From: Phycisphaerae bacterium
GTDB lineage: Bacteria; Planctomycetota; Phycisphaerae; Sedimentisphaerales; Anaerobacaceae
DNA length: 48,832 bases
Direction of reading: 5' to 3'
NCBI GenBank assembly: GCA_012744475.1
Contig: JAAYBV010000025.1
Coordinates: forward strand, 1 to 48,832
Shown here: piece by piece, positions 1 through 48,832 of the stretch
Position numbering within the stretch: position 1 is the stretch's first letter
Layout: each line of letters opens with the position of its first letter
Program-made: the position numbers and the translations under genes
The notes under the pieces: generated by a model
The model's input: only the letters and a program-made list of their open reading frames with translations
Databases searched by the model: none
Told to the model about the DNA's origin: nothing

Positions 1-127
1 CGCCCTGTGTGGCAGCGGCAAACGGAGCAAGGCGGAGTTTGCCGATGGCTTCGACGGCATGCGTATCACCATCGGCAAGCCTGCGCTTGCCGCTGCCACA
101 CGCCTGCCAGGATATTTTCACAGACAC
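1..127. repeat. Type-1 dispersed palindromic repeat, copy A
   Basis: The core at 7-101 (95 bp) begins with GTGTGGCAGCGGCAA and ends with its reverse complement TTGCCGCTGCCACAC. Its reverse complement matches the core at 39692-39786 at 94 of 95 positions by eye. The right flank carries the A/T-rich stretch GATATTTTCA followed by CACAGACAC (119-127), which is the terminal inverted repeat seen in the complete copy. The left end lies outside the window. The stretch can be read as an open frame, but it is a repeat and not a gene. Confidence 0.85.
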
Positions 128-136
128 TCGCTCGGC

Positions 137-363
137 GTGTCTGTCAGGATTTCAGGGCAGCATGCCCTTGCCGGCGCAGACCGCCAAGTGTGGCAGCCTC
201 AAAGCTTGTCCTGAGCGAAGCCGAACGGATCCGCAGGACTTGGGGATGGATCGTCTCGCAGAGGCCTTTCCGTACGGATGCGCCACTCCCATTCGCCATC
301 CCCAAAGCTCCGTTGCACTACGCTTTGAGGCTGCCACCCACATGCCACGATATTTTCACACAC
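137..363. repeat. Type-2 dispersed palindromic repeat, copy A
   Basis: An inner palindrome at 188-337 opens with GTGGCAGCCTCAAAG and closes with CTTTGAGGCTGCCAC. Outside it are GTGTCTGTC (137-145) on the left and TATTTTCACACAC on the right, the same end style as the type-1 unit. The reverse complement matches 48706-48832 almost base for base up to the window edge. A segment around 205-230 (TTGTCCTGAGCGAAGCCGAA) looks like a common intergenic repeat nested inside the unit. Confidence 0.8.
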
Positions 364-414
364 ATCGACCACCTCTTTCGTTGCCTGTGCCGGGGGCCGC
401 GATGCGCGCACGGC

Positions 415-1404
415 TCACAGCGCTTGCCATGCGGCGGCCTTGGCGCTGGCGAACACCGCGTCGATCACGCGCATGTTCGCAACAGCGTCTCCGAGAGGGG
501 TCGGGACGACGGTGTCATTCAGGACTGCTTGCGAGAACAGGTCGCCCTGGACGGCATACTGGTCGGTCTTTGGCAAGCGGATCTCGCGGAAGTCCGACGT
601 GCTTTGGTGCCACAGCCTGCATCGCTTCTTCGCAGGGGCGTTGAAGGGGATTTCGATTTCGACCCGGCCGGTCGTGCCAACGACGTTGACCCGCTGATAG
701 GCGCTGAGCTGCATCGAACAGGTAAAGGTCGAGGTCCCGGCGTCGAACTCCAGGATACCCGAGGCCAGCCGGTCGACGCGGAACGTTGGGTCGTATTCCA
801 CAAGGCCGAGCACGCGCCGCGGTTCGGCGGCGAAGAGGAACCGCGACAACGAGATGCAGTAGCATCCGATGTCCAGCAGGCCGCCGCCGCCCAATTCGGG
901 GTTGTTGCGGACGTTCGCCGGATCGACGTTGCAGTAGGAGAAGAACGATTGGATCGTGCGAAGCGATCCGATTCGCCCCTCTGTCACGAGCCTCTTCGCC
1001 TCGACCCACTGTGGATGGAATCGATACATGAACGCTTCCATCACCTTCAGGTGTGGATGCTGTGCGGCGGCCGTCTGGAGCCGGCGCGCCTCCTCAGCGT
1101 CCCGTCCGATGGGCTTCTCGCACAGGACGTGCTTGCCCGCCTCCAGGGCCTTGATCGACCACTCCACGTGCAGGTGGTTTGGCAGAGGGATGTAGACTGC
1201 TTCGACATCCGGGTCGGCCAGAAGCGCCTCATAGGAAGCGTGGGCCTTTGGGATTCCAAGCCGCCTGGCCGCATCGTGGGCCTTGGCCGAGTCGCGCGAC
1301 GCGATGGCAACGATCCTGCTGTACTTGCCCTTCTGCATCGCGGGAATGACCTTCTGCAAGCCTATCTTTGCGGTGCTGAGCACTCCCCACGCCAGTTTCT
1401 GCAT
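415..1404 (-). CDS. Gfo/Idh/MocA family NAD(P)-dependent oxidoreductase
   Basis: The product has 329 residues. The N-terminus (LAWGVLSTAKIG, residues 4-15) is the Rossmann dinucleotide-binding start, and CEKP at 95-98 is the family signature holding the lysine that contacts cofactor and substrate. AFMYRFHP follows in the C-terminal alpha/beta domain. Such enzymes oxidise or reduce sugars and polyols in the cytoplasm; the D-xylose 1-dehydrogenase / 1,5-anhydrofructose reductase branch looks closest, but substrate cannot be read from sequence. The ATG at 1404 was chosen over longer starts because GGAAGGAG lies just upstream and the fold starts at once. It sits 61 bases after the pterin dehydratase gene and is probably cotranscribed with it. 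Confidence 0.9.
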   Translation of the reverse strand: MQKLAWGVLSTAKIGLQKVIPAMQKGKYSRIVAIASRDSAKAHDAARRLGIPKAHASYEALLADPDVEAVYIPLPNHLHVEWSIKALEAGKHVLCEKPIGRDAEEARRLQTAAAQHPHLKVMEAFMYRFHPQWVEAKRLVTEGRIGSLRTIQSFFSYCNVDPANVRNNPELGGGGLLDIGCYCISLSRFLFAAEPRRVLGLVEYDPTFRVDRLASGILEFDAGTSTFTCSMQLSAYQRVNVVGTTGRVEIEIPFNAPAKKRCRLWHQSTSDFREIRLPKTDQYAVQGDLFSQAVLNDTVVPTPLGDAVANMRVIDAVFASAKAAAWQAL

Positions 1405-1465
1405 CCTCAGGGCTCCTTCCCGGAATCGTCTGCCCGGCTTTCTCCCGACAGCAGCGCCCATATAG

Positions 1466-1792
1466 CTAAAGCCTGTCAATCTTGGCGGCAAGGACAAAAT
1501 CGTTCTCGTGCAGACCTCCGATCTTGTGCGTCCACAGATCGATCCTGACTCTGCCATAGCCCAGGTAGATATCCGGGTGATGATTCTCCTGCTCAGCCAG
1601 CTCGCCGACCCGGTTGACGAAGGCCAGAGCCTGCCGGAAGTCGTCAAACCGGAATTCCCTGCGCAGGTGGTGCTCGTCCACGACGTCCCAGTCCGGATTC
1701 AGTTGCTCGGCATACGCCTTCAAGGCCTCGCCTTTGAGCGAGGCGCCTCCCTCGCGACATGGCTTGCATCTCTGCTCGCTCAACGTTGCCAT
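1466..1792 (-). CDS. 4a-hydroxytetrahydrobiopterin dehydratase (pterin-4-alpha-carbinolamine dehydratase)
   Basis: The product has 108 residues, normal for the family. The C-terminal half holds the hallmark ENHHPDIYLGYGRVRIDLWT block, with the paired histidines of the active site, followed by THKIGGLHENDF. The enzyme dehydrates 4a-hydroxytetrahydropterin during cofactor recycling. An N-terminal CxxC-like pair (RCKPC) is often seen in bacterial members. The ATG at 1792 has GAAGGAG eight bases upstream. No aromatic amino acid hydroxylase is nearby, so its role here may be in molybdopterin or folate side chemistry, or a DCoH-like moonlighting role; that is inference. It leads a probable two-gene minus-strand unit with the oxidoreductase downstream. 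Confidence 0.92.
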   Translation of the reverse strand: MATLSEQRCKPCREGGASLKGEALKAYAEQLNPDWDVVDEHHLRREFRFDDFRQALAFVNRVGELAEQENHHPDIYLGYGRVRIDLWTHKIGGLHENDFVLAAKIDRL

Positions 1793-1926
1793 ATGGCGTC
1801 TCCTTCGGTTCGCACAGCTTTTGCACGGGAGGCCATCGGTAGACCGGCCTCCCACAACAAGCTACGGGCCCCATCACACCGAAGATCGTCCGTTCGATCT
1901 GAAGGCCCGTGTGCGCGTCGACGAGA

Positions 1927-3204
1927 TCAGGGCCCGGGTGGAAGGCCGACGGGGGAGATCAGCACCTCAAAGGGTCTGCCCCGACGGATCCTCCGTACGG
2001 TAAACTCCAGAGGCTCGACGCGGAGCCTCTGGTCGACGACAAGGCTGTCGCCCAGCCGGGCGGCCATCCAGTTGGCGAGCGTGGCCTCGGTGGCAATCTG
2101 GGGCATCCCCAGCCGCTCCGCCAGTTCCGACATCGGCACGCCCCCACCGACGATCCAAACCCCCTTGGCCAGGCTGTGGCACATCTTCGGCAGGCGGTCG
2201 AACTCGTCCTGAAGGTCCCCCAGGAGCACTTCCACCACGTCTTCGAGCGTGATCAGGCCGGCCGTGTGGCCCTGGTTGTCCCGCACGATAGCCATGTGCT
2301 CGTGCTCATCCACAAAGGCACGAAGCACCTGGTGGCAAGGCATATCGGCCGGCACAAATCGAACGGGCCGAATCACCCCATGAAGCGTCGGCTCGGCAGG
2401 GTTTGTCCGGACGCGATAGACCAGCTCCTTGAAGTTCACGTATCCCTGCACAACATCCCGATTACCGTTCTGGATGACTGGGAATCGCGTGTGTGGGTCC
2501 ATATGGGCGGTTACGAGCGATTGCGGCAGCGTTTGATCGCTCGAAAGGAACGTGATCTGCTCGACCGGCACCATGATGTCGGCCGCGGTCTGCTTCGAGA
2601 GGTAAGCTGCCTGGGTGATGATGTTCTCCTGCTGAGGCGTGATCAGGCGAACGAGGCGGGCGTGTCCGGCCAGGGCCACGACCTCATCCAGCGACAAGGA
2701 GGCGGCGTCCGCCCTCGAACGTGACTCAAAGGGCCGGTTCAGCAGCCGCAACAGACGAATGACCGGCGCCATGACTCGCGTAAGCACCGACAGCGGAATG
2801 GCCATCCACGCACAGACGGCTTCATTGAACCGGACGCCGAGCGATTTCGGGAGGATTTCCGTGTATTGTAGCATGAGGAAGGTGAACAGTCCGGAAAACA
2901 GGCCGATCGCCTTGTTGCCGAAGATCAGGGCGAATTGGGCCCCGGCGATCGTGGCTCCGATGGTGTGGGCCGCCGTGTTCAGGGCGAGAATTACCGTGAT
3001 GGGTCGGTCCAGGTCTTCCTTCAAGCGGCCCATGGCCAGGCCAAGCCGGGGGTTGGCCCGTTTGAGCCGGACCAATTGCCCCGGCGTCAGGCTCAGAAGG
3101 GCCGCCTCCATCAGCGAGCAGAAGAAAGACACCAGGAAGGCCAGAGCAGTCCCTGCCACGAGCATAGTGACACTGCCTTCCGACGCCGACACACCGCCAT
3201 CCAT
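1927..3204 (-). CDS. CNNM/CorC-HlyC family membrane protein (DUF21 plus CBS pair)
   Basis: About 425 residues. The N-terminal third is a DUF21 domain with hydrophobic helices (LVAGTALAFLVSFFCSLMEA, then FSGLFTFLMLQYTEILPKSL); the 'EAALLS' and 'TEILPKSLG' motifs are typical of CNNM proteins. A CBS pair follows (MVPVEQITFL..., GLITLEDVVEVLLGDLQDE), then a CorC_HlyC-type C-terminal domain. Members are linked to Mg2+ or Co2+ export or sensing at the inner membrane. The start is uncertain: 3204 (GAGGTGG upstream), 3165 (GGAAGG upstream, placing the start right before helix 1) and 3252 are all in frame. A good minus-strand promoter lies at 3285-3313. Confidence 0.88.
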   Translation of the reverse strand: MDGGVSASEGSVTMLVAGTALAFLVSFFCSLMEAALLSLTPGQLVRLKRANPRLGLAMGRLKEDLDRPITVILALNTAAHTIGATIAGAQFALIFGNKAIGLFSGLFTFLMLQYTEILPKSLGVRFNEAVCAWMAIPLSVLTRVMAPVIRLLRLLNRPFESRSRADAASLSLDEVVALAGHARLVRLITPQQENIITQAAYLSKQTAADIMVPVEQITFLSSDQTLPQSLVTAHMDPHTRFPVIQNGNRDVVQGYVNFKELVYRVRTNPAEPTLHGVIRPVRFVPADMPCHQVLRAFVDEHEHMAIVRDNQGHTAGLITLEDVVEVLLGDLQDEFDRLPKMCHSLAKGVWIVGGGVPMSELAERLGMPQIATEATLANWMAARLGDSLVVDQRLRVEPLEFTVRRIRRGRPFEVLISPVGLPPGP

Positions 3205-3284
3205 TTCCACCTCGGCAAAGTCCGCGGCGTCCCGTCCAGGGATACGCGGCACTGGCCATGGACGCTAAAACACTGACACGAGGG

Positions 3285-3313
3285 ATAATAGCATGGCCGT
3301 TAACCTGAATCAA
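3285..3313 (-). promoter_or_regulatory. Probable sigma-70 promoter of the CNNM-family gene
   Basis: Read on the minus strand: -35 TTGATT (3308-3313), 17-base spacer, -10 TATTAT (3285-3290) preceded by TGC, an extended -10. It would start transcription near 3278, about 75 bases before the chosen ATG. Confidence 0.6.
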
Positions 3314-3718
3314 CCGCAACCACAGCGGTCGGCAGAAAGACCCCCGGAACCGGGCCTTACAGGGCAAGAACAGCGCGTCCGGCCCAGAAACACGGGAAAA
3401 TTTGGTGTCTGTGCGCCATTATTAGCTTGCTTTGCAGCCCGAAACCCGTCAAATATGCCAAGAGATAAGCGGCTCGGCGGGCCGCATCGGGGGTTTGCCG
3501 CAGGTCTTTGATGCGGCCGGGGTGATCCGTTTCTCTCTGCGACGGCCCACGAATGTGCAATTTGGGGCGACGCACCGGGGAACGAACGAACGCGGAATCC
3601 AAGTTAGTCGTACACTATGCTTCAGGAAAGACTCGCGCGGCTGCGTAGCCGAGGCGGTGGAAACCAACGTAAGTCTATAATTGACAAAGACTCCATTAGT
3701 ATCAAAGGAGGATTCGCA
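3314..3718. other. Intergenic stretch without a recognisable gene
   Basis: Divergent spacer between the CNNM-family gene and the DUF2934 gene. Short open frames here lack ribosome-binding sites and protein-like composition. A TATAAT at 3675-3680 and TTGACA at 3681-3686 occur just before the DUF2934 gene but are not spaced as a pair; the TATAAT may serve as its -10. Confidence 0.5.
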
Positions 3719-3991
3719 ATGGCTGGCAGGAAGGCCCAGAAAAGCGGCACTGGAACGATGGAACGTAACGCCCAATCCGGCGGCATCAAGACTGTCGGGA
3801 CTGGAGCCGCTACGATAAAAGGGGTCGGCTCGACGACCAAGCCGTCCAGCGCTTCTACGAAGTTGACCCACGAACAGATCGCCAGGCGAGCAGAGGCCAT
3901 CTGGCTCAAGAAGGGATGCCAACCGGGTCAGGACGAGTTGAACTGGCGAGAGGCTGAGGCCCAATTGAAGGCCGAAATGGGAATTGCGTGA
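3719..3991 (+). CDS. DUF2934 domain small protein
   Basis: The product has 90 residues. The first half is low-complexity, rich in Gly, Thr, Ser and Lys, and probably disordered. The second half (HEQIARRAEAIWLKKGCQPG, then DELNWREAEAQLKAE) matches the short DUF2934 motif of an I-x-x-R-A-x-x-x-W helix followed by W-x-x-A-E-x-x-L. Function is unknown; such proteins often lie near stress or DNA-metabolism genes. The ATG at 3719 has an excellent AAAGGAGG, whereas an upstream in-frame start at 3617 adds residues unlike the family. It stands alone, with stem-loops 108 bases downstream. Confidence 0.8.
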   Translation: MAGRKAQKSGTGTMERNAQSGGIKTVGTGAATIKGVGSTTKPSSASTKLTHEQIARRAEAIWLKKGCQPGQDELNWREAEAQLKAEMGIA

Positions 3992-4098
3992 TCTTCATCG
4001 GGCCTTGTCGCAACAGAAAACGGGCTTGAGGCCCCGCCATAGTCGGATGGGGAGCATAAAGGCAAACACAGCCTGCATCTTCACGATCTGAGACCTCC

Positions 4099-4191
4099 GA
4101 GCCGCTTGGCGACACAAGCCAGGCGGCTCCATGAGTGGTTTTGTCGTTGCGAACGCAACAGACGTAGGTCTGTTGCGCGGGGAGGGTTTTT
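4099..4191 (+). terminator. Two tandem strong hairpins, each followed by a T stretch
   Basis: Hairpin 1: GAGCCGCTTGGC (4099-4110) pairs with GCCAGGCGGCTC (4118-4129), 12 pairs with one G-T wobble, then GGTTTTG. Hairpin 2: CGCAACAGAC (4154-4163) pairs perfectly with GTCTGTTGCG (4168-4177) around a GTAG loop, then GGGTTTTT (4184-4191). It could be a tandem terminator for the DUF2934 gene or a small structured RNA. Confidence 0.5.
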
Positions 4192-4239
4192 GTCTACGGG
4201 AAACGGGTAGTCTCCACACTGGGCGCATTGTGCGTCGTC

Positions 4240-4248
4240 TGCTATACT
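4240..4248 (+). promoter_or_regulatory. Extended -10 element upstream of the radical SAM gene
   Basis: TGCTATACT gives a TG-N-TATACT extended -10. No matching -35 at 17 bases was seen. It implies a leader of about 230 bases before the ATG at 4487, in which no gene was recognised. Confidence 0.35.
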
Positions 4249-4486
4249 GATAATGGGCCTTTTATCAGAGGCGTCAGGTGGAGACGACGACGGCATACAA
4301 AGCTGCGGCAGGACCTGTGGTGGCTCCGGCCGCCTGCCGGATTGGCCCAGGGTGTACGAGTCTTTCCGCTTTCTTTGCCCGGACGGCGATGCTCTGCGCC
4401 CGCCCGATTCCAGAGTCAGCATCCATCCGGCAGGCTCAACCGCTTCCCTTCGCGCGCCGCTGGCGAGGTTGCACGGGGGACAGCCC

Positions 4487-5383
4487 ATGACCCTGTGGAA
4501 CAACGTCGCTGAACTGGTGGACTACTACATTCCCCCGATGCCCTCAGAGTACTGGGCCGACATCACCAGAGCCTGCAACCTCCGCTGTGTGATGTGCCCC
4601 CAATCCGACGGCCTGAGTCAACCAAATGCCGAGATGTCGATGTCGATGTTCAGGCAACTCATCGACGATGTCTGCGAGAATCGACCGCTGATCAAACTCT
4701 ACATGTCGGGCGAACCCCTGCTCCACGAGAACCTCTTCGACATGATCGACTACGCCGCCTCCAAGGCGTGCCGGACCGCAGTCCACACCAACGCGACCAC
4801 CCTGACGAGCCGGATGGCCGAGAAGATCCTGGCCTCGCCGCTATCCTCCATCTCCTTCTCCTTCGATGGGTGCTCCCCGGAAGTCTATGAGAAGCTGCGT
4901 CCGCCGGCCAGCTTCCAGCTGGTCCGATCCAATCTCCGCCAGTACCTGGACCTGCGCAGGCGCTCTCCCAATGGAGGACCCCGAACGTGCATCGAGATCA
5001 TCCGGATGCAGGAGACAGAGGGCCTGATCGACGCCTTCGTCGACGAATGGAAGGCCAGCGGCGTCGACGAGGTCAAGGTCGTCGACTACATGATGTGGCA
5101 CGGCCGCATGGAGGACCGCCGCGTGCCGGGCGCGGGGGAGTTGACCGCATACAAGCCCTGCGCTGCGCCGTTTCAGCATGGCTGCGTCCTTGCCGATGGA
5201 ACGGTGGTCCCCTGCTGCCTGGATGTTGATGGCGAGAGGCCTCTGGGCAATATCACGATGGATCGCTTTCGAGACATCTGGATCGGCAACGCGTATCGCC
5301 AGCTCCGCCTCGAAATGCTGACAGGAACCTTGCCGCCGGATTCGATCTGCTGCCGGTGCCTGAACACGATTCGAGCCACATAG
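4487..5383 (+). CDS. Radical SAM protein with C-terminal SPASM domain
   Basis: The product has 298 residues. CNLRCVMC (C30, C34, C37) is the CxxxCxxC site for the SAM-binding 4Fe-4S cluster, and MSGEPLLH at 73-80 is the GGE-like SAM-binding strand. Cysteines at 225, 233, 243, 244, 288, 289 and 291 (GCVLADGTVVPCC, then ICCRCL) form a SPASM-type auxiliary cluster region. SPASM enzymes modify peptides or proteins, or act as sulfatase-maturating or dehydrogenase-like enzymes. The sulfatase about 3 kb downstream makes a maturase role thinkable, but the protein is shorter than the usual anSME. The ATG at 4487 has GGGGGA upstream; the in-frame stretch back to 4253 looks non-coding. Confidence 0.88.
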   Translation: MTLWNNVAELVDYYIPPMPSEYWADITRACNLRCVMCPQSDGLSQPNAEMSMSMFRQLIDDVCENRPLIKLYMSGEPLLHENLFDMIDYAASKACRTAVHTNATTLTSRMAEKILASPLSSISFSFDGCSPEVYEKLRPPASFQLVRSNLRQYLDLRRRSPNGGPRTCIEIIRMQETEGLIDAFVDEWKASGVDEVKVVDYMMWHGRMEDRRVPGAGELTAYKPCAAPFQHGCVLADGTVVPCCLDVDGERPLGNITMDRFRDIWIGNAYRQLRLEMLTGTLPPDSICCRCLNTIRAT

Positions 5384-5526
5384 CGGCATGCCACGACCCG
5401 TCCGTTCCATTCCTCGTCTGCCCTGCTGCTTGCTCCTGGGTCCATTTTGGAGGATCATGGTCTGCCCCGGCGTATCAGAGCGGCGAATGGGCCGGCTCGA
5501 CTCTGCGAGAAGACGGAAGGACAACC

Positions 5527-6252
5527 ATGCAGGAAACACCCCAAGACGGAGACAGACAGCGGCTGGACGCGGCGGGGATCACGGTCGTTGTGGGCACGTT
5601 CTTCGGGGCGTTCATCGAGGGCGTGCCGCTGTTTGCCGCCGCCGGAACGCTGGCCTTGCCACGAGCGTGGTTCTTCCTGGTCCTGAGCTTCGTCGCCATG
5701 CTCGGTCAAATCATCCTGGTCGCCCGGCAGGACCCCGAACTGGTCAATCATCGAGGCCGCTGGAAAAAGAAGCGGGACGCCAAGCGATGGGACAAGCCCC
5801 TCGTGATCGCGTTTGGCCTCCTCGGCTTCTATGTGGTGCCCATCGTCATTGGACTCGACGTCGGCAGATACCGCTGGTCGAGTCTCGGAACGTGGTGGTT
5901 GGCCCTCGGAACGGCCCTCTACGTCTTCGGCACCGTCCTGATCACCTGGGCCATGCTCGTCAACACGCACTTCGAGACCGTCGTCCGCATCCAGACCGAT
6001 CGCAACCACCTAGTGGTGACAGATGGACCGTACCGCTTCATCCGACACCCGGGATATGTGGGAGCAGGGCTGTGGATCCTGGCGGCCCCGCTGATCGTCG
6101 GCTCTGCCTGCGGCCTGATCCCAGTCGTTCTCGTCGCCGTCACCATCGTGGTCCGAACCCGTCTGGAAGACCGAACCCTCCGCCGCGAACTGCCCGGCTA
6201 CGCCGACTACGCCGCCCGCGTCCCCTACCGCCTCCTCCCCCGCATCTGGTAG
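5527..6252 (+). CDS. Isoprenylcysteine carboxyl methyltransferase (ICMT)-like membrane methyltransferase
   Basis: The product has 241 residues and several hydrophobic helices: GITVVVGTFFGAFIEGVPLF, AWFFLVLSFVAMLGQIILV, VIAFGLLGFYVVPIVIGL, LALGTALYVFGTVLITWAML. The C-terminal signature TDGPYRFIRHPGYVGAGLW, followed by RTRLEDRTLRRELPGYADYA, is the cofactor-binding part of ICMT/PEMT-like bacterial methyltransferases. The substrate is probably a lipid or small molecule at the membrane and cannot be named. The ATG at 5527 has GGAAGG six bases upstream. It follows the radical SAM gene by 143 bases and converges with the MutS-like gene, 8 bases apart. Confidence 0.82.
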   Translation: MQETPQDGDRQRLDAAGITVVVGTFFGAFIEGVPLFAAAGTLALPRAWFFLVLSFVAMLGQIILVARQDPELVNHRGRWKKKRDAKRWDKPLVIAFGLLGFYVVPIVIGLDVGRYRWSSLGTWWLALGTALYVFGTVLITWAMLVNTHFETVVRIQTDRNHLVVTDGPYRFIRHPGYVGAGLWILAAPLIVGSACGLIPVVLVAVTIVVRTRLEDRTLRRELPGYADYAARVPYRLLPRIW

Positions 6253-6260
6253 CCTGCGAG

Positions 6261-8210
6261 CTACGGGCCAAGCAACTGGCGGGCGCGGTCGAGCAGGTTG
6301 GGCGGGTAGTGTTCTTGTTCGAGGATGCGGATGGCGGTTCGGGTGCTGGCCGGGCCGGGGCAGAGCAGGTAGTCGAACTCGATGCCCTGCTCGGTCAGGT
6401 GCTCCTGGAAGTGGTGGTTCCCGGCCAGATCGGACGCGGCGGCGGTCTGCGCCAGCGTCTCTTCGTGTGTCGCGACCAGAAAGAGGTTGCCGGAGGCCAG
6501 CAGATGCTCCGCCAGGGCGATGCCGGCCGCCGTTCGCTCGGAGGAATTCGTGCCACGGAAAGGTTCGTCGATCAGGCCCAGCAGACGCGTTTCGCTGCCG
6601 GAGTCAACCACCATGCGGCGAAGCCGCCGGACCTCGGAGAGGAAATAGCTCTCGTTCCGCGCCAGATCGTCGCGAATGCGCACGTCCGTCAACAGCCGCA
6701 CAGGTGAAAGTGACATCTGCCCCGCGACCACAGCCGAGCCGATCTGCGCCAGCAGCACGTTCACGCCCACCATTCGCAGGTAGGTGCTCTTGCCCGCGGC
6801 GTTGGGACCGGTGATGACCCACATGCGTTTCGCCTCGGTCAGGCAGATGCTGTTGGCCGTCACGTGGCCGGACGGGATCAGCGGATGGCGGCCGTCGGAA
6901 ATCGACACGAGAGTCTCGCTGGCGAGGTCCGGATAGCACGTGCCCGTTCGCTCGGCGCCATAGCACGCCAGACTGGCGAGGGCCTCGAATTCGGCCATCG
7001 CGGCCAGGCCATCGAGCAGCATCTGCCGGCCGGACACGAAACGCCGGACGATGGCTTCGCACACGTGCAGATCGTAGAAGACGATCACGTTCAGCAGACT
7101 GCGAGCAAGGCCGCCCAGAGCCATCCACCCCAGATGCTCGCACAGCGAAGGAATCTCGGTCTCGGTCGCCACCTTCTCAAAACGACGCCTCAGCACGCCC
7201 AGATCGGCCTCGGCAGGCAGGCTCTCCTCGGCGCACTGGGCCACCGTCAGAAGCCCACGCAAGACCGACGTCAGCTGGACCAGAGGCAGTGCAGCGGCTT
7301 TGAGAAAGGTGAGCATGCCTCGGTTCAAACGTGCGATCAGCAGGTTGACCAGGATCAGCGCGACGAGCAGCCGGTACCAGCCGTAGTGCGTCGTCAGCAC
7401 CTGGACGACAGCGAAGACAAAGCAGAGACCGCTGAGCGCCGACCAGACGCGAATCCACCTCGATGCGCTCACATGCGGGTTGGACGTCGTGTTGTGAAGA
7501 CGCTCAGCGAGCGCCTCGATATGTTGGGATTGGCCGCGCAGGGGAACGACGCACGCCATCATGTCGATCCGTTGCGCATCGTGCTCGGCGAGCCACCGCA
7601 CCGCCTCCTGTCGAGAGAGAATGTGCTGGGCGGAAAGGCACGGTCCGTCCAGCATGTCGCGCAGTCGCCGGGCGCCGAGATCGGTCGACGTGCGATTCAA
7701 CAGGCCGAATACGCCAACGGGCGCCGCGTAGATGTCCAGATCGTCCCGCTCCTGCTCGCTCAGGGCCCATGTGGGACCCGATTCGAGCGCGACCGGCAGA
7801 ACGGCCTCCGCGAGATCCGAGTCCGATGGACGCTTCCAGTCGCGTATGGGCTTACCCTCATCGACGGCGCTGCGCAGTGATTCTTCGACCACGACGAGAA
7901 TCCGCTCCGTCGAGGCTCTTCTGCCCTTCCAGTGGATGTGCCGCAGGACTATCAGGCCAAACACAAGAAAGGCAGAGGCCGCGCCTGCCGCCGCGGGCAG
8001 GAACCCATACAGCAGGGCCAGGGCCGCGCTTGCCGCGACGCAGATCGCGAAGGTCGCCAGTCTCAGCCACGACCAGCGGCTTTCGCGACGCCGGTACAAG
8101 ACAAGATCGCGCTGGAGGTCCTGCCGCCGGGCCATCAAACGTTGGTGGCATGTGGTCCCCTGGCCTTGGCCGGGCCCGGGCGAGAAATGGGTTTTGACAT
8201 CCGTGTCCAT
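6261..8210 (-). CDS. Membrane-anchored MutS-family ATPase
   Basis: The product has 649 residues. The C-terminal third is a MutS domain V ATPase: Walker A GPNAAGKST (468-476), Walker B LLGLIDEPFRGT (543-554) and the following ATHEETL. The middle (about 155-410) resembles the MutS core/clamp helices, including a LLNRTSTDLGARRLRDML stretch. Unlike canonical MutS it lacks the mismatch-recognition domain and has hydrophobic segments at about 51-70, 76-90, 259-275 and 282-293, pointing to membrane attachment. Such proteins are known from Bacteroidetes and planctomycetes but their job is unclear. The ATG at 8210 was chosen although its ribosome-binding site is weak; longer in-frame starts extend into the sulfatase promoter region. 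Confidence 0.85.
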   Translation of the reverse strand: MDTDVKTHFSPGPGQGQGTTCHQRLMARRQDLQRDLVLYRRRESRWSWLRLATFAICVAASAALALLYGFLPAAAGAASAFLVFGLIVLRHIHWKGRRASTERILVVVEESLRSAVDEGKPIRDWKRPSDSDLAEAVLPVALESGPTWALSEQERDDLDIYAAPVGVFGLLNRTSTDLGARRLRDMLDGPCLSAQHILSRQEAVRWLAEHDAQRIDMMACVVPLRGQSQHIEALAERLHNTTSNPHVSASRWIRVWSALSGLCFVFAVVQVLTTHYGWYRLLVALILVNLLIARLNRGMLTFLKAAALPLVQLTSVLRGLLTVAQCAEESLPAEADLGVLRRRFEKVATETEIPSLCEHLGWMALGGLARSLLNVIVFYDLHVCEAIVRRFVSGRQMLLDGLAAMAEFEALASLACYGAERTGTCYPDLASETLVSISDGRHPLIPSGHVTANSICLTEAKRMWVITGPNAAGKSTYLRMVGVNVLLAQIGSAVVAGQMSLSPVRLLTDVRIRDDLARNESYFLSEVRRLRRMVVDSGSETRLLGLIDEPFRGTNSSERTAAGIALAEHLLASGNLFLVATHEETLAQTAAASDLAGNHHFQEHLTEQGIEFDYLLCPGPASTRTAIRILEQEHYPPNLLDRARQLLGP

Positions 8211-8382
8211 GGCGGGCCTATAGATAGCATGCCGGGGACGTCGACGCAAGAGGACACCCGCTCTGCCGCGCCACCCCTGCGAACCCAAATTCTCGCTTGC
8301 CTTGCGTCGATTCGCCGTCACAATGGCGTTAATTGACGCCGCTAACCGTTCCGATGCGAGTTCTATGATCGGAGATGAGCCA

Positions 8383-9936
8383 ATGTCACCGCACAGAATT
8401 TCCCGACGCACGTTCATGAAGTCCCTTTCGTTGGCCGCGGCTGCGGCCATGATCCCCGCCCCGCTGCGGGCGGCCCAGGGCAAACGCCCGAAGAATATCG
8501 TGCTGATCTATGCTGACGATCTCGGCTATGGTGACGTCAGTTGCTACGGAGCCAGGAACTTCGAAACGCCGAACATCGACCGGATCGCCTCTGAAGGCGT
8601 GCGCTTCACCCACGCCCATTCGGCCTCGGCGACGTGCACCCCGTCGCGGTACGCGATGTTGACGGGCGAATACGCCTGGCGGCGCAAGGGCACGGGCATC
8701 GCAACCGGCGATGCGCGGATGATCGTCGAACCGGGTCGCGCAACGCTGCCCTTGCTCCTGCAAAAGGCCGGCTACAGCACGGGTGTCGTCGGCAAATGGC
8801 ACCTGGGCCTCGGCGCACAAGGGCAGGAATTGAACTGGAACGAAGAAATCAAACCGGGTCCGCTGGACATCGGTTTCGACTACTGCTTCCTGATCCCTGC
8901 GACCGGAGATCGCGTGCCTTGCGTGTACGTGGAGAATCGCCGGGTCGTCGGCCTCGACCCGACGGACCCGATCGAGGTCAGTTTCGCCGGGCCGGTCGGC
9001 GACGAGCCGACGGGCAAAAACCACCCCGAGCTGCTCAAGATGCACCCCAGCCACGGCCACGACCAGACAATCGTCAACGGCATCAGCCGGATCGGCTACA
9101 TGAAAGGTGGCCAAGCTGCCCGCTGGGTCGATGAGGATATCGCCGACACCATCACCGCCAAGGCGACCGATTTCATCTCGGCCCACAAGGATCGGCCCTT
9201 CTTCCTCTACTTCGCCACGCACGACATCCATGTCCCGCGTGTGCCGCATCCCCGCTTCGCAGGCACCAGCGGGCTTGGCCCTCGCGGCGACGTGATCCTT
9301 CAGCTCGACTGGTGCGTTGGCGAAATCCTCAAAACGCTGGATCGTCTGAAGCTGGCCGACGACACGCTGCTGATCTTTACCAGTGACAATGGCCCGGTGG
9401 TGGACGATGGATACAAGGACCAGGCGGTGGAGAGGCTCGGCGGGCACAAGCTGTCGGGCCCGTTGCGGGGCGGCAAATACAGCGCGTTCGACGCCGGCAC
9501 GCGTGTACCGTTCATCGTCCGCTGGCCACGTGAGCTCAAGCCGGGCCTCTCCGAAGCCCTCGTCTGCCAGATCGATTTCTTCGCTTCGCTGGCGACGCTG
9601 ACCGAACAGAACTTGCCTGCTGATGCGGCGCCGGACAGTTTCGACGTCCTTGGCGCCCTGGTAGGCAGGACACGAACCGGCCGCGACCACCTGGTCGAGC
9701 ACGCCGGAACGCTATCGCTCATCAGGGGCCGCTGGAAATACATCGCACCGGGCAAAGGCGCAAAGGTCAACCGCAACGTCAACATCGAGTTAGGCAACGA
9801 CCCCGAGCCGCAGCTCTACGACCTCCAAACCGATCTCGGCGAGAGGCACAACGTCGCAGCCGAACATCCCGAGATGGTCAAGGAGATGGCGGCCCTGCTG
9901 GAACAGATCAAGGCCGCCGGCCGCTCACGGCCGTGA
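8383..9936 (+). CDS. Tat-exported type I sulfatase (arylsulfatase family)
   Basis: The product has 517 residues. The N-terminus ISRRTFMKSLSLAAAAAMIP is a twin-arginine signal, so export is probably after folding. CTPSR at 85-89 is the formylglycine motif in which Cys85 is the catalytic residue after maturation. Asp45-Asp46 (YADDLGYGD) bind calcium, K138 and H140 (GKWHLG) contact sulfate, and FTSDNGP near the C-terminal third completes the metal site. The protein removes sulfate esters, probably from a polysaccharide. The ATG at 8383 has GGAG eight bases upstream; the alternative at 8366 has no better site. It is transcribed toward the DUF4965-acyltransferase-hexosaminidase unit, whose enzymes fit the same substrate. 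Confidence 0.93.
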   Translation: MSPHRISRRTFMKSLSLAAAAAMIPAPLRAAQGKRPKNIVLIYADDLGYGDVSCYGARNFETPNIDRIASEGVRFTHAHSASATCTPSRYAMLTGEYAWRRKGTGIATGDARMIVEPGRATLPLLLQKAGYSTGVVGKWHLGLGAQGQELNWNEEIKPGPLDIGFDYCFLIPATGDRVPCVYVENRRVVGLDPTDPIEVSFAGPVGDEPTGKNHPELLKMHPSHGHDQTIVNGISRIGYMKGGQAARWVDEDIADTITAKATDFISAHKDRPFFLYFATHDIHVPRVPHPRFAGTSGLGPRGDVILQLDWCVGEILKTLDRLKLADDTLLIFTSDNGPVVDDGYKDQAVERLGGHKLSGPLRGGKYSAFDAGTRVPFIVRWPRELKPGLSEALVCQIDFFASLATLTEQNLPADAAPDSFDVLGALVGRTRTGRDHLVEHAGTLSLIRGRWKYIAPGKGAKVNRNVNIELGNDPEPQLYDLQTDLGERHNVAAEHPEMVKEMAALLEQIKAAGRSRP

Positions 9937-9971
9937 CGTGCGTCACAACAGAAGTGTTGAGCAATGCCGCT

Positions 9972-12560
9972 CTATGGTTTCCGGGCGTCTTCTCGAATGA
10001 CGTCCACCAGGCCCACGTCGATGTACTGCCCGCCGGAGGTCTGCCGGCAATGAACCGCGAACACGTTCCGGCCCGGCTTCAAGGTCGCCAGCGCCGCCGG
10101 CGTCATCGCCATCTCCCCGTAGCTGGACGTGAAACCTGACGTCGTCAGAGCGAGCACACCGTTGAGATAGACTTCGGCGTCCTCATCGTGGTGGATCTGT
10201 AGTTGCAGGTCGTGCCACATCCCCTCGGGCAGAACGAACTCGCGACGCAGCCAGATGTCGGAACTGTTCCAGACCGTTCCGACGCTGGCGCCGGGCGTGC
10301 TTCTGGTGCCGAATCCGCCGGGTCCTTCGCTCCAGCCGGAAGCGTCGAAGTCCGCCGCAAACCAATCGTCGGCCGGTTTGTCGGTCGTGTACCGCCACGT
10401 GAGCGGCTCGTTCTGGCTGGTCGGGACCGCCGTGATCACCTTGGGCGGCTTGGGCAGCGGCGCCCAGCCCGATGCGTCCGTCACATCCCGGCGGGCCCAT
10501 TTCCGCCAGATGCGCTTCTCATAGAGCATCCTCAGGAACACGCCTCCGACCGTCGGCCGGGCCTGGAAGCCGCGTTTCTTGGCATCGTGCGTCCAGTACC
10601 AGTCGCTCATAGGCACGCGGTCCGGCGTTTCGTTGAGGAAACGGAACACCGGATCGACGAGAGCCTCGAAGTCGTCCTGGTTCTGTGTCAGCGTCGCCGT
10701 CCAGAGGATCCAGTCGAGCTTCGTGTAGCGCGACCGGTTGTCCAGGGGCAGCCCGTAGGTGTTCTGCACCTTCTTGTAGTATTCCATCTCCGTGCCGAGC
10801 ACCTGTGCCGGGAACAGATCGAGACCGAGAAGCTCATCCCACACGAGGTTGTATTTCTGGCTCCACGTGCCGGGCTTGTCGAACGCCAGGCGGTAGTGAT
10901 CGCCGTCGTCGGCCTCCTCGACCCAGCGGGCGGCAAACTGCTTCGCCAGCTTCGCGTATTCGTCTGCCTTGGCCTTGTCGCCTCGCATCGCGCAGAGCTT
11001 GCCGTAGGCGCCCAGGCCGCAAATGGCCTTGGCTGAGAGGTTCACGTTGTGCGCCAGGTGGCCTGCGAAGTCGTCGGTGCAGAGCTGGTTCTCCGGATCG
11101 AAGCCTTTGGCCTTGAGGTACTCGGCCCACGCCGTCAGTTGCGGCCAATACAGACCCGCAAAGTCCGCGTTGCCCTCCATCTGCGCGACGGCGGCCATGA
11201 GGATCAGCAGATTGCCGCTCTCCTCGACGGGCATTTGGTTCTCCTCGGTGCGCTCGCCGCCGCCGTATACCTGGCCGTTGGCGTGCGGGTACTGGCCCAG
11301 GTCATGCGGAGCAAACGGGAACCGCCATCGCTCGGACGCAGCGTAGTTCATGAACGGCACGAGGAACGATTTGGCCACCGATGGCCCGAACAGCAGAAAC
11401 TGCGGGGCCATCGGGTAGAACACGTCGGAGGTCCCGATGCAACCGTTGGAGTGGTTCTCCTTGCAGAATTGCAGCGGCTGACCGTTGGCGTCGGCGACGA
11501 ACTTGCCGGCCGCAAAGCAATGCCGATACGCCAGCGCGCAAAGCAACGCATACTTGCGTCCCCCGGTCTTGGTCAGGTCCGCCATGAGCTCCTTGTCGAA
11601 GGCCGCACAGCGCTTCTTGAGCGACTCATAGTCCCGAGCCGCCGCCTTGAGCAAATCCTCGGCCTCCCAGCCGTTACGCCGCCAGTACGGGCGAAGGTTC
11701 TTCTTCATGTACTGGATCGAGTACAGATCGTCGTAAGCGAGCATCAGCCAGCGACTGACAGGCTTCTTGGAAACCTTGAAAGCCTCCAATACCATCGCCG
11801 CACATACGTTCTCGGCGGCCGTCGAGCCGTTGACGATGGCGACCGAACGCATACCATCCTTGAGAAAGCCGGATTGAGCGGCCTGGCGCGGGGCGAACAC
11901 GCGGGACGACACGGCGCTCTTCGGGGCCGCTACATACAGATAGCCCCAGTCGATTCGGATGTCGTCGCCCCTCTTGGCCAGAATCGGCTGGTCCTTCGAG
12001 CCGATTCTGCCGGCAACCAGATCGCCCATCTCCTCGCCGGACCACACCACCTCCTGGTTCGGGGTGTTGACCGCAAGTTCGGCGGAGGCGTCGAGGTAAA
12101 CCTGGACGTCGTGCGACTTGCCGTCGGTGGCGCGGAATTCGTAGGTCAGATAGGTGACGGGGCGGGAAAGCAGGTCTATGTCCTCGGGCAGAGCCGCCGT
12201 CATGAAGGTCAGCGTCAGGGCGATGCCCACGCCCTCGAACGTGTAGATCGTTCGCGTGGGCAGGACCTGGAGCGACGTCTGCTGCAAGGCATCCACATCG
12301 GCGGGCGTATCGCCCATGATACGCCAGGACTGGCCGTCGATGCGGACCAGGCTGGTGAGCCGGTGGGGCTTGCCCGTCCAGTGACGCGTCCCGTCATCGG
12401 TAAGCTTGTCGGCGCAGGACCAGATGCTGAAGAACGGATCGCACGCCACCAGCGGCACCGCCGGCGGGCGCAATGTCACTTCGTCGCGCCCCGCCCCATG
12501 AACCGGCGCGGTCGCCGAAGCCAGCAACAGGACCAGACACAAAAGACTGCGAATCGTCAT
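9972..12560 (-). CDS. Exported DUF4965/DUF1793 (glutaminase A-like) hydrolase with C-terminal jelly-roll domain
   Basis: The product has 862 residues. Residues 1-22 form a Sec signal peptide (MTIRSLLCLVLLLASATAPV). The DUF5127-like N-domain begins with AVPLVACDPFFSIWS, and the alpha-helical core shows CIGTSDVFYPMAPQFLLF, HDLGQYPHANGQVYGGGER and MPVEESGNLLILMAA, hallmarks of the DUF4965-DUF1793 family named after fungal glutaminase GtaA. The (alpha/alpha)-barrel form suggests a carbohydrate-active enzyme, though activity is not settled. Residues about 715-855 (WFAADFDASGW, then WLRREFVLPEG) form a beta-galactosidase-like jelly roll. Start 12560 has AAGGAG six bases upstream. An in-frame extension to 13400 is a shadow of the next gene. 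Confidence 0.88.
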   Translation of the reverse strand: MTIRSLLCLVLLLASATAPVHGAGRDEVTLRPPAVPLVACDPFFSIWSCADKLTDDGTRHWTGKPHRLTSLVRIDGQSWRIMGDTPADVDALQQTSLQVLPTRTIYTFEGVGIALTLTFMTAALPEDIDLLSRPVTYLTYEFRATDGKSHDVQVYLDASAELAVNTPNQEVVWSGEEMGDLVAGRIGSKDQPILAKRGDDIRIDWGYLYVAAPKSAVSSRVFAPRQAAQSGFLKDGMRSVAIVNGSTAAENVCAAMVLEAFKVSKKPVSRWLMLAYDDLYSIQYMKKNLRPYWRRNGWEAEDLLKAAARDYESLKKRCAAFDKELMADLTKTGGRKYALLCALAYRHCFAAGKFVADANGQPLQFCKENHSNGCIGTSDVFYPMAPQFLLFGPSVAKSFLVPFMNYAASERWRFPFAPHDLGQYPHANGQVYGGGERTEENQMPVEESGNLLILMAAVAQMEGNADFAGLYWPQLTAWAEYLKAKGFDPENQLCTDDFAGHLAHNVNLSAKAICGLGAYGKLCAMRGDKAKADEYAKLAKQFAARWVEEADDGDHYRLAFDKPGTWSQKYNLVWDELLGLDLFPAQVLGTEMEYYKKVQNTYGLPLDNRSRYTKLDWILWTATLTQNQDDFEALVDPVFRFLNETPDRVPMSDWYWTHDAKKRGFQARPTVGGVFLRMLYEKRIWRKWARRDVTDASGWAPLPKPPKVITAVPTSQNEPLTWRYTTDKPADDWFAADFDASGWSEGPGGFGTRSTPGASVGTVWNSSDIWLRREFVLPEGMWHDLQLQIHHDEDAEVYLNGVLALTTSGFTSSYGEMAMTPAALATLKPGRNVFAVHCRQTSGGQYIDVGLVDVIREDARKP

Positions 12561-12664
12561 CAGATGCTCCTTCTTTGTCGAATTTCTGCAACGCCACCAG
12601 ACCTTCGGCCTTCGGGCGAACGGATTGTATCGTGATTGGCGCAAACGAACAAGCAATGAGAGGA

Positions 12665-13987
12665 TCAGGCCTTGAGACGGTAGCCGAGCCGGCCGATCAG
12701 ACCGGTCAGGCCGACGATGGCAAAGGCCATCGCCAGACAACCGAGGATGCTCACGATGACGGGCAGGTCGGGACGTTTGTAGAACGCCAGCGGCAGACCG
12801 ATGAACGAGGCAACCGTGAAGACGAAAGGATGCAGGATGTAGGCCATCAGCGGATTGGCCCCCGCGGGACGAACGACCACGCTCCAGGCGCCAGAGCCTC
12901 GCACGTCCATGATCCAGTACAACGCGGCCCACGTCAGCGTCGTCAGCGACGAGCACAAGAAACACCACGCCGGTGTCGCCTGAATCTTGTTGATCCCATA
13001 TAGCGGATCGAACAGCAACGCGGCGGCAAGCAGGCCAACGGCATACACCAAAGCCCACCGCAGCCGCTCCGCGTGCGTGCGAATCGGAGACTCGCCGGTG
13101 ACGATGGTACCGAGGCAGCAGCCGGCCACCGAGATCGACGCGAGCGAGCCGAAAGACTGACCGATCGAGACGTGCGAGCCGACCCAGCCGTACGCGCGTT
13201 CGAGAAGCCCGATCGCCGGCGCGGCCCAAACGAGCCATGCCCGCGAATCGACCCGCGCAAACAGCCCTTCGCGATCCGCCACGTAGACCATCGCCAGAAG
13301 CCCGGCGACGCCGATCAGCCACTCGCGCCGGCGCCCGAATACGAGATAGACCAGCGACGCCACGAGATACGCCCAGCCGATCAGGCCGAGGATGCCCCAC
13401 CAGGAATGACGCAGCCAGACCGTGTCACTCGAATCGAACAGCGGACCGAGGACCAGGCGCTTGCCGTCGGCGGTGCGATAGACCAGGGCCAGGACAGCCA
13501 GGCCGATGAAGCCAATGATGCGCCACACCTGGAACGTTCTGCGACGAAGCTCCGGACCACGCGGCACGACAGGAAAGGCCAGGAAGATGGCCACGTACAT
13601 CATCAGCCCCCACAGGCCGCGATAGCCGGGATTGTGCTGGTCCCGGTTGACCATCAGGACGCCCATCACCAGCAGCGACAGGGTCCGCGCCAGTACCTTG
13701 GGCGCCAGCGAAAGCCTGGATCGGCCTGCCTCCAGCGCTCGGCCGAGCGACAGAGGGATCGACATTCCCATGATGAACAGGAAAGCAGGGAAGACGACGT
13801 CGGGCAGCGTCATGCCGTCGGCCTTGGCGCTGACGTGCTTGAGCCAGCTCGGCGCGCCTCGGACGCCCGCCACGTCATTGACGAAGATCATCAGCAGGAT
13901 GATCAGGCCGCGAAGCGCATCGACCGATGCGATCCGGCCGTCAGGCTCGGACGTTGTGCGCTCGCGACGGAGGTCTTCTTCGCTCAC
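12665..13987 (-). CDS. DUF5009 / heparan-alpha-glucosaminide N-acetyltransferase-like membrane protein
   Basis: The product has 440 residues with about ten hydrophobic helices. SVDALRGLIILLMIFVNDVA (21-40), then WLKHVSAKADGMTLPDVVFP and FLFIMGMSIPLSLG, closely follow the HGSNAT/DUF5009 pattern, and His51 aligns with the family's conserved catalytic histidine. Lysosomal HGSNAT moves acetyl groups across the membrane onto terminal glucosamine of heparan sulfate; bacterial relatives are little studied. No ATG fits: a GTG at 13987 with GGAG ten bases upstream is the best start. It lies 20 bases after the hexosaminidase stop and 104 bases before the DUF4965 gene, so the three probably share a transcript. 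Confidence 0.85.
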   Translation of the reverse strand: MSEEDLRRERTTSEPDGRIASVDALRGLIILLMIFVNDVAGVRGAPSWLKHVSAKADGMTLPDVVFPAFLFIMGMSIPLSLGRALEAGRSRLSLAPKVLARTLSLLVMGVLMVNRDQHNPGYRGLWGLMMYVAIFLAFPVVPRGPELRRRTFQVWRIIGFIGLAVLALVYRTADGKRLVLGPLFDSSDTVWLRHSWWGILGLIGWAYLVASLVYLVFGRRREWLIGVAGLLAMVYVADREGLFARVDSRAWLVWAAPAIGLLERAYGWVGSHVSIGQSFGSLASISVAGCCLGTIVTGESPIRTHAERLRWALVYAVGLLAAALLFDPLYGINKIQATPAWCFLCSSLTTLTWAALYWIMDVRGSGAWSVVVRPAGANPLMAYILHPFVFTVASFIGLPLAFYKRPDLPVIVSILGCLAMAFAIVGLTGLIGRLGYRLKA

Positions 13988-14007
13988 CGGGTCCGGTCTC
14001 CACGCGT

Positions 14008-15033
14008 TCAGTCGGCCGCCTGGAGCAGCTTGAGCCCTTCGACGAGCGGTGGGAACTCGCTCCATTTCTTGCGCCCGCTCCACGTCGTGAACAGGTGCCC
14101 GAGCATCTTCGGATCGTCGAAGCGCCGGCTGTACCGGATCAGGGCGTTCGTCGCTTCCACCTTGTTCCATCCGGCCGGCCAGACGCGGAAGCCCTTCTCG
14201 ATGAACATGGGAACCGAGGGGTACTCGTCCCGTTGCCCGTAATGCCAGTCGCAGATGATGATGTCCTTCGGGACCAGGTCGATGGCGGGCGCGGTCCCGC
14301 ACTCGGACCCTTCCCACTTGCCGTAGCCGGTGGCCTTACCGTCGATGAATCGGTCGCCCCACATGAGCATCTCCACGTGTCGTTTGCCGACCAGATGCGC
14401 ACGCAAGTCATTGACGGCCTTGGCGAAGACCTCGGCCGGGTTCTTGCCCTTCGTGGATGGCGAGTGCTCCGAGCCGATCAGAAACACCTCGTCCATCCCG
14501 ACGTGCATCGCGTCGGCGTCGAAGGCGTCGAGCAGCTCATCGAGCATCGGCAGCACGATCTCGTAGACCTTCGGATTCAACGGGTCCCACTCGCGGCAGT
14601 AGATGCCCTCGTTGTTCGGGAACGCGCCGGGCGTCAGGTCCAGCTCAGGGTACTTCGTCAGCAGAGGGAACGTGCTCTTGGCCCAGGACTGATGCCCCAG
14701 GCACGAGAACTGCGGAATCAGTCGAACGCCGTTGACGCGGCAGGTCGCCACCAGCTTGCGCACCCCGTCGCGTGTCGCCGGCGTATCGCCCATGCGAAGC
14801 TCCGGATGCGACTGATAGGCGAAGCCGTAGTTGATCTCGAGAATCAGAACGTTGATCCCCATCTCCGCCAGCGTCGGAATCTGCTCGCCCAGTCCAACCA
14901 GCGCTGCATCGCTGCCGTAGTTCAGCACGTGCAGGCCCCGCCACTGCCCCGCCGCCGGACCCGCTATCGCCGAGACCGATGCGACGGCAACCGCAAGTAA
15001 CGTCACGATACGAAACCGGATCGATATAAACAT
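14008..15033 (-). CDS. Exported GH20-like beta-N-acetylhexosaminidase catalytic-domain protein
   Basis: The product has 341 residues, short for GH20 because the usual N-terminal beta domain is absent. Residues 1-29 form a signal peptide (IVTLLAVAVASVSAIAGPAA). The TIM barrel starts at RGLHVLNYG. HVGMDEV (177-183) matches the GH20 Asp-Glu catalytic pair, with E182 the presumed acid and D181 assisting the substrate acetamido group. WGDRF, DWHYG and WPAGWNK are barrel-lining aromatics expected in the family. It should release terminal GlcNAc or GalNAc. Start 15033 has AAGGGA seven bases upstream. It is the first gene of the minus-strand unit with the acyltransferase and DUF4965 genes. Confidence 0.82.
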   Translation of the reverse strand: MFISIRFRIVTLLAVAVASVSAIAGPAAGQWRGLHVLNYGSDAALVGLGEQIPTLAEMGINVLILEINYGFAYQSHPELRMGDTPATRDGVRKLVATCRVNGVRLIPQFSCLGHQSWAKSTFPLLTKYPELDLTPGAFPNNEGIYCREWDPLNPKVYEIVLPMLDELLDAFDADAMHVGMDEVFLIGSEHSPSTKGKNPAEVFAKAVNDLRAHLVGKRHVEMLMWGDRFIDGKATGYGKWEGSECGTAPAIDLVPKDIIICDWHYGQRDEYPSVPMFIEKGFRVWPAGWNKVEATNALIRYSRRFDDPKMLGHLFTTWSGRKKWSEFPPLVEGLKLLQAAD

Positions 15034-15125
15034 GGCCGTTCCCTTTCAACGCGTCAGTTCCGCTGCTGCGCCATTCGGATCATCCGTACGACCGCGCGAT
15101 GCTCCACTCGTCACCGCCGGCCATT

Positions 15126-15149
15126 GTAGCCCGCCCTACGCAGGCGGGC
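15126..15149. repeat. GTAG-headed REP-like hairpin
   Basis: GTAG (15126-15129) leads into GCCCGCC (15129-15135) pairing with GGCGGGC (15143-15149). This is the architecture of short palindromic repeats recognised by REP-associated tyrosine transposases. It lies between the divergent hexosaminidase and ankyrin genes. Confidence 0.5.
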
Positions 15150-15190
15150 AAACAGAATACTCCCGGACCTTCCATCTGCCGGTTTCCAGC

Positions 15191-15219
15191 TTGCCCTTCC
15201 AGGGCGATTCTGATACGAT
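15191..15219 (+). promoter_or_regulatory. Probable sigma-70 promoter of the ankyrin gene
   Basis: -35 TTGCCC (15191-15196), 17-base spacer, -10 TACGAT (15214-15219) with TGA before it (extended -10). The start site would be near 15226, about 70 bases before the ATG. Confidence 0.55.
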
Positions 15220-15294
15220 GTGTTCGTCGGGGGCAGGCAACGGTAGTCCTTGGCCCTGCGACAGCGGAGAGACGTCGTTTTGGGAGCGATGGCG

Positions 15295-17007
15295 ATGGAG
15301 ACGACACGGCGATTTCGGATTCTGAGCGTCTGTCTGTGCGTCCTGACATGGACGGGCCTTTCCTTCTCTCAAACCCCTTCTGAGCCCAACGTGGTTTTCT
15401 CGATCGAAGAGTGGGTCCACTGGGCACCGGTCCTGGGGGCCGATGCGCCCGCCTTCACTCTCTACGACTCCAGGGACCTGATCTACTTCGATCGACAGGC
15501 ATACGAGTACGTTTGCGTTCAGCTCCGCGAAGGCGAATACACCAGGCTCCTGGAGGACATCGTCCCCAGAGACTTGTCGATGCTGGACGATGGGTACATG
15601 CGCGCCTGGGTGACCTGCCAGAATGTGTACTACTTCTATTTCGGCGCCGCCGGGCGCATGGTGTACGTCTACGGACATCCCACGGCCAGCTACGGAGACG
15701 ATCAAGGCGACTTCCATATCCCGCAGTCGTTGCGGCGATGCTTCAACACAGTCGAGCGCTATCGCAACAGCCGAGCGGCCCGTTGGGTCCCAGAGAAGAT
15801 CGAGGTCATCGTATGGGACGCGTTTCCCACAGACGAGCAGTTTGTGCAATGGCCTTCGGACTGGCCCGACCTCAACTCCCCCGACACCGTCCGCCGGTCG
15901 CAGGTCTGGTCGGTCTACCTGCCCGCCGAGCTATATGATGAGTTCATGGCCCTCCTGGAGGACAGCGAAGGCGTCGTGACGATGAACGGCCGGCCGATGG
16001 TCATTTGGTATCGACTGCCCATCCCGGGCGAGGAGGTGTTTGATCAAACACCCGACGAGCCCGCGCGACCGGGTAGTAGTGACAGCCCTCTGCACGTTGC
16101 CGCCCGCCGAGGCAATCTGGAGAGCGTGACGTCGCTCATCGCGTCAGGCGCCGACGTCAATGTCCAGAATAGTGATGGCTCGACGCCGCTGCACTGTGCG
16201 GCCTCCGAAGGCTACTATGACGTGGTGGAATACCTGATAGCCAATGGCGCCGACGTCAACGCGCAGGACAAGGAGGGCCAGACCCCGCTCCATCTGGCGA
16301 TCTGGTGGATGTACGACGACGTCGTGCGACTGCTGCTGGCCAACGGCGCCGATATCGACGTGAAAGCACGCCATGGCAAGACCGCCCTGCACCTGGCGAC
16401 GGAATGGGGTTGGGAAGACACCGCTGAACTGGTCATTAGCCTCGGGGCGAACATAGAGGCCAGGACCGCCTATGGCAACACGCCCCTGCTTTGCGCGCTG
16501 GACTTCCGAGAGCCGAACCTGGCGGCTCTGCTGCTGCGTGGCGGCGCAGATGTCTCGGCCTGCAACGACGCCAACGATACCGCCCTTCACTACGCCACGG
16601 ACGACGTCCTGGCCGATGTCGCCAGTGAGTTGCTCGCCGCCGGGCTGGAGCCCAACACCAGAAACGACGCGAAGGACACGCCCCTCTATTCGGCCGCAAA
16701 AGACGGGGCAACCAGGGTTGTCGAGCTGCTTCTGACACGGGGCGCCGACGTCCGCGCAGCAAAGCCGGACGGCCGGACCGCGCTGCACGCGGCCGCTTTC
16801 CAGGGCCATGCTGACGTCGTCGCCCTTCTGCTCTCGCACGGCGCAGACGTCAACGCGGCGACCGACGAAGGCCGGACGCCGCTGGACTACGCGCTCGGAG
16901 CCGGGCGAGACGACATCGCCGCACAACTGCGAGCCGCCGGAGGCAAGACCGGCGCCGAGGAAGAACGCGGGTTAGCGGTCCGTTCTCTGTGTACCCAATC
17001 GCCATAG
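15295..17007 (+). CDS. Exported ankyrin-repeat protein
   Basis: The product has 570 residues. The N-terminus (RRFRILSVCLCVLTWTGLSF) is a signal peptide, with a cysteine at 14 that does not form a lipobox. Residues about 30-255 form a unique domain with many aromatics (YLPAELYDEFMALLEDSEGV near its end) that I do not recognise. From about residue 262, nine consecutive 33-residue ankyrin repeats run to about 555, each with the T-P/A-L-H and G-A-D-V-N pattern. It is probably a secreted or periplasmic binding protein. ATG 15295 was preferred to 15289 because GGGAG is eight bases upstream rather than two. The gene stands alone with its own promoter. Confidence 0.88.
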   Translation: METTRRFRILSVCLCVLTWTGLSFSQTPSEPNVVFSIEEWVHWAPVLGADAPAFTLYDSRDLIYFDRQAYEYVCVQLREGEYTRLLEDIVPRDLSMLDDGYMRAWVTCQNVYYFYFGAAGRMVYVYGHPTASYGDDQGDFHIPQSLRRCFNTVERYRNSRAARWVPEKIEVIVWDAFPTDEQFVQWPSDWPDLNSPDTVRRSQVWSVYLPAELYDEFMALLEDSEGVVTMNGRPMVIWYRLPIPGEEVFDQTPDEPARPGSSDSPLHVAARRGNLESVTSLIASGADVNVQNSDGSTPLHCAASEGYYDVVEYLIANGADVNAQDKEGQTPLHLAIWWMYDDVVRLLLANGADIDVKARHGKTALHLATEWGWEDTAELVISLGANIEARTAYGNTPLLCALDFREPNLAALLLRGGADVSACNDANDTALHYATDDVLADVASELLAAGLEPNTRNDAKDTPLYSAAKDGATRVVELLLTRGADVRAAKPDGRTALHAAAFQGHADVVALLLSHGADVNAATDEGRTPLDYALGAGRDDIAAQLRAAGGKTGAEEERGLAVRSLCTQSP

Positions 17008-17053
17008 GCGCGGGTGGAACGTACGCCGCATTTGCATGGGCAATACGACAGAC

Positions 17054-17083
17054 TTGAATTGCGATGGTCTCATCCGGTATACT
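17054..17083 (+). promoter_or_regulatory. Promoter of the toxin-antitoxin pair, leaderless
   Basis: -35 TTGAAT (17054-17059), 18-base spacer, -10 TATACT (17078-17083). The expected start site, about seven bases on, coincides with the antitoxin ATG at 17090, and no Shine-Dalgarno sequence precedes that ATG. Confidence 0.55.
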
Positions 17084-17089
17084 GATGCC

Positions 17090-17272
17090 ATGACGACAAA
17101 AGAGAAGGTCATTCGCACGGTTCAATCGCTGCCCGATGACGCCTCCATCGAGGACGCCATGGAGCGTCTGCTGCTGTTGGCCAAAGTCGAGCGGGGGCTC
17201 CAACAGGCCGAAGCCGGACAACTGATCCCCCATGAAGAGGTCAAGGAGCGCATGGCGAAATGGCTCAAGTGA
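17090..17272 (+). CDS. Type II antitoxin of a RelE/ParE pair
   Basis: The product has 60 residues, acidic then basic: TKEKVIRTVQSLPDDASIED, a helix AMERLLLLAKVERGLQQAEA, and GQLIPHEEVKERMAKWLK. The short helical form and the 'G-x-x-x-x-x-E-E-V' tail are common in small antitoxins placed before RelE/ParE toxins; a ribbon-helix-helix or Phd-like DNA-binding part is not clear. It should neutralise the downstream toxin and repress its own promoter. The toxin ATG lies inside its last five codons (13-base overlap), which favours coupled translation. A longer in-frame start at 17036 was rejected because the promoter lies inside that extension. Confidence 0.8.
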   Translation: MTTKEKVIRTVQSLPDDASIEDAMERLLLLAKVERGLQQAEAGQLIPHEEVKERMAKWLK

Positions 17273-17556
17273 GGTGGACCCCTCAGGCAGCAGACGACCT
17301 CGACAACATCGCCGAATTCATCGCAGAAGACTCTTCTCACTTCGCCAGCCTCTTTGTGCTGGACATCCTCGAGGCCGCCGAGCGACTCGCTGATTTCCCC
17401 CAGTGCGGCCGGATAGTCCCCGAGATCAACGACGCCGCGATTCGTGAGATCATCCTGGGCAATTATCGTATCATCTATCGCCTTCAAGCCGGACTGGCGG
17501 AGATATTGACCGTATTCCACGGAGCACGACTGCTTGACCTCGGACGGCTCAAGTAG
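17260..17556 (+). CDS. RelE/ParE superfamily toxin
   Basis: The product has 98 residues, the normal size. VRWTPQAADDLDNIAEFIAE at the N-terminus is the typical ParE start (W-T-x-x-A-x-x-D-L-x-x-I), followed by a helix AERLADFPQCGRIVPEI and the C-terminal strands REIILGNYRIIYRLQAG and LTVFHGARLL, with the conserved R-x-I-Y-R block. Members either poison gyrase or cleave mRNA on the ribosome; the R-I-I-Y-R version and length suit ParE better. It overlaps the antitoxin by 13 bases. A T-rich stretch after a weak hairpin near 17560-17570 may end the transcript. Confidence 0.88.
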   Translation: MAQVRWTPQAADDLDNIAEFIAEDSSHFASLFVLDILEAAERLADFPQCGRIVPEINDAAIREIILGNYRIIYRLQAGLAEILTVFHGARLLDLGRLK

Positions 17557-17695
17557 TCCAGCGGCTTTTTCGTTGTCGCGGGGCGGAGATTCGACGACAA
17601 TGGTCGCGGCTGAGGCAGGCTGGTGTCTGCGCCGCAGCGACCGTGGAACGTTTGTGCCGCCGTTCGAATAGGGTTTGGTTCAAGAGAGTCAGAGC

Positions 17696-18733
17696 ATGAG
17701 ATTCCCCATCGCACTGGCAGTGTTGGCGATGTTCGTCCTGGGCGCCGGCTGTGCAAGCGGGTACCGCTCCGGGCAGTCCTCCATGACCGGTGGATACGCC
17801 AGCGAGCAGGAAGACTTCAACCTCTTCAGCGTCCGGTACGCCGGAAACGCATTCGTCTCGGAGCAGAAGGCGTCGGATCTGGTGCTCATGCGCGCCGCGG
17901 AGGTGACCCTGGAACACGGCTTCGAGTATCTGGCGGTGATCGCCTCTCAGAATGAGGTGAATGGCCTGGGCAAGCCGTCTGCGGAGCTGCTCGTCGCCTG
18001 CTTCCGCAAGGACCCCAAGCATGCCCGCCCGTCGTACGACGTCTACAAGGCGTCGGACGCGTTTGCGGAGATGGCCCTGAAGTACGAACTCAAGCGAGGC
18101 GCCGAACCGATCCAGCCCAAGCGAGGTCCCTTCACGCCGGCCCCCGATTCGGTCCAGTTCCGCGTCGCGCCATGGTACGCGGCCGAGCCGATCGCGGTCG
18201 AGGACGTCGAGTACATCATTCGGGGCACCTCCGGCTTCGACATGGACGGGACATGGGTCGGCCGTTACGCCGACCTGGAGAATCCTCTGGCGACGGTCGA
18301 CGACTTCGTCGAGGCTGCCAAGCCGATCGCCGCCCGGTACGGCGCCAATGCGATCGTGGTGGAAGACGAACCGGCCCGCATCCACGGGACCGCCCGCTTT
18401 CGCGACGTCGAAGAGTCGCTCATCGGTTTCGTGGCCGACCTGTACATGGTCCCGACGGCTTCGCTGGGGATCGAGTGGGAGCCGGGTGACATGCTGCTCG
18501 GCAAGTACATCATCCGCCGCTTCCGCCCGGGCAGCCGCTGCGCGGAGGCCGGCCTGAAGCTCGGAGACAAGGTCCTGGCCGTCAACAACGTCGATGTGCT
18601 CGAGACCAACGGACTGCTCCGCCAGTCCATGCGATGGTCCGTCGGCGAGAAGGCTATGCTCGCCGTCGTCCGCGACGGCCAGGAAACCGTCATCGAAGTC
18701 CCGCTCGTCCCCAACATCCTCGTCGCCCGCTGA
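17696..18733 (+). CDS. CC0125/CC1285-family lipoprotein with C-terminal PDZ domain
   Basis: The product has 345 residues. A lipoprotein signal ends in LGAGC (Cys19). The next part, VRYAGNAFVSEQKASDLVLM then RAAEVTLEHGFEYLAVI, matches the CC0125/CC1285-type lipoprotein core (a F-x-G-N-x-F/Y pattern followed by RAAELTLEHG). The last 90 residues (YIIRRFRPGSRCAEAGLKLG, then DKVLAVNNVDV) are a PDZ domain that usually binds protein C-termini. It is probably anchored in the outer membrane facing the periplasm. ATG 17696 has only a weak purine-rich site upstream. It is followed by a REP-like doublet and then the sigma array. Confidence 0.8.
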   Translation: MRFPIALAVLAMFVLGAGCASGYRSGQSSMTGGYASEQEDFNLFSVRYAGNAFVSEQKASDLVLMRAAEVTLEHGFEYLAVIASQNEVNGLGKPSAELLVACFRKDPKHARPSYDVYKASDAFAEMALKYELKRGAEPIQPKRGPFTPAPDSVQFRVAPWYAAEPIAVEDVEYIIRGTSGFDMDGTWVGRYADLENPLATVDDFVEAAKPIAARYGANAIVVEDEPARIHGTARFRDVEESLIGFVADLYMVPTASLGIEWEPGDMLLGKYIIRRFRPGSRCAEAGLKLGDKVLAVNNVDVLETNGLLRQSMRWSVGEKAMLAVVRDGQETVIEVPLVPNILVAR

Positions 18734-18755
18734 GCGGCCCGTAACGTTCCCGTTC

Positions 18756-18810
18756 GTAGTGACGCCGTCAGGCGTTGATCTCTCCATTCATGCCCGTACG
18801 GGTACGCCGC
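18756..18810. repeat. REP-like two-hairpin element, copy 1
   Basis: GTAG (18756-18759) leads into TGACGCC-GTCA-GGCGT, then a second hairpin GCCCGTACGGGT near 18792-18803. The order and spacing match 39614-39665, where both stems differ by compensating changes. Confidence 0.5.
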
Positions 18811-18933
18811 GAACGCGTTCCCTCTCACAGACTCCACAGGCGGACCTCCTCTCCCCAATGCCCGTTCGAGGCCCGAGATACGGGCGATTGGCGGAAAAAA
18901 GACAGGCAGATTTCGCGCACATTTCGCGTGTGG

Positions 18934-18942
18934 CGGTACACT
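18934..18942 (+). promoter_or_regulatory. Extended -10-like element, sigma cassette 1
   Basis: GTGGCGG precedes TACACT (18937-18942), and GGGTG follows. The layout resembles the upstream elements of the other cassettes. No clear -35 was seen. Confidence 0.35.
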
Positions 18943-18992
18943 ATCAGGGTGAACGCTGAGATCAGCGCACCGGTGAAACGAGCAGGTTTGAC

Positions 18993-19532
18993 ATGAGAAT
19001 CGAATCGCAGGAACGATCGGATGCGGTTTTGGTCGAAGCAGCCCAGGGCGGCCACCTGGACAGCTTCGGGGCTCTCTATCAGCGCTATCACAATCCCATC
19101 GTGGCCCTGGCCTATGCTCAGCTGGGCGACCGGCACGCGGCCGAGGATGCCGCCCAGGAGGTGTTCGCCATCGCCTGCCGGGAGTTGCCTTCGCTGCGGG
19201 ACCGCGACAAGTTCGGGCCCTGGCTGGGCGGGATCTGCCGCAACGTCACCCGACAGATGCGGCGTCAGCGATTCCGGCTCGCTTCGCTGCCGGCCGAACC
19301 AGCCGACGAGCGGCCGTGCGAGGACGACGAACGATGGGAGGCGGTCCGCCGGGCGGTGTGGAATCTGCCCGACGCCGAGCGAGAGCTGATCGTGATGCGG
19401 TACTTCGATGGATTCAGCCAGGCCCGGATTTCGGCGGTCCTGGACATCACCCCATCGGCCGTCAACGGCCGGCTCATACGAGCGAAACGCAAGGTGGCAC
19501 AGTGGTTGAAACGTGATGGTTTCGGGAGCTGA
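18993..19532 (+). CDS. ECF-type sigma factor, cassette 1
   Basis: The product has 179 residues. Region 2 spans about 14-85: SFGALYQRYHNPIVALAYAQ, then HAAEDAAQEVFAIACRELPS with the region 2.2 core-binding helix, then FGPWLGGICRNVTRQMRR (2.3/2.4). Region 4 (about 122-172) has LPDAERELIVMRYFDGFSQA and a helix-turn-helix ending in NGRLIRAKRKVAQWLKR. There is no C-terminal extension. This sigma differs clearly from those of cassettes 3-8. It directs RNA polymerase to specific promoters and is presumably held by the FecR-type protein encoded three bases downstream. Confidence 0.88.
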   Translation: MRIESQERSDAVLVEAAQGGHLDSFGALYQRYHNPIVALAYAQLGDRHAAEDAAQEVFAIACRELPSLRDRDKFGPWLGGICRNVTRQMRRQRFRLASLPAEPADERPCEDDERWEAVRRAVWNLPDAERELIVMRYFDGFSQARISAVLDITPSAVNGRLIRAKRKVAQWLKRDGFGS

Positions 19533-19535
19533 GTC

Positions 19536-20603
19536 ATGGCACGCGTAAACGACGACAACTGGTTGGACGAGGCGCTGGACAAGGCCATCGGCTCGGACGA
19601 TACGCAGCCCGACTTCGAGGCGTGGAAGGCCCGCCATCGCGAGGCCGTGCAAGAGCTCACCTCGCGGACGCCGCAGCAGCAGCGCCCGCCCGTCATAAGG
19701 AGAATCGCCATGAACGGTCTGTTTGTCAAACTCGCGGCCGCCGCCGCGATCATCATCGCAGGAATCGTCGGCATCACCCAGTTGAACCAACGCGAGAATA
19801 TGGAACAAGCCACGATCTTGACCGGTCCCATGAATCACACGTTTGCCGATGGATCGGTGGTCGCGCTGACCGACGGCGCCCGAATTCGCACCTATGGCCA
19901 GGCCGGCCGGCGCGGCTTCGAGCACCTTGCCGGCGCAATCGATGTCACGGTCGCCAAGGGCAAGGGCGAGTTCATCGTCACGACCCCCTATGGCGAGGTC
20001 AAGGCGCTGGGCACGCAGTTTGCGATGGACCTCGTGGACGGCGTCGCCGACACAGGCCAGCAGGTCCAACTGCTGGCGGTCGAGGTCACCAAGGGCAAGG
20101 TCGAGGTCCGCAACGCCAAGGGCGCAACGATGCTGGAGGCAAAGCAGGACGCCATCGTCGGGAAGGATGTGGCGCCGTATGACTTCCGTCAGGACCAAAC
20201 GCTGCCCGCCCGACTGAAAGAACGGATCGGGGCGATGGTCGCCGCCTTTGCGGCCGGTGACCGGGCTGCCTGGGCCGCCAATTTCAACTTCGACTACCTC
20301 TTCAAGCTGGCCAAGGGCCAAGTCCAGTACGATCCGCTCCGCTTCGGCGGCAGCGAGGAAGACGCCAGGCGGCTCGGCGAGATGACCGCGAACATCACCA
20401 GCCCTCAGGAGATGTCGAAAACCTTTCTCGGCGCCATCAACATCGCGGGACCGACCACGGTCTACATTCGACAGGTCACGCTCAGCGCCGACGGCGCCCA
20501 CGCCAAGGCAGAGTGCGTCACCCGCAAGACCGATCGCGGCATGACGGTCATCTGGCCCCAATGGCACCACTTCGACAACGACTGGTGGCAGATCGACGAC
20601 TGA
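19536..20603 (+). CDS. FecR-domain membrane protein (presumed anti-sigma/sensor), cassette 1
   Basis: The product has 355 residues. Residues 1-58 are cytoplasmic and charged. One transmembrane helix (about 64-80, KLAAAAAIIIAGIVGI) precedes a FecR domain at about 95-205 with FADGSVVALTDGARI, GEFIVTTPYGEVKALGTQFA and a Val-Glu-Val-Arg strand. The C-terminal 130 residues, ending in WWQIDD, look like a separate NTF2-like fold; this is tentative. FecR proteins pass an envelope signal to their sigma partner. The ATG at 19536 has GGGAG seven bases upstream, just inside the sigma stop region. A second Shine-Dalgarno and ATG lie at 19697-19712. Confidence 0.87.
   Translation: MARVNDDNWLDEALDKAIGSDDTQPDFEAWKARHREAVQELTSRTPQQQRPPVIRRIAMNGLFVKLAAAAAIIIAGIVGITQLNQRENMEQATILTGPMNHTFADGSVVALTDGARIRTYGQAGRRGFEHLAGAIDVTVAKGKGEFIVTTPYGEVKALGTQFAMDLVDGVADTGQQVQLLAVEVTKGKVEVRNAKGATMLEAKQDAIVGKDVAPYDFRQDQTLPARLKERIGAMVAAFAAGDRAAWAANFNFDYLFKLAKGQVQYDPLRFGGSEEDARRLGEMTANITSPQEMSKTFLGAINIAGPTTVYIRQVTLSADGAHAKAECVTRKTDRGMTVIWPQWHHFDNDWWQIDD
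19697..19712 (+). promoter_or_regulatory. Internal Shine-Dalgarno and in-frame ATG, cassette 1 partner
   Basis: AAGGAGA (19697-19703), six bases, then ATG (19710), codon 59, five residues before the transmembrane helix. Confidence 0.55.
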
Positions 20604-20628
20604 TCGCCACAGCCCGCAAGCCTCACCC

Positions 20629-20662
20629 GAGCCGGGTCCCCGTGATACCCGGCTCTTTTTTT
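20629..20662 (+). terminator. Rho-independent terminator, cassette 1
   Basis: GAGCCGGGT (20629-20637) pairs with ACCCGGCTC (20647-20655), followed by seven T. Confidence 0.9.
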
Positions 20663-20704
20663 GCGCTCACCTCCCAGGAGAACGCAACAGCACGACAGCT
20701 CGTG

Positions 20705-20713
20705 CATTATGAT
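20705..20713 (+). promoter_or_regulatory. -10-like element, sigma cassette 2
   Basis: CGTGCAT precedes TATGAT (20708-20713), then AGGTG. It lies about 30 bases before the sigma ATG at 20742. Confidence 0.4.
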
Positions 20714-20741
20714 AGGTGAACACCGACTCCGGAGCCGTGGA

Positions 20742-21341
20742 ATGGCGAACGAAGCAGCAGAGGTTGGATTGGAATCACATACTGAGGTTTTCGACGAGGA
20801 CGAGATGCTCGTCGCGGCCGCTTGCAGGGACACGCAGGCAGCGGGAAGGCTCTACGACAAGCACTACGAAGCGATCTTCCGCTATATCTGTCGCTGCACG
20901 CCGGACCGCGCGACTGCCGAAGACCTGACCTCGAACGTGTTCCTGGCCGCATTTCGCCATCTGAAGCGCCTTCGCTGGCGACCGATGCGGTTTCAGGCCT
21001 GGCTTTATCGGATCGCCACGAACGAGATTCGGATGCAGTATCGCAGGGCCAAGCGCATCCGAGCCTGGCGTACGACAACGGGCGGCAGCGGCATAGATAC
21101 CGCCCCACCGGCCAGTGACCGGTCGGCAGCAGCGGAAGAGTATCGTCTGCTGCACGAGGCCTTGCTGCGTCTGAAACCGAAGTATCGCACGGTGATCGTG
21201 CTGCGGTATTTCGAGGATCGGACGATCGCGGAGATCGCCGAAATCACCGGCCGCAAGGAAGGAACGCTCCGCTGTCACTTGCATCGCGGGCTGGCCCAAT
21301 TGCAGGATATCCTTTCACGTTATGGCGTATTGCCCCGATAG
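20742..21341 (+). CDS. ECF-type sigma factor, cassette 2
   Basis: The product has 199 residues. The N-terminal 20 residues are acidic. Region 2 (about 25-100) includes AAGRLYDKHYEAIFRYICRC, TAEDLTSNVFLAAFRHLKRL and FQAWLYRIATNEIRMQYRR; the DLTSNVFL form sets it apart from the other sigmas here. Region 4 (about 140-192) reads LKPKYRTVIVLRYFEDRTIA, EIAEITGRKEGTLRCHLHRG. ATG 20742 has GGAG seven bases upstream; an alternative in-frame ATG at 20709 overlaps the -10-like TATGAT and is less likely. The partner gene starts ten bases after its stop. Confidence 0.85.
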   Translation: MANEAAEVGLESHTEVFDEDEMLVAAACRDTQAAGRLYDKHYEAIFRYICRCTPDRATAEDLTSNVFLAAFRHLKRLRWRPMRFQAWLYRIATNEIRMQYRRAKRIRAWRTTTGGSGIDTAPPASDRSAAAEEYRLLHEALLRLKPKYRTVIVLRYFEDRTIAEIAEITGRKEGTLRCHLHRGLAQLQDILSRYGVLPR

Positions 21342-21351
21342 GGGGTGGACC

Positions 21352-22071
21352 ATGAGCAAGAACATCGAACGAATCGACCACTATCTCAGAACCGTTGCCC
21401 TGCCGGAGCCTGTGCCCGGTCCCCATCGGCACGAGCTGCGCCGGCAGGTGCTCAATGAAATCGAAAGGAGACGGACCATGTCCGCACGAGGAAGAAACTG
21501 GAAGCTGGCAGCGGTGGCTGCCGTTGTGTTGGGCGCCGGAGCCCTGTCCGCTGTCGGCGTGAATATCGGAAGGATCTACTACCGGGGCAAAACCGAGGAC
21601 GGCGCCGCCCACATCTTCTACAGCGAAGGGGGCGAAGGGACCTCGGGCGAGCTCTTCATCACCATGGATGCCAACGGCGTCACGGACGTGGAGCAGACCC
21701 GAACGGACCTGGAAGAAATGCAGGGCCTGAGTCAGCAGGGCAAGAAGGAACTGCTCCAGGTCAAAGAGACGGTCATCGGCAGCTATCGGCTGAAGAAGCA
21801 CGAGTACCGGTATCAACTTGCGGACGGGCGAACCCAGGAGATGGGCGAACCTGCCGCCGACACGCCCATGTACAGCCAGGAGCAATGGGGAGAATTCAGT
21901 CCGCAGTTGAAGGAGTTCTGGGGACTCCGCGACGCAGGACCGGGAGAGGACCTCGGCACGCATGAGGAAACCGTGGAGGGCCGTGTCTTCTCCTTCAAAC
22001 GGGAACGGTACGTCCTCGGCGATGGCACCGAAGCGATCTGGTCCGTTGGTACGCCCAAGGACGGCCAATAG
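21352..22071 (+). CDS. Single-pass membrane partner with two copies of a ~53-residue repeat, cassette 2
   Basis: The product has 239 residues. The cytoplasmic part (1-49) contains the helix HELRRQVLNEIERRR. The transmembrane helix covers about 50-70 (WKLAAVAAVVLGAGALSAVG). The outside part begins GRIYYRGKTEDGAAHIFYSE and then has two copies of a module: about 120-170 (DLEEMQGLSQQGKKELLQV ... YQLADGRTQEMGEP) and about 183-236 (LKEFWGLRDAGPGEDLG ... RYVLGDGTEAIWSVGTP). I know no named family for it. It is presumed to restrain the cassette 2 sigma. GGGGGTGG precedes the ATG. Confidence 0.75.
   Translation: MSKNIERIDHYLRTVALPEPVPGPHRHELRRQVLNEIERRRTMSARGRNWKLAAVAAVVLGAGALSAVGVNIGRIYYRGKTEDGAAHIFYSEGGEGTSGELFITMDANGVTDVEQTRTDLEEMQGLSQQGKKELLQVKETVIGSYRLKKHEYRYQLADGRTQEMGEPAADTPMYSQEQWGEFSPQLKEFWGLRDAGPGEDLGTHEETVEGRVFSFKRERYVLGDGTEAIWSVGTPKDGQ
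21464..21480 (+). promoter_or_regulatory. Internal Shine-Dalgarno and in-frame ATG, cassette 2 partner
   Basis: AAAGGAG (21464-21470), seven bases, then ATG (21478), codon 43, shortly before the transmembrane helix. Confidence 0.55.
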
Positions 22072-22102
22072 CCTCAAGATCGAATTCTCCTCCTGACACA
22101 AG

Positions 22103-22135
22103 AGCCGGGCTTCCGTGAGGCCCGGCTTTTCTTTT
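22103..22135 (+). terminator. Rho-independent terminator, cassette 2
   Basis: AGCCGGGC (22103-22110) pairs with GCCCGGCT (22120-22127), followed by TTTTCTTTT. Confidence 0.9.
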
Positions 22136-22210
22136 GCGCGGAACGGTCTTGCGGTGGTCACAAGTTGCGCAGAAAAACCGGGATTTCCGGTATTGGAGCG
22201 GCGTTCTCCG

Positions 22211-22238
22211 GCGTGATAATGGTGGAAAACGATCGTTT
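22211..22238 (+). promoter_or_regulatory. -10-like element and ACGATCGT palindrome, cassette 3
   Basis: GCGTGATAATGGTG includes GATAAT (22215-22220). It is followed by AACGATCGTTT, whose ACGATCGT core recurs in the leader of cassette 4. Confidence 0.4.
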
Positions 22239-22258
22239 CCGACAATGCCGAGCGGTTC

Positions 22259-22795
22259 ATGATTGAAGACGAACTACTGAAACTCGGGCTCAAACGGGGC
22301 CGGCCGGAGGCGCTACGGCGCATCTACGAGAAGTACCTGAACTACATGCTCAGCGTGGCGATGGCGTTTCTGAACGATGCCCATGCGGCCGAGGACGTAG
22401 TGCACGACGTCTTCGTATCGCTGGCCCGCTCGCCGGACCGGTTCAAGCTGACCGGGAGCCTGAAGCATTATCTGGCGACGTGCGTCGCCAACAAGGCCCG
22501 GGACTATCTTCGAGCGGGCAAGCGCAACGCTGTTCGGGTTCGTGCGATCGCCGAGCCGCAGCGCGAGGCGGGTTCGCCCGAGGAAAGCCTGATCTGCGAC
22601 GAGCAGGCCCGGCAGGTGTACGAGGCGCTGGCCCAGGTCCCGTACGAGATGCGCGAGGTGATCGCGCTGCGGATCAAGGCCGGCCTGGGATTCAAGCAGA
22701 TTGCCCGGATGCAGAACGCCTCGTATGTGGCCGTCCAGGCGCGCTACCGACGAGGCATCGAGACACTGCGGTCACTTCTGAATGGAAGGCTCTGA
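22259..22795 (+). CDS. ECF-like sigma factor, cassette 3 (paralogue group of six)
   Basis: The product has 178 residues. It starts with MIEDELLKLGLKRGRPEALR, the mark of the group formed by cassettes 3-8. Region 2: IYEKYLNYMLSVAMAFLN, AAEDVVHDVFVSLA, LTGSLKHYLATCVANKARDY. Region 4: VPYEMREVIALRIKAGLGFK, QIARMQNASYVAVQARYRRG. The C-terminus LRSLLNGRL is shared with its siblings. ATG 22259 has little Shine-Dalgarno (GAGCGG). The partner ATG follows the stop by one base (TGA-G-ATG), so translation is probably coupled. Confidence 0.87.
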   Translation: MIEDELLKLGLKRGRPEALRRIYEKYLNYMLSVAMAFLNDAHAAEDVVHDVFVSLARSPDRFKLTGSLKHYLATCVANKARDYLRAGKRNAVRVRAIAEPQREAGSPEESLICDEQARQVYEALAQVPYEMREVIALRIKAGLGFKQIARMQNASYVAVQARYRRGIETLRSLLNGRL

Positions 22796-22796
22796 G

Positions 22797-23954
22797 ATGA
22801 GACCGGCAGAGAAGACAGAACACGCAATCAAGAAAGCGAACTGTGAGGCCTCCGAGCGGACGCGGCAGCGCCTGTGGCAGTCAATCGTTCAGACGCAGCG
22901 GGCGTCGTCGACCGCCCCATCGGAACTCACGAATCCAAAGGTAGGGAGATTTCTCATGAACGCAAGAATCTTGAAGGCGGCATTGGTGCTGGCTCTGATC
23001 GTCACGGGGGCGATCGGCGCGACCATCGGCGTGAGAGTGTATCGGTACCATTTTGTAGGCCGGGACACCGAGGGCAGATACCACTTCGAGTCGGAACCTG
23101 AAATCGTCTATCAACGGACCAGCCAGGACGCCAATGGCTGCACCGAGGGCGTGGGCGTCGCCGGCGGCAGTTCGGTGGTGATGGGTGGGCGTGACTCCGA
23201 GGAGGTGAACGTCGAACAGATGCAGAGCGATCTGGAAGAGATCGCCCGACTGCGAGCCCAGGGCCTCGGAGAACTGGTGGGCGTGCTCGACACCCAGGTC
23301 AACGGTCACTTCACCCGAGCGTATAGCATGAAGTACACGCTGGCGGATGGCCGCACCATCACCATAGGCGAGAATGCACCGAACGTGGACATACAGCGGA
23401 CCCCCGTCCAGAGGGAAAACGACTATGCGGAAGTGGCGCGTCTGCGCGAGCAAGGCCGCCGCGAGGTGACCCAGGTGACCGAGTACGATCTGGACGGGCA
23501 GGTCATGCGCGTGTTGGCATGCCGCTATGTGCTGGCCGACGGCCGGGAGATCGGCATGGGAGAAGGCGATCCCGAGCTGCCGCCACCGACGAAGATCCTG
23601 GCCCCGGAGCAGATCTTCGAAGTAGGACGCCTCAAGACCCTCGGACAAGGTGAATCGCTCGGCACATCCCAGAGGCAGATGTACGGCAAGACCTTCACTT
23701 TCCAGACGCGTCGCTTCACGCTCGCCGACGGCACCGTCGTGACCTGCGCCGAAGGCACGCCCGTGGGAGGCAAGATCACTCTGACCGAGGCCGATTGGGA
23801 CGAGTTGAAGGCATTGACCGTACAGGGCGCCGGCGAGGACCTGGGCAGCTATGAGGAAGAGATTAACGGGGTGGTGTTCGTCTTCCCGCGCACGCGCTAC
23901 ACCCTCCGCGACGAGACCGAAGTGATCTGCTCACACGGCACGCCGAAGCAATAG
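22797..23954 (+). CDS. Single-pass membrane partner with four copies of a ~53-residue repeat, cassette 3
   Basis: The product has 385 residues. The cytoplasmic segment (1-53) includes ERTRQRLWQSIVQTQRA. The transmembrane helix lies at about 58-75 (ILKAALVLALIVTGAIGATI). Outside, a lead segment GRDTEGRYHFESEPEIVY resembles that of the cassette 2 partner. Four modules follow, each with E-x-x-x-L-x-x-x-G, then a G-x-x-x-x-x-x-x-x-Y/F-T/V-L-A-D-G strand and an E-G-T-P-like end: about 143-195, 209-262, 270-325 and 333-385. The function is unknown; it is a presumed sensor or anti-sigma factor. GGAAGG sits seven bases before the ATG, inside the sigma gene end. Confidence 0.78.
   Translation: MRPAEKTEHAIKKANCEASERTRQRLWQSIVQTQRASSTAPSELTNPKVGRFLMNARILKAALVLALIVTGAIGATIGVRVYRYHFVGRDTEGRYHFESEPEIVYQRTSQDANGCTEGVGVAGGSSVVMGGRDSEEVNVEQMQSDLEEIARLRAQGLGELVGVLDTQVNGHFTRAYSMKYTLADGRTITIGENAPNVDIQRTPVQRENDYAEVARLREQGRREVTQVTEYDLDGQVMRVLACRYVLADGREIGMGEGDPELPPPTKILAPEQIFEVGRLKTLGQGESLGTSQRQMYGKTFTFQTRRFTLADGTVVTCAEGTPVGGKITLTEADWDELKALTVQGAGEDLGSYEEEINGVVFVFPRTRYTLRDETEVICSHGTPKQ
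22944..22958 (+). promoter_or_regulatory. Internal Shine-Dalgarno and in-frame ATG, cassette 3 partner
   Basis: GGGAG (22944-22948), seven bases, then ATG (22956), codon 54, directly before the transmembrane helix. Confidence 0.55.
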
Positions 23955-23980
23955 GGACAGTCGCACCAGTCGTCTCTCAA

Positions 23981-24015
23981 GGGAAAGCGGCTCTGCGGAG
24001 GCCGCTTTCCCTTCT
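23981..24015 (+). terminator. Hairpin terminator, cassette 3
   Basis: GGGAAAGCGGC (23981-23991) pairs perfectly with GCCGCTTTCCC (24001-24011). The loop contains GCGGAG as in the other cassette terminators. The T tract is weak. Confidence 0.75.
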
Positions 24016-24146
24016 CCATGCGCTCCGTCTGGTCCCTCTCAGCCGGACTCTGACGATCCGGCGTGCTTCTCGTCGCCCACCCCGCCATCCCTCCGGTGGA
24101 AACCATCGCACAATAGAGATTTCTTATGTCCAAATGGGGGCGCGGA

Positions 24147-24170
24147 TCGTGATAATGGTGAACGACGATC
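24147..24170 (+). promoter_or_regulatory. -10-like element and ACGATCGT palindrome, cassette 4
   Basis: ATCGTGATAATGGTG includes GATAAT (24151-24156). It is followed by GACGATCGTTG, closely matching the cassette 3 leader. Confidence 0.4.
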
Positions 24171-24198
24171 GTTGTGGACTTATGAGCGGTGCGGATTG

Positions 24199-24735
24199 AT
24201 GCTCGAAGATGAATGGTTGAAGCTGCGGTTCAAGGCAGGCAGTGACGACGCGTTGCGGCGGATCTATGAGAAGCACCGCGACCGGCTGCTGACGCTGGCG
24301 ATGGGCTTGCTCAACGACAGCCACATGGCTGAGGATGTGCTGCACGATGTGTTCGTGACGTTCACGCAATCGGCGAATGGGTTCCGCCTGCGGGGCAGCC
24401 TGAAGAGCTATCTGGCCACGTGCGTCGCCAACCGGGCGAGGGATCGCTTGCGAGGCCGGAAGCACCAGCCTGCCAGTCTGGACGCCAGCCTCGACGTGAC
24501 ATCGGATTTCGATGGACCGGATACAAGGACGATCACAACGGAACAGTCGCGTCTGGTCAGCGCGGCCATGGAGCAACTGCCCTACGAGCAACGTGAGGCC
24601 GTCGCCCTACACCTGAACGGCAACCTGACGTTCAAGCAGATCGCCAGACATCAAGGCGTTTCCATCAGCACCACCAAAGGCCGCTACCGGTACGGCCTGC
24701 AAAAGCTGCGGTCGACCCTCAATGGGAAACTGTGA
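24199..24735 (+). CDS. ECF-like sigma factor, cassette 4 (paralogue group of six)
   Basis: The product has 178 residues. It starts MLEDEWLKLRFKAGSDDALR. Region 2: IYEKHRDRLLTLAMGLLN, MAEDVLHDVFVTFTQSA, LRGSLKSYLATCVANRARDR. Region 4: LPYEQREAVALHLNGNLTFK, QIARHQGVSISTTKGRYRYG. The ATG at 24199 was chosen by alignment with its siblings; a longer frame to 24172 begins next to the promoter-like element. The partner ATG lies one base after its TGA. Confidence 0.87.
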   Translation: MLEDEWLKLRFKAGSDDALRRIYEKHRDRLLTLAMGLLNDSHMAEDVLHDVFVTFTQSANGFRLRGSLKSYLATCVANRARDRLRGRKHQPASLDASLDVTSDFDGPDTRTITTEQSRLVSAAMEQLPYEQREAVALHLNGNLTFKQIARHQGVSISTTKGRYRYGLQKLRSTLNGKL

Positions 24736-24736
24736 T

Positions 24737-26212
24737 ATGAAACCGATGAAAGAGACAAGACGCATGGTGAAGGACATGTCGTTTGCCACCGGTCCGGAGA
24801 TGGATGAGCACCTGTGGAAAGCGATGGCCGAGCAACGACATCGACCGGAAGACATGACACCGAGACGCGCCGAGACCCGCGCATGGAGGATTCTCATGAA
24901 AAGCAAGATCGCAAAACTGGCCGTCGCGGCCGTGGTCGTCGTGGCGGCCCTGGCGGTGGGCGTCGAGCAGTTCACTCGCGCGAAACAGGACAAGACACAC
25001 GCGTTCAGCGCTGAAATCCAGGCGAACATGGCGCTGGACCTGGACCCCAAGGGGGCGATTCCCCTGCGACAGACCCGGCCGGGAGACTTCGACGTGACTT
25101 GGGACGGAGAGGACGGCGGCACGCTGAGGATCATGCCCGGCTCGTCCCTGCGGCTCTGTACGCCTTCGAAGCACCAGCCCAAGGCGGACCAGGCCCTCTT
25201 ATGGGCCTATTCCATACTGGCGGAGATGCCCGAAAGCACGACCACGAGCGTCTCAGCCCGCCAGAGCCGCTTCGCCGCCATCCTGACAAGTGACGGAAAT
25301 CTGGCGGTCGTCCAGATCGGCGATTATGACGAGAACAAAGCCCGACTCCAGTGGCAGGTGGAAGACCCCACACCGCCCGGCTATGGTCCCGTCCAGGTCG
25401 TGACACTGACCTGTCTCGATCCGGAGAAGCCCTCGACACAGCCGTGCGCCATCGACTTCGACACCGGACAGACAAGCGTCATTCCGGCACAAGCGCTGAG
25501 TCTACCCCCGGAAGACCTTCTGGACTGGCTCCAGCAGAATGGGATCGATGCCATCGCTCGGGTGGCGGACAACAGCGGCAGTCTGGTCGGCGCAGGGTTG
25601 GTCGTGCAGGACCTGGACCCCGGCTACTGGGTGATGGCCCGTGCTCTGAACATCCGTCACTCCATAGCCGGCATCGCGTACGAGTCCCGCGATCCGATTC
25701 CCTATCGAGAGGGCCAATTCCAACGCGTTCACCCCTTCAAGACGCGCGAAGGCGGCATAGGAATCCTCCAGATGCGCGGCATGGATTGCGCCGAGCGGAC
25801 GCTACAGTTTCGCTACAAGATGGTGCAGGGGGATTCGGCGATCGCCCTCGATGGCACAGGCGAGAAGGATGCGGAATTGACCCAGATCTACGCATCGGCG
25901 ACATGGCTCGCCGATCTCGGGAAATATGTGCTGCTCTACGCCGGCGAGCACGAGGACCGACTGCCCCAGTCGCTGGAGGAACTGCGGGACTATGCCGAGA
26001 GCGATGAGAATCATCGGTGGATGGTCCATGACGTGGAGTACCTCGGCGCCGGACTGACGTGTGCCGACCCGTTTTCCACGGTTGTGGCCTACGACCGGAC
26101 CCTTCTCGCGGCGGGCAAGGGAACCAACGTGCTGTTCCTCGACTCGCGCATCGAGTTCGTCGAGGCCGAAAGACTGGCGACGCTCGGTCTGCCCGCCGGG
26201 AACGAGAAATAG
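24737..26212 (+). CDS. Single-pass membrane partner with pseudopilin-like C-terminus, cassette 4
   Basis: The product has 491 residues. The cytoplasmic segment (1-53) is charged. The transmembrane helix is at about 57-75 (KIAKLAVAAVVVVAALAVGV). The ectodomain (about 80-390) is mostly beta by composition and not recognised. The last 100 residues carry YVLLYAGEHEDRLPQSLEEL and TNVLFLDSRIEFV, resembling the tail of planctomycete pseudopilin-like proteins (DUF1559 type), where an N-V-L-F-x-D-G motif is usual; here it is NVLFLDS. GGGAAA precedes the ATG. It is a presumed regulator of the cassette 4 sigma; the ligand is unknown. Confidence 0.72.
   Translation: MKPMKETRRMVKDMSFATGPEMDEHLWKAMAEQRHRPEDMTPRRAETRAWRILMKSKIAKLAVAAVVVVAALAVGVEQFTRAKQDKTHAFSAEIQANMALDLDPKGAIPLRQTRPGDFDVTWDGEDGGTLRIMPGSSLRLCTPSKHQPKADQALLWAYSILAEMPESTTTSVSARQSRFAAILTSDGNLAVVQIGDYDENKARLQWQVEDPTPPGYGPVQVVTLTCLDPEKPSTQPCAIDFDTGQTSVIPAQALSLPPEDLLDWLQQNGIDAIARVADNSGSLVGAGLVVQDLDPGYWVMARALNIRHSIAGIAYESRDPIPYREGQFQRVHPFKTREGGIGILQMRGMDCAERTLQFRYKMVQGDSAIALDGTGEKDAELTQIYASATWLADLGKYVLLYAGEHEDRLPQSLEELRDYAESDENHRWMVHDVEYLGAGLTCADPFSTVVAYDRTLLAAGKGTNVLFLDSRIEFVEAERLATLGLPAGNEK
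24885..24898 (+). promoter_or_regulatory. Internal Shine-Dalgarno and in-frame ATG, cassette 4 partner
   Basis: GGAGGA (24885-24890), five bases, then ATG (24896), codon 54, directly before the transmembrane helix. Confidence 0.6.
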
Positions 26213-26245
26213 GCCAGGAATCAACCCCACCAAGCCAACCGAAGA

Positions 26246-26278
26246 GGCTGGGCCGCGGAGGTCTGGCCTTTTCTTTTG
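26246..26278 (+). terminator. Rho-independent terminator, cassette 4
   Basis: GGCTGGG pairs (with wobbles) with TCTGGCC around the CCGCGGAGG-type loop, then TTTTCTTTT. This is a slightly decayed copy of the common cassette terminator. Confidence 0.75.
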
Positions 26279-26358
26279 CGCCGGTTGTGTAAAATGGGGG
26301 CCGAGGAGCGTGCTATGGGGAAAGAGCGCTCTTGGGAATCCGGATTCTACTCGTGCGG

Positions 26359-26877
26359 ATGATCGAAGACGAGCTGTTGAAGTGGCGGTTCAGGCGGGGC
26401 AGCCGCGACGCGCTGGCGCGGATTTACGAGAAGTATATCCACCTGCTGCTCAGCGTCGCAATGGGCCTGCTGAATGATCCGCACGAAGCCGAAGACGTGG
26501 TGCAGGATGTCTTCGTCTCGTTCGCCAAAGGCGCCGACGGCTTTGCGATGAAAGGCAGCCTCAAGGCGTACCTGGCCCAGAGCGTGGTCAATCGCGTGCG
26601 GGACCGGGTCCGCCGGCAGCGCAACCGGCAGCGGCGGGTGGATGCCCTGGCCGCTACGGCGGGCGAACACCGGCCGGACAGTCTCGTCGCACGCATCTGG
26701 AGCAGTATCGAAACAGGCTATCCCGTCCGGATCGAGGGCGAATATGCCAGAGACGACGGCCCGAGACACTTTGCGTACGTCCAGGATCAGTTCCAGTGGG
26801 ACGTGGAACTGGACAGGAGCCTCTTCGAGCCCAATGTCCCAGCCGGGTACATCGACATCTCGCCCGACGAGTGGTAG
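26359..26877 (+). CDS. Chimeric ORF: sigma region 2 fused to the C-terminus of a partner ectodomain, cassette 5
   Basis: The product has 172 residues. Residues 1-95 are a normal group member: MIEDELLKWRFRRGSRDALA, IYEKYIHLLLSVAMGLLN, EAEDVVQDVFVSFAKGA, MKGSLKAYLAQSVVNRVRDR. Region 4 is missing. From about residue 118 the text changes to GYPVRIEGEYARDDG and FQWDVELDRSLFEPNVPAGY, which is the closing segment of LolA/RseB-like partner ectodomains (compare YNEVMDPGLFERAFPEG in cassette 8). The simplest reading is an in-frame deletion that removed the sigma C-terminus, the anti-sigma N-terminus and the membrane helix. The frame is intact and it keeps its own terminator. Whether it still binds RNA polymerase core is unknown. 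Confidence 0.75.
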   Translation: MIEDELLKWRFRRGSRDALARIYEKYIHLLLSVAMGLLNDPHEAEDVVQDVFVSFAKGADGFAMKGSLKAYLAQSVVNRVRDRVRRQRNRQRRVDALAATAGEHRPDSLVARIWSSIETGYPVRIEGEYARDDGPRHFAYVQDQFQWDVELDRSLFEPNVPAGYIDISPDEW

Positions 26878-26956
26878 TCCAAGGAAGTGGGCGAGGACGC
26901 AGGGGCTAAGCGCCTCAGTATCTCGCCGCACACATTCGCAGATGCACGGCTTCCAC

Positions 26957-26986
26957 AGGCCGGGCCGTTGGCTCGGCCTTTTCTTT
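26957..26986 (+). terminator. Rho-independent terminator, cassette 5
   Basis: AGGCCG (26957-26962) pairs with CGGCCT (26974-26979), then TTTTCTTT. The loop differs from the common version. Confidence 0.8.
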
Positions 26987-27033
26987 GGCGCGGAGAAAAT
27001 TCGCGGGCAGGATACGAAACACGGGCTTCGAGC

Positions 27034-27057
27034 GTGGTACATTGTGAGAATGATCGT
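27034..27057 (+). promoter_or_regulatory. Extended -10-like element, cassette 6
   Basis: GTGG precedes TACATT (27038-27043), then GTGAGAATGATCGTT. The ATGATCGTT part resembles the ACGATCGT leaders of cassettes 3 and 4. Confidence 0.4.
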
Positions 27058-27078
27058 TCTTGACGGCGGCGTGAACCG

Positions 27079-27627
27079 ATGGCGATAGCCGAAGATGAGC
27101 TGTTGAAATGGAAGTTCCGCCGGGGCAGCCCGGAGGCGCTGGCGCGGATCTACGAGAAGTACCTCGACTCGATGCTGACCCTCGCGATGGGATTGCTGAA
27201 CAACCGGGCGGCCGCCGAGGACGTGGTGCACGATGTGTTCGTCTCGTTCGCCCGACTGGGTCCGGGGTTCCGGCTGCGGGGCCGGCTCAGCGGCTACCTG
27301 GCGACGAGCGTGGTCAACCGCGTTCGAGACTATCGCCGGCGTTCGCGGCGGCAGGTGCAGGCGTCGGGCCGGGAGAGCAGGCCCGCCCGCGAGTCGGTGG
27401 AGCCCGACGACGTGGCGAGCTTCACCGAACAGGCAGCCCAGCTCAACGAGGCTGTCGCCAGACTGCCTGACGAACAGCGCGAGGTCGTGCTGCTGCGGCT
27501 GAAGACAGACATGAGATTCCGCGATATCGCCAAGCTCCAACAAGTATCCATCAATACGGTCCAAGGCCGGTACCGGTACGGCCTGGACCGGTTGCGGTCA
27601 ATGCTGAACGGCGAGGTGGAAAAATGA
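27079..27627 (+). CDS. ECF-like sigma factor, cassette 6 (paralogue group of six)
   Basis: The product has 182 residues. It starts MAIAEDELLKWKFRRGSPEA. Region 2: IYEKYLDSMLTLAMGLLN, AAEDVVHDVFVSFARLG, LRGRLSGYLATSVVNRVRDY. Region 4: LPDEQREVVLLRLKTDMRFR, DIAKLQQVSINTVQGRYRYG. It ends LRSMLNGEVEK. Its ATGA stop overlaps the partner ATG by four bases, the tightest coupling in the array together with cassette 7. It is nearest to the cassette 5 sigma half. Confidence 0.88.
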   Translation: MAIAEDELLKWKFRRGSPEALARIYEKYLDSMLTLAMGLLNNRAAAEDVVHDVFVSFARLGPGFRLRGRLSGYLATSVVNRVRDYRRRSRRQVQASGRESRPARESVEPDDVASFTEQAAQLNEAVARLPDEQREVVLLRLKTDMRFRDIAKLQQVSINTVQGRYRYGLDRLRSMLNGEVEK

Positions 27628-29093
27628 AACCGAAGAAGAAAGTCGAGAAGGCCATTCGCAACAAGCTGTGGTTCACCGCCGGCTCGACGCTACGCGACCG
27701 ACTGTTGACGGATGTCATGAACGCACGAGAAGAATCCATGCCGATCAGACCGGTCCCCTGCGGGCCGGGTATCGGGAGAAGACTCATGAAGACTCGAATC
27801 GCAAAAGTAGCCTCCGTCGCGGCGGTCATCGCCGTGGCGGCGCTGGCCCTGACGTTCTGGAGCCGGTCCAGCGCGCCCGCCTATGCCATCACGGACCTGC
27901 CCATGCTGCTTGGAGAGATTCAAACGCTGCACGTCCAGTCGACGGTCTGGCTCTACGAGACCGATTCGAACCAGCCCGAATTCGAGCAGGCCATCGTCAT
28001 TCCATGTGAACTCTGGCTCGATGTGCCCGGTTTGCGCGAGTACTTTACTTCGTCTTCCTCGTGGAGCCGACCGGATGGCACGCGTGGCATAAGCCGCATC
28101 GAAGGCGTTCACACCGCCACGTACGCGATGGACATCGACCACACGAGGAGACTCGTCTGGTTCAACAAGACCAGCCCGATCATGAGACGATTGACCATCC
28201 GAAATCAGATCGAGGATCGCCTTCACCGGATCACGGAAGAGCAACTCGAACACTTCGTCCGGGTGGGCCAGGAGACGATAGAGGGCGTCCTATTCGATAT
28301 ATGGGAAAGGATCGATGCTCGGAAGAAGACCCGCTGTTGGATGGCACCGGCAACGGGGGAACTGGGGCGAATCTATATCTGGGCCAAGGACCATGAGGAT
28401 CGTTGGCGGTTGAGTTGGTGTGCCGAGGCCATCGAGCGGGACGTCGAGGTCCCGGAAGAGGTCTTCGCCTTCGATCCGCCGCCAGACTACGAGTACCAGA
28501 ACACGCTCGAAACGGCCACGCTTGGCGAGGGCCTCGGTAGGGGGTGGTATTTCATGGGCAGGGCCCGGGTCTGTGTCGCCGTCAGCTTCACTTTGGCCGA
28601 TGGCAGCATGATCGTCGCGTGGCACAGTGACGACCTGGAGCAGGATCGCTACGTCGATCAGGCGCATCTGTTCCAGGACCTCACGCCTGGCGGAGAGCTG
28701 CCCAAGCTTCCGATGGTGGTCTATGGGCTCAAGACCATTCCTCTGGAGCCCTATTCGCGTCCGGAGGTTGTCTACACAGGTCGCCATTTGGCCTACACGA
28801 AATCCGACCGCTGGTATTACGAGTGGGCGTTGTTCGTGCCCACGCAGCCATCCCCGCCGGCGGCCGCCGGGCCGGAAGTCGTTCGCATGCTCTGCCGGTT
28901 CAATCTCCCCGTGGAGCAGGAGTCGGCCGTTGGAAACCCTGTGCACGAGAATCCGATTGCCCCCGACGAGTTTGACCTGTTCGTGCGCGGCGCGATGGCG
29001 GAGTTGAGTGACGACGGCGTCGCGCCAGGCCACGTCACCTACGAGAATGTCATGGCGCTGGCACGGCAAATCCGTGAGTCCACTACGCCATAG
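27624..29093 (+). CDS. Single-pass membrane partner with LolA/RseB-like ectodomain, cassette 6
   Basis: The product has 489 residues. The cytoplasmic segment (1-54) is very basic (KPKKKVEKAIRNK). The transmembrane helix lies at about 60-77 (VASVAAVIAVAALALTFW). The ectodomain begins SSAPAYAITDLPMLLGEIQT, the usual entry to the LolA-like beta domain in planctomycete partners. Residues about 295-489 share clear similarity with the end of the cassette 9 partner, including MAELSD-x-x-VAP-x-HVTYENVM-x-LARQI. RseB, the E. coli envelope sensor bound to anti-sigma RseA, has such a LolA fold; here the sensor seems fused to the membrane protein (inference). Confidence 0.75.
   Translation: MKPKKKVEKAIRNKLWFTAGSTLRDRLLTDVMNAREESMPIRPVPCGPGIGRRLMKTRIAKVASVAAVIAVAALALTFWSRSSAPAYAITDLPMLLGEIQTLHVQSTVWLYETDSNQPEFEQAIVIPCELWLDVPGLREYFTSSSSWSRPDGTRGISRIEGVHTATYAMDIDHTRRLVWFNKTSPIMRRLTIRNQIEDRLHRITEEQLEHFVRVGQETIEGVLFDIWERIDARKKTRCWMAPATGELGRIYIWAKDHEDRWRLSWCAEAIERDVEVPEEVFAFDPPPDYEYQNTLETATLGEGLGRGWYFMGRARVCVAVSFTLADGSMIVAWHSDDLEQDRYVDQAHLFQDLTPGGELPKLPMVVYGLKTIPLEPYSRPEVVYTGRHLAYTKSDRWYYEWALFVPTQPSPPAAAGPEVVRMLCRFNLPVEQESAVGNPVHENPIAPDEFDLFVRGAMAELSDDGVAPGHVTYENVMALARQIRESTTP
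27774..27788 (+). promoter_or_regulatory. Internal Shine-Dalgarno and in-frame ATG, cassette 6 partner
   Basis: GGGAG (27774-27778), seven bases, then ATG (27786), codon 55, just before the transmembrane helix. Confidence 0.55.
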
Positions 29094-29118
29094 CCCGTTG
29101 CTGACGACGGAACCATCC

Positions 29119-29147
29119 AGGCCGGATCGCGGAGGTCCGGCCTTTTT
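29119..29147 (+). terminator. Rho-independent terminator, cassette 6
   Basis: AGGCCGGA (29119-29126) pairs with TCCGGCCT (29136-29143) around TCGCGGAGG, followed by five T. Confidence 0.9.
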
Positions 29148-29223
29148 CATGCGCGGGCGTTGGCGGGAGGCCGCCGGAGCGGAAAATCCGCGTCTTCTCA
29201 TACCCAAAGGGGCGTCTGGTTTG

Positions 29224-29232
29224 TGGTATAAA
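29224..29232 (+). promoter_or_regulatory. Extended -10 element, cassette 7
   Basis: TGG precedes TATAAA (29227-29232). GACGGTG follows. No -35 match was seen 17 bases upstream. Confidence 0.45.
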
Positions 29233-29267
29233 TGACGGTGATCTTGAGCTTGGGAAAGTCGGTGCGG

Positions 29268-29813
29268 ATGCTGGAAGACACGGTGCTCATCTGGAGGTTC
29301 AAACGCGGCAGCCGCGAGGCGCTGTGCCGGATCTACGAGAAGTACCGCACCGACCTGCTCCGACTGGCCGCCATGCTGCTGAGGGACAAAGGCGACGCCG
29401 AGGACGCGGTGCACGACGCCTTCGTGTCCTTCGCCCGGTCGGCCGAGACGCTGAAGCTCAGCGGCAGTCTCAAGGGGTACCTGCTCACCTGCGTCGCGAA
29501 CAACGCACGCAACCGCAATCGGGCCCGGCAACGAAAGCAGACCGTCGGGCTGGACGAAGCGGCGGAGGCGGCCTCGCCGGATAAGACGCCCGAGCAGTGG
29601 ATCGCATACAACGAGGAATTGCAGCGATGGAGCGACGCACTGGCAGAGTTGCCTTACGAGCAGCGGGAGGTCGTCACACTGCACCTGCGAGCGGGCATGA
29701 CGTTCCGTCGGATCGCCCGTTCGCAGGCGGTTTCAGTCAATACCGTCAAGGGCCGCTATCGCTACGCACTGGCAAAACTGCGGTCAACGTTCAATGGCGA
29801 GTTGGAACCATGA
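29268..29813 (+). CDS. ECF-like sigma factor, cassette 7 (paralogue group of six)
   Basis: The product has 181 residues. It starts MLEDTVLIWRFKRGSREALC. Region 2: IYEKYRTDLLRLAAMLLR, DAEDAVHDAFVSFARSA, LSGSLKGYLLTCVANNARNR. Region 4: LPYEQREVVTLHLRAGMTFR, RIARSQAVSVNTVKGRYRYA. The ATG at 29268 aligns with the siblings; an in-frame ATG at 29232 would sit on the -10 element. The stop overlaps the partner ATG (ATGA). It shares a cysteine (REALCRIY) with the cassette 8 sigma, suggesting these two are closest. Confidence 0.87.
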   Translation: MLEDTVLIWRFKRGSREALCRIYEKYRTDLLRLAAMLLRDKGDAEDAVHDAFVSFARSAETLKLSGSLKGYLLTCVANNARNRNRARQRKQTVGLDEAAEAASPDKTPEQWIAYNEELQRWSDALAELPYEQREVVTLHLRAGMTFRRIARSQAVSVNTVKGRYRYALAKLRSTFNGELEP

Positions 29814-30250
29814 GATCGGAGAAAGACATCGAACGATCCTTCAAACAGGCGAATCTGGACGTCACGGTGGGTGCCGAGTGTGACCGCCAGATTCTGGATG
29901 AGCTGCTCGACGTGCAGTGCAAGTCCGCTTCGCCGCACGCCACCTGGTGGCCGGTGCCCCGCTCCTGGGCATTGAGCCTGGCCGCTGTCGTGGCAGTCGT
30001 CACCGTCATCGTCCTGCTCGTCAGCCGTAGCAGGCCGCTCGAATCCAAACCAGCCCCGTCGAAACCGCGAATCGTGTCGAGGATCGAACTGGCGACCGCT
30101 ATCTCGCTGGAGAAGGCGTTTCGGCAAGGCGGAATCGAGGCGGTGGAGAGGCAGTGCAAAGAGACTTTTGGAGCCTTTCGAGCAGACGCGAAGACTCCAT
30201 CCGTCGATGAGTTGCTAACGCACCTGGAAAACGAGATGAAAGACCTTTAG
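29810..30250 (+). CDS. Short single-pass membrane partner, cassette 7
   Basis: The product has 146 residues, far shorter than the other partners. The cytoplasmic segment (1-48) holds RSEKDIERSFKQANLDVTVG and a DRQILDELLDVQ helix. The transmembrane helix is at about 51-72 (WALSLAAVVAVVTVIVLLV). Only about 75 residues lie outside, ending in a helix SVDELLTHLENEMKDL. No internal start is present before the helix. It is a presumed anti-sigma factor; the large ectodomain seems to be replaced by the separate exported protein encoded 11 bases downstream. The start overlaps the sigma stop. Confidence 0.75.
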   Translation: MRSEKDIERSFKQANLDVTVGAECDRQILDELLDVQCKSASPHATWWPVPRSWALSLAAVVAVVTVIVLLVSRSRPLESKPAPSKPRIVSRIELATAISLEKAFRQGGIEAVERQCKETFGAFRADAKTPSVDELLTHLENEMKDL

Positions 30251-30261
30251 AGGTGAGGACT

Positions 30262-31428
30262 ATGACAACGAAGAAGAGTCACCTGATGGGATTGCTGTGT
30301 GCCGTGACATTCGCGCCCTGGGCCTCGCCGGCCGCGGCGTACCCGCCGGACAACGCCGCCGTGCTCTACTACCAGGCCTTCATGCTTTATCAAGCCGAAG
30401 ACGAGATCAAGCCGATGCTGGATGACTATTGGCATGGCCGGATCGAACGCAATGAGACACTGGAGGCGTATCTCGCGAAGAACCGGCCCGTTATCGACAT
30501 GGTGCTCGATGCCACGCGCATCGATCGCTGCGACTGGGGCTTGGACTACGCCCAGGGCACCGAGGTGCTGCTGCCCCCCCACAATCAGGCCAGGAACGTC
30601 TTCTTCCTCATCGCCGCCGAGGCTACCATGCAGTTCGACAAGGGGCACCCGAGGACGGCGATGGAACACTGCATCGCCATGTACCGCATGGCGCGGCATC
30701 TCAACGAGCGTCCGCTGATCTGCTATCTCGTCGGCGTCGCGATCAATGCGGCGACTCACAAGTGCGTTACCCGCTTCCTGTCCCGGATGCCGCCGGACGC
30801 TGAGATGCTGACCTGGCTGCAATCGGAATTGGCGGAACTCGACAAGCAGCCGTTCTCAATCGGGCCCGTGCTCAAGTGGAAACGCGAGGCGGCGATCGTT
30901 TCCATGGCGCCCGACAAGATCGGCAACGCCGTGCAGGCTGGGTTGGACGATTGCGATTTCAAGACGAAGGTTCTGGAGCTCGTTCGCACCGCCGATGCAC
31001 AGTTCTACACCAGGAACATCGCCTATTGGAACGACTTCATGGACCACGTGGAGGCGGCTTTCGCAATTCCCTATCCGCAAGCGTACGCGAAATTGGGGGA
31101 ACTGAGCAAGACGCTATCAGCAGACTGCGATACGAACCAGGATGCAGTCTTGACGGCTTGTTTCGCACCGACGTTCCAACGCGTCTACGCTCTCTCCATC
31201 CGACTGGCCGCCGACTCGAATGCGCTGCGGAATGCCATTGACGTGTACTCATCCTATGCCAAAACGGGCCGCTTGCCCGACGCCCTGCCCGCCGGTCTCC
31301 CACAGGACCCGTTCAGCGGTGAACCGTTCCAGTACGAGAAGACCGCGAGCGGCTTCACCCTGCGCTGCGCAGGCAAGGACCTGGACAAGAACGAACCCTA
31401 CACATTCGAGTACGGCGTCAAGAAATAG
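30262..31428 (+). CDS. Exported protein of unknown function, third gene of cassette 7
   Basis: The product has 388 residues. The N-terminus (KKSHLMGLLCAVTFAPWASP) is a signal peptide. The body is helical (VLYYQAFMLYQAEDEIKPML, FFLIAAEATMQFDKGHPRTA), and the C-terminus (LPQDPFSGEPFQYEKTASGF) resembles a motif common at the end of planctomycete secreted proteins of pseudopilin type. No enzyme motif was recognised. ATG 30262 has GAGG upstream; a GTG at 30253 is a less likely alternative. It lies in the same transcript as the cassette 7 sigma and short membrane partner and may be the sensor that contacts that partner (inference). Confidence 0.7.
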   Translation: MTTKKSHLMGLLCAVTFAPWASPAAAYPPDNAAVLYYQAFMLYQAEDEIKPMLDDYWHGRIERNETLEAYLAKNRPVIDMVLDATRIDRCDWGLDYAQGTEVLLPPHNQARNVFFLIAAEATMQFDKGHPRTAMEHCIAMYRMARHLNERPLICYLVGVAINAATHKCVTRFLSRMPPDAEMLTWLQSELAELDKQPFSIGPVLKWKREAAIVSMAPDKIGNAVQAGLDDCDFKTKVLELVRTADAQFYTRNIAYWNDFMDHVEAAFAIPYPQAYAKLGELSKTLSADCDTNQDAVLTACFAPTFQRVYALSIRLAADSNALRNAIDVYSSYAKTGRLPDALPAGLPQDPFSGEPFQYEKTASGFTLRCAGKDLDKNEPYTFEYGVKK

Positions 31429-31450
31429 ATGGAGCCTTGCGCCATCGTGA

Positions 31451-31484
31451 AAGGCCGGGCCGCGGAGGTCCGGCCTTCTCTTTG
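31451..31484 (+). terminator. Rho-independent terminator, cassette 7
   Basis: AAGGCCGG (31451-31458) pairs with CCGGCCTT (31470-31477) around GCCGCGGAGGT, then CTCTTT. The 23-base core is identical to those of cassettes 8 and 9. Confidence 0.85.
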
Positions 31485-31535
31485 CGCTGAATTCGCACGC
31501 GAGGAGTTTTCGTTTGAGTAAAACGGGGCTCGTGC

Positions 31536-31549
31536 GTGTTATATAGGTG
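31536..31549 (+). promoter_or_regulatory. -10-like element, cassette 8
   Basis: GTGT precedes TATATA (31540-31545), and GGTG follows directly as in cassettes 2-4. Confidence 0.4.
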
Positions 31550-31587
31550 CAAGTGGATCGATTCACTCGTGCGAGAGGCTCGGCGCC

Positions 31588-32163
31588 GTGCTGGAAGACC
31601 GATATCTCGTTTGGCGGCTGAAGCAGGGAAGCCGCGACGCGCTATGCCGCATCTATGGCAAGTACAGAGAGGATCTGCTCCGGCTGGCGGTTTCGCTGTC
31701 CAATGAGACGACGTTGGCGGAGGACGTCGTCCAGGACGTGTTCGTCGCGTTCATCGGCGGCGCGCCTCAGTTCCGGCTGACCGGCTCGCTGAAGGGTTAT
31801 CTGGCGACGTGCGTGGCCAATCGCGTGCGAAACGCCAACCGCGACCGCCGGCGGCGCGGGCAGGTCGGCCTCGACGAGATTCGATCGGTCGCCTCCGAAT
31901 CGGTCCGGCCGGACCAGTGGGCCATCTGTAGCGAGGAACTCGAGCGCGTCGCCCGCGCGATGGCCCTGCTCTCGTACGAACAGCGCGAGGTGATCGCCCT
32001 GCGCCTTCAGGGCGCGCTGCGGTTTCGCCAGATCGCGGAACTGCAAGGCGTGCCGATCAAGACGGTCCTGAGCCGATACCGGTGCGGACTCGGGAAGCTT
32101 CGGTCACTGCTCAATGGTGAGGTCACACAATGCGATTGCTTAGAGATATCAAGAAATCTGTAG
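31588..32163 (+). CDS. ECF-like sigma factor, cassette 8 (paralogue group of six)
   Basis: The product has 191 residues. It begins at a GTG (31588): (V/M)LEDRYLVWRLKQGSRDAL. Region 2: IYGKYREDLLRLAVSLSN, LAEDVVQDVFVAFIGGA, LTGSLKGYLATCVANRVRNA. Region 4: LSYEQREVIALRLQGALRFR, QIAELQGVPIKTVLSRYRCG. After the usual LRSLLNGEV end there are about 13 extra residues (TQCDCLEISRNL), so the gene overlaps its partner by 34 bases, unlike its siblings. This probably reflects loss of the usual stop codon. No clear Shine-Dalgarno site precedes the GTG. Confidence 0.85.
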   Translation: MLEDRYLVWRLKQGSRDALCRIYGKYREDLLRLAVSLSNETTLAEDVVQDVFVAFIGGAPQFRLTGSLKGYLATCVANRVRNANRDRRRRGQVGLDEIRSVASESVRPDQWAICSEELERVARAMALLSYEQREVIALRLQGALRFRQIAELQGVPIKTVLSRYRCGLGKLRSLLNGEVTQCDCLEISRNL

Positions 32164-34163
32164 CCCAGGCGGGCATCCGCACGGCCCCCGGCGCCGACCG
32201 GGCGGTCCTGGAACACCTGCTCGAGCAATTACCCGACAACCAGAAGAGATCTTCGGCGGCGTACGATCCGCCGAAGGGAAGGAGAAGCATTATGAGAAGT
32301 CCAGTCACGAGGTTCGCTGCGGCGGCGGTATTCCTGGGCGTTGCCGGGGTGCTGATCGCCATGATGGTCAGGACAACGACGCCGGCCTACGCCTTCGGAC
32401 AGACGGTGGAAGCGATGCAGGGCAAACGCTCGTTCCACATACAAACCTACTGGCAACAGCAACGCAAAGATGAATTCTGGGCCGAGTTCGACAAAGATGG
32501 AAACCTGATTCGCTTTCGGCAACATGAGAGCGAAGGTCCTGAGAACACTCTCGTGACGATCTGGGAAGACAACGTCATGAGCCAGTACTATCCGCCGCCG
32601 TGGGGCGTTCACCTGATGACGCACGTCGAGAACACCGGCGGCGGATTGGAGGGACTGGAGGAGTTCGATCCGGAGACGATCGTCACGGGGATTGATGCGC
32701 TGGTGGCGGAGGGCAAGGCCGTCATGGAGATGGAAGAGTCTTTGCGCGATACGTACCGGATGACGATTCACGTGAAGCGCACGGACGGTGAACCGCTGAA
32801 ACAGACTCTGGTGGTCGATCCCGTCACGAAGTTCGTCGTTCGAATCGACGACCACTGGGGCCAGGAGGACGGAGGAACGATCCATCACGGCATCGAGGTG
32901 CTGGAATACAACGAGGTGATGGACCCCGGACTCTTCGAGCGCGCTTTCCCCGAGGGCACCGTCCTGATAGACCAGGTGACGCAGGAGGTGGGGATGGCGC
33001 AAGGCGACATGACCAACGACAAGGCTGCCGTGGAGGTTCTCCGTCAGATGCTGGAAGCCTGGGCGCAAGGGGATTACGCCACGGCGGGCAATCTCTGCGG
33101 CGGCGCGCCGGTCGAAATGCTGAGCGAGCGTTATGCCCACCTGCGGCCCGTACGTATCCTCTCCATTGGACAGCCGGCGCCGATCCGGTTCATTTCGCCC
33201 AGGTTCAGGATTCCATGTCAGTACGAGATCGAGCGTGATGGGCAAACGGAGGTCACCAGCCAGGAGTTCTATGTCTTCGCCGTGAATGGTCGCCCCGGCC
33301 GTTGGTATGTGTTCATTGCACACACCACCCCGATCCCCTCCAGGGACAAACAGGTCAAGGCGATGCAGGATGATGACGACACCTCCGGGGGGTACTCCGT
33401 AGCCCTGGCCGGTGCGGTGGTCGACCCGCAAGGCAACGTCGTACCCGATGCGTGGATCTTCGCATCCTACGCCGCACCGGGTCAGACCGATGCCCAGGGG
33501 ACATTCGCCCTGCCCGCCCCGCCGACAGACGGCAGCCAGTCGATAGGACCGGTGGACCTGCCCATGTTCGTCTGGGCTTACACGGACAGCGATCCGTACA
33601 GCGTGGCATGGACCGTGATCCGACCGCCTTCTGAGCCCGCACCGGTTCGGCGTAGAATCTCCGATGAGCCAGACGATTCGGACGAACGCGTGGAAGAGAC
33701 ACATCAGGGCGTAGTTCTCACCATCCGCAGCGAAGAGGAATTCCTCGCGAACTTGCCCGGTGATCCGGGCCAGCTCGCCGGCAACGGGTCCATGTACGGC
33801 GACCCTCAGATTGGCGACGTCGTGCTCGTCACCGGCCCGGCCGGCGTCATCGCGGGACAGGTGACCGATGTCAACGGCGTTCCCGTCGCCGATGCCCTGG
33901 TCCTGGCCAAAGCAATCGAATTGCAGATCGGATCGAACACGCTCCGCGCAGGGGGGCTCGATAGAGAGTGGAAAGCCGGGTTTGCTTCGCAAACGGATGC
34001 CGACGGCCGCTACAGCCTGGGACATCTGCCGTCCTGCTGGACGCAGGCAACAATCGTCGTAGAAGCCGACGGACAGGGACGTGCGCAACAGGTGGTTCTG
34101 CACGCCGGCGTGGACACGACGTACGACATCATCCTGGCGGAGGCCAGCGAGGAGGAGCCATAG
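32130..34163 (+). CDS. Single-pass membrane partner with LolA-like and carboxypeptidase-regulatory domains, cassette 8
   Basis: The product has 677 residues, the largest partner. The cytoplasmic segment is 1-54. The transmembrane helix is at about 60-78 (FAAAAVFLGVAGVLIAMMV). The LolA-like domain (about 83-285) opens with TPAYAFGQTVEAMQGKRSFH and closes with YNEVMDPGLFERAFPEG. A middle domain at about 295-400 follows. Then come two carboxypeptidase-regulatory-like beta sandwiches: LAGAVVDPQGNVVPDAWIFA with QTDAQGTFALPAPP, and IAGQVTDVNGVPVADALVLA with SQTDADGRYSLGHLP. These often bind sugars or peptides outside the cell. GGTGAGG precedes the ATG. Confidence 0.78.
   Translation: MRLLRDIKKSVAQAGIRTAPGADRAVLEHLLEQLPDNQKRSSAAYDPPKGRRSIMRSPVTRFAAAAVFLGVAGVLIAMMVRTTTPAYAFGQTVEAMQGKRSFHIQTYWQQQRKDEFWAEFDKDGNLIRFRQHESEGPENTLVTIWEDNVMSQYYPPPWGVHLMTHVENTGGGLEGLEEFDPETIVTGIDALVAEGKAVMEMEESLRDTYRMTIHVKRTDGEPLKQTLVVDPVTKFVVRIDDHWGQEDGGTIHHGIEVLEYNEVMDPGLFERAFPEGTVLIDQVTQEVGMAQGDMTNDKAAVEVLRQMLEAWAQGDYATAGNLCGGAPVEMLSERYAHLRPVRILSIGQPAPIRFISPRFRIPCQYEIERDGQTEVTSQEFYVFAVNGRPGRWYVFIAHTTPIPSRDKQVKAMQDDDDTSGGYSVALAGAVVDPQGNVVPDAWIFASYAAPGQTDAQGTFALPAPPTDGSQSIGPVDLPMFVWAYTDSDPYSVAWTVIRPPSEPAPVRRRISDEPDDSDERVEETHQGVVLTIRSEEEFLANLPGDPGQLAGNGSMYGDPQIGDVVLVTGPAGVIAGQVTDVNGVPVADALVLAKAIELQIGSNTLRAGGLDREWKAGFASQTDADGRYSLGHLPSCWTQATIVVEADGQGRAQQVVLHAGVDTTYDIILAEASEEEP
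32279..32294 (+). promoter_or_regulatory. Internal Shine-Dalgarno and in-frame ATG, cassette 8 partner
   Basis: AAGGAG (32279-32284), seven bases, then ATG (32292), codon 55, five residues before the transmembrane helix. Confidence 0.6.
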
Positions 34164-34202
34164 ACCAGCGTCTGGAGGCCGGTCCGAACCAGGCGCACGT
34201 TC

Positions 34203-34226
34203 GTAGGGGCGAATGATCATTCGCCC
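34203..34226. repeat. GTAG-headed 20-bp perfect palindrome (REP-like), copy 1
   Basis: GTAG leads into GGGCGAATGATCATTCGCCC (34207-34226), a perfect palindrome, found again at 45108-45127 with the same GTAG in front. Confidence 0.75.
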
Positions 34227-34249
34227 TGCCAAGTTCACAGTAACCCCAT

Positions 34250-34279
34250 AGGCCGGGCCGCGGAGGTCCGGCCTTTTCC
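34250..34279 (+). terminator. Rho-independent terminator, cassette 8
   Basis: AGGCCGG (34250-34256) pairs with CCGGCCT (34268-34274) around the common loop, then TTTT. Confidence 0.85.
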
Positions 34280-34426
34280 ATTGACGAGGGCCCATGCCTG
34301 CGATACGAACGCACCCGGCCTACCTGGTGCGATTCGCGGGATGAATCTGGCCGAGCGCGCAGTCTTTTCTGCATGGAGGCGGCGCGCCGCTCGTCTTGAT
34401 TGGCAGAACAGGTTGGGGAACCCTGA

Positions 34427-34954
34427 TTGAACGACGCGGCCGACGACAACGCAGTGCAAGCTTGCCGGCAAGGGGACAAGGCGGCGTACGCCACCCTGGT
34501 CGAGAGGCACTACCGACGCGTCTTTGCCCTGTGTCTGGGCATGATGGGCAGCGCACACGACGCCGAAGACCTCACCCAGGAGGTGATGCTCAAGGGCTTT
34601 ACGAATATCCGCAAGCTGTCCGACGCCGGGCGGTTTGAGCCTTGGATACTGAAGGTCGCCAGAAATCTGTGCCTCGATGCCCTGCGAAGGCGGAAACGTC
34701 TCAAGGCCAGGGCCGCCGAGCAAGCAGTTGAGCAGGTACGAGAACCGCATGCGGACCATGATCTGGAGCGCGCCATCCGGCGGCTGCCGCTGGAACTCCG
34801 CGTCCCACTGACCATGTACTACTTCGAGCAGAAAGACGCCGAAACGATCTCCACGATACTGAATATCTCTCACTCGCTGGTTTGTCAGCGGATCCGCGCA
34901 GCAAGAAACGAGTTGCACGCCCTGCTGATGGAAGGAGATCACGATGAACGCTGA
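34427..34954 (+). CDS. ECF-type sigma factor, cassette 9
   Basis: The product has 175 residues. It is a third sigma type in the array: AVQACRQGDKAAYATLVERH, AEDLTQEVMLKGFTNIRKLS, FEPWILKVARNLCLDALRRR for region 2, and LPLELRVPLTMYYFEQKDAE, SLVCQRIRAARNELHALLM for region 4. A TTG start at 34427 (GGGGA seven bases upstream) is needed, because an in-frame stop stands right before it; GTG at 34454 would cut into region 2. It overlaps the partner ATG by 11 bases. Confidence 0.83.
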   Translation: MNDAADDNAVQACRQGDKAAYATLVERHYRRVFALCLGMMGSAHDAEDLTQEVMLKGFTNIRKLSDAGRFEPWILKVARNLCLDALRRRKRLKARAAEQAVEQVREPHADHDLERAIRRLPLELRVPLTMYYFEQKDAETISTILNISHSLVCQRIRAARNELHALLMEGDHDER

Positions 34955-36512
34955 TTGCCGGAGAATCAGAGACCATATCTCAGATGCCATCTCAGATGCC
35001 CTGCCCGAGGCAGATGAGCGAGCCCTTCGAGAGCACCTCGATGGCTGTGCCGATTGCCGCCGGTATGCCCAATCGCTGGCACGGGAACATGCCTCTCTGG
35101 CCGACCACTTCGCCCGGATCGACGCCGGCATGGCCGCTCGCCGGTCGCAGGTGTTAGCCGCGATCGAGCAGCCTCGGCTAGCAGTCCCATCCCTGCGAAG
35201 GCGAATCCTGAGGAAAGTGGCCGTTGCCGCAGCCATCCTTGTCGCGGCCGGACTTGGTCTTCGCTGGATCGGCCTGGGGACGGCCGCCTACGGACTCACC
35301 GAGGCCCTGGAACACTCACAGAATGCCGATGTCATCCACATCAAGGGATGGCACCTGCGGGAGTCCGTCGATAGCGGAGAACTCAAGAGACTGCCTTTCG
35401 AGCACTGGATCGACCGCAGGAACGGCCGCTACAGAGACGACTACACCATCGGGTACGCCGATTCGGACCCGAACCGGCCGCTGTGCATGCTGGAGGTCTT
35501 TGACGGCGAGTATTGCATGGATACGCGCGGTTACTCCACCGATCCCGCCACGGGACGGACTACGCTATCGATAGAATACGCAAAGCTGAGTCCCTTCCAG
35601 CGACGTCTCAAGATGCACACCATGGGGGCGTTCCCCGCGTTCATGAAACACCTCCGCGAGGTGAAGGGATTCACCCGGACCGGACGCGAGCAGATCGAAG
35701 GGACCGCGACCGATGTGTGGGAAGGTGAAATCGTCGCGCCGGACGAGACTGTCCCGTACACGAAGCTGAGAATATGGTTGTCCCCCTCGACAGGCCGGAT
35801 ACTCCGCATCCGTCGATGGTTGAACGAAAAGGAGGACTCGGTAGAATGGATGCTGAGGCAGGAGGCCCACACGATCGAATACGACGTCCTACCACCGCCG
35901 GATTGTTTTCGCACCGATCCCCCTGACGGCTATGAGCTGGTCAATACGAAAGCCACTGCGGTCACGCGAGAGCTTGGTGACTATGACGGTAGGTCAAGAT
36001 TCTACACGTGCGTTGGGTTCACGCTGAACGACGGAAGCGTCATCCTCGGCTGGCATGCCAATCATCTGCCCCAGGAATCCCAGGCCGACGTCTTCGCCAA
36101 TCTGCGGCCGGCGGAGTCTCTGCCCCAGCTACCGGCGCGTGTGGTGGCCTTGAAGCCCTGGCCCATCGAAGAAGAGGACACGATCCTGGCGGGTTATCAT
36201 CTGGCCTGGACGGCGAAGAGAGGCAAGTTCTACGAATGGGGTCTCTATGTGCCAGACAGGAAGGTGCCGGAACGCAACACGTTCAAGTACTACAAGGTCA
36301 TCTCGGAATACAGTGGCGTGGAACCCCGGAGTTTCGGCGGCCGGCCGAATCTCGTGGCGGAGGAGGTGACCATCACGTCGGACGTTGAGTTCAAGACCTG
36401 GGTCATCGGGGCCATGGCGGAGCTGAGCGACAACAGCGTGGCGCCAGCCCATGTGACATATGAGAACGTCATGACCCTCGCGAGACAGATTCACTCGTCC
36501 CTCAATCCATAG
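34944..36512 (+). CDS. Zinc-finger anti-sigma factor with LolA/RseB-like ectodomain, cassette 9
   Basis: The product has 522 residues. The cytoplasmic end carries HLDGCADCRRY (about 31-41), an HxxxCxxC motif of zinc-binding anti-sigma domains; this is the only partner with the textbook motif. The transmembrane helix is at about 92-108 (VAVAAAILVAAGLGLRWIG). The ectodomain begins TAAYGLTEALEHSQNADVIH and resembles the LolA-like domains of cassettes 6 and 8. Its last 200 residues are paralogous to cassette 6 (GAMAELSDNSVAPAHVTYEN). Where the internal ATG would be expected, the sequence reads CTG. AAGGAG sits six bases before the ATG. Confidence 0.85.
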   Translation: MNADCRRIRDHISDAISDALPEADERALREHLDGCADCRRYAQSLAREHASLADHFARIDAGMAARRSQVLAAIEQPRLAVPSLRRRILRKVAVAAAILVAAGLGLRWIGLGTAAYGLTEALEHSQNADVIHIKGWHLRESVDSGELKRLPFEHWIDRRNGRYRDDYTIGYADSDPNRPLCMLEVFDGEYCMDTRGYSTDPATGRTTLSIEYAKLSPFQRRLKMHTMGAFPAFMKHLREVKGFTRTGREQIEGTATDVWEGEIVAPDETVPYTKLRIWLSPSTGRILRIRRWLNEKEDSVEWMLRQEAHTIEYDVLPPPDCFRTDPPDGYELVNTKATAVTRELGDYDGRSRFYTCVGFTLNDGSVILGWHANHLPQESQADVFANLRPAESLPQLPARVVALKPWPIEEEDTILAGYHLAWTAKRGKFYEWGLYVPDRKVPERNTFKYYKVISEYSGVEPRSFGGRPNLVAEEVTITSDVEFKTWVIGAMAELSDNSVAPAHVTYENVMTLARQIHSSLNP

Positions 36513-36536
36513 CCCTTCGAGAACAGTCAACCGACC

Positions 36537-36563
36537 AAGGCCGGGCCGCGGAGGTCCGGCCTT
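36537..36563 (+). terminator. Rho-independent terminator, cassette 9
   Basis: AAGGCCGG (36537-36544) pairs with CCGGCCTT (36556-36563) around the common GCCGCGGAGGT loop. The T tract is poor (CCTGCTG). Confidence 0.7.
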
Positions 36564-36637
36564 CCTGCTGCGCCGGACAAAGGGTCCACACACACTCACG
36601 CTCCCCTTTCGGATAGATGGAAAAATCGAGATTTGGC

Positions 36638-36666
36638 TTGACGCGCCCAGCCGACATTAGTATTCT
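36638..36666 (+). promoter_or_regulatory. Sigma-70 promoter of the beta-helix protein gene
   Basis: -35 TTGACG (36638-36643), exact 17-base spacer, -10 TATTCT (36661-36666). This is the best housekeeping-type promoter in the window. It implies a leader of about 250 bases. Confidence 0.7.
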
Positions 36667-36671
36667 GATTA

Positions 36672-36920
36672 ACGAACACGGCCCGGTCTGAGTGTTTGAT
36701 CCGAAGCGGGCCGGGTCATGGCCCAGAAGCGTGAAAATCTATGGCAGGCATTCGTGCGAAACAAACCCAATTGCGGAGGCAATAACAAGCTTTAACTCCT
36801 TGTTATCAATTATTTTATGGCAGTTCGGCAACGAACGAAGAAAGCCAATTTCCAGCCAGGACAGCGGGTCCGGAAGGGCTGGCTTGGGCAGATCGGGACC
36901 CTGCCTGTGGAGTGAGGGAC
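36672..36920 (+). promoter_or_regulatory. Long structured leader of the beta-helix gene
   Basis: A GGCCCG/CGGGCC stem lies near 36680-36716. A perfect hairpin ATAACAAG (36782-36789) / CTTGTTAT (36799-36806) sits in an A/T-rich island and is followed by CAATTATTTTATGG. I match it to no known riboswitch consensus. Confidence 0.35.
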
Positions 36921-39602
36921 ATGGGACGGAGAACTAAGTGCTGCATTCTTAAGGGTTTGTGGCAATCGGTGCGCCGCCGTGCCGGTGCGCCGGCGATGCT
37001 GCTCTGGCTGGTGCTTGTTCTCGCCCGGGTCGAGGCAGGATGGGCGCAGACCTGGGTCGAAGGCGTCGAGGACCGGGAAGTCTACAAAGACCGGGTTTCT
37101 TTCGTCGTGTCATCCGAGGAAGGCCTCGAGACCACCGCTTCGCTGAACGGCGAGCCGGTCGCGACGGATGTCTCCGTAACTGTCGACAAGGCCGACTATT
37201 ACGAATTGCACATCCATCGGGCCGAAGCGGCCTCGGAGGCCGAGCAGAGCCAAGTGGTCCGCTTCATCGTTCGCGACAGCAGCCGGGGCAACGCCGAATG
37301 GGGCCTGCCGCCCTGGACGCCCTACCCGACAATCGCCTCGGCTGCCGGCGAGTTCGCCTGCGCACGATTGGAGCTTGTCGCGCCGGCCCAGTACCCGGCC
37401 GGAATGGAAATCCCGGTCGTCGCCCGAGTCGAGAACGAGGCGGGAAGGCGTCTCGGCGTCAACGGCGCGATCGAGGCACTTGAATTCCCCGACCACCCGC
37501 TCGACCTGCTGCGCGGCGTTGGCTCGGTCTTCCTGCAGGGGGCGACCGACCCAGGCCCCCTGCTCTACACGGCTCGGATATACTCCCTCACAGCCTCACG
37601 TCAAATCGCCATCGAAGCGACCACCGACTGGCAGACAGTCTCCGGAGAGGTCGCCGCAGCGACAACCTGGCCCGAGGACGCCCGCATCCGCATCACGGGC
37701 GACGCGTTGACCATCAGACCGGGCGCGACCTTGACCATCGGAGCGGGCAGCGTCATTCTCGTCGATCCCGACACGGACATCGTGGTCGAAGGCGAGATCA
37801 TCGTCAACGGAACCGTCGAGCGTCCGGTCGTGTTCACCTGTCGAGACCGCAACATCCCGTGGGGCGGCTTCCTGTTTGAGGCGGGAGGCTCGCGAGGAAC
37901 TTTCACAGGAACCATCCTCACCGGCAGCGGCGCCGACCCCGACTGGCTGGATAACCACTCCGACTATGGCCACAGCCACCGCGACGAGCAATGCCTTTTC
38001 TTCCTGGCCGACGATGCGCACCTGACGCTGACGGACTGCTTTCTCGTCGAGAACCAGGGCCAGGCCGGGCACGGGGAGGACGCGTACCTGACGATGACGC
38101 GGTGCCTCGTGCAAAAGTGCATCACCACCGGCCAGTACAACGGAGGCTCGGTCGTCCTGAACGACTGCGCGCTGATCGAGTTTCCATCGGCCCGCGCGCC
38201 CTTCGCAGACGACGACAACGATGGGCTTTACCTGACCGGCGGCGCCCACGTCCTGACCGACTGCCTGATCGGCTGGGCCTTGGACGACGGCATCGACGCC
38301 GGCTCCGGCTCCGGCGGTTCGGTGAAGGTCGAACGCTGCTGGTTCGAATCGTGCTATCACGAGGCGATGGCCTGGTCGGAGGCGCGTGACGCCGATGTCA
38401 CCGACACGGTCGCTCTCAATTGTGGCCAGGGCATCGAGTGCGGGTTCGGCTCGCCCGAGGTCGACGTCGTCCGCTGTCTGTCGACCGCCAATCTCGTCGG
38501 CGCGCGTTTCGGCGACAACTACGACTGGAGCTACCACGGATTCCTGCGCGTGCGAGATTCGCTGCTGCTGTTCAACCGGCGCGACGTCTGGGGGCAGGCG
38601 TGGGACGACTGGTCCGTGCACCTTTCGCAGATGGACATACGCGACAACCATCTGAGTCTTGCCGATCCGTACTTCCCGGACAACGCGCCGTGGAACCCGC
38701 AGACCGACCCGAATCAATCGGCCCGCCTGGCGCCCTTCCTGCCGACCGGCGCCGGCACCGTCGGCATCGGCCTGGCCGTCGATGCGAACGTGCTCGACGC
38801 CTCGGAGCTTGGCGAGGCCGTTGCCGTTCGCCTGAGCGCCTTCACCACGAGCGATGTCTCCGTCGATTACACAGTCGAGGCGGATGGGAGCACTATAGGC
38901 AGTGACACGCTGCACTTCGTCCCGGGCGAAACCGTCAGACAGATCCCCCTCGGCGTCACGGCCGTAGAAGGCATTCGTCCCATCCGCGTGACGCTCCGCA
39001 ATCCCATCGGCGCCGAGCTGACCGGCAACTCTGAGATCACGTATCTCAACGCCGCCGCCTTCATCGAGCCGCTGGTCGTCTCGGGCGATTCCTGGCGATA
39101 CTTCAAAGGGACGCAGGAGCCGGCGGCTGATTGGAACACGCTGTCGTTCGATGACAGCACATGGCCGTCGGGCCCGACCCCGATCGGCTACGAGACCGGT
39201 TCGGGCTATGAGTCCTGCATCGCCACGGACCTGCCCGACATGCGCAACGGCTACCTCAGCGTGTATGCCCGCCGGCAGTTCCACGTCGAAGACCCTTCGC
39301 AACTGAGCCGCTTGACGCTCGCTGTCGACTTCGACGATGGGTACATCGCCTTTATCAACGACGTCCGCGTCGCTGGCTTTGCCGAACCGGACGAGCCTGC
39401 ACACGATCAGCCTGCTCTGCTCAGTCACGAAGGCTGCTGCGGCGATTGCGAGCCGGAGCCGGTCGATCTGACCGACCGTCTCGACGTGCTCGTGCCCGGC
39501 GCCAACGTACTGGCGATCCAGGTCCACAATCAGTCTCTGTCCAGCTCCGACCTGCTGCTCGACGCCGAGTTGTCCGCCGCACGGGTCGCAGGGACACGGT
39601 AA
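36921..39602 (+). CDS. Exported right-handed parallel beta-helix protein with C-terminal jelly-roll
   Basis: The product has 893 residues. A signal peptide (APAMLLWLVLVLARVEAGWA) ends near residue 40. After an N-terminal beta domain, residues about 250-560 form a beta-helix of the pectate-lyase/adhesin sort: LTIRPGATLTIGAGSVILVD, DIVVEGEIIVNGTVERPVVF and repeated strands with short turns. A Calx-beta-like segment (VAVRLSAFTTSDVSVDYTVE) follows at about 620-710, and a jelly-roll domain (WNTLSFDDSTWPSGPTPIGY, then VLAIQVHNQSLSSSDLLLD) ends the protein. It is probably a secreted polysaccharide-binding or lyase-like protein; no catalytic triad was identified. ATG 36921 was preferred to GTG 36912. 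Confidence 0.82.
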   Translation: MGRRTKCCILKGLWQSVRRRAGAPAMLLWLVLVLARVEAGWAQTWVEGVEDREVYKDRVSFVVSSEEGLETTASLNGEPVATDVSVTVDKADYYELHIHRAEAASEAEQSQVVRFIVRDSSRGNAEWGLPPWTPYPTIASAAGEFACARLELVAPAQYPAGMEIPVVARVENEAGRRLGVNGAIEALEFPDHPLDLLRGVGSVFLQGATDPGPLLYTARIYSLTASRQIAIEATTDWQTVSGEVAAATTWPEDARIRITGDALTIRPGATLTIGAGSVILVDPDTDIVVEGEIIVNGTVERPVVFTCRDRNIPWGGFLFEAGGSRGTFTGTILTGSGADPDWLDNHSDYGHSHRDEQCLFFLADDAHLTLTDCFLVENQGQAGHGEDAYLTMTRCLVQKCITTGQYNGGSVVLNDCALIEFPSARAPFADDDNDGLYLTGGAHVLTDCLIGWALDDGIDAGSGSGGSVKVERCWFESCYHEAMAWSEARDADVTDTVALNCGQGIECGFGSPEVDVVRCLSTANLVGARFGDNYDWSYHGFLRVRDSLLLFNRRDVWGQAWDDWSVHLSQMDIRDNHLSLADPYFPDNAPWNPQTDPNQSARLAPFLPTGAGTVGIGLAVDANVLDASELGEAVAVRLSAFTTSDVSVDYTVEADGSTIGSDTLHFVPGETVRQIPLGVTAVEGIRPIRVTLRNPIGAELTGNSEITYLNAAAFIEPLVVSGDSWRYFKGTQEPAADWNTLSFDDSTWPSGPTPIGYETGSGYESCIATDLPDMRNGYLSVYARRQFHVEDPSQLSRLTLAVDFDDGYIAFINDVRVAGFAEPDEPAHDQPALLSHEGCCGDCEPEPVDLTDRLDVLVPGANVLAIQVHNQSLSSSDLLLDAELSAARVAGTR

Positions 39603-39613
39603 GGCGATCGTTT

Positions 39614-39665
39614 GTAGTGGCGTCGTGAGACGCTACTGTCTTGTATGCCCTCACGGGCACACTAC
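39614..39665. repeat. REP-like two-hairpin element, copy 2
   Basis: GTAGTGGCGTC-GTGA-GACGCTAC is followed by a TGCCC-TCAC-GGGCA hairpin. It has the same two-stem order as 18756-18810 with paired differences. It lies directly before the type-1 repeat. Confidence 0.5.
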
Positions 39666-39837
39666 GTGTCTGTGAAAATATTCTGGCAGCCGTGTGGCAG
39701 CGGCAAGCGCAGGCTTGCCGATGGTGATACGCGTGCCGTCGAAGCCATCGGCAAACTCCGCCTTGCTCCGTTTGCCGCTGCCACACATGGCGCTGCGTGG
39801 TGGAAAACGGGCCGTGCCGCGAAATTCGCACAGACAC
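39666..39837. repeat. Type-1 dispersed palindromic repeat, copy B (complete)
   Basis: The element is 172 bp, bounded by perfect 9-bp inverted ends GTGTCTGTG (39666-39674) and CACAGACAC (39829-39837). The 95-bp inner palindrome (39692-39786) is 94/95 identical to the reverse complement of copy A. The right arm outside the core (TGGTGGAAAACGGGCC and following) is shared with copy C. No coding capacity or transposase is present. Confidence 0.85.
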
Positions 39838-39936
39838 CACACTACGAGCGGGGCGGAATTCTATTGCCAAGGTTTCGGGCCGACCCTTAACATATCGGGA
39901 CGATTGAGAATGGTTGATCCGATAAGGAGCCTCGAC

Positions 39937-41772
39937 ATGAAGCGACACGGGCCGATTCTGCTCGTCCTGCCCTGGCTGACGTTCGCTTGTGGATGCGCCA
40001 CGCGCGCGCCGCAAGCGGCGGCGGTCGTGACCGGTCCCATGATGCAATGGCACGCCGTCACGCTGACCTTCGAAGGCCCTCAGACGAACGAGATCGCCGA
40101 TCCCAATCCCTTTGTCGATTACCGCTTGAACGTGACGTTCTCCCGCTGGGACCGGCAGCACGTCGTGCCGGGTTACTACGCCGCCGACGGCGACGCCGCC
40201 AATACCAGCGCCAACAGCGGCAACCGCTGGCGCGTCCACTTCGTCCCCGACGAAGCCGGCCTGTGGACCTACACCGCGTCGTTCCGCGCCGGTCCGGAGG
40301 TGGCCCTGATGACCGACCCGAACGTCGGGACCCCCGCCGCGTTCGACGGGCTCACGGGCACGTTCGTCGTGAACGCCAGCGACAAGCTCGCCCCCGACCT
40401 GCGTGCCAAGGGCCTGCTGCGATACACCGGCGGACGCTACCTGCAATTCGCGCAGACGAAAGAGTACTTCATCAAGGCCGGAGCCGACAGCCCCGAGAAC
40501 TTCCTGGCCTACGCCGACTTCGACGACACCTACGACACCGAGGATCTGCTGCGGGAAGGCGAGGCGGCCGGCCCCAAGTTCATTCACCGTTACGAGCCGC
40601 ACCTGCAGGACTGGCGCGAGGGCGACCCGACCTGGAAAGACGGCAAGGGCAAGGCCATCATCGGCGCCCTGAACTACCTCGCCTCCAAACGCATGAACAG
40701 CGTCTACTTCCTCACCTACAACGTCGACGGCGGCGACGGCAAGGACGTGTGGCCCTGGGTCGTCCCGGGCGACAAGCTGCGCTTCGATTGCAGCAAACTC
40801 GATCAGTGGGAGATCGTGTTCTCGCACATGGATCAGCTCGGCCTGATGCTTCACGTCGTCACGCAGGAGACGGAGAACGATCAGGCGCTCGACGGAGGCG
40901 AACTGGGCCCGCTGCGCAAGCTCTACTACCGCGAGCTGATCGCGCGGTTCGGCCACCACCTGGCGCTCGTCTGGAATCTGGGCGAGGAGAACACCAATAC
41001 CGACGCCCAGCGGAAGGCCTTCTGCAAGTACATCCGGGACATCGACCCGTACGATCATCCGATCGTCTGCCACACCTATCCGGGCAAGTACGACGAAGTC
41101 TACACACCGCTGCTGGGCTTCCCCGACTTCGAGGGGCCCTCGCTCCAGACCAACGACACGCACGCCCAGACGCTCAAGTGGCTTGACGCATCAAAGGAGG
41201 CCGGACGGCAGTGGTTCGTCTGTCTCGACGAAATCGGTCCGGCCCACACGGGGGTCAAGCCCGACAACGACGACTACGCCCACGACGAGGCGCGCAAGAA
41301 GCACCTCTGGGCCAACCTCATGGCCGGCGGCGCGGGTGTCGAATGGTATTTCGGCTATCGCTTCGCCCACAACGACCTGAACTGCGAGAGCTGGCGCAGC
41401 CGCGAGCGCCTGTGGGACCTGACGCGTTACGCCGTGGAGTTCATCCGGGACCTTCCCTTCGCCAGGATGAACCACCACGACGAGCTGACGTCGGCCGAAG
41501 ACGATTACTGCTTGGCCGAACCTGGAGCAGTGTACGCCATCTATCTGCCCTCGGGCGGAACGACCGATCTGGACCTCGGGACCGCGACGGAGACCTTTCG
41601 CATTCGGTGGTTCAACCCTCGCGAAGGCGGTCCGCTTCAGGTCGGGACGCTGGCGATGACCTCCGGCCCGGGCGTGGTAACCATCGGCCAGCCGGCGGTG
41701 GACACCGACAAAGACTGGGTGGCGCTGGTCGTGCGCTCCACATTCGACCACATCGGCCGCATTCCATACTGA
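39937..41772 (+). CDS. DUF5060-containing glycoside hydrolase (TIM barrel), putative lipoprotein
   Basis: The product has 611 residues. The N-terminus (ILLVLPWLTFACGCATRAP) is a signal peptide with a possible lipobox cysteine. A DUF5060 beta domain spans about 35-150 (MMQWHAVTLTFEGPQT; RWRVHFVPDEAGLWTYTASF). The barrel follows with WNLGEENTN (E350/E351, presumed acid/base) and FVCLDEIGPA (E432, presumed nucleophile) on adjacent strands, as in clan GH-A. A C-terminal collagen-binding-like beta domain (FRIRWFNPREGG) ends it. It probably cuts a host or algal polysaccharide at the cell surface. AAGGAG lies seven bases before ATG 39937; the upstream frame runs through the repeat and is not coding. 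Confidence 0.85.
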   Translation: MKRHGPILLVLPWLTFACGCATRAPQAAAVVTGPMMQWHAVTLTFEGPQTNEIADPNPFVDYRLNVTFSRWDRQHVVPGYYAADGDAANTSANSGNRWRVHFVPDEAGLWTYTASFRAGPEVALMTDPNVGTPAAFDGLTGTFVVNASDKLAPDLRAKGLLRYTGGRYLQFAQTKEYFIKAGADSPENFLAYADFDDTYDTEDLLREGEAAGPKFIHRYEPHLQDWREGDPTWKDGKGKAIIGALNYLASKRMNSVYFLTYNVDGGDGKDVWPWVVPGDKLRFDCSKLDQWEIVFSHMDQLGLMLHVVTQETENDQALDGGELGPLRKLYYRELIARFGHHLALVWNLGEENTNTDAQRKAFCKYIRDIDPYDHPIVCHTYPGKYDEVYTPLLGFPDFEGPSLQTNDTHAQTLKWLDASKEAGRQWFVCLDEIGPAHTGVKPDNDDYAHDEARKKHLWANLMAGGAGVEWYFGYRFAHNDLNCESWRSRERLWDLTRYAVEFIRDLPFARMNHHDELTSAEDDYCLAEPGAVYAIYLPSGGTTDLDLGTATETFRIRWFNPREGGPLQVGTLAMTSGPGVVTIGQPAVDTDKDWVALVVRSTFDHIGRIPY

Positions 41773-41927
41773 TTTCGACCTTCCCGCAGGTATATGACCA
41801 CTTCTGCGCCGGCCCCGGCACAGCAGGCCGTCGTCCGGGTCGACCTTCCGACCGGCCGATGCCACCCCGGCAACGGGAAAAGGTGGCTGTAATGTGCCGC
41901 CGGGCTCCGATTTGACGCAAAACCGTG

Positions 41928-41956
41928 TTGCTTGAAGGGGCAGCGTCTGGTATAAA
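41928..41956 (+). promoter_or_regulatory. Sigma-70 promoter of the CBM9-like protein gene
   Basis: -35 TTGCTT (41928-41933), 17-base spacer, -10 TATAAA (41951-41956) with TGG before it (extended -10). Confidence 0.6.
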
Positions 41957-41962
41957 GGATAT

Positions 41963-42254
41963 ACGGATGTGTGGGTTCCTGATGCAGCCGCGAGGGTCTG
42001 AAGCGAGCCACCCTGCGGCGAATCGGACTCGGAGGCCCTTATGCAATGTGTCGCGTTGCACACATGGCGCAAGGGGGGATGCGCCGGGTCCATGTTCATT
42101 CCCAAAGATGATCCGTCATTTGACGATTTTTCCTGTCGCTTTTTCGGAAAGGAGGTGCCGCGGCACGCACTCTGCCCCTCGGGGGCCTGACGAATCGATC
42201 AGAAATGAATGCAGCGCCATGCCATTCCATAGGCTGATTGAAAGGAGGACAAGT
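41963..42254 (+). promoter_or_regulatory. Structured leader of the CBM9-like protein gene
   Basis: Stem CCGC-G-AGGGT (41988-41997) pairs with ACCCTGCGG (42010-42018). A second stem ATGTGT (42046-42051) pairs with ACACAT (42060-42065). Near 42110-42130, CGTCA/TGACG is followed by a T stretch (ATTTTT), an attenuator-like layout. Between 41773 and 41927 nothing else was recognised. Confidence 0.3.
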
Positions 42255-45107
42255 ATGTGCGGAAGAATCATGTGTCTGTTGGTCTTGATTCTGGGCCTGG
42301 TCGGGTCGGCGGCGGCCCAGGGTTATGACATGGAAATCCCCTCGGTCATCAAGCCCCCTGTCCTGGATGGGGAGGTCGACCCGATCTGGTCGATCGCCAG
42401 AACGCAGTACATCAAGACCACCATCGACGGCACCGTCTCCTCGCCCGCGGATTGTTCCGGCAGTTGGCGAGCCATGTGGGACGGGCTGTACATCTACGTG
42501 ATCGTGGACGTCAACGACGATTCCCTCCAGAACAACTCCGGAAGCGCGTACCTGGACGACAGCGTGGAGTTCTACTTCGATGGAGGCAACACGAAAGGCC
42601 CCGGATCGCCGCTGGCGGATGACGATCGCCAGTACACCTTCGGCTGGACCGCCGACGACGTCCAGGGGACGAATACCAGTCTGGACGGCGTCGAGCATGC
42701 GCAGGTGAACACCGACACCGGCTGGCGCATCGAGATGAGGCTCCCGTGGCTGTCGCTCCAGGGTTCGGCGCCCACCATGGGGGATCTCATCGGGATCGAC
42801 GTTTTCATCAACGACGATGACGACGGCGGCGACAGTCGCGAGGCCCAGGTCTCGACCTTCTCAGGCAGCAATGCCGACTGGCAGATCCCTGCCTCCTGGG
42901 GAACCGCCATTCTCGCCAAAGGCAGCAGCGAGAAGGCCTCGGCCCCCGATCCAGCGGACGGCGACACGGACGTTTCGCGAGAAGTTGTCCTGGCATGGTC
43001 GCCCGGCGAGTTTGCCAACACGCACGACGTCTACTTCGGCACGGTCTTCGACGACGTCAGCAATGCCAGTCGGGCCAATCCGCTGGGCGTGCTGGTCAGC
43101 CAGGGCCAGAGCGCCGCAACGTTCGATCCGCCCGGACGCCTGGAATTCGATCAGACGTACTACTGGCGAATCGACGAGGTCAACGCGCCGCCGGACAACT
43201 CGATCCACAAGGGAGATGTCTGGACCTTTACCGCCGAGTCCTTCGCCTACCCCGTCCAGAACATCATCGCGACGACCAATGCGACCAGCGAGGAAGACAG
43301 CCCCATCGAGAACACCATCAACGGGTCCGGACTCAATGCCCAGGACCAACACTCGATCGCGGCCAAGGACATGTGGCTGGCCACACCTCCGGCCGGCGAG
43401 GCCACCTGGATCCAGTACGAATTCCCGAGAGTCGAGAAGCTCTATCAGATGCTGGTCTGGAACTACAACGTGCAGTTCGAGCTGATCCTCGGCTTCGGTC
43501 TGAAAGATGTCGCCATCGAGTACTCCGAGAACGGCACGGACTGGACCAGTCTGGGTGACGTCCAGTTTGCCAAGGCCACAGCGAAGGCCGACTATGCCGC
43601 CAACACGACGGTGGATTTCGGCGGTGTGGCCGCCAGGTACGTCCGCCTGACCATCAACAGCGGCTATGGCATCATGGGCCAGTACGGCCTGAGCGAAGTG
43701 CGGTTCCTCCAGATTCCCGTCTACGCGCAGAAGCCGCAGCCGGCCGACGGCGCCACCGACGTGGACCCCGGCGTCGTCCTGAGATGGCAAACCGGAAGAG
43801 AGGCGGTCTCCCATGAGGTCTACCTCGGTTCCGATGAGTCGTCGCTGGCGCTGGCCGGCACGACCGCTCAGCCGAGCTTGGTCCCCGCAGGTCTGGAATT
43901 CGGAGGCGCCTACTTCTGGAAGGTCGTCGAGGTCAACGAGGCCGAGGCGATCAGCGTGTGGGAAGGCGATCTCTGGAGCTTCGCGACCAAAGAGTACGCG
44001 GTGATCGACGGGTTCGAGACCTACACCGACAACGTCGATGCCGGGGAAGCCATCTTCGACACGTGGATGGATGGATGGGTCAACAGCACCGGCTCGACGG
44101 TCGGCTACCTCAACGCGCCGTTCGCGGAGAAGACGATCGTCAACAGCGGCAGGCAGTCCATGCCGTTGCAGTACGACAACAGCGTCTCGCCCTGGTATTC
44201 CGAAACCGAACGCGACTTCGAAACGGCCCAGGACTGGACGGCGTACGGGGCAACCACGCTGGCGATCTACTTCCGAGGCAACGCACCGGCCTTCATCGAG
44301 ACCGCCCAGGGCATCGTGATGAGCGCGATCGGGACGGACATCTGGGACACCGCCGATCAGTTCCGCTTTGCCTACAAGAGCCTCAGCGGCAACGGCTCGA
44401 TCATCGCCCGCGTCGACACTCTCGAACGCAGCAACGAGTGGGCCAAAGCGGGCGTGATGATTCGCGAGACGCTGGAAGCCGGCTCGAAGCACGCCTTCGT
44501 GGCGGTGACGCCGGACCACGGCATCAGCTTCCAGCGGCGCCCGGTCGCCGGACAGGCCAGCGCCAACACCGACGCGGCCGGCCCGGCGGCGCCGTACTGG
44601 GTCAAGCTGACGCGGACGAACAACACGTTCACCGCACAGCATTCGGCCGATGGGACGAGCTGGGCGGACATCACCGTCAGTCCGGCGCTGGAGATCCAGA
44701 TGGCCGGCAATGTCTACATCGGGCTGGCGCTGACCAGTCATGACGGGGCCATTCCGACCAGCGCCGAGTTCTCCAACATCTCGACGGCGGGAAGCGTCAG
44801 CGGGCAATGGCAGGTCGCCGGCATCGGCGTCACACAGCCGGAGGGCAATGCCCCCGAGGCCCTTTACGTCGCCGTGGAGGACGCCGCCGGCAAGATCGCG
44901 GTCGCGAAGAACCCGGACCCGGCCGCGACAACGAAGACCGGCTGGAACCAGTGGCAGATTCCGTACAGCGACCTGGCCGGCGTGAATCTGGGCCGGGTCG
45001 TAAAGCTGTACATCGGCGTCGGTGACCGCAATGCCCCTGCCGCCGGAGGCACGGGAACCGTCTACATCGACGATATCGGCTACGGCCGCCCGGTCGCAAA
45101 CCAGTAG
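42255..45107 (+). CDS. Giant exported protein: CBM9-like, discoidin and nested concanavalin-like domains
   Basis: The product has 950 residues. A signal peptide (IMCLLVLILGLVGSAAAQ) comes first. A CBM9-like sugar-binding domain covers about 25-215 (PPVLDGEVDPIWSIARTQYI; DDSVEFYFDGGN). A fibronectin-like spacer (DVYFGTVFDDVSNASRANPL, YYWRIDEVN), a discoidin/F5-8C domain (about 335-485) and a second spacer follow. Then a galactose-binding-like domain is split by an inserted DUF1349-like beta sandwich (WAKAGVMIRETLEAGSKHAF; APYWVKLTRT). It probably binds polysaccharide; no catalytic site is obvious. AAAGGAGG precedes the ATG. The product is paralogous to the next gene's. Confidence 0.85.
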   Translation: MCGRIMCLLVLILGLVGSAAAQGYDMEIPSVIKPPVLDGEVDPIWSIARTQYIKTTIDGTVSSPADCSGSWRAMWDGLYIYVIVDVNDDSLQNNSGSAYLDDSVEFYFDGGNTKGPGSPLADDDRQYTFGWTADDVQGTNTSLDGVEHAQVNTDTGWRIEMRLPWLSLQGSAPTMGDLIGIDVFINDDDDGGDSREAQVSTFSGSNADWQIPASWGTAILAKGSSEKASAPDPADGDTDVSREVVLAWSPGEFANTHDVYFGTVFDDVSNASRANPLGVLVSQGQSAATFDPPGRLEFDQTYYWRIDEVNAPPDNSIHKGDVWTFTAESFAYPVQNIIATTNATSEEDSPIENTINGSGLNAQDQHSIAAKDMWLATPPAGEATWIQYEFPRVEKLYQMLVWNYNVQFELILGFGLKDVAIEYSENGTDWTSLGDVQFAKATAKADYAANTTVDFGGVAARYVRLTINSGYGIMGQYGLSEVRFLQIPVYAQKPQPADGATDVDPGVVLRWQTGREAVSHEVYLGSDESSLALAGTTAQPSLVPAGLEFGGAYFWKVVEVNEAEAISVWEGDLWSFATKEYAVIDGFETYTDNVDAGEAIFDTWMDGWVNSTGSTVGYLNAPFAEKTIVNSGRQSMPLQYDNSVSPWYSETERDFETAQDWTAYGATTLAIYFRGNAPAFIETAQGIVMSAIGTDIWDTADQFRFAYKSLSGNGSIIARVDTLERSNEWAKAGVMIRETLEAGSKHAFVAVTPDHGISFQRRPVAGQASANTDAAGPAAPYWVKLTRTNNTFTAQHSADGTSWADITVSPALEIQMAGNVYIGLALTSHDGAIPTSAEFSNISTAGSVSGQWQVAGIGVTQPEGNAPEALYVAVEDAAGKIAVAKNPDPAATTKTGWNQWQIPYSDLAGVNLGRVVKLYIGVGDRNAPAAGGTGTVYIDDIGYGRPVANQ

Positions 45108-45127
45108 GGGCGAATGATCATTCGCCC
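45104..45127. repeat. GTAG-headed 20-bp perfect palindrome (REP-like), copy 2
   Basis: The same palindrome as at 34203-34226. Its GTAG (45104-45107) contains the TAG stop codon of the preceding gene, so the element starts exactly at the end of the coding region. Confidence 0.75.
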
Positions 45128-45175
45128 TGACGGGATGCGGGCGAACAGCCCCATTCCATCGGCAGCAGCAATGCC

Positions 45176-45217
45176 GCGTGGCTTCGGTCCTCACCGGCCG
45201 AAGCCACGCTTCTGTCT
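45176..45217 (+). terminator. Terminator hairpin after the CBM9-like protein gene
   Basis: GCGTGGCTTCGG (45176-45187) pairs perfectly with CCGAAGCCACGC (45198-45209), then TTCTGTCT. Between here and 45446 I see no gene; the next Shine-Dalgarno is GAAGGAGG near 45433-45440. Confidence 0.65.
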
Positions 45218-45446
45218 ATGGTCGGCAGGACTCTCGGCCTCAGCCGGACACTCACATTCACCCTCTTGGGGGCGAAGTCGCCTTTGCTCAATATATTCGT
45301 GTCTTCTGGCCGGCTGCCATCGGTTACTATAGAAGCTGTCGTGAAGATCCTGGCTCAACCGGGCAAGCGCCAGCAGCCATGATCGACAGGAGCTGAGGGC
45401 GGAACGGCACAAGCCCCGCGATAGTGCACGGTGAAGGAGGTTTGGC

Positions 45447-48371
45447 ATGAGACGTTCGAGAATGAATCGCTTGTGGCTGATGACGGCCGGTCTGTGCGTA
45501 CTGGCGACGGCATGCGCAGTGCAGGCTGCGGTGCCGGACGGGCTGGTCGCCTACTACAAACTGGACGCGACGTCGGGTCTGACCGCCGTCGATGAGACCG
45601 GCGCCCACGAGGGAACCCTGACCGGTCAACTGGCGTGGGTCCCCGGCAAGGACGGCAATGCCCTGCAATTCGTGGGCGGCAACGGCTCGCCTTTCGTGAA
45701 CCTCGGCGCCTGGCAGACGAACGGCCCGGCGGGTCTGGGATTGGCCGTGTGGGTCAAGTGGGCCGGTTCGAACAGCTTCTATCAGGGCCTGATCGGTCAG
45801 CGGCAAGGCACGATGTACTGGTGGACGGAGCTGAGCCCCGATGGCGGCCAACTGCGATTCAAGTCCAACACGAGCCCTCAGAGCAATCTATACCTGACGG
45901 GCGAGCACCTGATCGAGGATGAGTGGACGCACTACGCTTGCTCCCACGACGCGGCGGCCGGAACCGGCGCGGTCTATCTCAACGGCGAGGAGAAGCTGAC
46001 TGGTTCGTGGAGCCTTCCGAGCGGTGACTTCAGCAATCTGAACGTGGGAATCGGAGTGGTCAACACGGCCGATGGACTCGGAACCTTCAACGGCATCCTC
46101 GACGAGGTGATGATCTTCGACAGGCCCTTGTCCGTTGAGGACGTGGCAGCGGCCATGAACGGATTTGCCGATCCGACCGCTTCGGCTCCGAACCCGGCGG
46201 ACGGCGCGGAGGACGTGCGGTGCGACGTGGTCTTGAGCTGGCGGCCCGGCGAGACGGCGATTGCACACGACGTCTACTTCGGCACGACGTTCGACGACGT
46301 CAGCGTCGCCGACCGGGCCAATCCGATGGGCGTGCTTCTGAGTCAGGGCCAGGACGCTAACGCGTACGACCCGACGGGTCTGCTCGCTTTCGGCCAGACC
46401 TACTACTGGCGCGTCGATGAGGTCAACGCGGCCCCCGGCAATGAGATCTTCAAGGGCGCGGTCTGGAGTTTCACCGCCGAACCCTATGCCTATCCCATTG
46501 AAGGTGTCATCGCCACGACCAATGCGATTCCACAGGCGGGCGCCGGAATCGAGAACACCGTCAACGGATCGGGCCTGAACGCCAACGACGAGCATTCGAC
46601 GAACGGACCCGAGATGTGGCTTGGCGCCTCCCCTGCCGGCGAGCCGATCGTCATCCAATACGAGTTCGACCGGCTGTACATGCTCGCGGAGATGCGGGTC
46701 TGGAACTACAATGTCCAGTTCGAACCGATCCTCGGCTTCGGCCTTAAGAGCGTCACCATCGACACGTCCGCCGATGGCGTCGACTGGACCGCGCTGGGCG
46801 ACTTCGAATTCACTCAAGCCAACGGCCTGGTTACGTACACCGCAGACACCCGGATCGACATGGCGCGGGCGGCGGCCCGGTTCGTCCGGCTGACCGTCAA
46901 CAGCGGATGGGGCATGTTGGGCCAGTACGGTCTGAGCGAAGTCCGCTTCTACCAGATCCCCGCAGCGGCGCGCGATCCGGAACCCGGTTCCGGCCTGACC
47001 GGCCTGAACCCGGAAGTCGTGCTCGCCTGGCGCCCAGGCCGATCCGCGACGTTGCACAACGTCTACTTCGGCAGCGACCGGGAGGCCGTCGCCGGCGGCG
47101 GCGCCCTGGTCGGCAGCGTCGCCGAGACCCGATACGATCCCGGCTCGCTCGATCTGGGCACGACGTACTACTGGCGAATCGACGAGGTCAACGAAGCCGG
47201 CGCGCCAGCTGTCTGGGAGGGCGAGGTCTGGAGCTTCTCCACGAAGGAGTACTTCATGATCGAGGATTTCGCCGGGTACACCGACAATCTCGACGCCGGC
47301 CAGGCCATCTTCCAGACCTGGATCGACGGCTGGGAGAACAACACCGGCTCGACGGTAGGCTATCTCGATGCGCCGTTCGCCGAGCAGGCGATCATCCACA
47401 ACAGCGCGCAGTCGATGCCGCTGGCCTACGACAACACCGCATCGCCCTGGCACTCCGAAACCGAGCGGACTTTCGATTCGGCCCAGGATTGGACGATCCA
47501 CAGCGCCGATACCCTCGTGCTGTATGTGCGCGGCGGCGCGCCGGGCGTTCTGGAGCAAGCCGACGGCCGCATCCTCGTGGGCGCCATCGGCAGCGACATC
47601 TGGGGCAACTCGGATCAGTTCCGTCTCGTCTACAAGCAGCTCAGCGGGGACGGCTCGATCGTCGCGCGCGTCGACAACATCGCGCCCAGCGACGTCTGGG
47701 CGAAAGCCGGCGTGATGATCCGCGAGAGCCTCGAAGTCGGCTCGACCCATGCGATGGTGGTGGTGACCCCCTCGAACGGCGTTTCGTTCCAGCGCCGCCC
47801 GCAAGCGGACGCCGCCAGCGCCAGCACCGACGCGGCCGGCCTGGCCGCACCGTACTGGGTGAAGCTGACCCGGACGGGCAACACGTTCACCGCGCAACGA
47901 TCCGAAGACGGAAACGCCTGGGTGGACCTTGCGCCGGCGGCTCCCGTGCAGATCGCGATGGCTGCCGACGTGTACATCGGCCTGGCCGTGACGAGCCACA
48001 ACGCCAACGTGGCCACGCTGGCGGAGTTCTCCAATGTTGCCACAACCGGTGACGTCACGGGCCAGTGGCTCGACGCCGGCATCGGCGCCGAACAGCCGAC
48101 CGGCAACACGCCGGACACACTCTACGTGGCCCTTGAGGACACCAGCGGCAAGGTCAAGGCGGTGGCGCATGGCAATCCGGCCGTGACGGTAACACCCATC
48201 TGGCAGGAGTGGCGGATCCCCTTGAGCGAATTCAGCTCGGCCGCTGTCAGAGTCAACAGCATCGAGAAGATGTACATCGGAGTCGGCGACCGCGACAATC
48301 CGACCGCAGGCGGCAACGGTCTGATCTACATCGACGACATCGCATTCGGCCATCCGGCTTCCAGCCAGTAG
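45447..48371 (+). CDS. Giant exported protein: LamG, discoidin and nested concanavalin-like domains
   Basis: The product has 974 residues. A signal peptide (LWLMTAGLCVLATACAVQAA) comes first. A LamG/concanavalin-like domain covers about 30-240 (GLVAYYKLDATSGLTAVDET; GILDEVMIFDRPLSVEDVAA). From about residue 245 on, the order matches the preceding protein: spacer with YYWRVDEVN, discoidin domain (about 355-505), second spacer, then a galactose-binding-like domain interrupted by a DUF1349-like insertion (KAGVMIRESLEVGSTHAMVV). By eye about two thirds of positions agree with the paralogue over this part. It is presumed extracellular and polysaccharide-binding. GAAGGAGG lies six bases before ATG 45447. 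Confidence 0.87.
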   Translation: MRRSRMNRLWLMTAGLCVLATACAVQAAVPDGLVAYYKLDATSGLTAVDETGAHEGTLTGQLAWVPGKDGNALQFVGGNGSPFVNLGAWQTNGPAGLGLAVWVKWAGSNSFYQGLIGQRQGTMYWWTELSPDGGQLRFKSNTSPQSNLYLTGEHLIEDEWTHYACSHDAAAGTGAVYLNGEEKLTGSWSLPSGDFSNLNVGIGVVNTADGLGTFNGILDEVMIFDRPLSVEDVAAAMNGFADPTASAPNPADGAEDVRCDVVLSWRPGETAIAHDVYFGTTFDDVSVADRANPMGVLLSQGQDANAYDPTGLLAFGQTYYWRVDEVNAAPGNEIFKGAVWSFTAEPYAYPIEGVIATTNAIPQAGAGIENTVNGSGLNANDEHSTNGPEMWLGASPAGEPIVIQYEFDRLYMLAEMRVWNYNVQFEPILGFGLKSVTIDTSADGVDWTALGDFEFTQANGLVTYTADTRIDMARAAARFVRLTVNSGWGMLGQYGLSEVRFYQIPAAARDPEPGSGLTGLNPEVVLAWRPGRSATLHNVYFGSDREAVAGGGALVGSVAETRYDPGSLDLGTTYYWRIDEVNEAGAPAVWEGEVWSFSTKEYFMIEDFAGYTDNLDAGQAIFQTWIDGWENNTGSTVGYLDAPFAEQAIIHNSAQSMPLAYDNTASPWHSETERTFDSAQDWTIHSADTLVLYVRGGAPGVLEQADGRILVGAIGSDIWGNSDQFRLVYKQLSGDGSIVARVDNIAPSDVWAKAGVMIRESLEVGSTHAMVVVTPSNGVSFQRRPQADAASASTDAAGLAAPYWVKLTRTGNTFTAQRSEDGNAWVDLAPAAPVQIAMAADVYIGLAVTSHNANVATLAEFSNVATTGDVTGQWLDAGIGAEQPTGNTPDTLYVALEDTSGKVKAVAHGNPAVTVTPIWQEWRIPLSEFSSAAVRVNSIEKMYIGVGDRDNPTAGGNGLIYIDDIAFGHPASSQ

Positions 48372-48442
48372 AATCGACGGACGCGAGGTCGTCGCGCTCG
48401 TGTGCGGACACCTCGCAATTGCCACCCTCTTGCCCGTCTGTC

Positions 48443-48477
48443 CTGGGGCCTGTGTCTGAATTGACACAGGCCCCCAG
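48443..48477 (+). terminator. Strong hairpin after the LamG protein gene
   Basis: GGGGCCTGTGTC (48445-48456) pairs perfectly with GACACAGGCCCC (48463-48474) around TGAATT; a bulge and CTG/CAG extend the stem. No T tract follows. Confidence 0.6.
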
Positions 48478-48515
48478 TCGCTGCCCGTGTCTTCGGTGGA
48501 CAGCAGACAGCACGC

Positions 48516-48697
48516 GTATGTGAAGGCACCTCGGCATCCGTGTGGCAGCGGCAAGCGAAGGCTTGCCGATGGTTAGACGCATGCCGTCGAAGCCATCGGC
48601 AAACTCCGCTTTGCTCTCCCGATGGCCATCGGGACCGCTGCCACACATGGCACTCCGTGGTGGAAAACGGGCCTTGCCGCGAAATCTGCACAGACAC
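48516..48697. repeat. Type-1 dispersed palindromic repeat, copy C (diverged)
   Basis: The core at 48540-48646 (107 bp) has the same ends as copies A and B but carries an extra segment CTCCCGATGGCCATCGG in place of the short CTTGCTCCG arm. The right flank through CACAGACAC (48689-48697) matches copy B. The left end is diverged (GTATGTG for GTGTCTGTG). Confidence 0.8.
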
Positions 48698-48705
48698 GGT
48701 GCCAC

Positions 48706-48832
48706 GTGTGTGTGAAAATATCGTGGCATGTGGGTGGCAGCCTCAAGGCGTAGTGCAACGGAGCTTTGGGGATGGCGAATGGGAGTGGCGCATCCGTACG
48801 GAAAGGCCTCTGCGAGGCGATCCATCCCCAAG
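48706..48832. repeat. Type-2 dispersed palindromic repeat, copy C, cut by window end
   Basis: It starts GTGTGTGTGAAAATATCGTG. The inner GTGGCAGCCTCAAGGCG and what follows match the reverse complement of 137-363 with only a few differences until the sequence ends. Confidence 0.8.

Follow-up and report, generated by a model that had tools for sequence, protein, structure and literature searches.

Sigma/partner cassettes with exchangeable putative sensor modules and signs of a nested translation start in a Phycisphaerae bacterium

We report that the window, i.e., the whole stretch of 48,832 nucleotides analysed here, carries a tandem array of cassettes, each of which we read, with a probability of roughly 0.65, as a self-contained sigma/anti-sigma switch built of two exchangeable modules. 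Module 1 would consist of the promoter, the sigma gene and the short cytoplasmic N-terminal domain of the partner, the presumed sigma holder. Module 2 would begin at the juxtamembrane joint and comprise a Shine-Dalgarno sequence, an ATG, the membrane anchor and the ectodomain. Sequence comparison supports recombination of these modules at the joint or close to it, both among cassettes and across genomes and ECF groups. We also describe two features absent from an earlier, sequence-only reading of this DNA: signs of a nested translation start at the joint, and promoters that look private to their sigma factors.

All nine plus-strand sigma/partner cassettes proposed by that reading were found within 18993-36512 (Table 1). 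Their small sigma genes are ECF-like, as it had suggested, with Sigma70_r2 matches in 9/9 and region 4 in 8/9 (Pfam); the sigma of cassette 5 has region 2 only. The ECF (group IV) layout of regions 2 and 4, no region 3 and about 180 aa was found in eight of the nine by Pfam, and the solved chains nearest to the array sigmas are ECF sigmas. Among the best 25 NCBIfam matches of s1, s2, s6 and s9, none was an equivalog above its cut-off. Nine of the 68 Sigma70_r2 matches in the 5.75-Mb genome fall in these 17.5 kb, on one strand. The sigmas of cassettes 3-8, taken earlier to be related, indeed form one discrete ECF group, which occurs in Phycisphaerae/Sedimentisphaerales-type records; pairwise identity is 47-55% among s3, s4, s6, s7 and s8, and 39-45% between these and the truncated s5. 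The remaining three (s1, s2, s9) fall in three other ECF clusters (1, 3 and 2, respectively). Cassette 5 is collapsed as described, its sigma N-terminus being fused to a partner-like C-terminus. A longer counterpart in a congener (locus L093), with a sigma, a 294-aa partner and ~0.88 kb extra at the junction, supports array decay. Since s5 also matches partner C-termini, the cassette survey of relatives was run without it as a query.

Partners were expected to start about ten bases from the sigma stop or to overlap it, which agrees with the measured values: 3 and 10 bases apart in cassettes 1 and 2, an ATGA overlap in cassettes 6 and 7, overlaps of 34 and 11 in cassettes 8 and 9, and two possible starts each in cassettes 3 and 4 (overlap 14, or 1 base apart). 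The third gene attributed to cassette 7 is present (x7) and probably starts at ATG 30262. A stem follows each of the nine cassettes, in keeping with the predicted hairpin terminators, the last one without a T run. A generic terminator scan returned 18 terminator-like sites versus 12.8 expected, so the evidence for hairpins is the repeated stem and not the scan. Rfam gave no match at gathering score over 18500-37000. Carbohydrate-type secreted genes adjoin the array.

Table 1 Genes, predicted promoters and hairpin stems of the array (positions in the window)
Feature	Position	Strand	Remarks
s1, ECF sigma, cassette 1, ECF cluster 1	18993..19532	+	Sigma70_r2 + r4_2
p1, FecR-type partner	19536..20603	+	FecR E 9.6e-11; putative nested start ATG 19710 behind AAGGAG
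s2, ECF sigma, cassette 2, ECF cluster 3	20742..21341	+	Sigma70_r2 + r4_2; ATG start from ORF
p2, partner with p3-type repeat ectodomain	21352..22071	+	ectodomain family 5, common to p3; putative nested start ATG 21478
Predicted promoter P3	22189..22222	+	self-complementary element follows, ~22227-22238
s3, group ECF sigma	22259..22795	+	
p3, repeat-ectodomain partner	22797..23954	+	alternative start 22782; putative nested start ATG 22956
Predicted promoter P4	24124..24158	+	one match in own genome, <=3 mismatches
s4, group ECF sigma	24199..24735	+	
p4, partner	24737..26212	+	alternative start 24722; putative nested start ATG 24896
Predicted promoter P5	26286..26320	+	self-complementary element ~26322-26333
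s5, collapsed cassette, sigma region 2 fused to partner-like C-terminus	26359..26877	+	
Hairpin behind cassette 5	26957..26979	+	stem of AGGCCGG...CCGGCCT type
Predicted promoter P6	27011..27044	+	imperfect self-complementary element ~27048-27059
s6, group ECF sigma	27079..27627	+	
p6, partner, p9-type ectodomain	27624..29093	+	putative nested start ATG 27786
Predicted promoter P7	29199..29233	+	one match in own genome, <=3 mismatches
s7, group ECF sigma	29268..29813	+	
p7, short partner, ectodomain almost absent	29810..30250	+	nested start not found
x7, third gene of cassette 7	30262..31428	+	own SD-like AGGTGAGG; signal-peptide-like start
Predicted promoter P8	31515..31547	+	one match in own genome; self-complementary element ~31553-31566
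s8, group ECF sigma	31588..32163	+	
p8, partner with RseB/LolA-like + CarboxypepD_reg parts	32130..34163	+	putative nested start ATG 32292
s9, ECF sigma, cassette 9, ECF cluster 2	34427..34954	+	
p9, zinc-finger (zf-HC2) partner, p6-type ectodomain	34944..36512	+	zf-HC2 E 3.1e-8; nested start not found
Related AGGCCGG...CCGGCCT stems	29119, 31452, 34250, 36538		

The single membrane helix ascribed to the partners was recovered as one strong hydrophobic helix in eight of them, and Pfam bears out the FecR ectodomain of p1. The LolA/RseB-like assignment was followed up for p8, whose ectodomain matched RseB (2p4b, E 9.8e-8) and LolA-type folds, with TM-scores by target length of ~0.4-0.6 and a whole-model pLDDT of 61; the carboxypeptidase-regulatory part also lies in p8 (CarboxypepD_reg). 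Two of the earlier assignments need amending. In place of a ~53-residue repeat, the low-confidence model of p3 gave a spacing of 61-67 residues, with one helix and three strands repeated four times (best fold match E 1.1e-5, with a TM-score of 0.12 that is too low to use), and a pseudopilin-like tail of p4 received no significant support from Pfam and NCBIfam. The zinc-binding anti-sigma (ZAS) motif HxxxCxxC occurs in the N-terminal domain of p9 only, and the motif of the group partners differs from it. Their N-terminal domain had no Pfam match in p3, p4, p6, p7 and p8 and no NCBIfam match in p4, p6 and p8, and group partners fell outside the Class I anti-sigma domain models scanned in both collections; the predicted model has two short helices at modest confidence. 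The anti-sigma role of this domain hence rests on position and conservation, and operon context together with conservation suggests that the partners would be anti-sigma factors by function.

That a sigma module is duplicated while its sensing domain is swapped was the central proposal of the earlier reading. Sensor swapping among relatives is strongly supported by sequence comparison and reaches even across unrelated ECF groups; it is not confined to arrays. In 143 cassettes the nearest sigma reaches 60% identity or more, and in 54 of these the ectodomain has no comparable counterpart there. Conversely, of 339 pairs of similar ectodomains, 83-89 go with sigmas of different ECF clusters: 89 in total, 87 without L022_8013, a row resembling a damaged group member, and 83 once all five doubtful rows that join a group-like N-terminus to a non-group sigma are dropped. 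Related rows are not independent, and one cassette (L156_2731) enters 14 of the 83. By a strict count, the N-terminal class differs (group type versus zinc finger) in 43 similar-ectodomain pairs. Locally, the window and a congener (L080) share 947 bp at 91% identity, covering the s6 promoter, the sigma, the N-terminal domain and the helix, against 36% between their ectodomains; identity of p6 to congeners drops after ~27900. It is very improbable that no exchange took place and that ectodomains merely diverge faster than sigmas. Some changes do link distant members of one ectodomain family (p6 and L080, 36% identity), and ectodomain similarity declines with sigma distance, but such divergence fits poorly with the same ectodomain at 46-66% identity behind unrelated sigmas, with the 83 pairs that still cross clusters, and with an identity fall at the joint that is abrupt. 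The hinge profile maps the exchange to the joint among partners with a recognised anchor (90/166 and 31/62). Array length varies among relatives in that runs of one to five cassettes exist, but singles are the commonest (80 of 144 runs, counted on fetched loci that are cut and partly overlapping). Arrays as the sole source of sensor diversity were ruled out, single cassettes being mosaic too.

The joint also shows signs of a nested start, from which translation would give an ectodomain protein that lacks the presumed anti-sigma domain. A Shine-Dalgarno sequence with an in-frame ATG was found there in 156 of 228 partner genes, whereas the two other reading frames gave 0 and 5; such a sequence precedes the joint ATG in 81% of group and 60% of other partners, compared with 8% of ectodomain Met codons. 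The site combines ribosome-binding sequence and start codon inside a gene with selection at the nucleotide level: arginine at -3 is AGA in 97/104 (13% background), synonymous Arg codons are fixed to those spelling GGAGA in several ECF clusters, and the GGAGA-to-ATG spacing is fixed in 129/149. Downstream of the nested ATG, third positions are A/T-rich and folding is weaker; an elevated A/T share at third positions is also seen 9-19 codons upstream of it. The nested start is absent in 40 of 166 group partners, is rarer where the ectodomain is shorter than 80 aa (such ectodomains in 4/126 partners with the start versus 14/40 without), was found in 4/11 of the s2-type cluster 3, and is missing from p7 and p9 in the window. 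GGAGA..ATG might instead be conserved because its DNA homology guides recombination, or because the protein has to read W-R-x-I-M, with a second protein never made. The joint is the place of exchange, and conservation lies partly in the amino acids W, R, I and M, as this would have it, but we consider it unlikely given the codon choice and fixed spacing, a codon ramp and weak folding like those of real starts, and the link with ectodomain size. Within the operon, the nested start is the site most often bearing a Shine-Dalgarno sequence.

A promoter motif was found upstream of 153 of 160 group sigmas (the control being shuffled sequence scored with the matrix trained on real sequence, without retraining), and promoter sequence tracks the sigma, not the sensor. 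P4, P7 and P8 each match once in 5.75 Mb, at their own cassette, with <=3 mismatches (P8 core: 2), in a search that had no positive control and that degenerate targets would escape. P6 has its home match and one extra, intragenic match, taken as chance because it falls within a same-strand reading frame for ankyrin repeats; for P3 and P5 the search covered the window. No genome among the relatives searched has more than one site of the P8 type or more than one of the P7 type. Each group sigma looks to have its own promoter, and no shared output of the array sensors was found.

Under the two-module reading, the ectodomain would perceive an extracytoplasmic cue, the full-length partner would release its sigma via proteolysis or rearrangement, and the freed sigma would transcribe its own operon. 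The nested start would give extra anchored ectodomain lacking the anti-sigma part, a short form that may either tune sensitivity or be the very product for which the switch sets the supply. Arrays would grow and shrink through deletion and exchange between cassettes. A conventional sensor bank, in which each sigma runs a degradative or stress regulon according to its ectodomain ligand, as in SigI/RsgI, and private promoters are an effect of strict searching, is a credible alternative that falls short of probable. Single-helix partners next to ECF sigmas, the RseB-like ectodomain of p8, the LamG, fucosidase, sialidase-N and TPR matches (each in 1/18 related partners) and the neighbouring secreted genes would suit it. 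Less easily reconciled with it are the near-unique promoter matches in the 5.75-Mb genome and the scarcity of P8- and P7-type sites in relatives despite conservation of the motif across genera within 2 mismatches. A further and more tentative possibility is that the cassettes work as product-sensing switches for surface proteins and not as regulon sensors. The ectodomain would then be both payload (the short form) and gauge (the anti-sigma-joined copies), each sigma would have a single-operon regulon, and exchange at the joint would load new payloads into ready-made, insulated self-regulating circuits.

Several known systems resemble parts of the two-module switch. The cheA gene has two in-frame starts giving long and short CheA, the short form lacking the first domain. 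Here, too, one gene would have two in-frame starts, although the protein is unrelated and the omitted domain would be the anti-sigma part. The FecR domain of p1 recalls FecI/FecR cell-surface signalling, for cassette 1 only. RseB acts on RseA as an independent protein of the periplasm, whereas p8 holds the RseB-like part within the partner itself. In placing a single-helix membrane protein beside an ECF sigma, and in the RseB-like fold of p8, the array otherwise resembles sigma-E/RseA/RseB as outlined in the accessible part of PMC8999054. Unlike canonical ECF/anti-sigma pairs, the group N-terminal domain matches no ASD model scanned. Also close are the SigI/RsgI pairs of Clostridium thermocellum and relatives, for which the accessible parts of PMC6056542, PMC4711584 and PMC12203970 describe paralogous sigmas, each co-transcribed with a single-pass anti-sigma bearing its own ectodomain, autoregulation, limited cross-talk of paralogues, and regulons that include cellulosome genes. 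The array likewise pairs several paralogous sigmas with single-pass partners of distinct ectodomains. However, its sigmas are ECF by Pfam and NCBIfam, outside the SigI/RsgI family, SigI not being an ECF sigma; the searches here revealed no target outside the own operon; and tandem layout, cross-ECF-group exchange and a nested start are not mentioned in the parts of those three papers covered. Nor did a tandem ECF array or a nested anti-sigma start appear in the parts covered of PMC8103513, PMC7406223, PMC9239204, PMC4711584, PMC8999054 and PMC6056542, a set outside which most subscription literature lies, including the planctomycete ECF survey.

If correct, the nested start would mean that anti-sigma genes of this lineage yield two proteins, which would change models of sigma/anti-sigma stoichiometry and sensing, and would show a route for plugging in new sensors at a fixed joint. 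With more than 150 natural sigma/promoter pairs whose letters co-vary, the family is a resource for building orthogonal gene switches and for studying which parts have to co-evolve if signalling is to stay specific.

Palindromes lie behind the -10 element in 68/152 cases with strict arms of at least 5 (~3 in shuffles), as 47 different sequences, and after thinning in 21/51 with arms of at least 4. Among their mismatches G-T stands at 0.63 of expectation versus 0.30 for A-C, and this weaker depletion of G-T hints at a palindrome acting at the RNA level. At fixed palindrome centres the G-T and A-C ratios are similar, and the centre itself is also self-complementary, which a hairpin does not need.

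The array of nine plus-strand cassettes, each joining an ECF sigma gene (s1-s9) to a membrane partner gene (p1-p9), that a sequence-only reading had claimed was confirmed at 18993-36512, on contig C104 of a 5.75-Mb genome with 118 contigs and 68 Sigma70_r2 matches. A hairpin lies behind each cassette as described (9/9; the ninth without a T run). The sigmas s3, s4, s6, s7 and s8 share 47-55% identity and s5 is a shortened relative of them; s1, s2 and s9 are 19-32% identical to any other array sigma. Cassette 5 is indeed collapsed, with the sigma C-terminus and partner N-terminus both absent, and cassette 7 does contain a third gene, x7, beside the short partner p7.

We built a profile from s3, s4, s6, s7 and s8 and applied it to the fetched loci, where scores were either at least 178 or at most 134 bits, only s5 (151) falling between; by sequence, sigmas of the s3-s8 type form a discrete ECF group. 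A pattern scan of genome contigs, of which the best 80 matches were kept, gave 79 loci. Among these best 80, L001-L029 showed 43-71% identity and came solely from planctomycete records, with Phycisphaerae or Sedimentisphaerales in many of the titles, and identity beyond L029 was at most 37% across mixed phyla, except for a Phycisphaerales match (L042) at 46%. Matches to s6 at 1e-15 or better occurred in 41 of 61 genomes (its own and 60 relatives), and the five congeners had 6 to 31 s6 matches each. The fetched loci contained 174 distinct group sigmas at a cut-off of >150 bits, by which s5 is counted. A single-helix partner, its helix beginning at median residue 58, adjoins 166 of them, with a 4-base overlap in 115; the remaining eight comprise s5, cuts by masked bases or contig ends, one weak helix and one displaced start. 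A check of array length, suggested by the earlier reading, showed runs of 1-9 cassettes. Singles are commonest, at 80 of the 144 runs counted in these loci, beside 41 pairs, 12 runs of three, 6 of four, 4 of five and 1 of nine. This count is rough, as stretches are cut, some overlap, and splitting at 2-kb gaps shows two arrays in two parts, so that arrays tend to look shorter than they are. The underlying data are draft metagenome assemblies, in which related rows were counted separately and starts, helices and partners were called heuristically.

Each partner was cut at its membrane helix, and ectodomains of at least 60 aa (n = 224) were compared, yielding 24 families, several of them shared by unrelated ECF clusters. 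Similarity was taken as 40% identity or more across 60% of the shorter member; 89 of 339 similar pairs belonged to different ECF clusters (83 without doubtful rows, 43 of these setting a group-type against a zinc-finger N-terminus). For 143 cassettes, the nearest sigma reached 60% identity or more; 54 of these cassettes showed no ectodomain similarity above 5% of the self score, a figure possibly inflated by frame errors of draft genomes. Both results bear out the proposal that the sigma module is kept while the sensing domain is swapped. When 162 labelled cassettes were placed on a FastTree tree of their sigmas, ectodomain family changed 42 times, between a floor of 19 and a shuffled mean of 65.9, which indicates that exchange is common yet not random; ectodomain similarity correlated with sigma identity at r 0.31.

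Individual cases illustrate such exchange. The third sigma of the bin164 array resembles s3 (73% identity), but its ectodomain resembles that of p4 (48% over 411 aa), and a p3-type ectodomain sits on the adjoining s2-type cassette (46% over 304 aa). At L086, a short partner of the p7 type accompanies an s8-type sigma (68.5%), and a long partner accompanies an s7-type one (75%). The p9 ectodomain matches that of a group-sigma cassette (49% over 413 aa; sigmas 18% identical, N-termini differing), and the p8 ectodomain has a counterpart preceded by a zinc-finger N-terminus (66% over 318 aa). At 26956-27902 (promoter, s6, N-terminal domain and helix), identity to congener loci L080 and L081 is 91%; past 27902 it falls to about 50-60%, with ectodomains 36% identical (82% between L080 and L081), and rises again to 82% in the terminator region of L080. 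Residues 1-35 are conserved in profiles of same-sigma pairs without an ectodomain match (n = 93), and agreement starts at a juxtamembrane anchor in those of different-cluster pairs with similar ectodomains (n = 94), which suggests a joint of exchange near the membrane. The near-identical hairpins closing successive cassettes (table) are a possible second recombination site.

Coordinates of repeated hairpins and self-complementary elements in the window
Feature	Position	Description
Hairpin	26957	AGGCCGG...CCGGCCT, near-identical, closing a cassette
Hairpin	29119	as above
Hairpin	31452	as above
Hairpin	34250	as above
Hairpin	36538	as above
Self-complementary element	22227-22238	just past predicted -10 box
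Self-complementary element	26322-26333	as above
Self-complementary element	27048-27059	as above
Self-complementary element	31553-31566	as above

At the joint, many partner genes carry a candidate nested start, an SD with an in-frame ATG. M1 and M55 are the sole invariant columns in an alignment of 18 partners. A Met lies at most 16 residues before the helix in 139/166 group partners and 50/62 others (control windows, 72/206), preceded by GGAG/GAGG in 81% and 60%, respectively; this motif precedes 8% of ectodomain Met codons (n = 1752), 61% of group partners' own starts and 11% of group sigma starts. The 16S 3' end is GGATCACCTCCTTT. The SD-like motif ends at -7 from the nested ATG in 129/149, and Arg is encoded by AGA at -3 in 97/104 and by AGG at -4 in 34/40 (background 13% for each), as in other ECF groups (27/28 and 14/15). 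SD and ATG are in frame in 156 of 228 partner genes, the other two frames giving 0 and 5; by ECF cluster, the nested start occurs in 127/167, 11/20, 8/11, 4/11, 3/7, 3/3 and 3/3, with 3/6 in single-member clusters, and in 33 of 41 group members after thinning at 55% identity. It is missing from 40/166 group partners, 14 of which have ectodomains <80 aa, vs 4 of the 126 with it. Across 80 high-GC cassettes, the first eight codons past the nested ATG have a third-position A/T of 0.29-0.72 (expected 0.16-0.27), resembling the rise past the gene's own start, and folding there is weaker (-10.8 vs -16.4 kcal/mol); raised A/T at third positions is seen 9-19 codons upstream as well and is thus not specific to the nested start. 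From these sequence features we infer that partner genes with a nested start would also yield an anchored ectodomain protein that lacks the presumed anti-sigma domain. In the window, the nested start was found in p1, p2, p3, p4, p6 and p8, and none was found in p7 or p9. Cassette 7 (29810-31428) resembles a split version, p7 being without an ectodomain and its presumed outer part the separate, signal-peptide-like x7 with its own SD-like sequence.

Most group sigmas (153/160) are preceded by a motif of two blocks, with the consensus TAtACtAA and cGTgaTATagG. Block distance is 26 in 27 cases and 27 in 126, and the second block begins at median -52; 150/160 score above the 95th percentile for shuffled sequence. 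Promoter identity was 0.83 for pairs with the same sigma and different ectodomains (80 pairs) and 0.88 with both shared (71 pairs), vs 0.56 with the same ectodomain and different sigmas (104 pairs) and 0.54 with neither; the partial correlation with ectodomain given sigma was 0.02. The letters of these predicted promoters track the sigma. In a search of the own genome, run without a positive control, the predicted promoters of s4, s7 and s8 had one match each, at home. A second match for s6 in that search fell inside an ankyrin-repeat frame and was taken as chance; this gene differs from the ankyrin-repeat protein at 15250-17007. The predicted promoters of s3 and s5 were searched within the window, where each matched once. 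Sites like the s8 promoter occur once each in genomes G002, G004, G036 and G022, by coordinates directly upstream of s8-type sigmas, and none was found in congener G005; sites like the s7 promoter occur once each in 5/9 genomes, four directly upstream of s7-type sigmas. The -10 block is followed by a self-complementary element whose sequence varies (table); in relatives its palindrome is kept though the letters change (strict arms of at least 5 in 68/152).

The fifth s7-type site lies in G005 at L093, with no group sigma frame after it. This locus holds a longer counterpart of cassette 5 (91% identity across the first 406 shared bases), flanked by short matches to other window cassettes, and homologues of window 40044-45091 downstream. 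L093 8276-10914, where one cassette and short relics of others remain, therefore gives the picture of a decayed array in the same place as ours.

Sensing and release of the sigma by its partner are standard for ECF systems (PMC8999054). Most likely, the ectodomain would sense a cue, the full-length partner would release the sigma, and the freed sigma would fire its own operon; the short form from the nested start would set the output or be the output. The p8 ectodomain resembles RseB, and LamG, fucosidase, sialidase-N and TPR each occur in 1/18 related partners; together with the carbohydrate-type secreted genes adjoining the array, these domains make glycans or envelope parts plausible cues. 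SigI/RsgI is the nearest known system in logic, although the present cassettes are not members. The tandem layout, the sigma-private promoters and exchange across ECF groups at a nested-start joint look new; our literature search, of incomplete coverage, found no paper on them.

Upstream of the array, 17260-17556 encodes a ParE-type toxin of a type II toxin-antitoxin system (Pfam E 1e-19). Downstream, 39694-48371 holds secreted-type genes with DUF5060/collagen-binding, CBM9, F5/F8 type C and LamG domains, of which 41925-45107 and 45447-48371 seem related, since parts of both match one stretch of L093.
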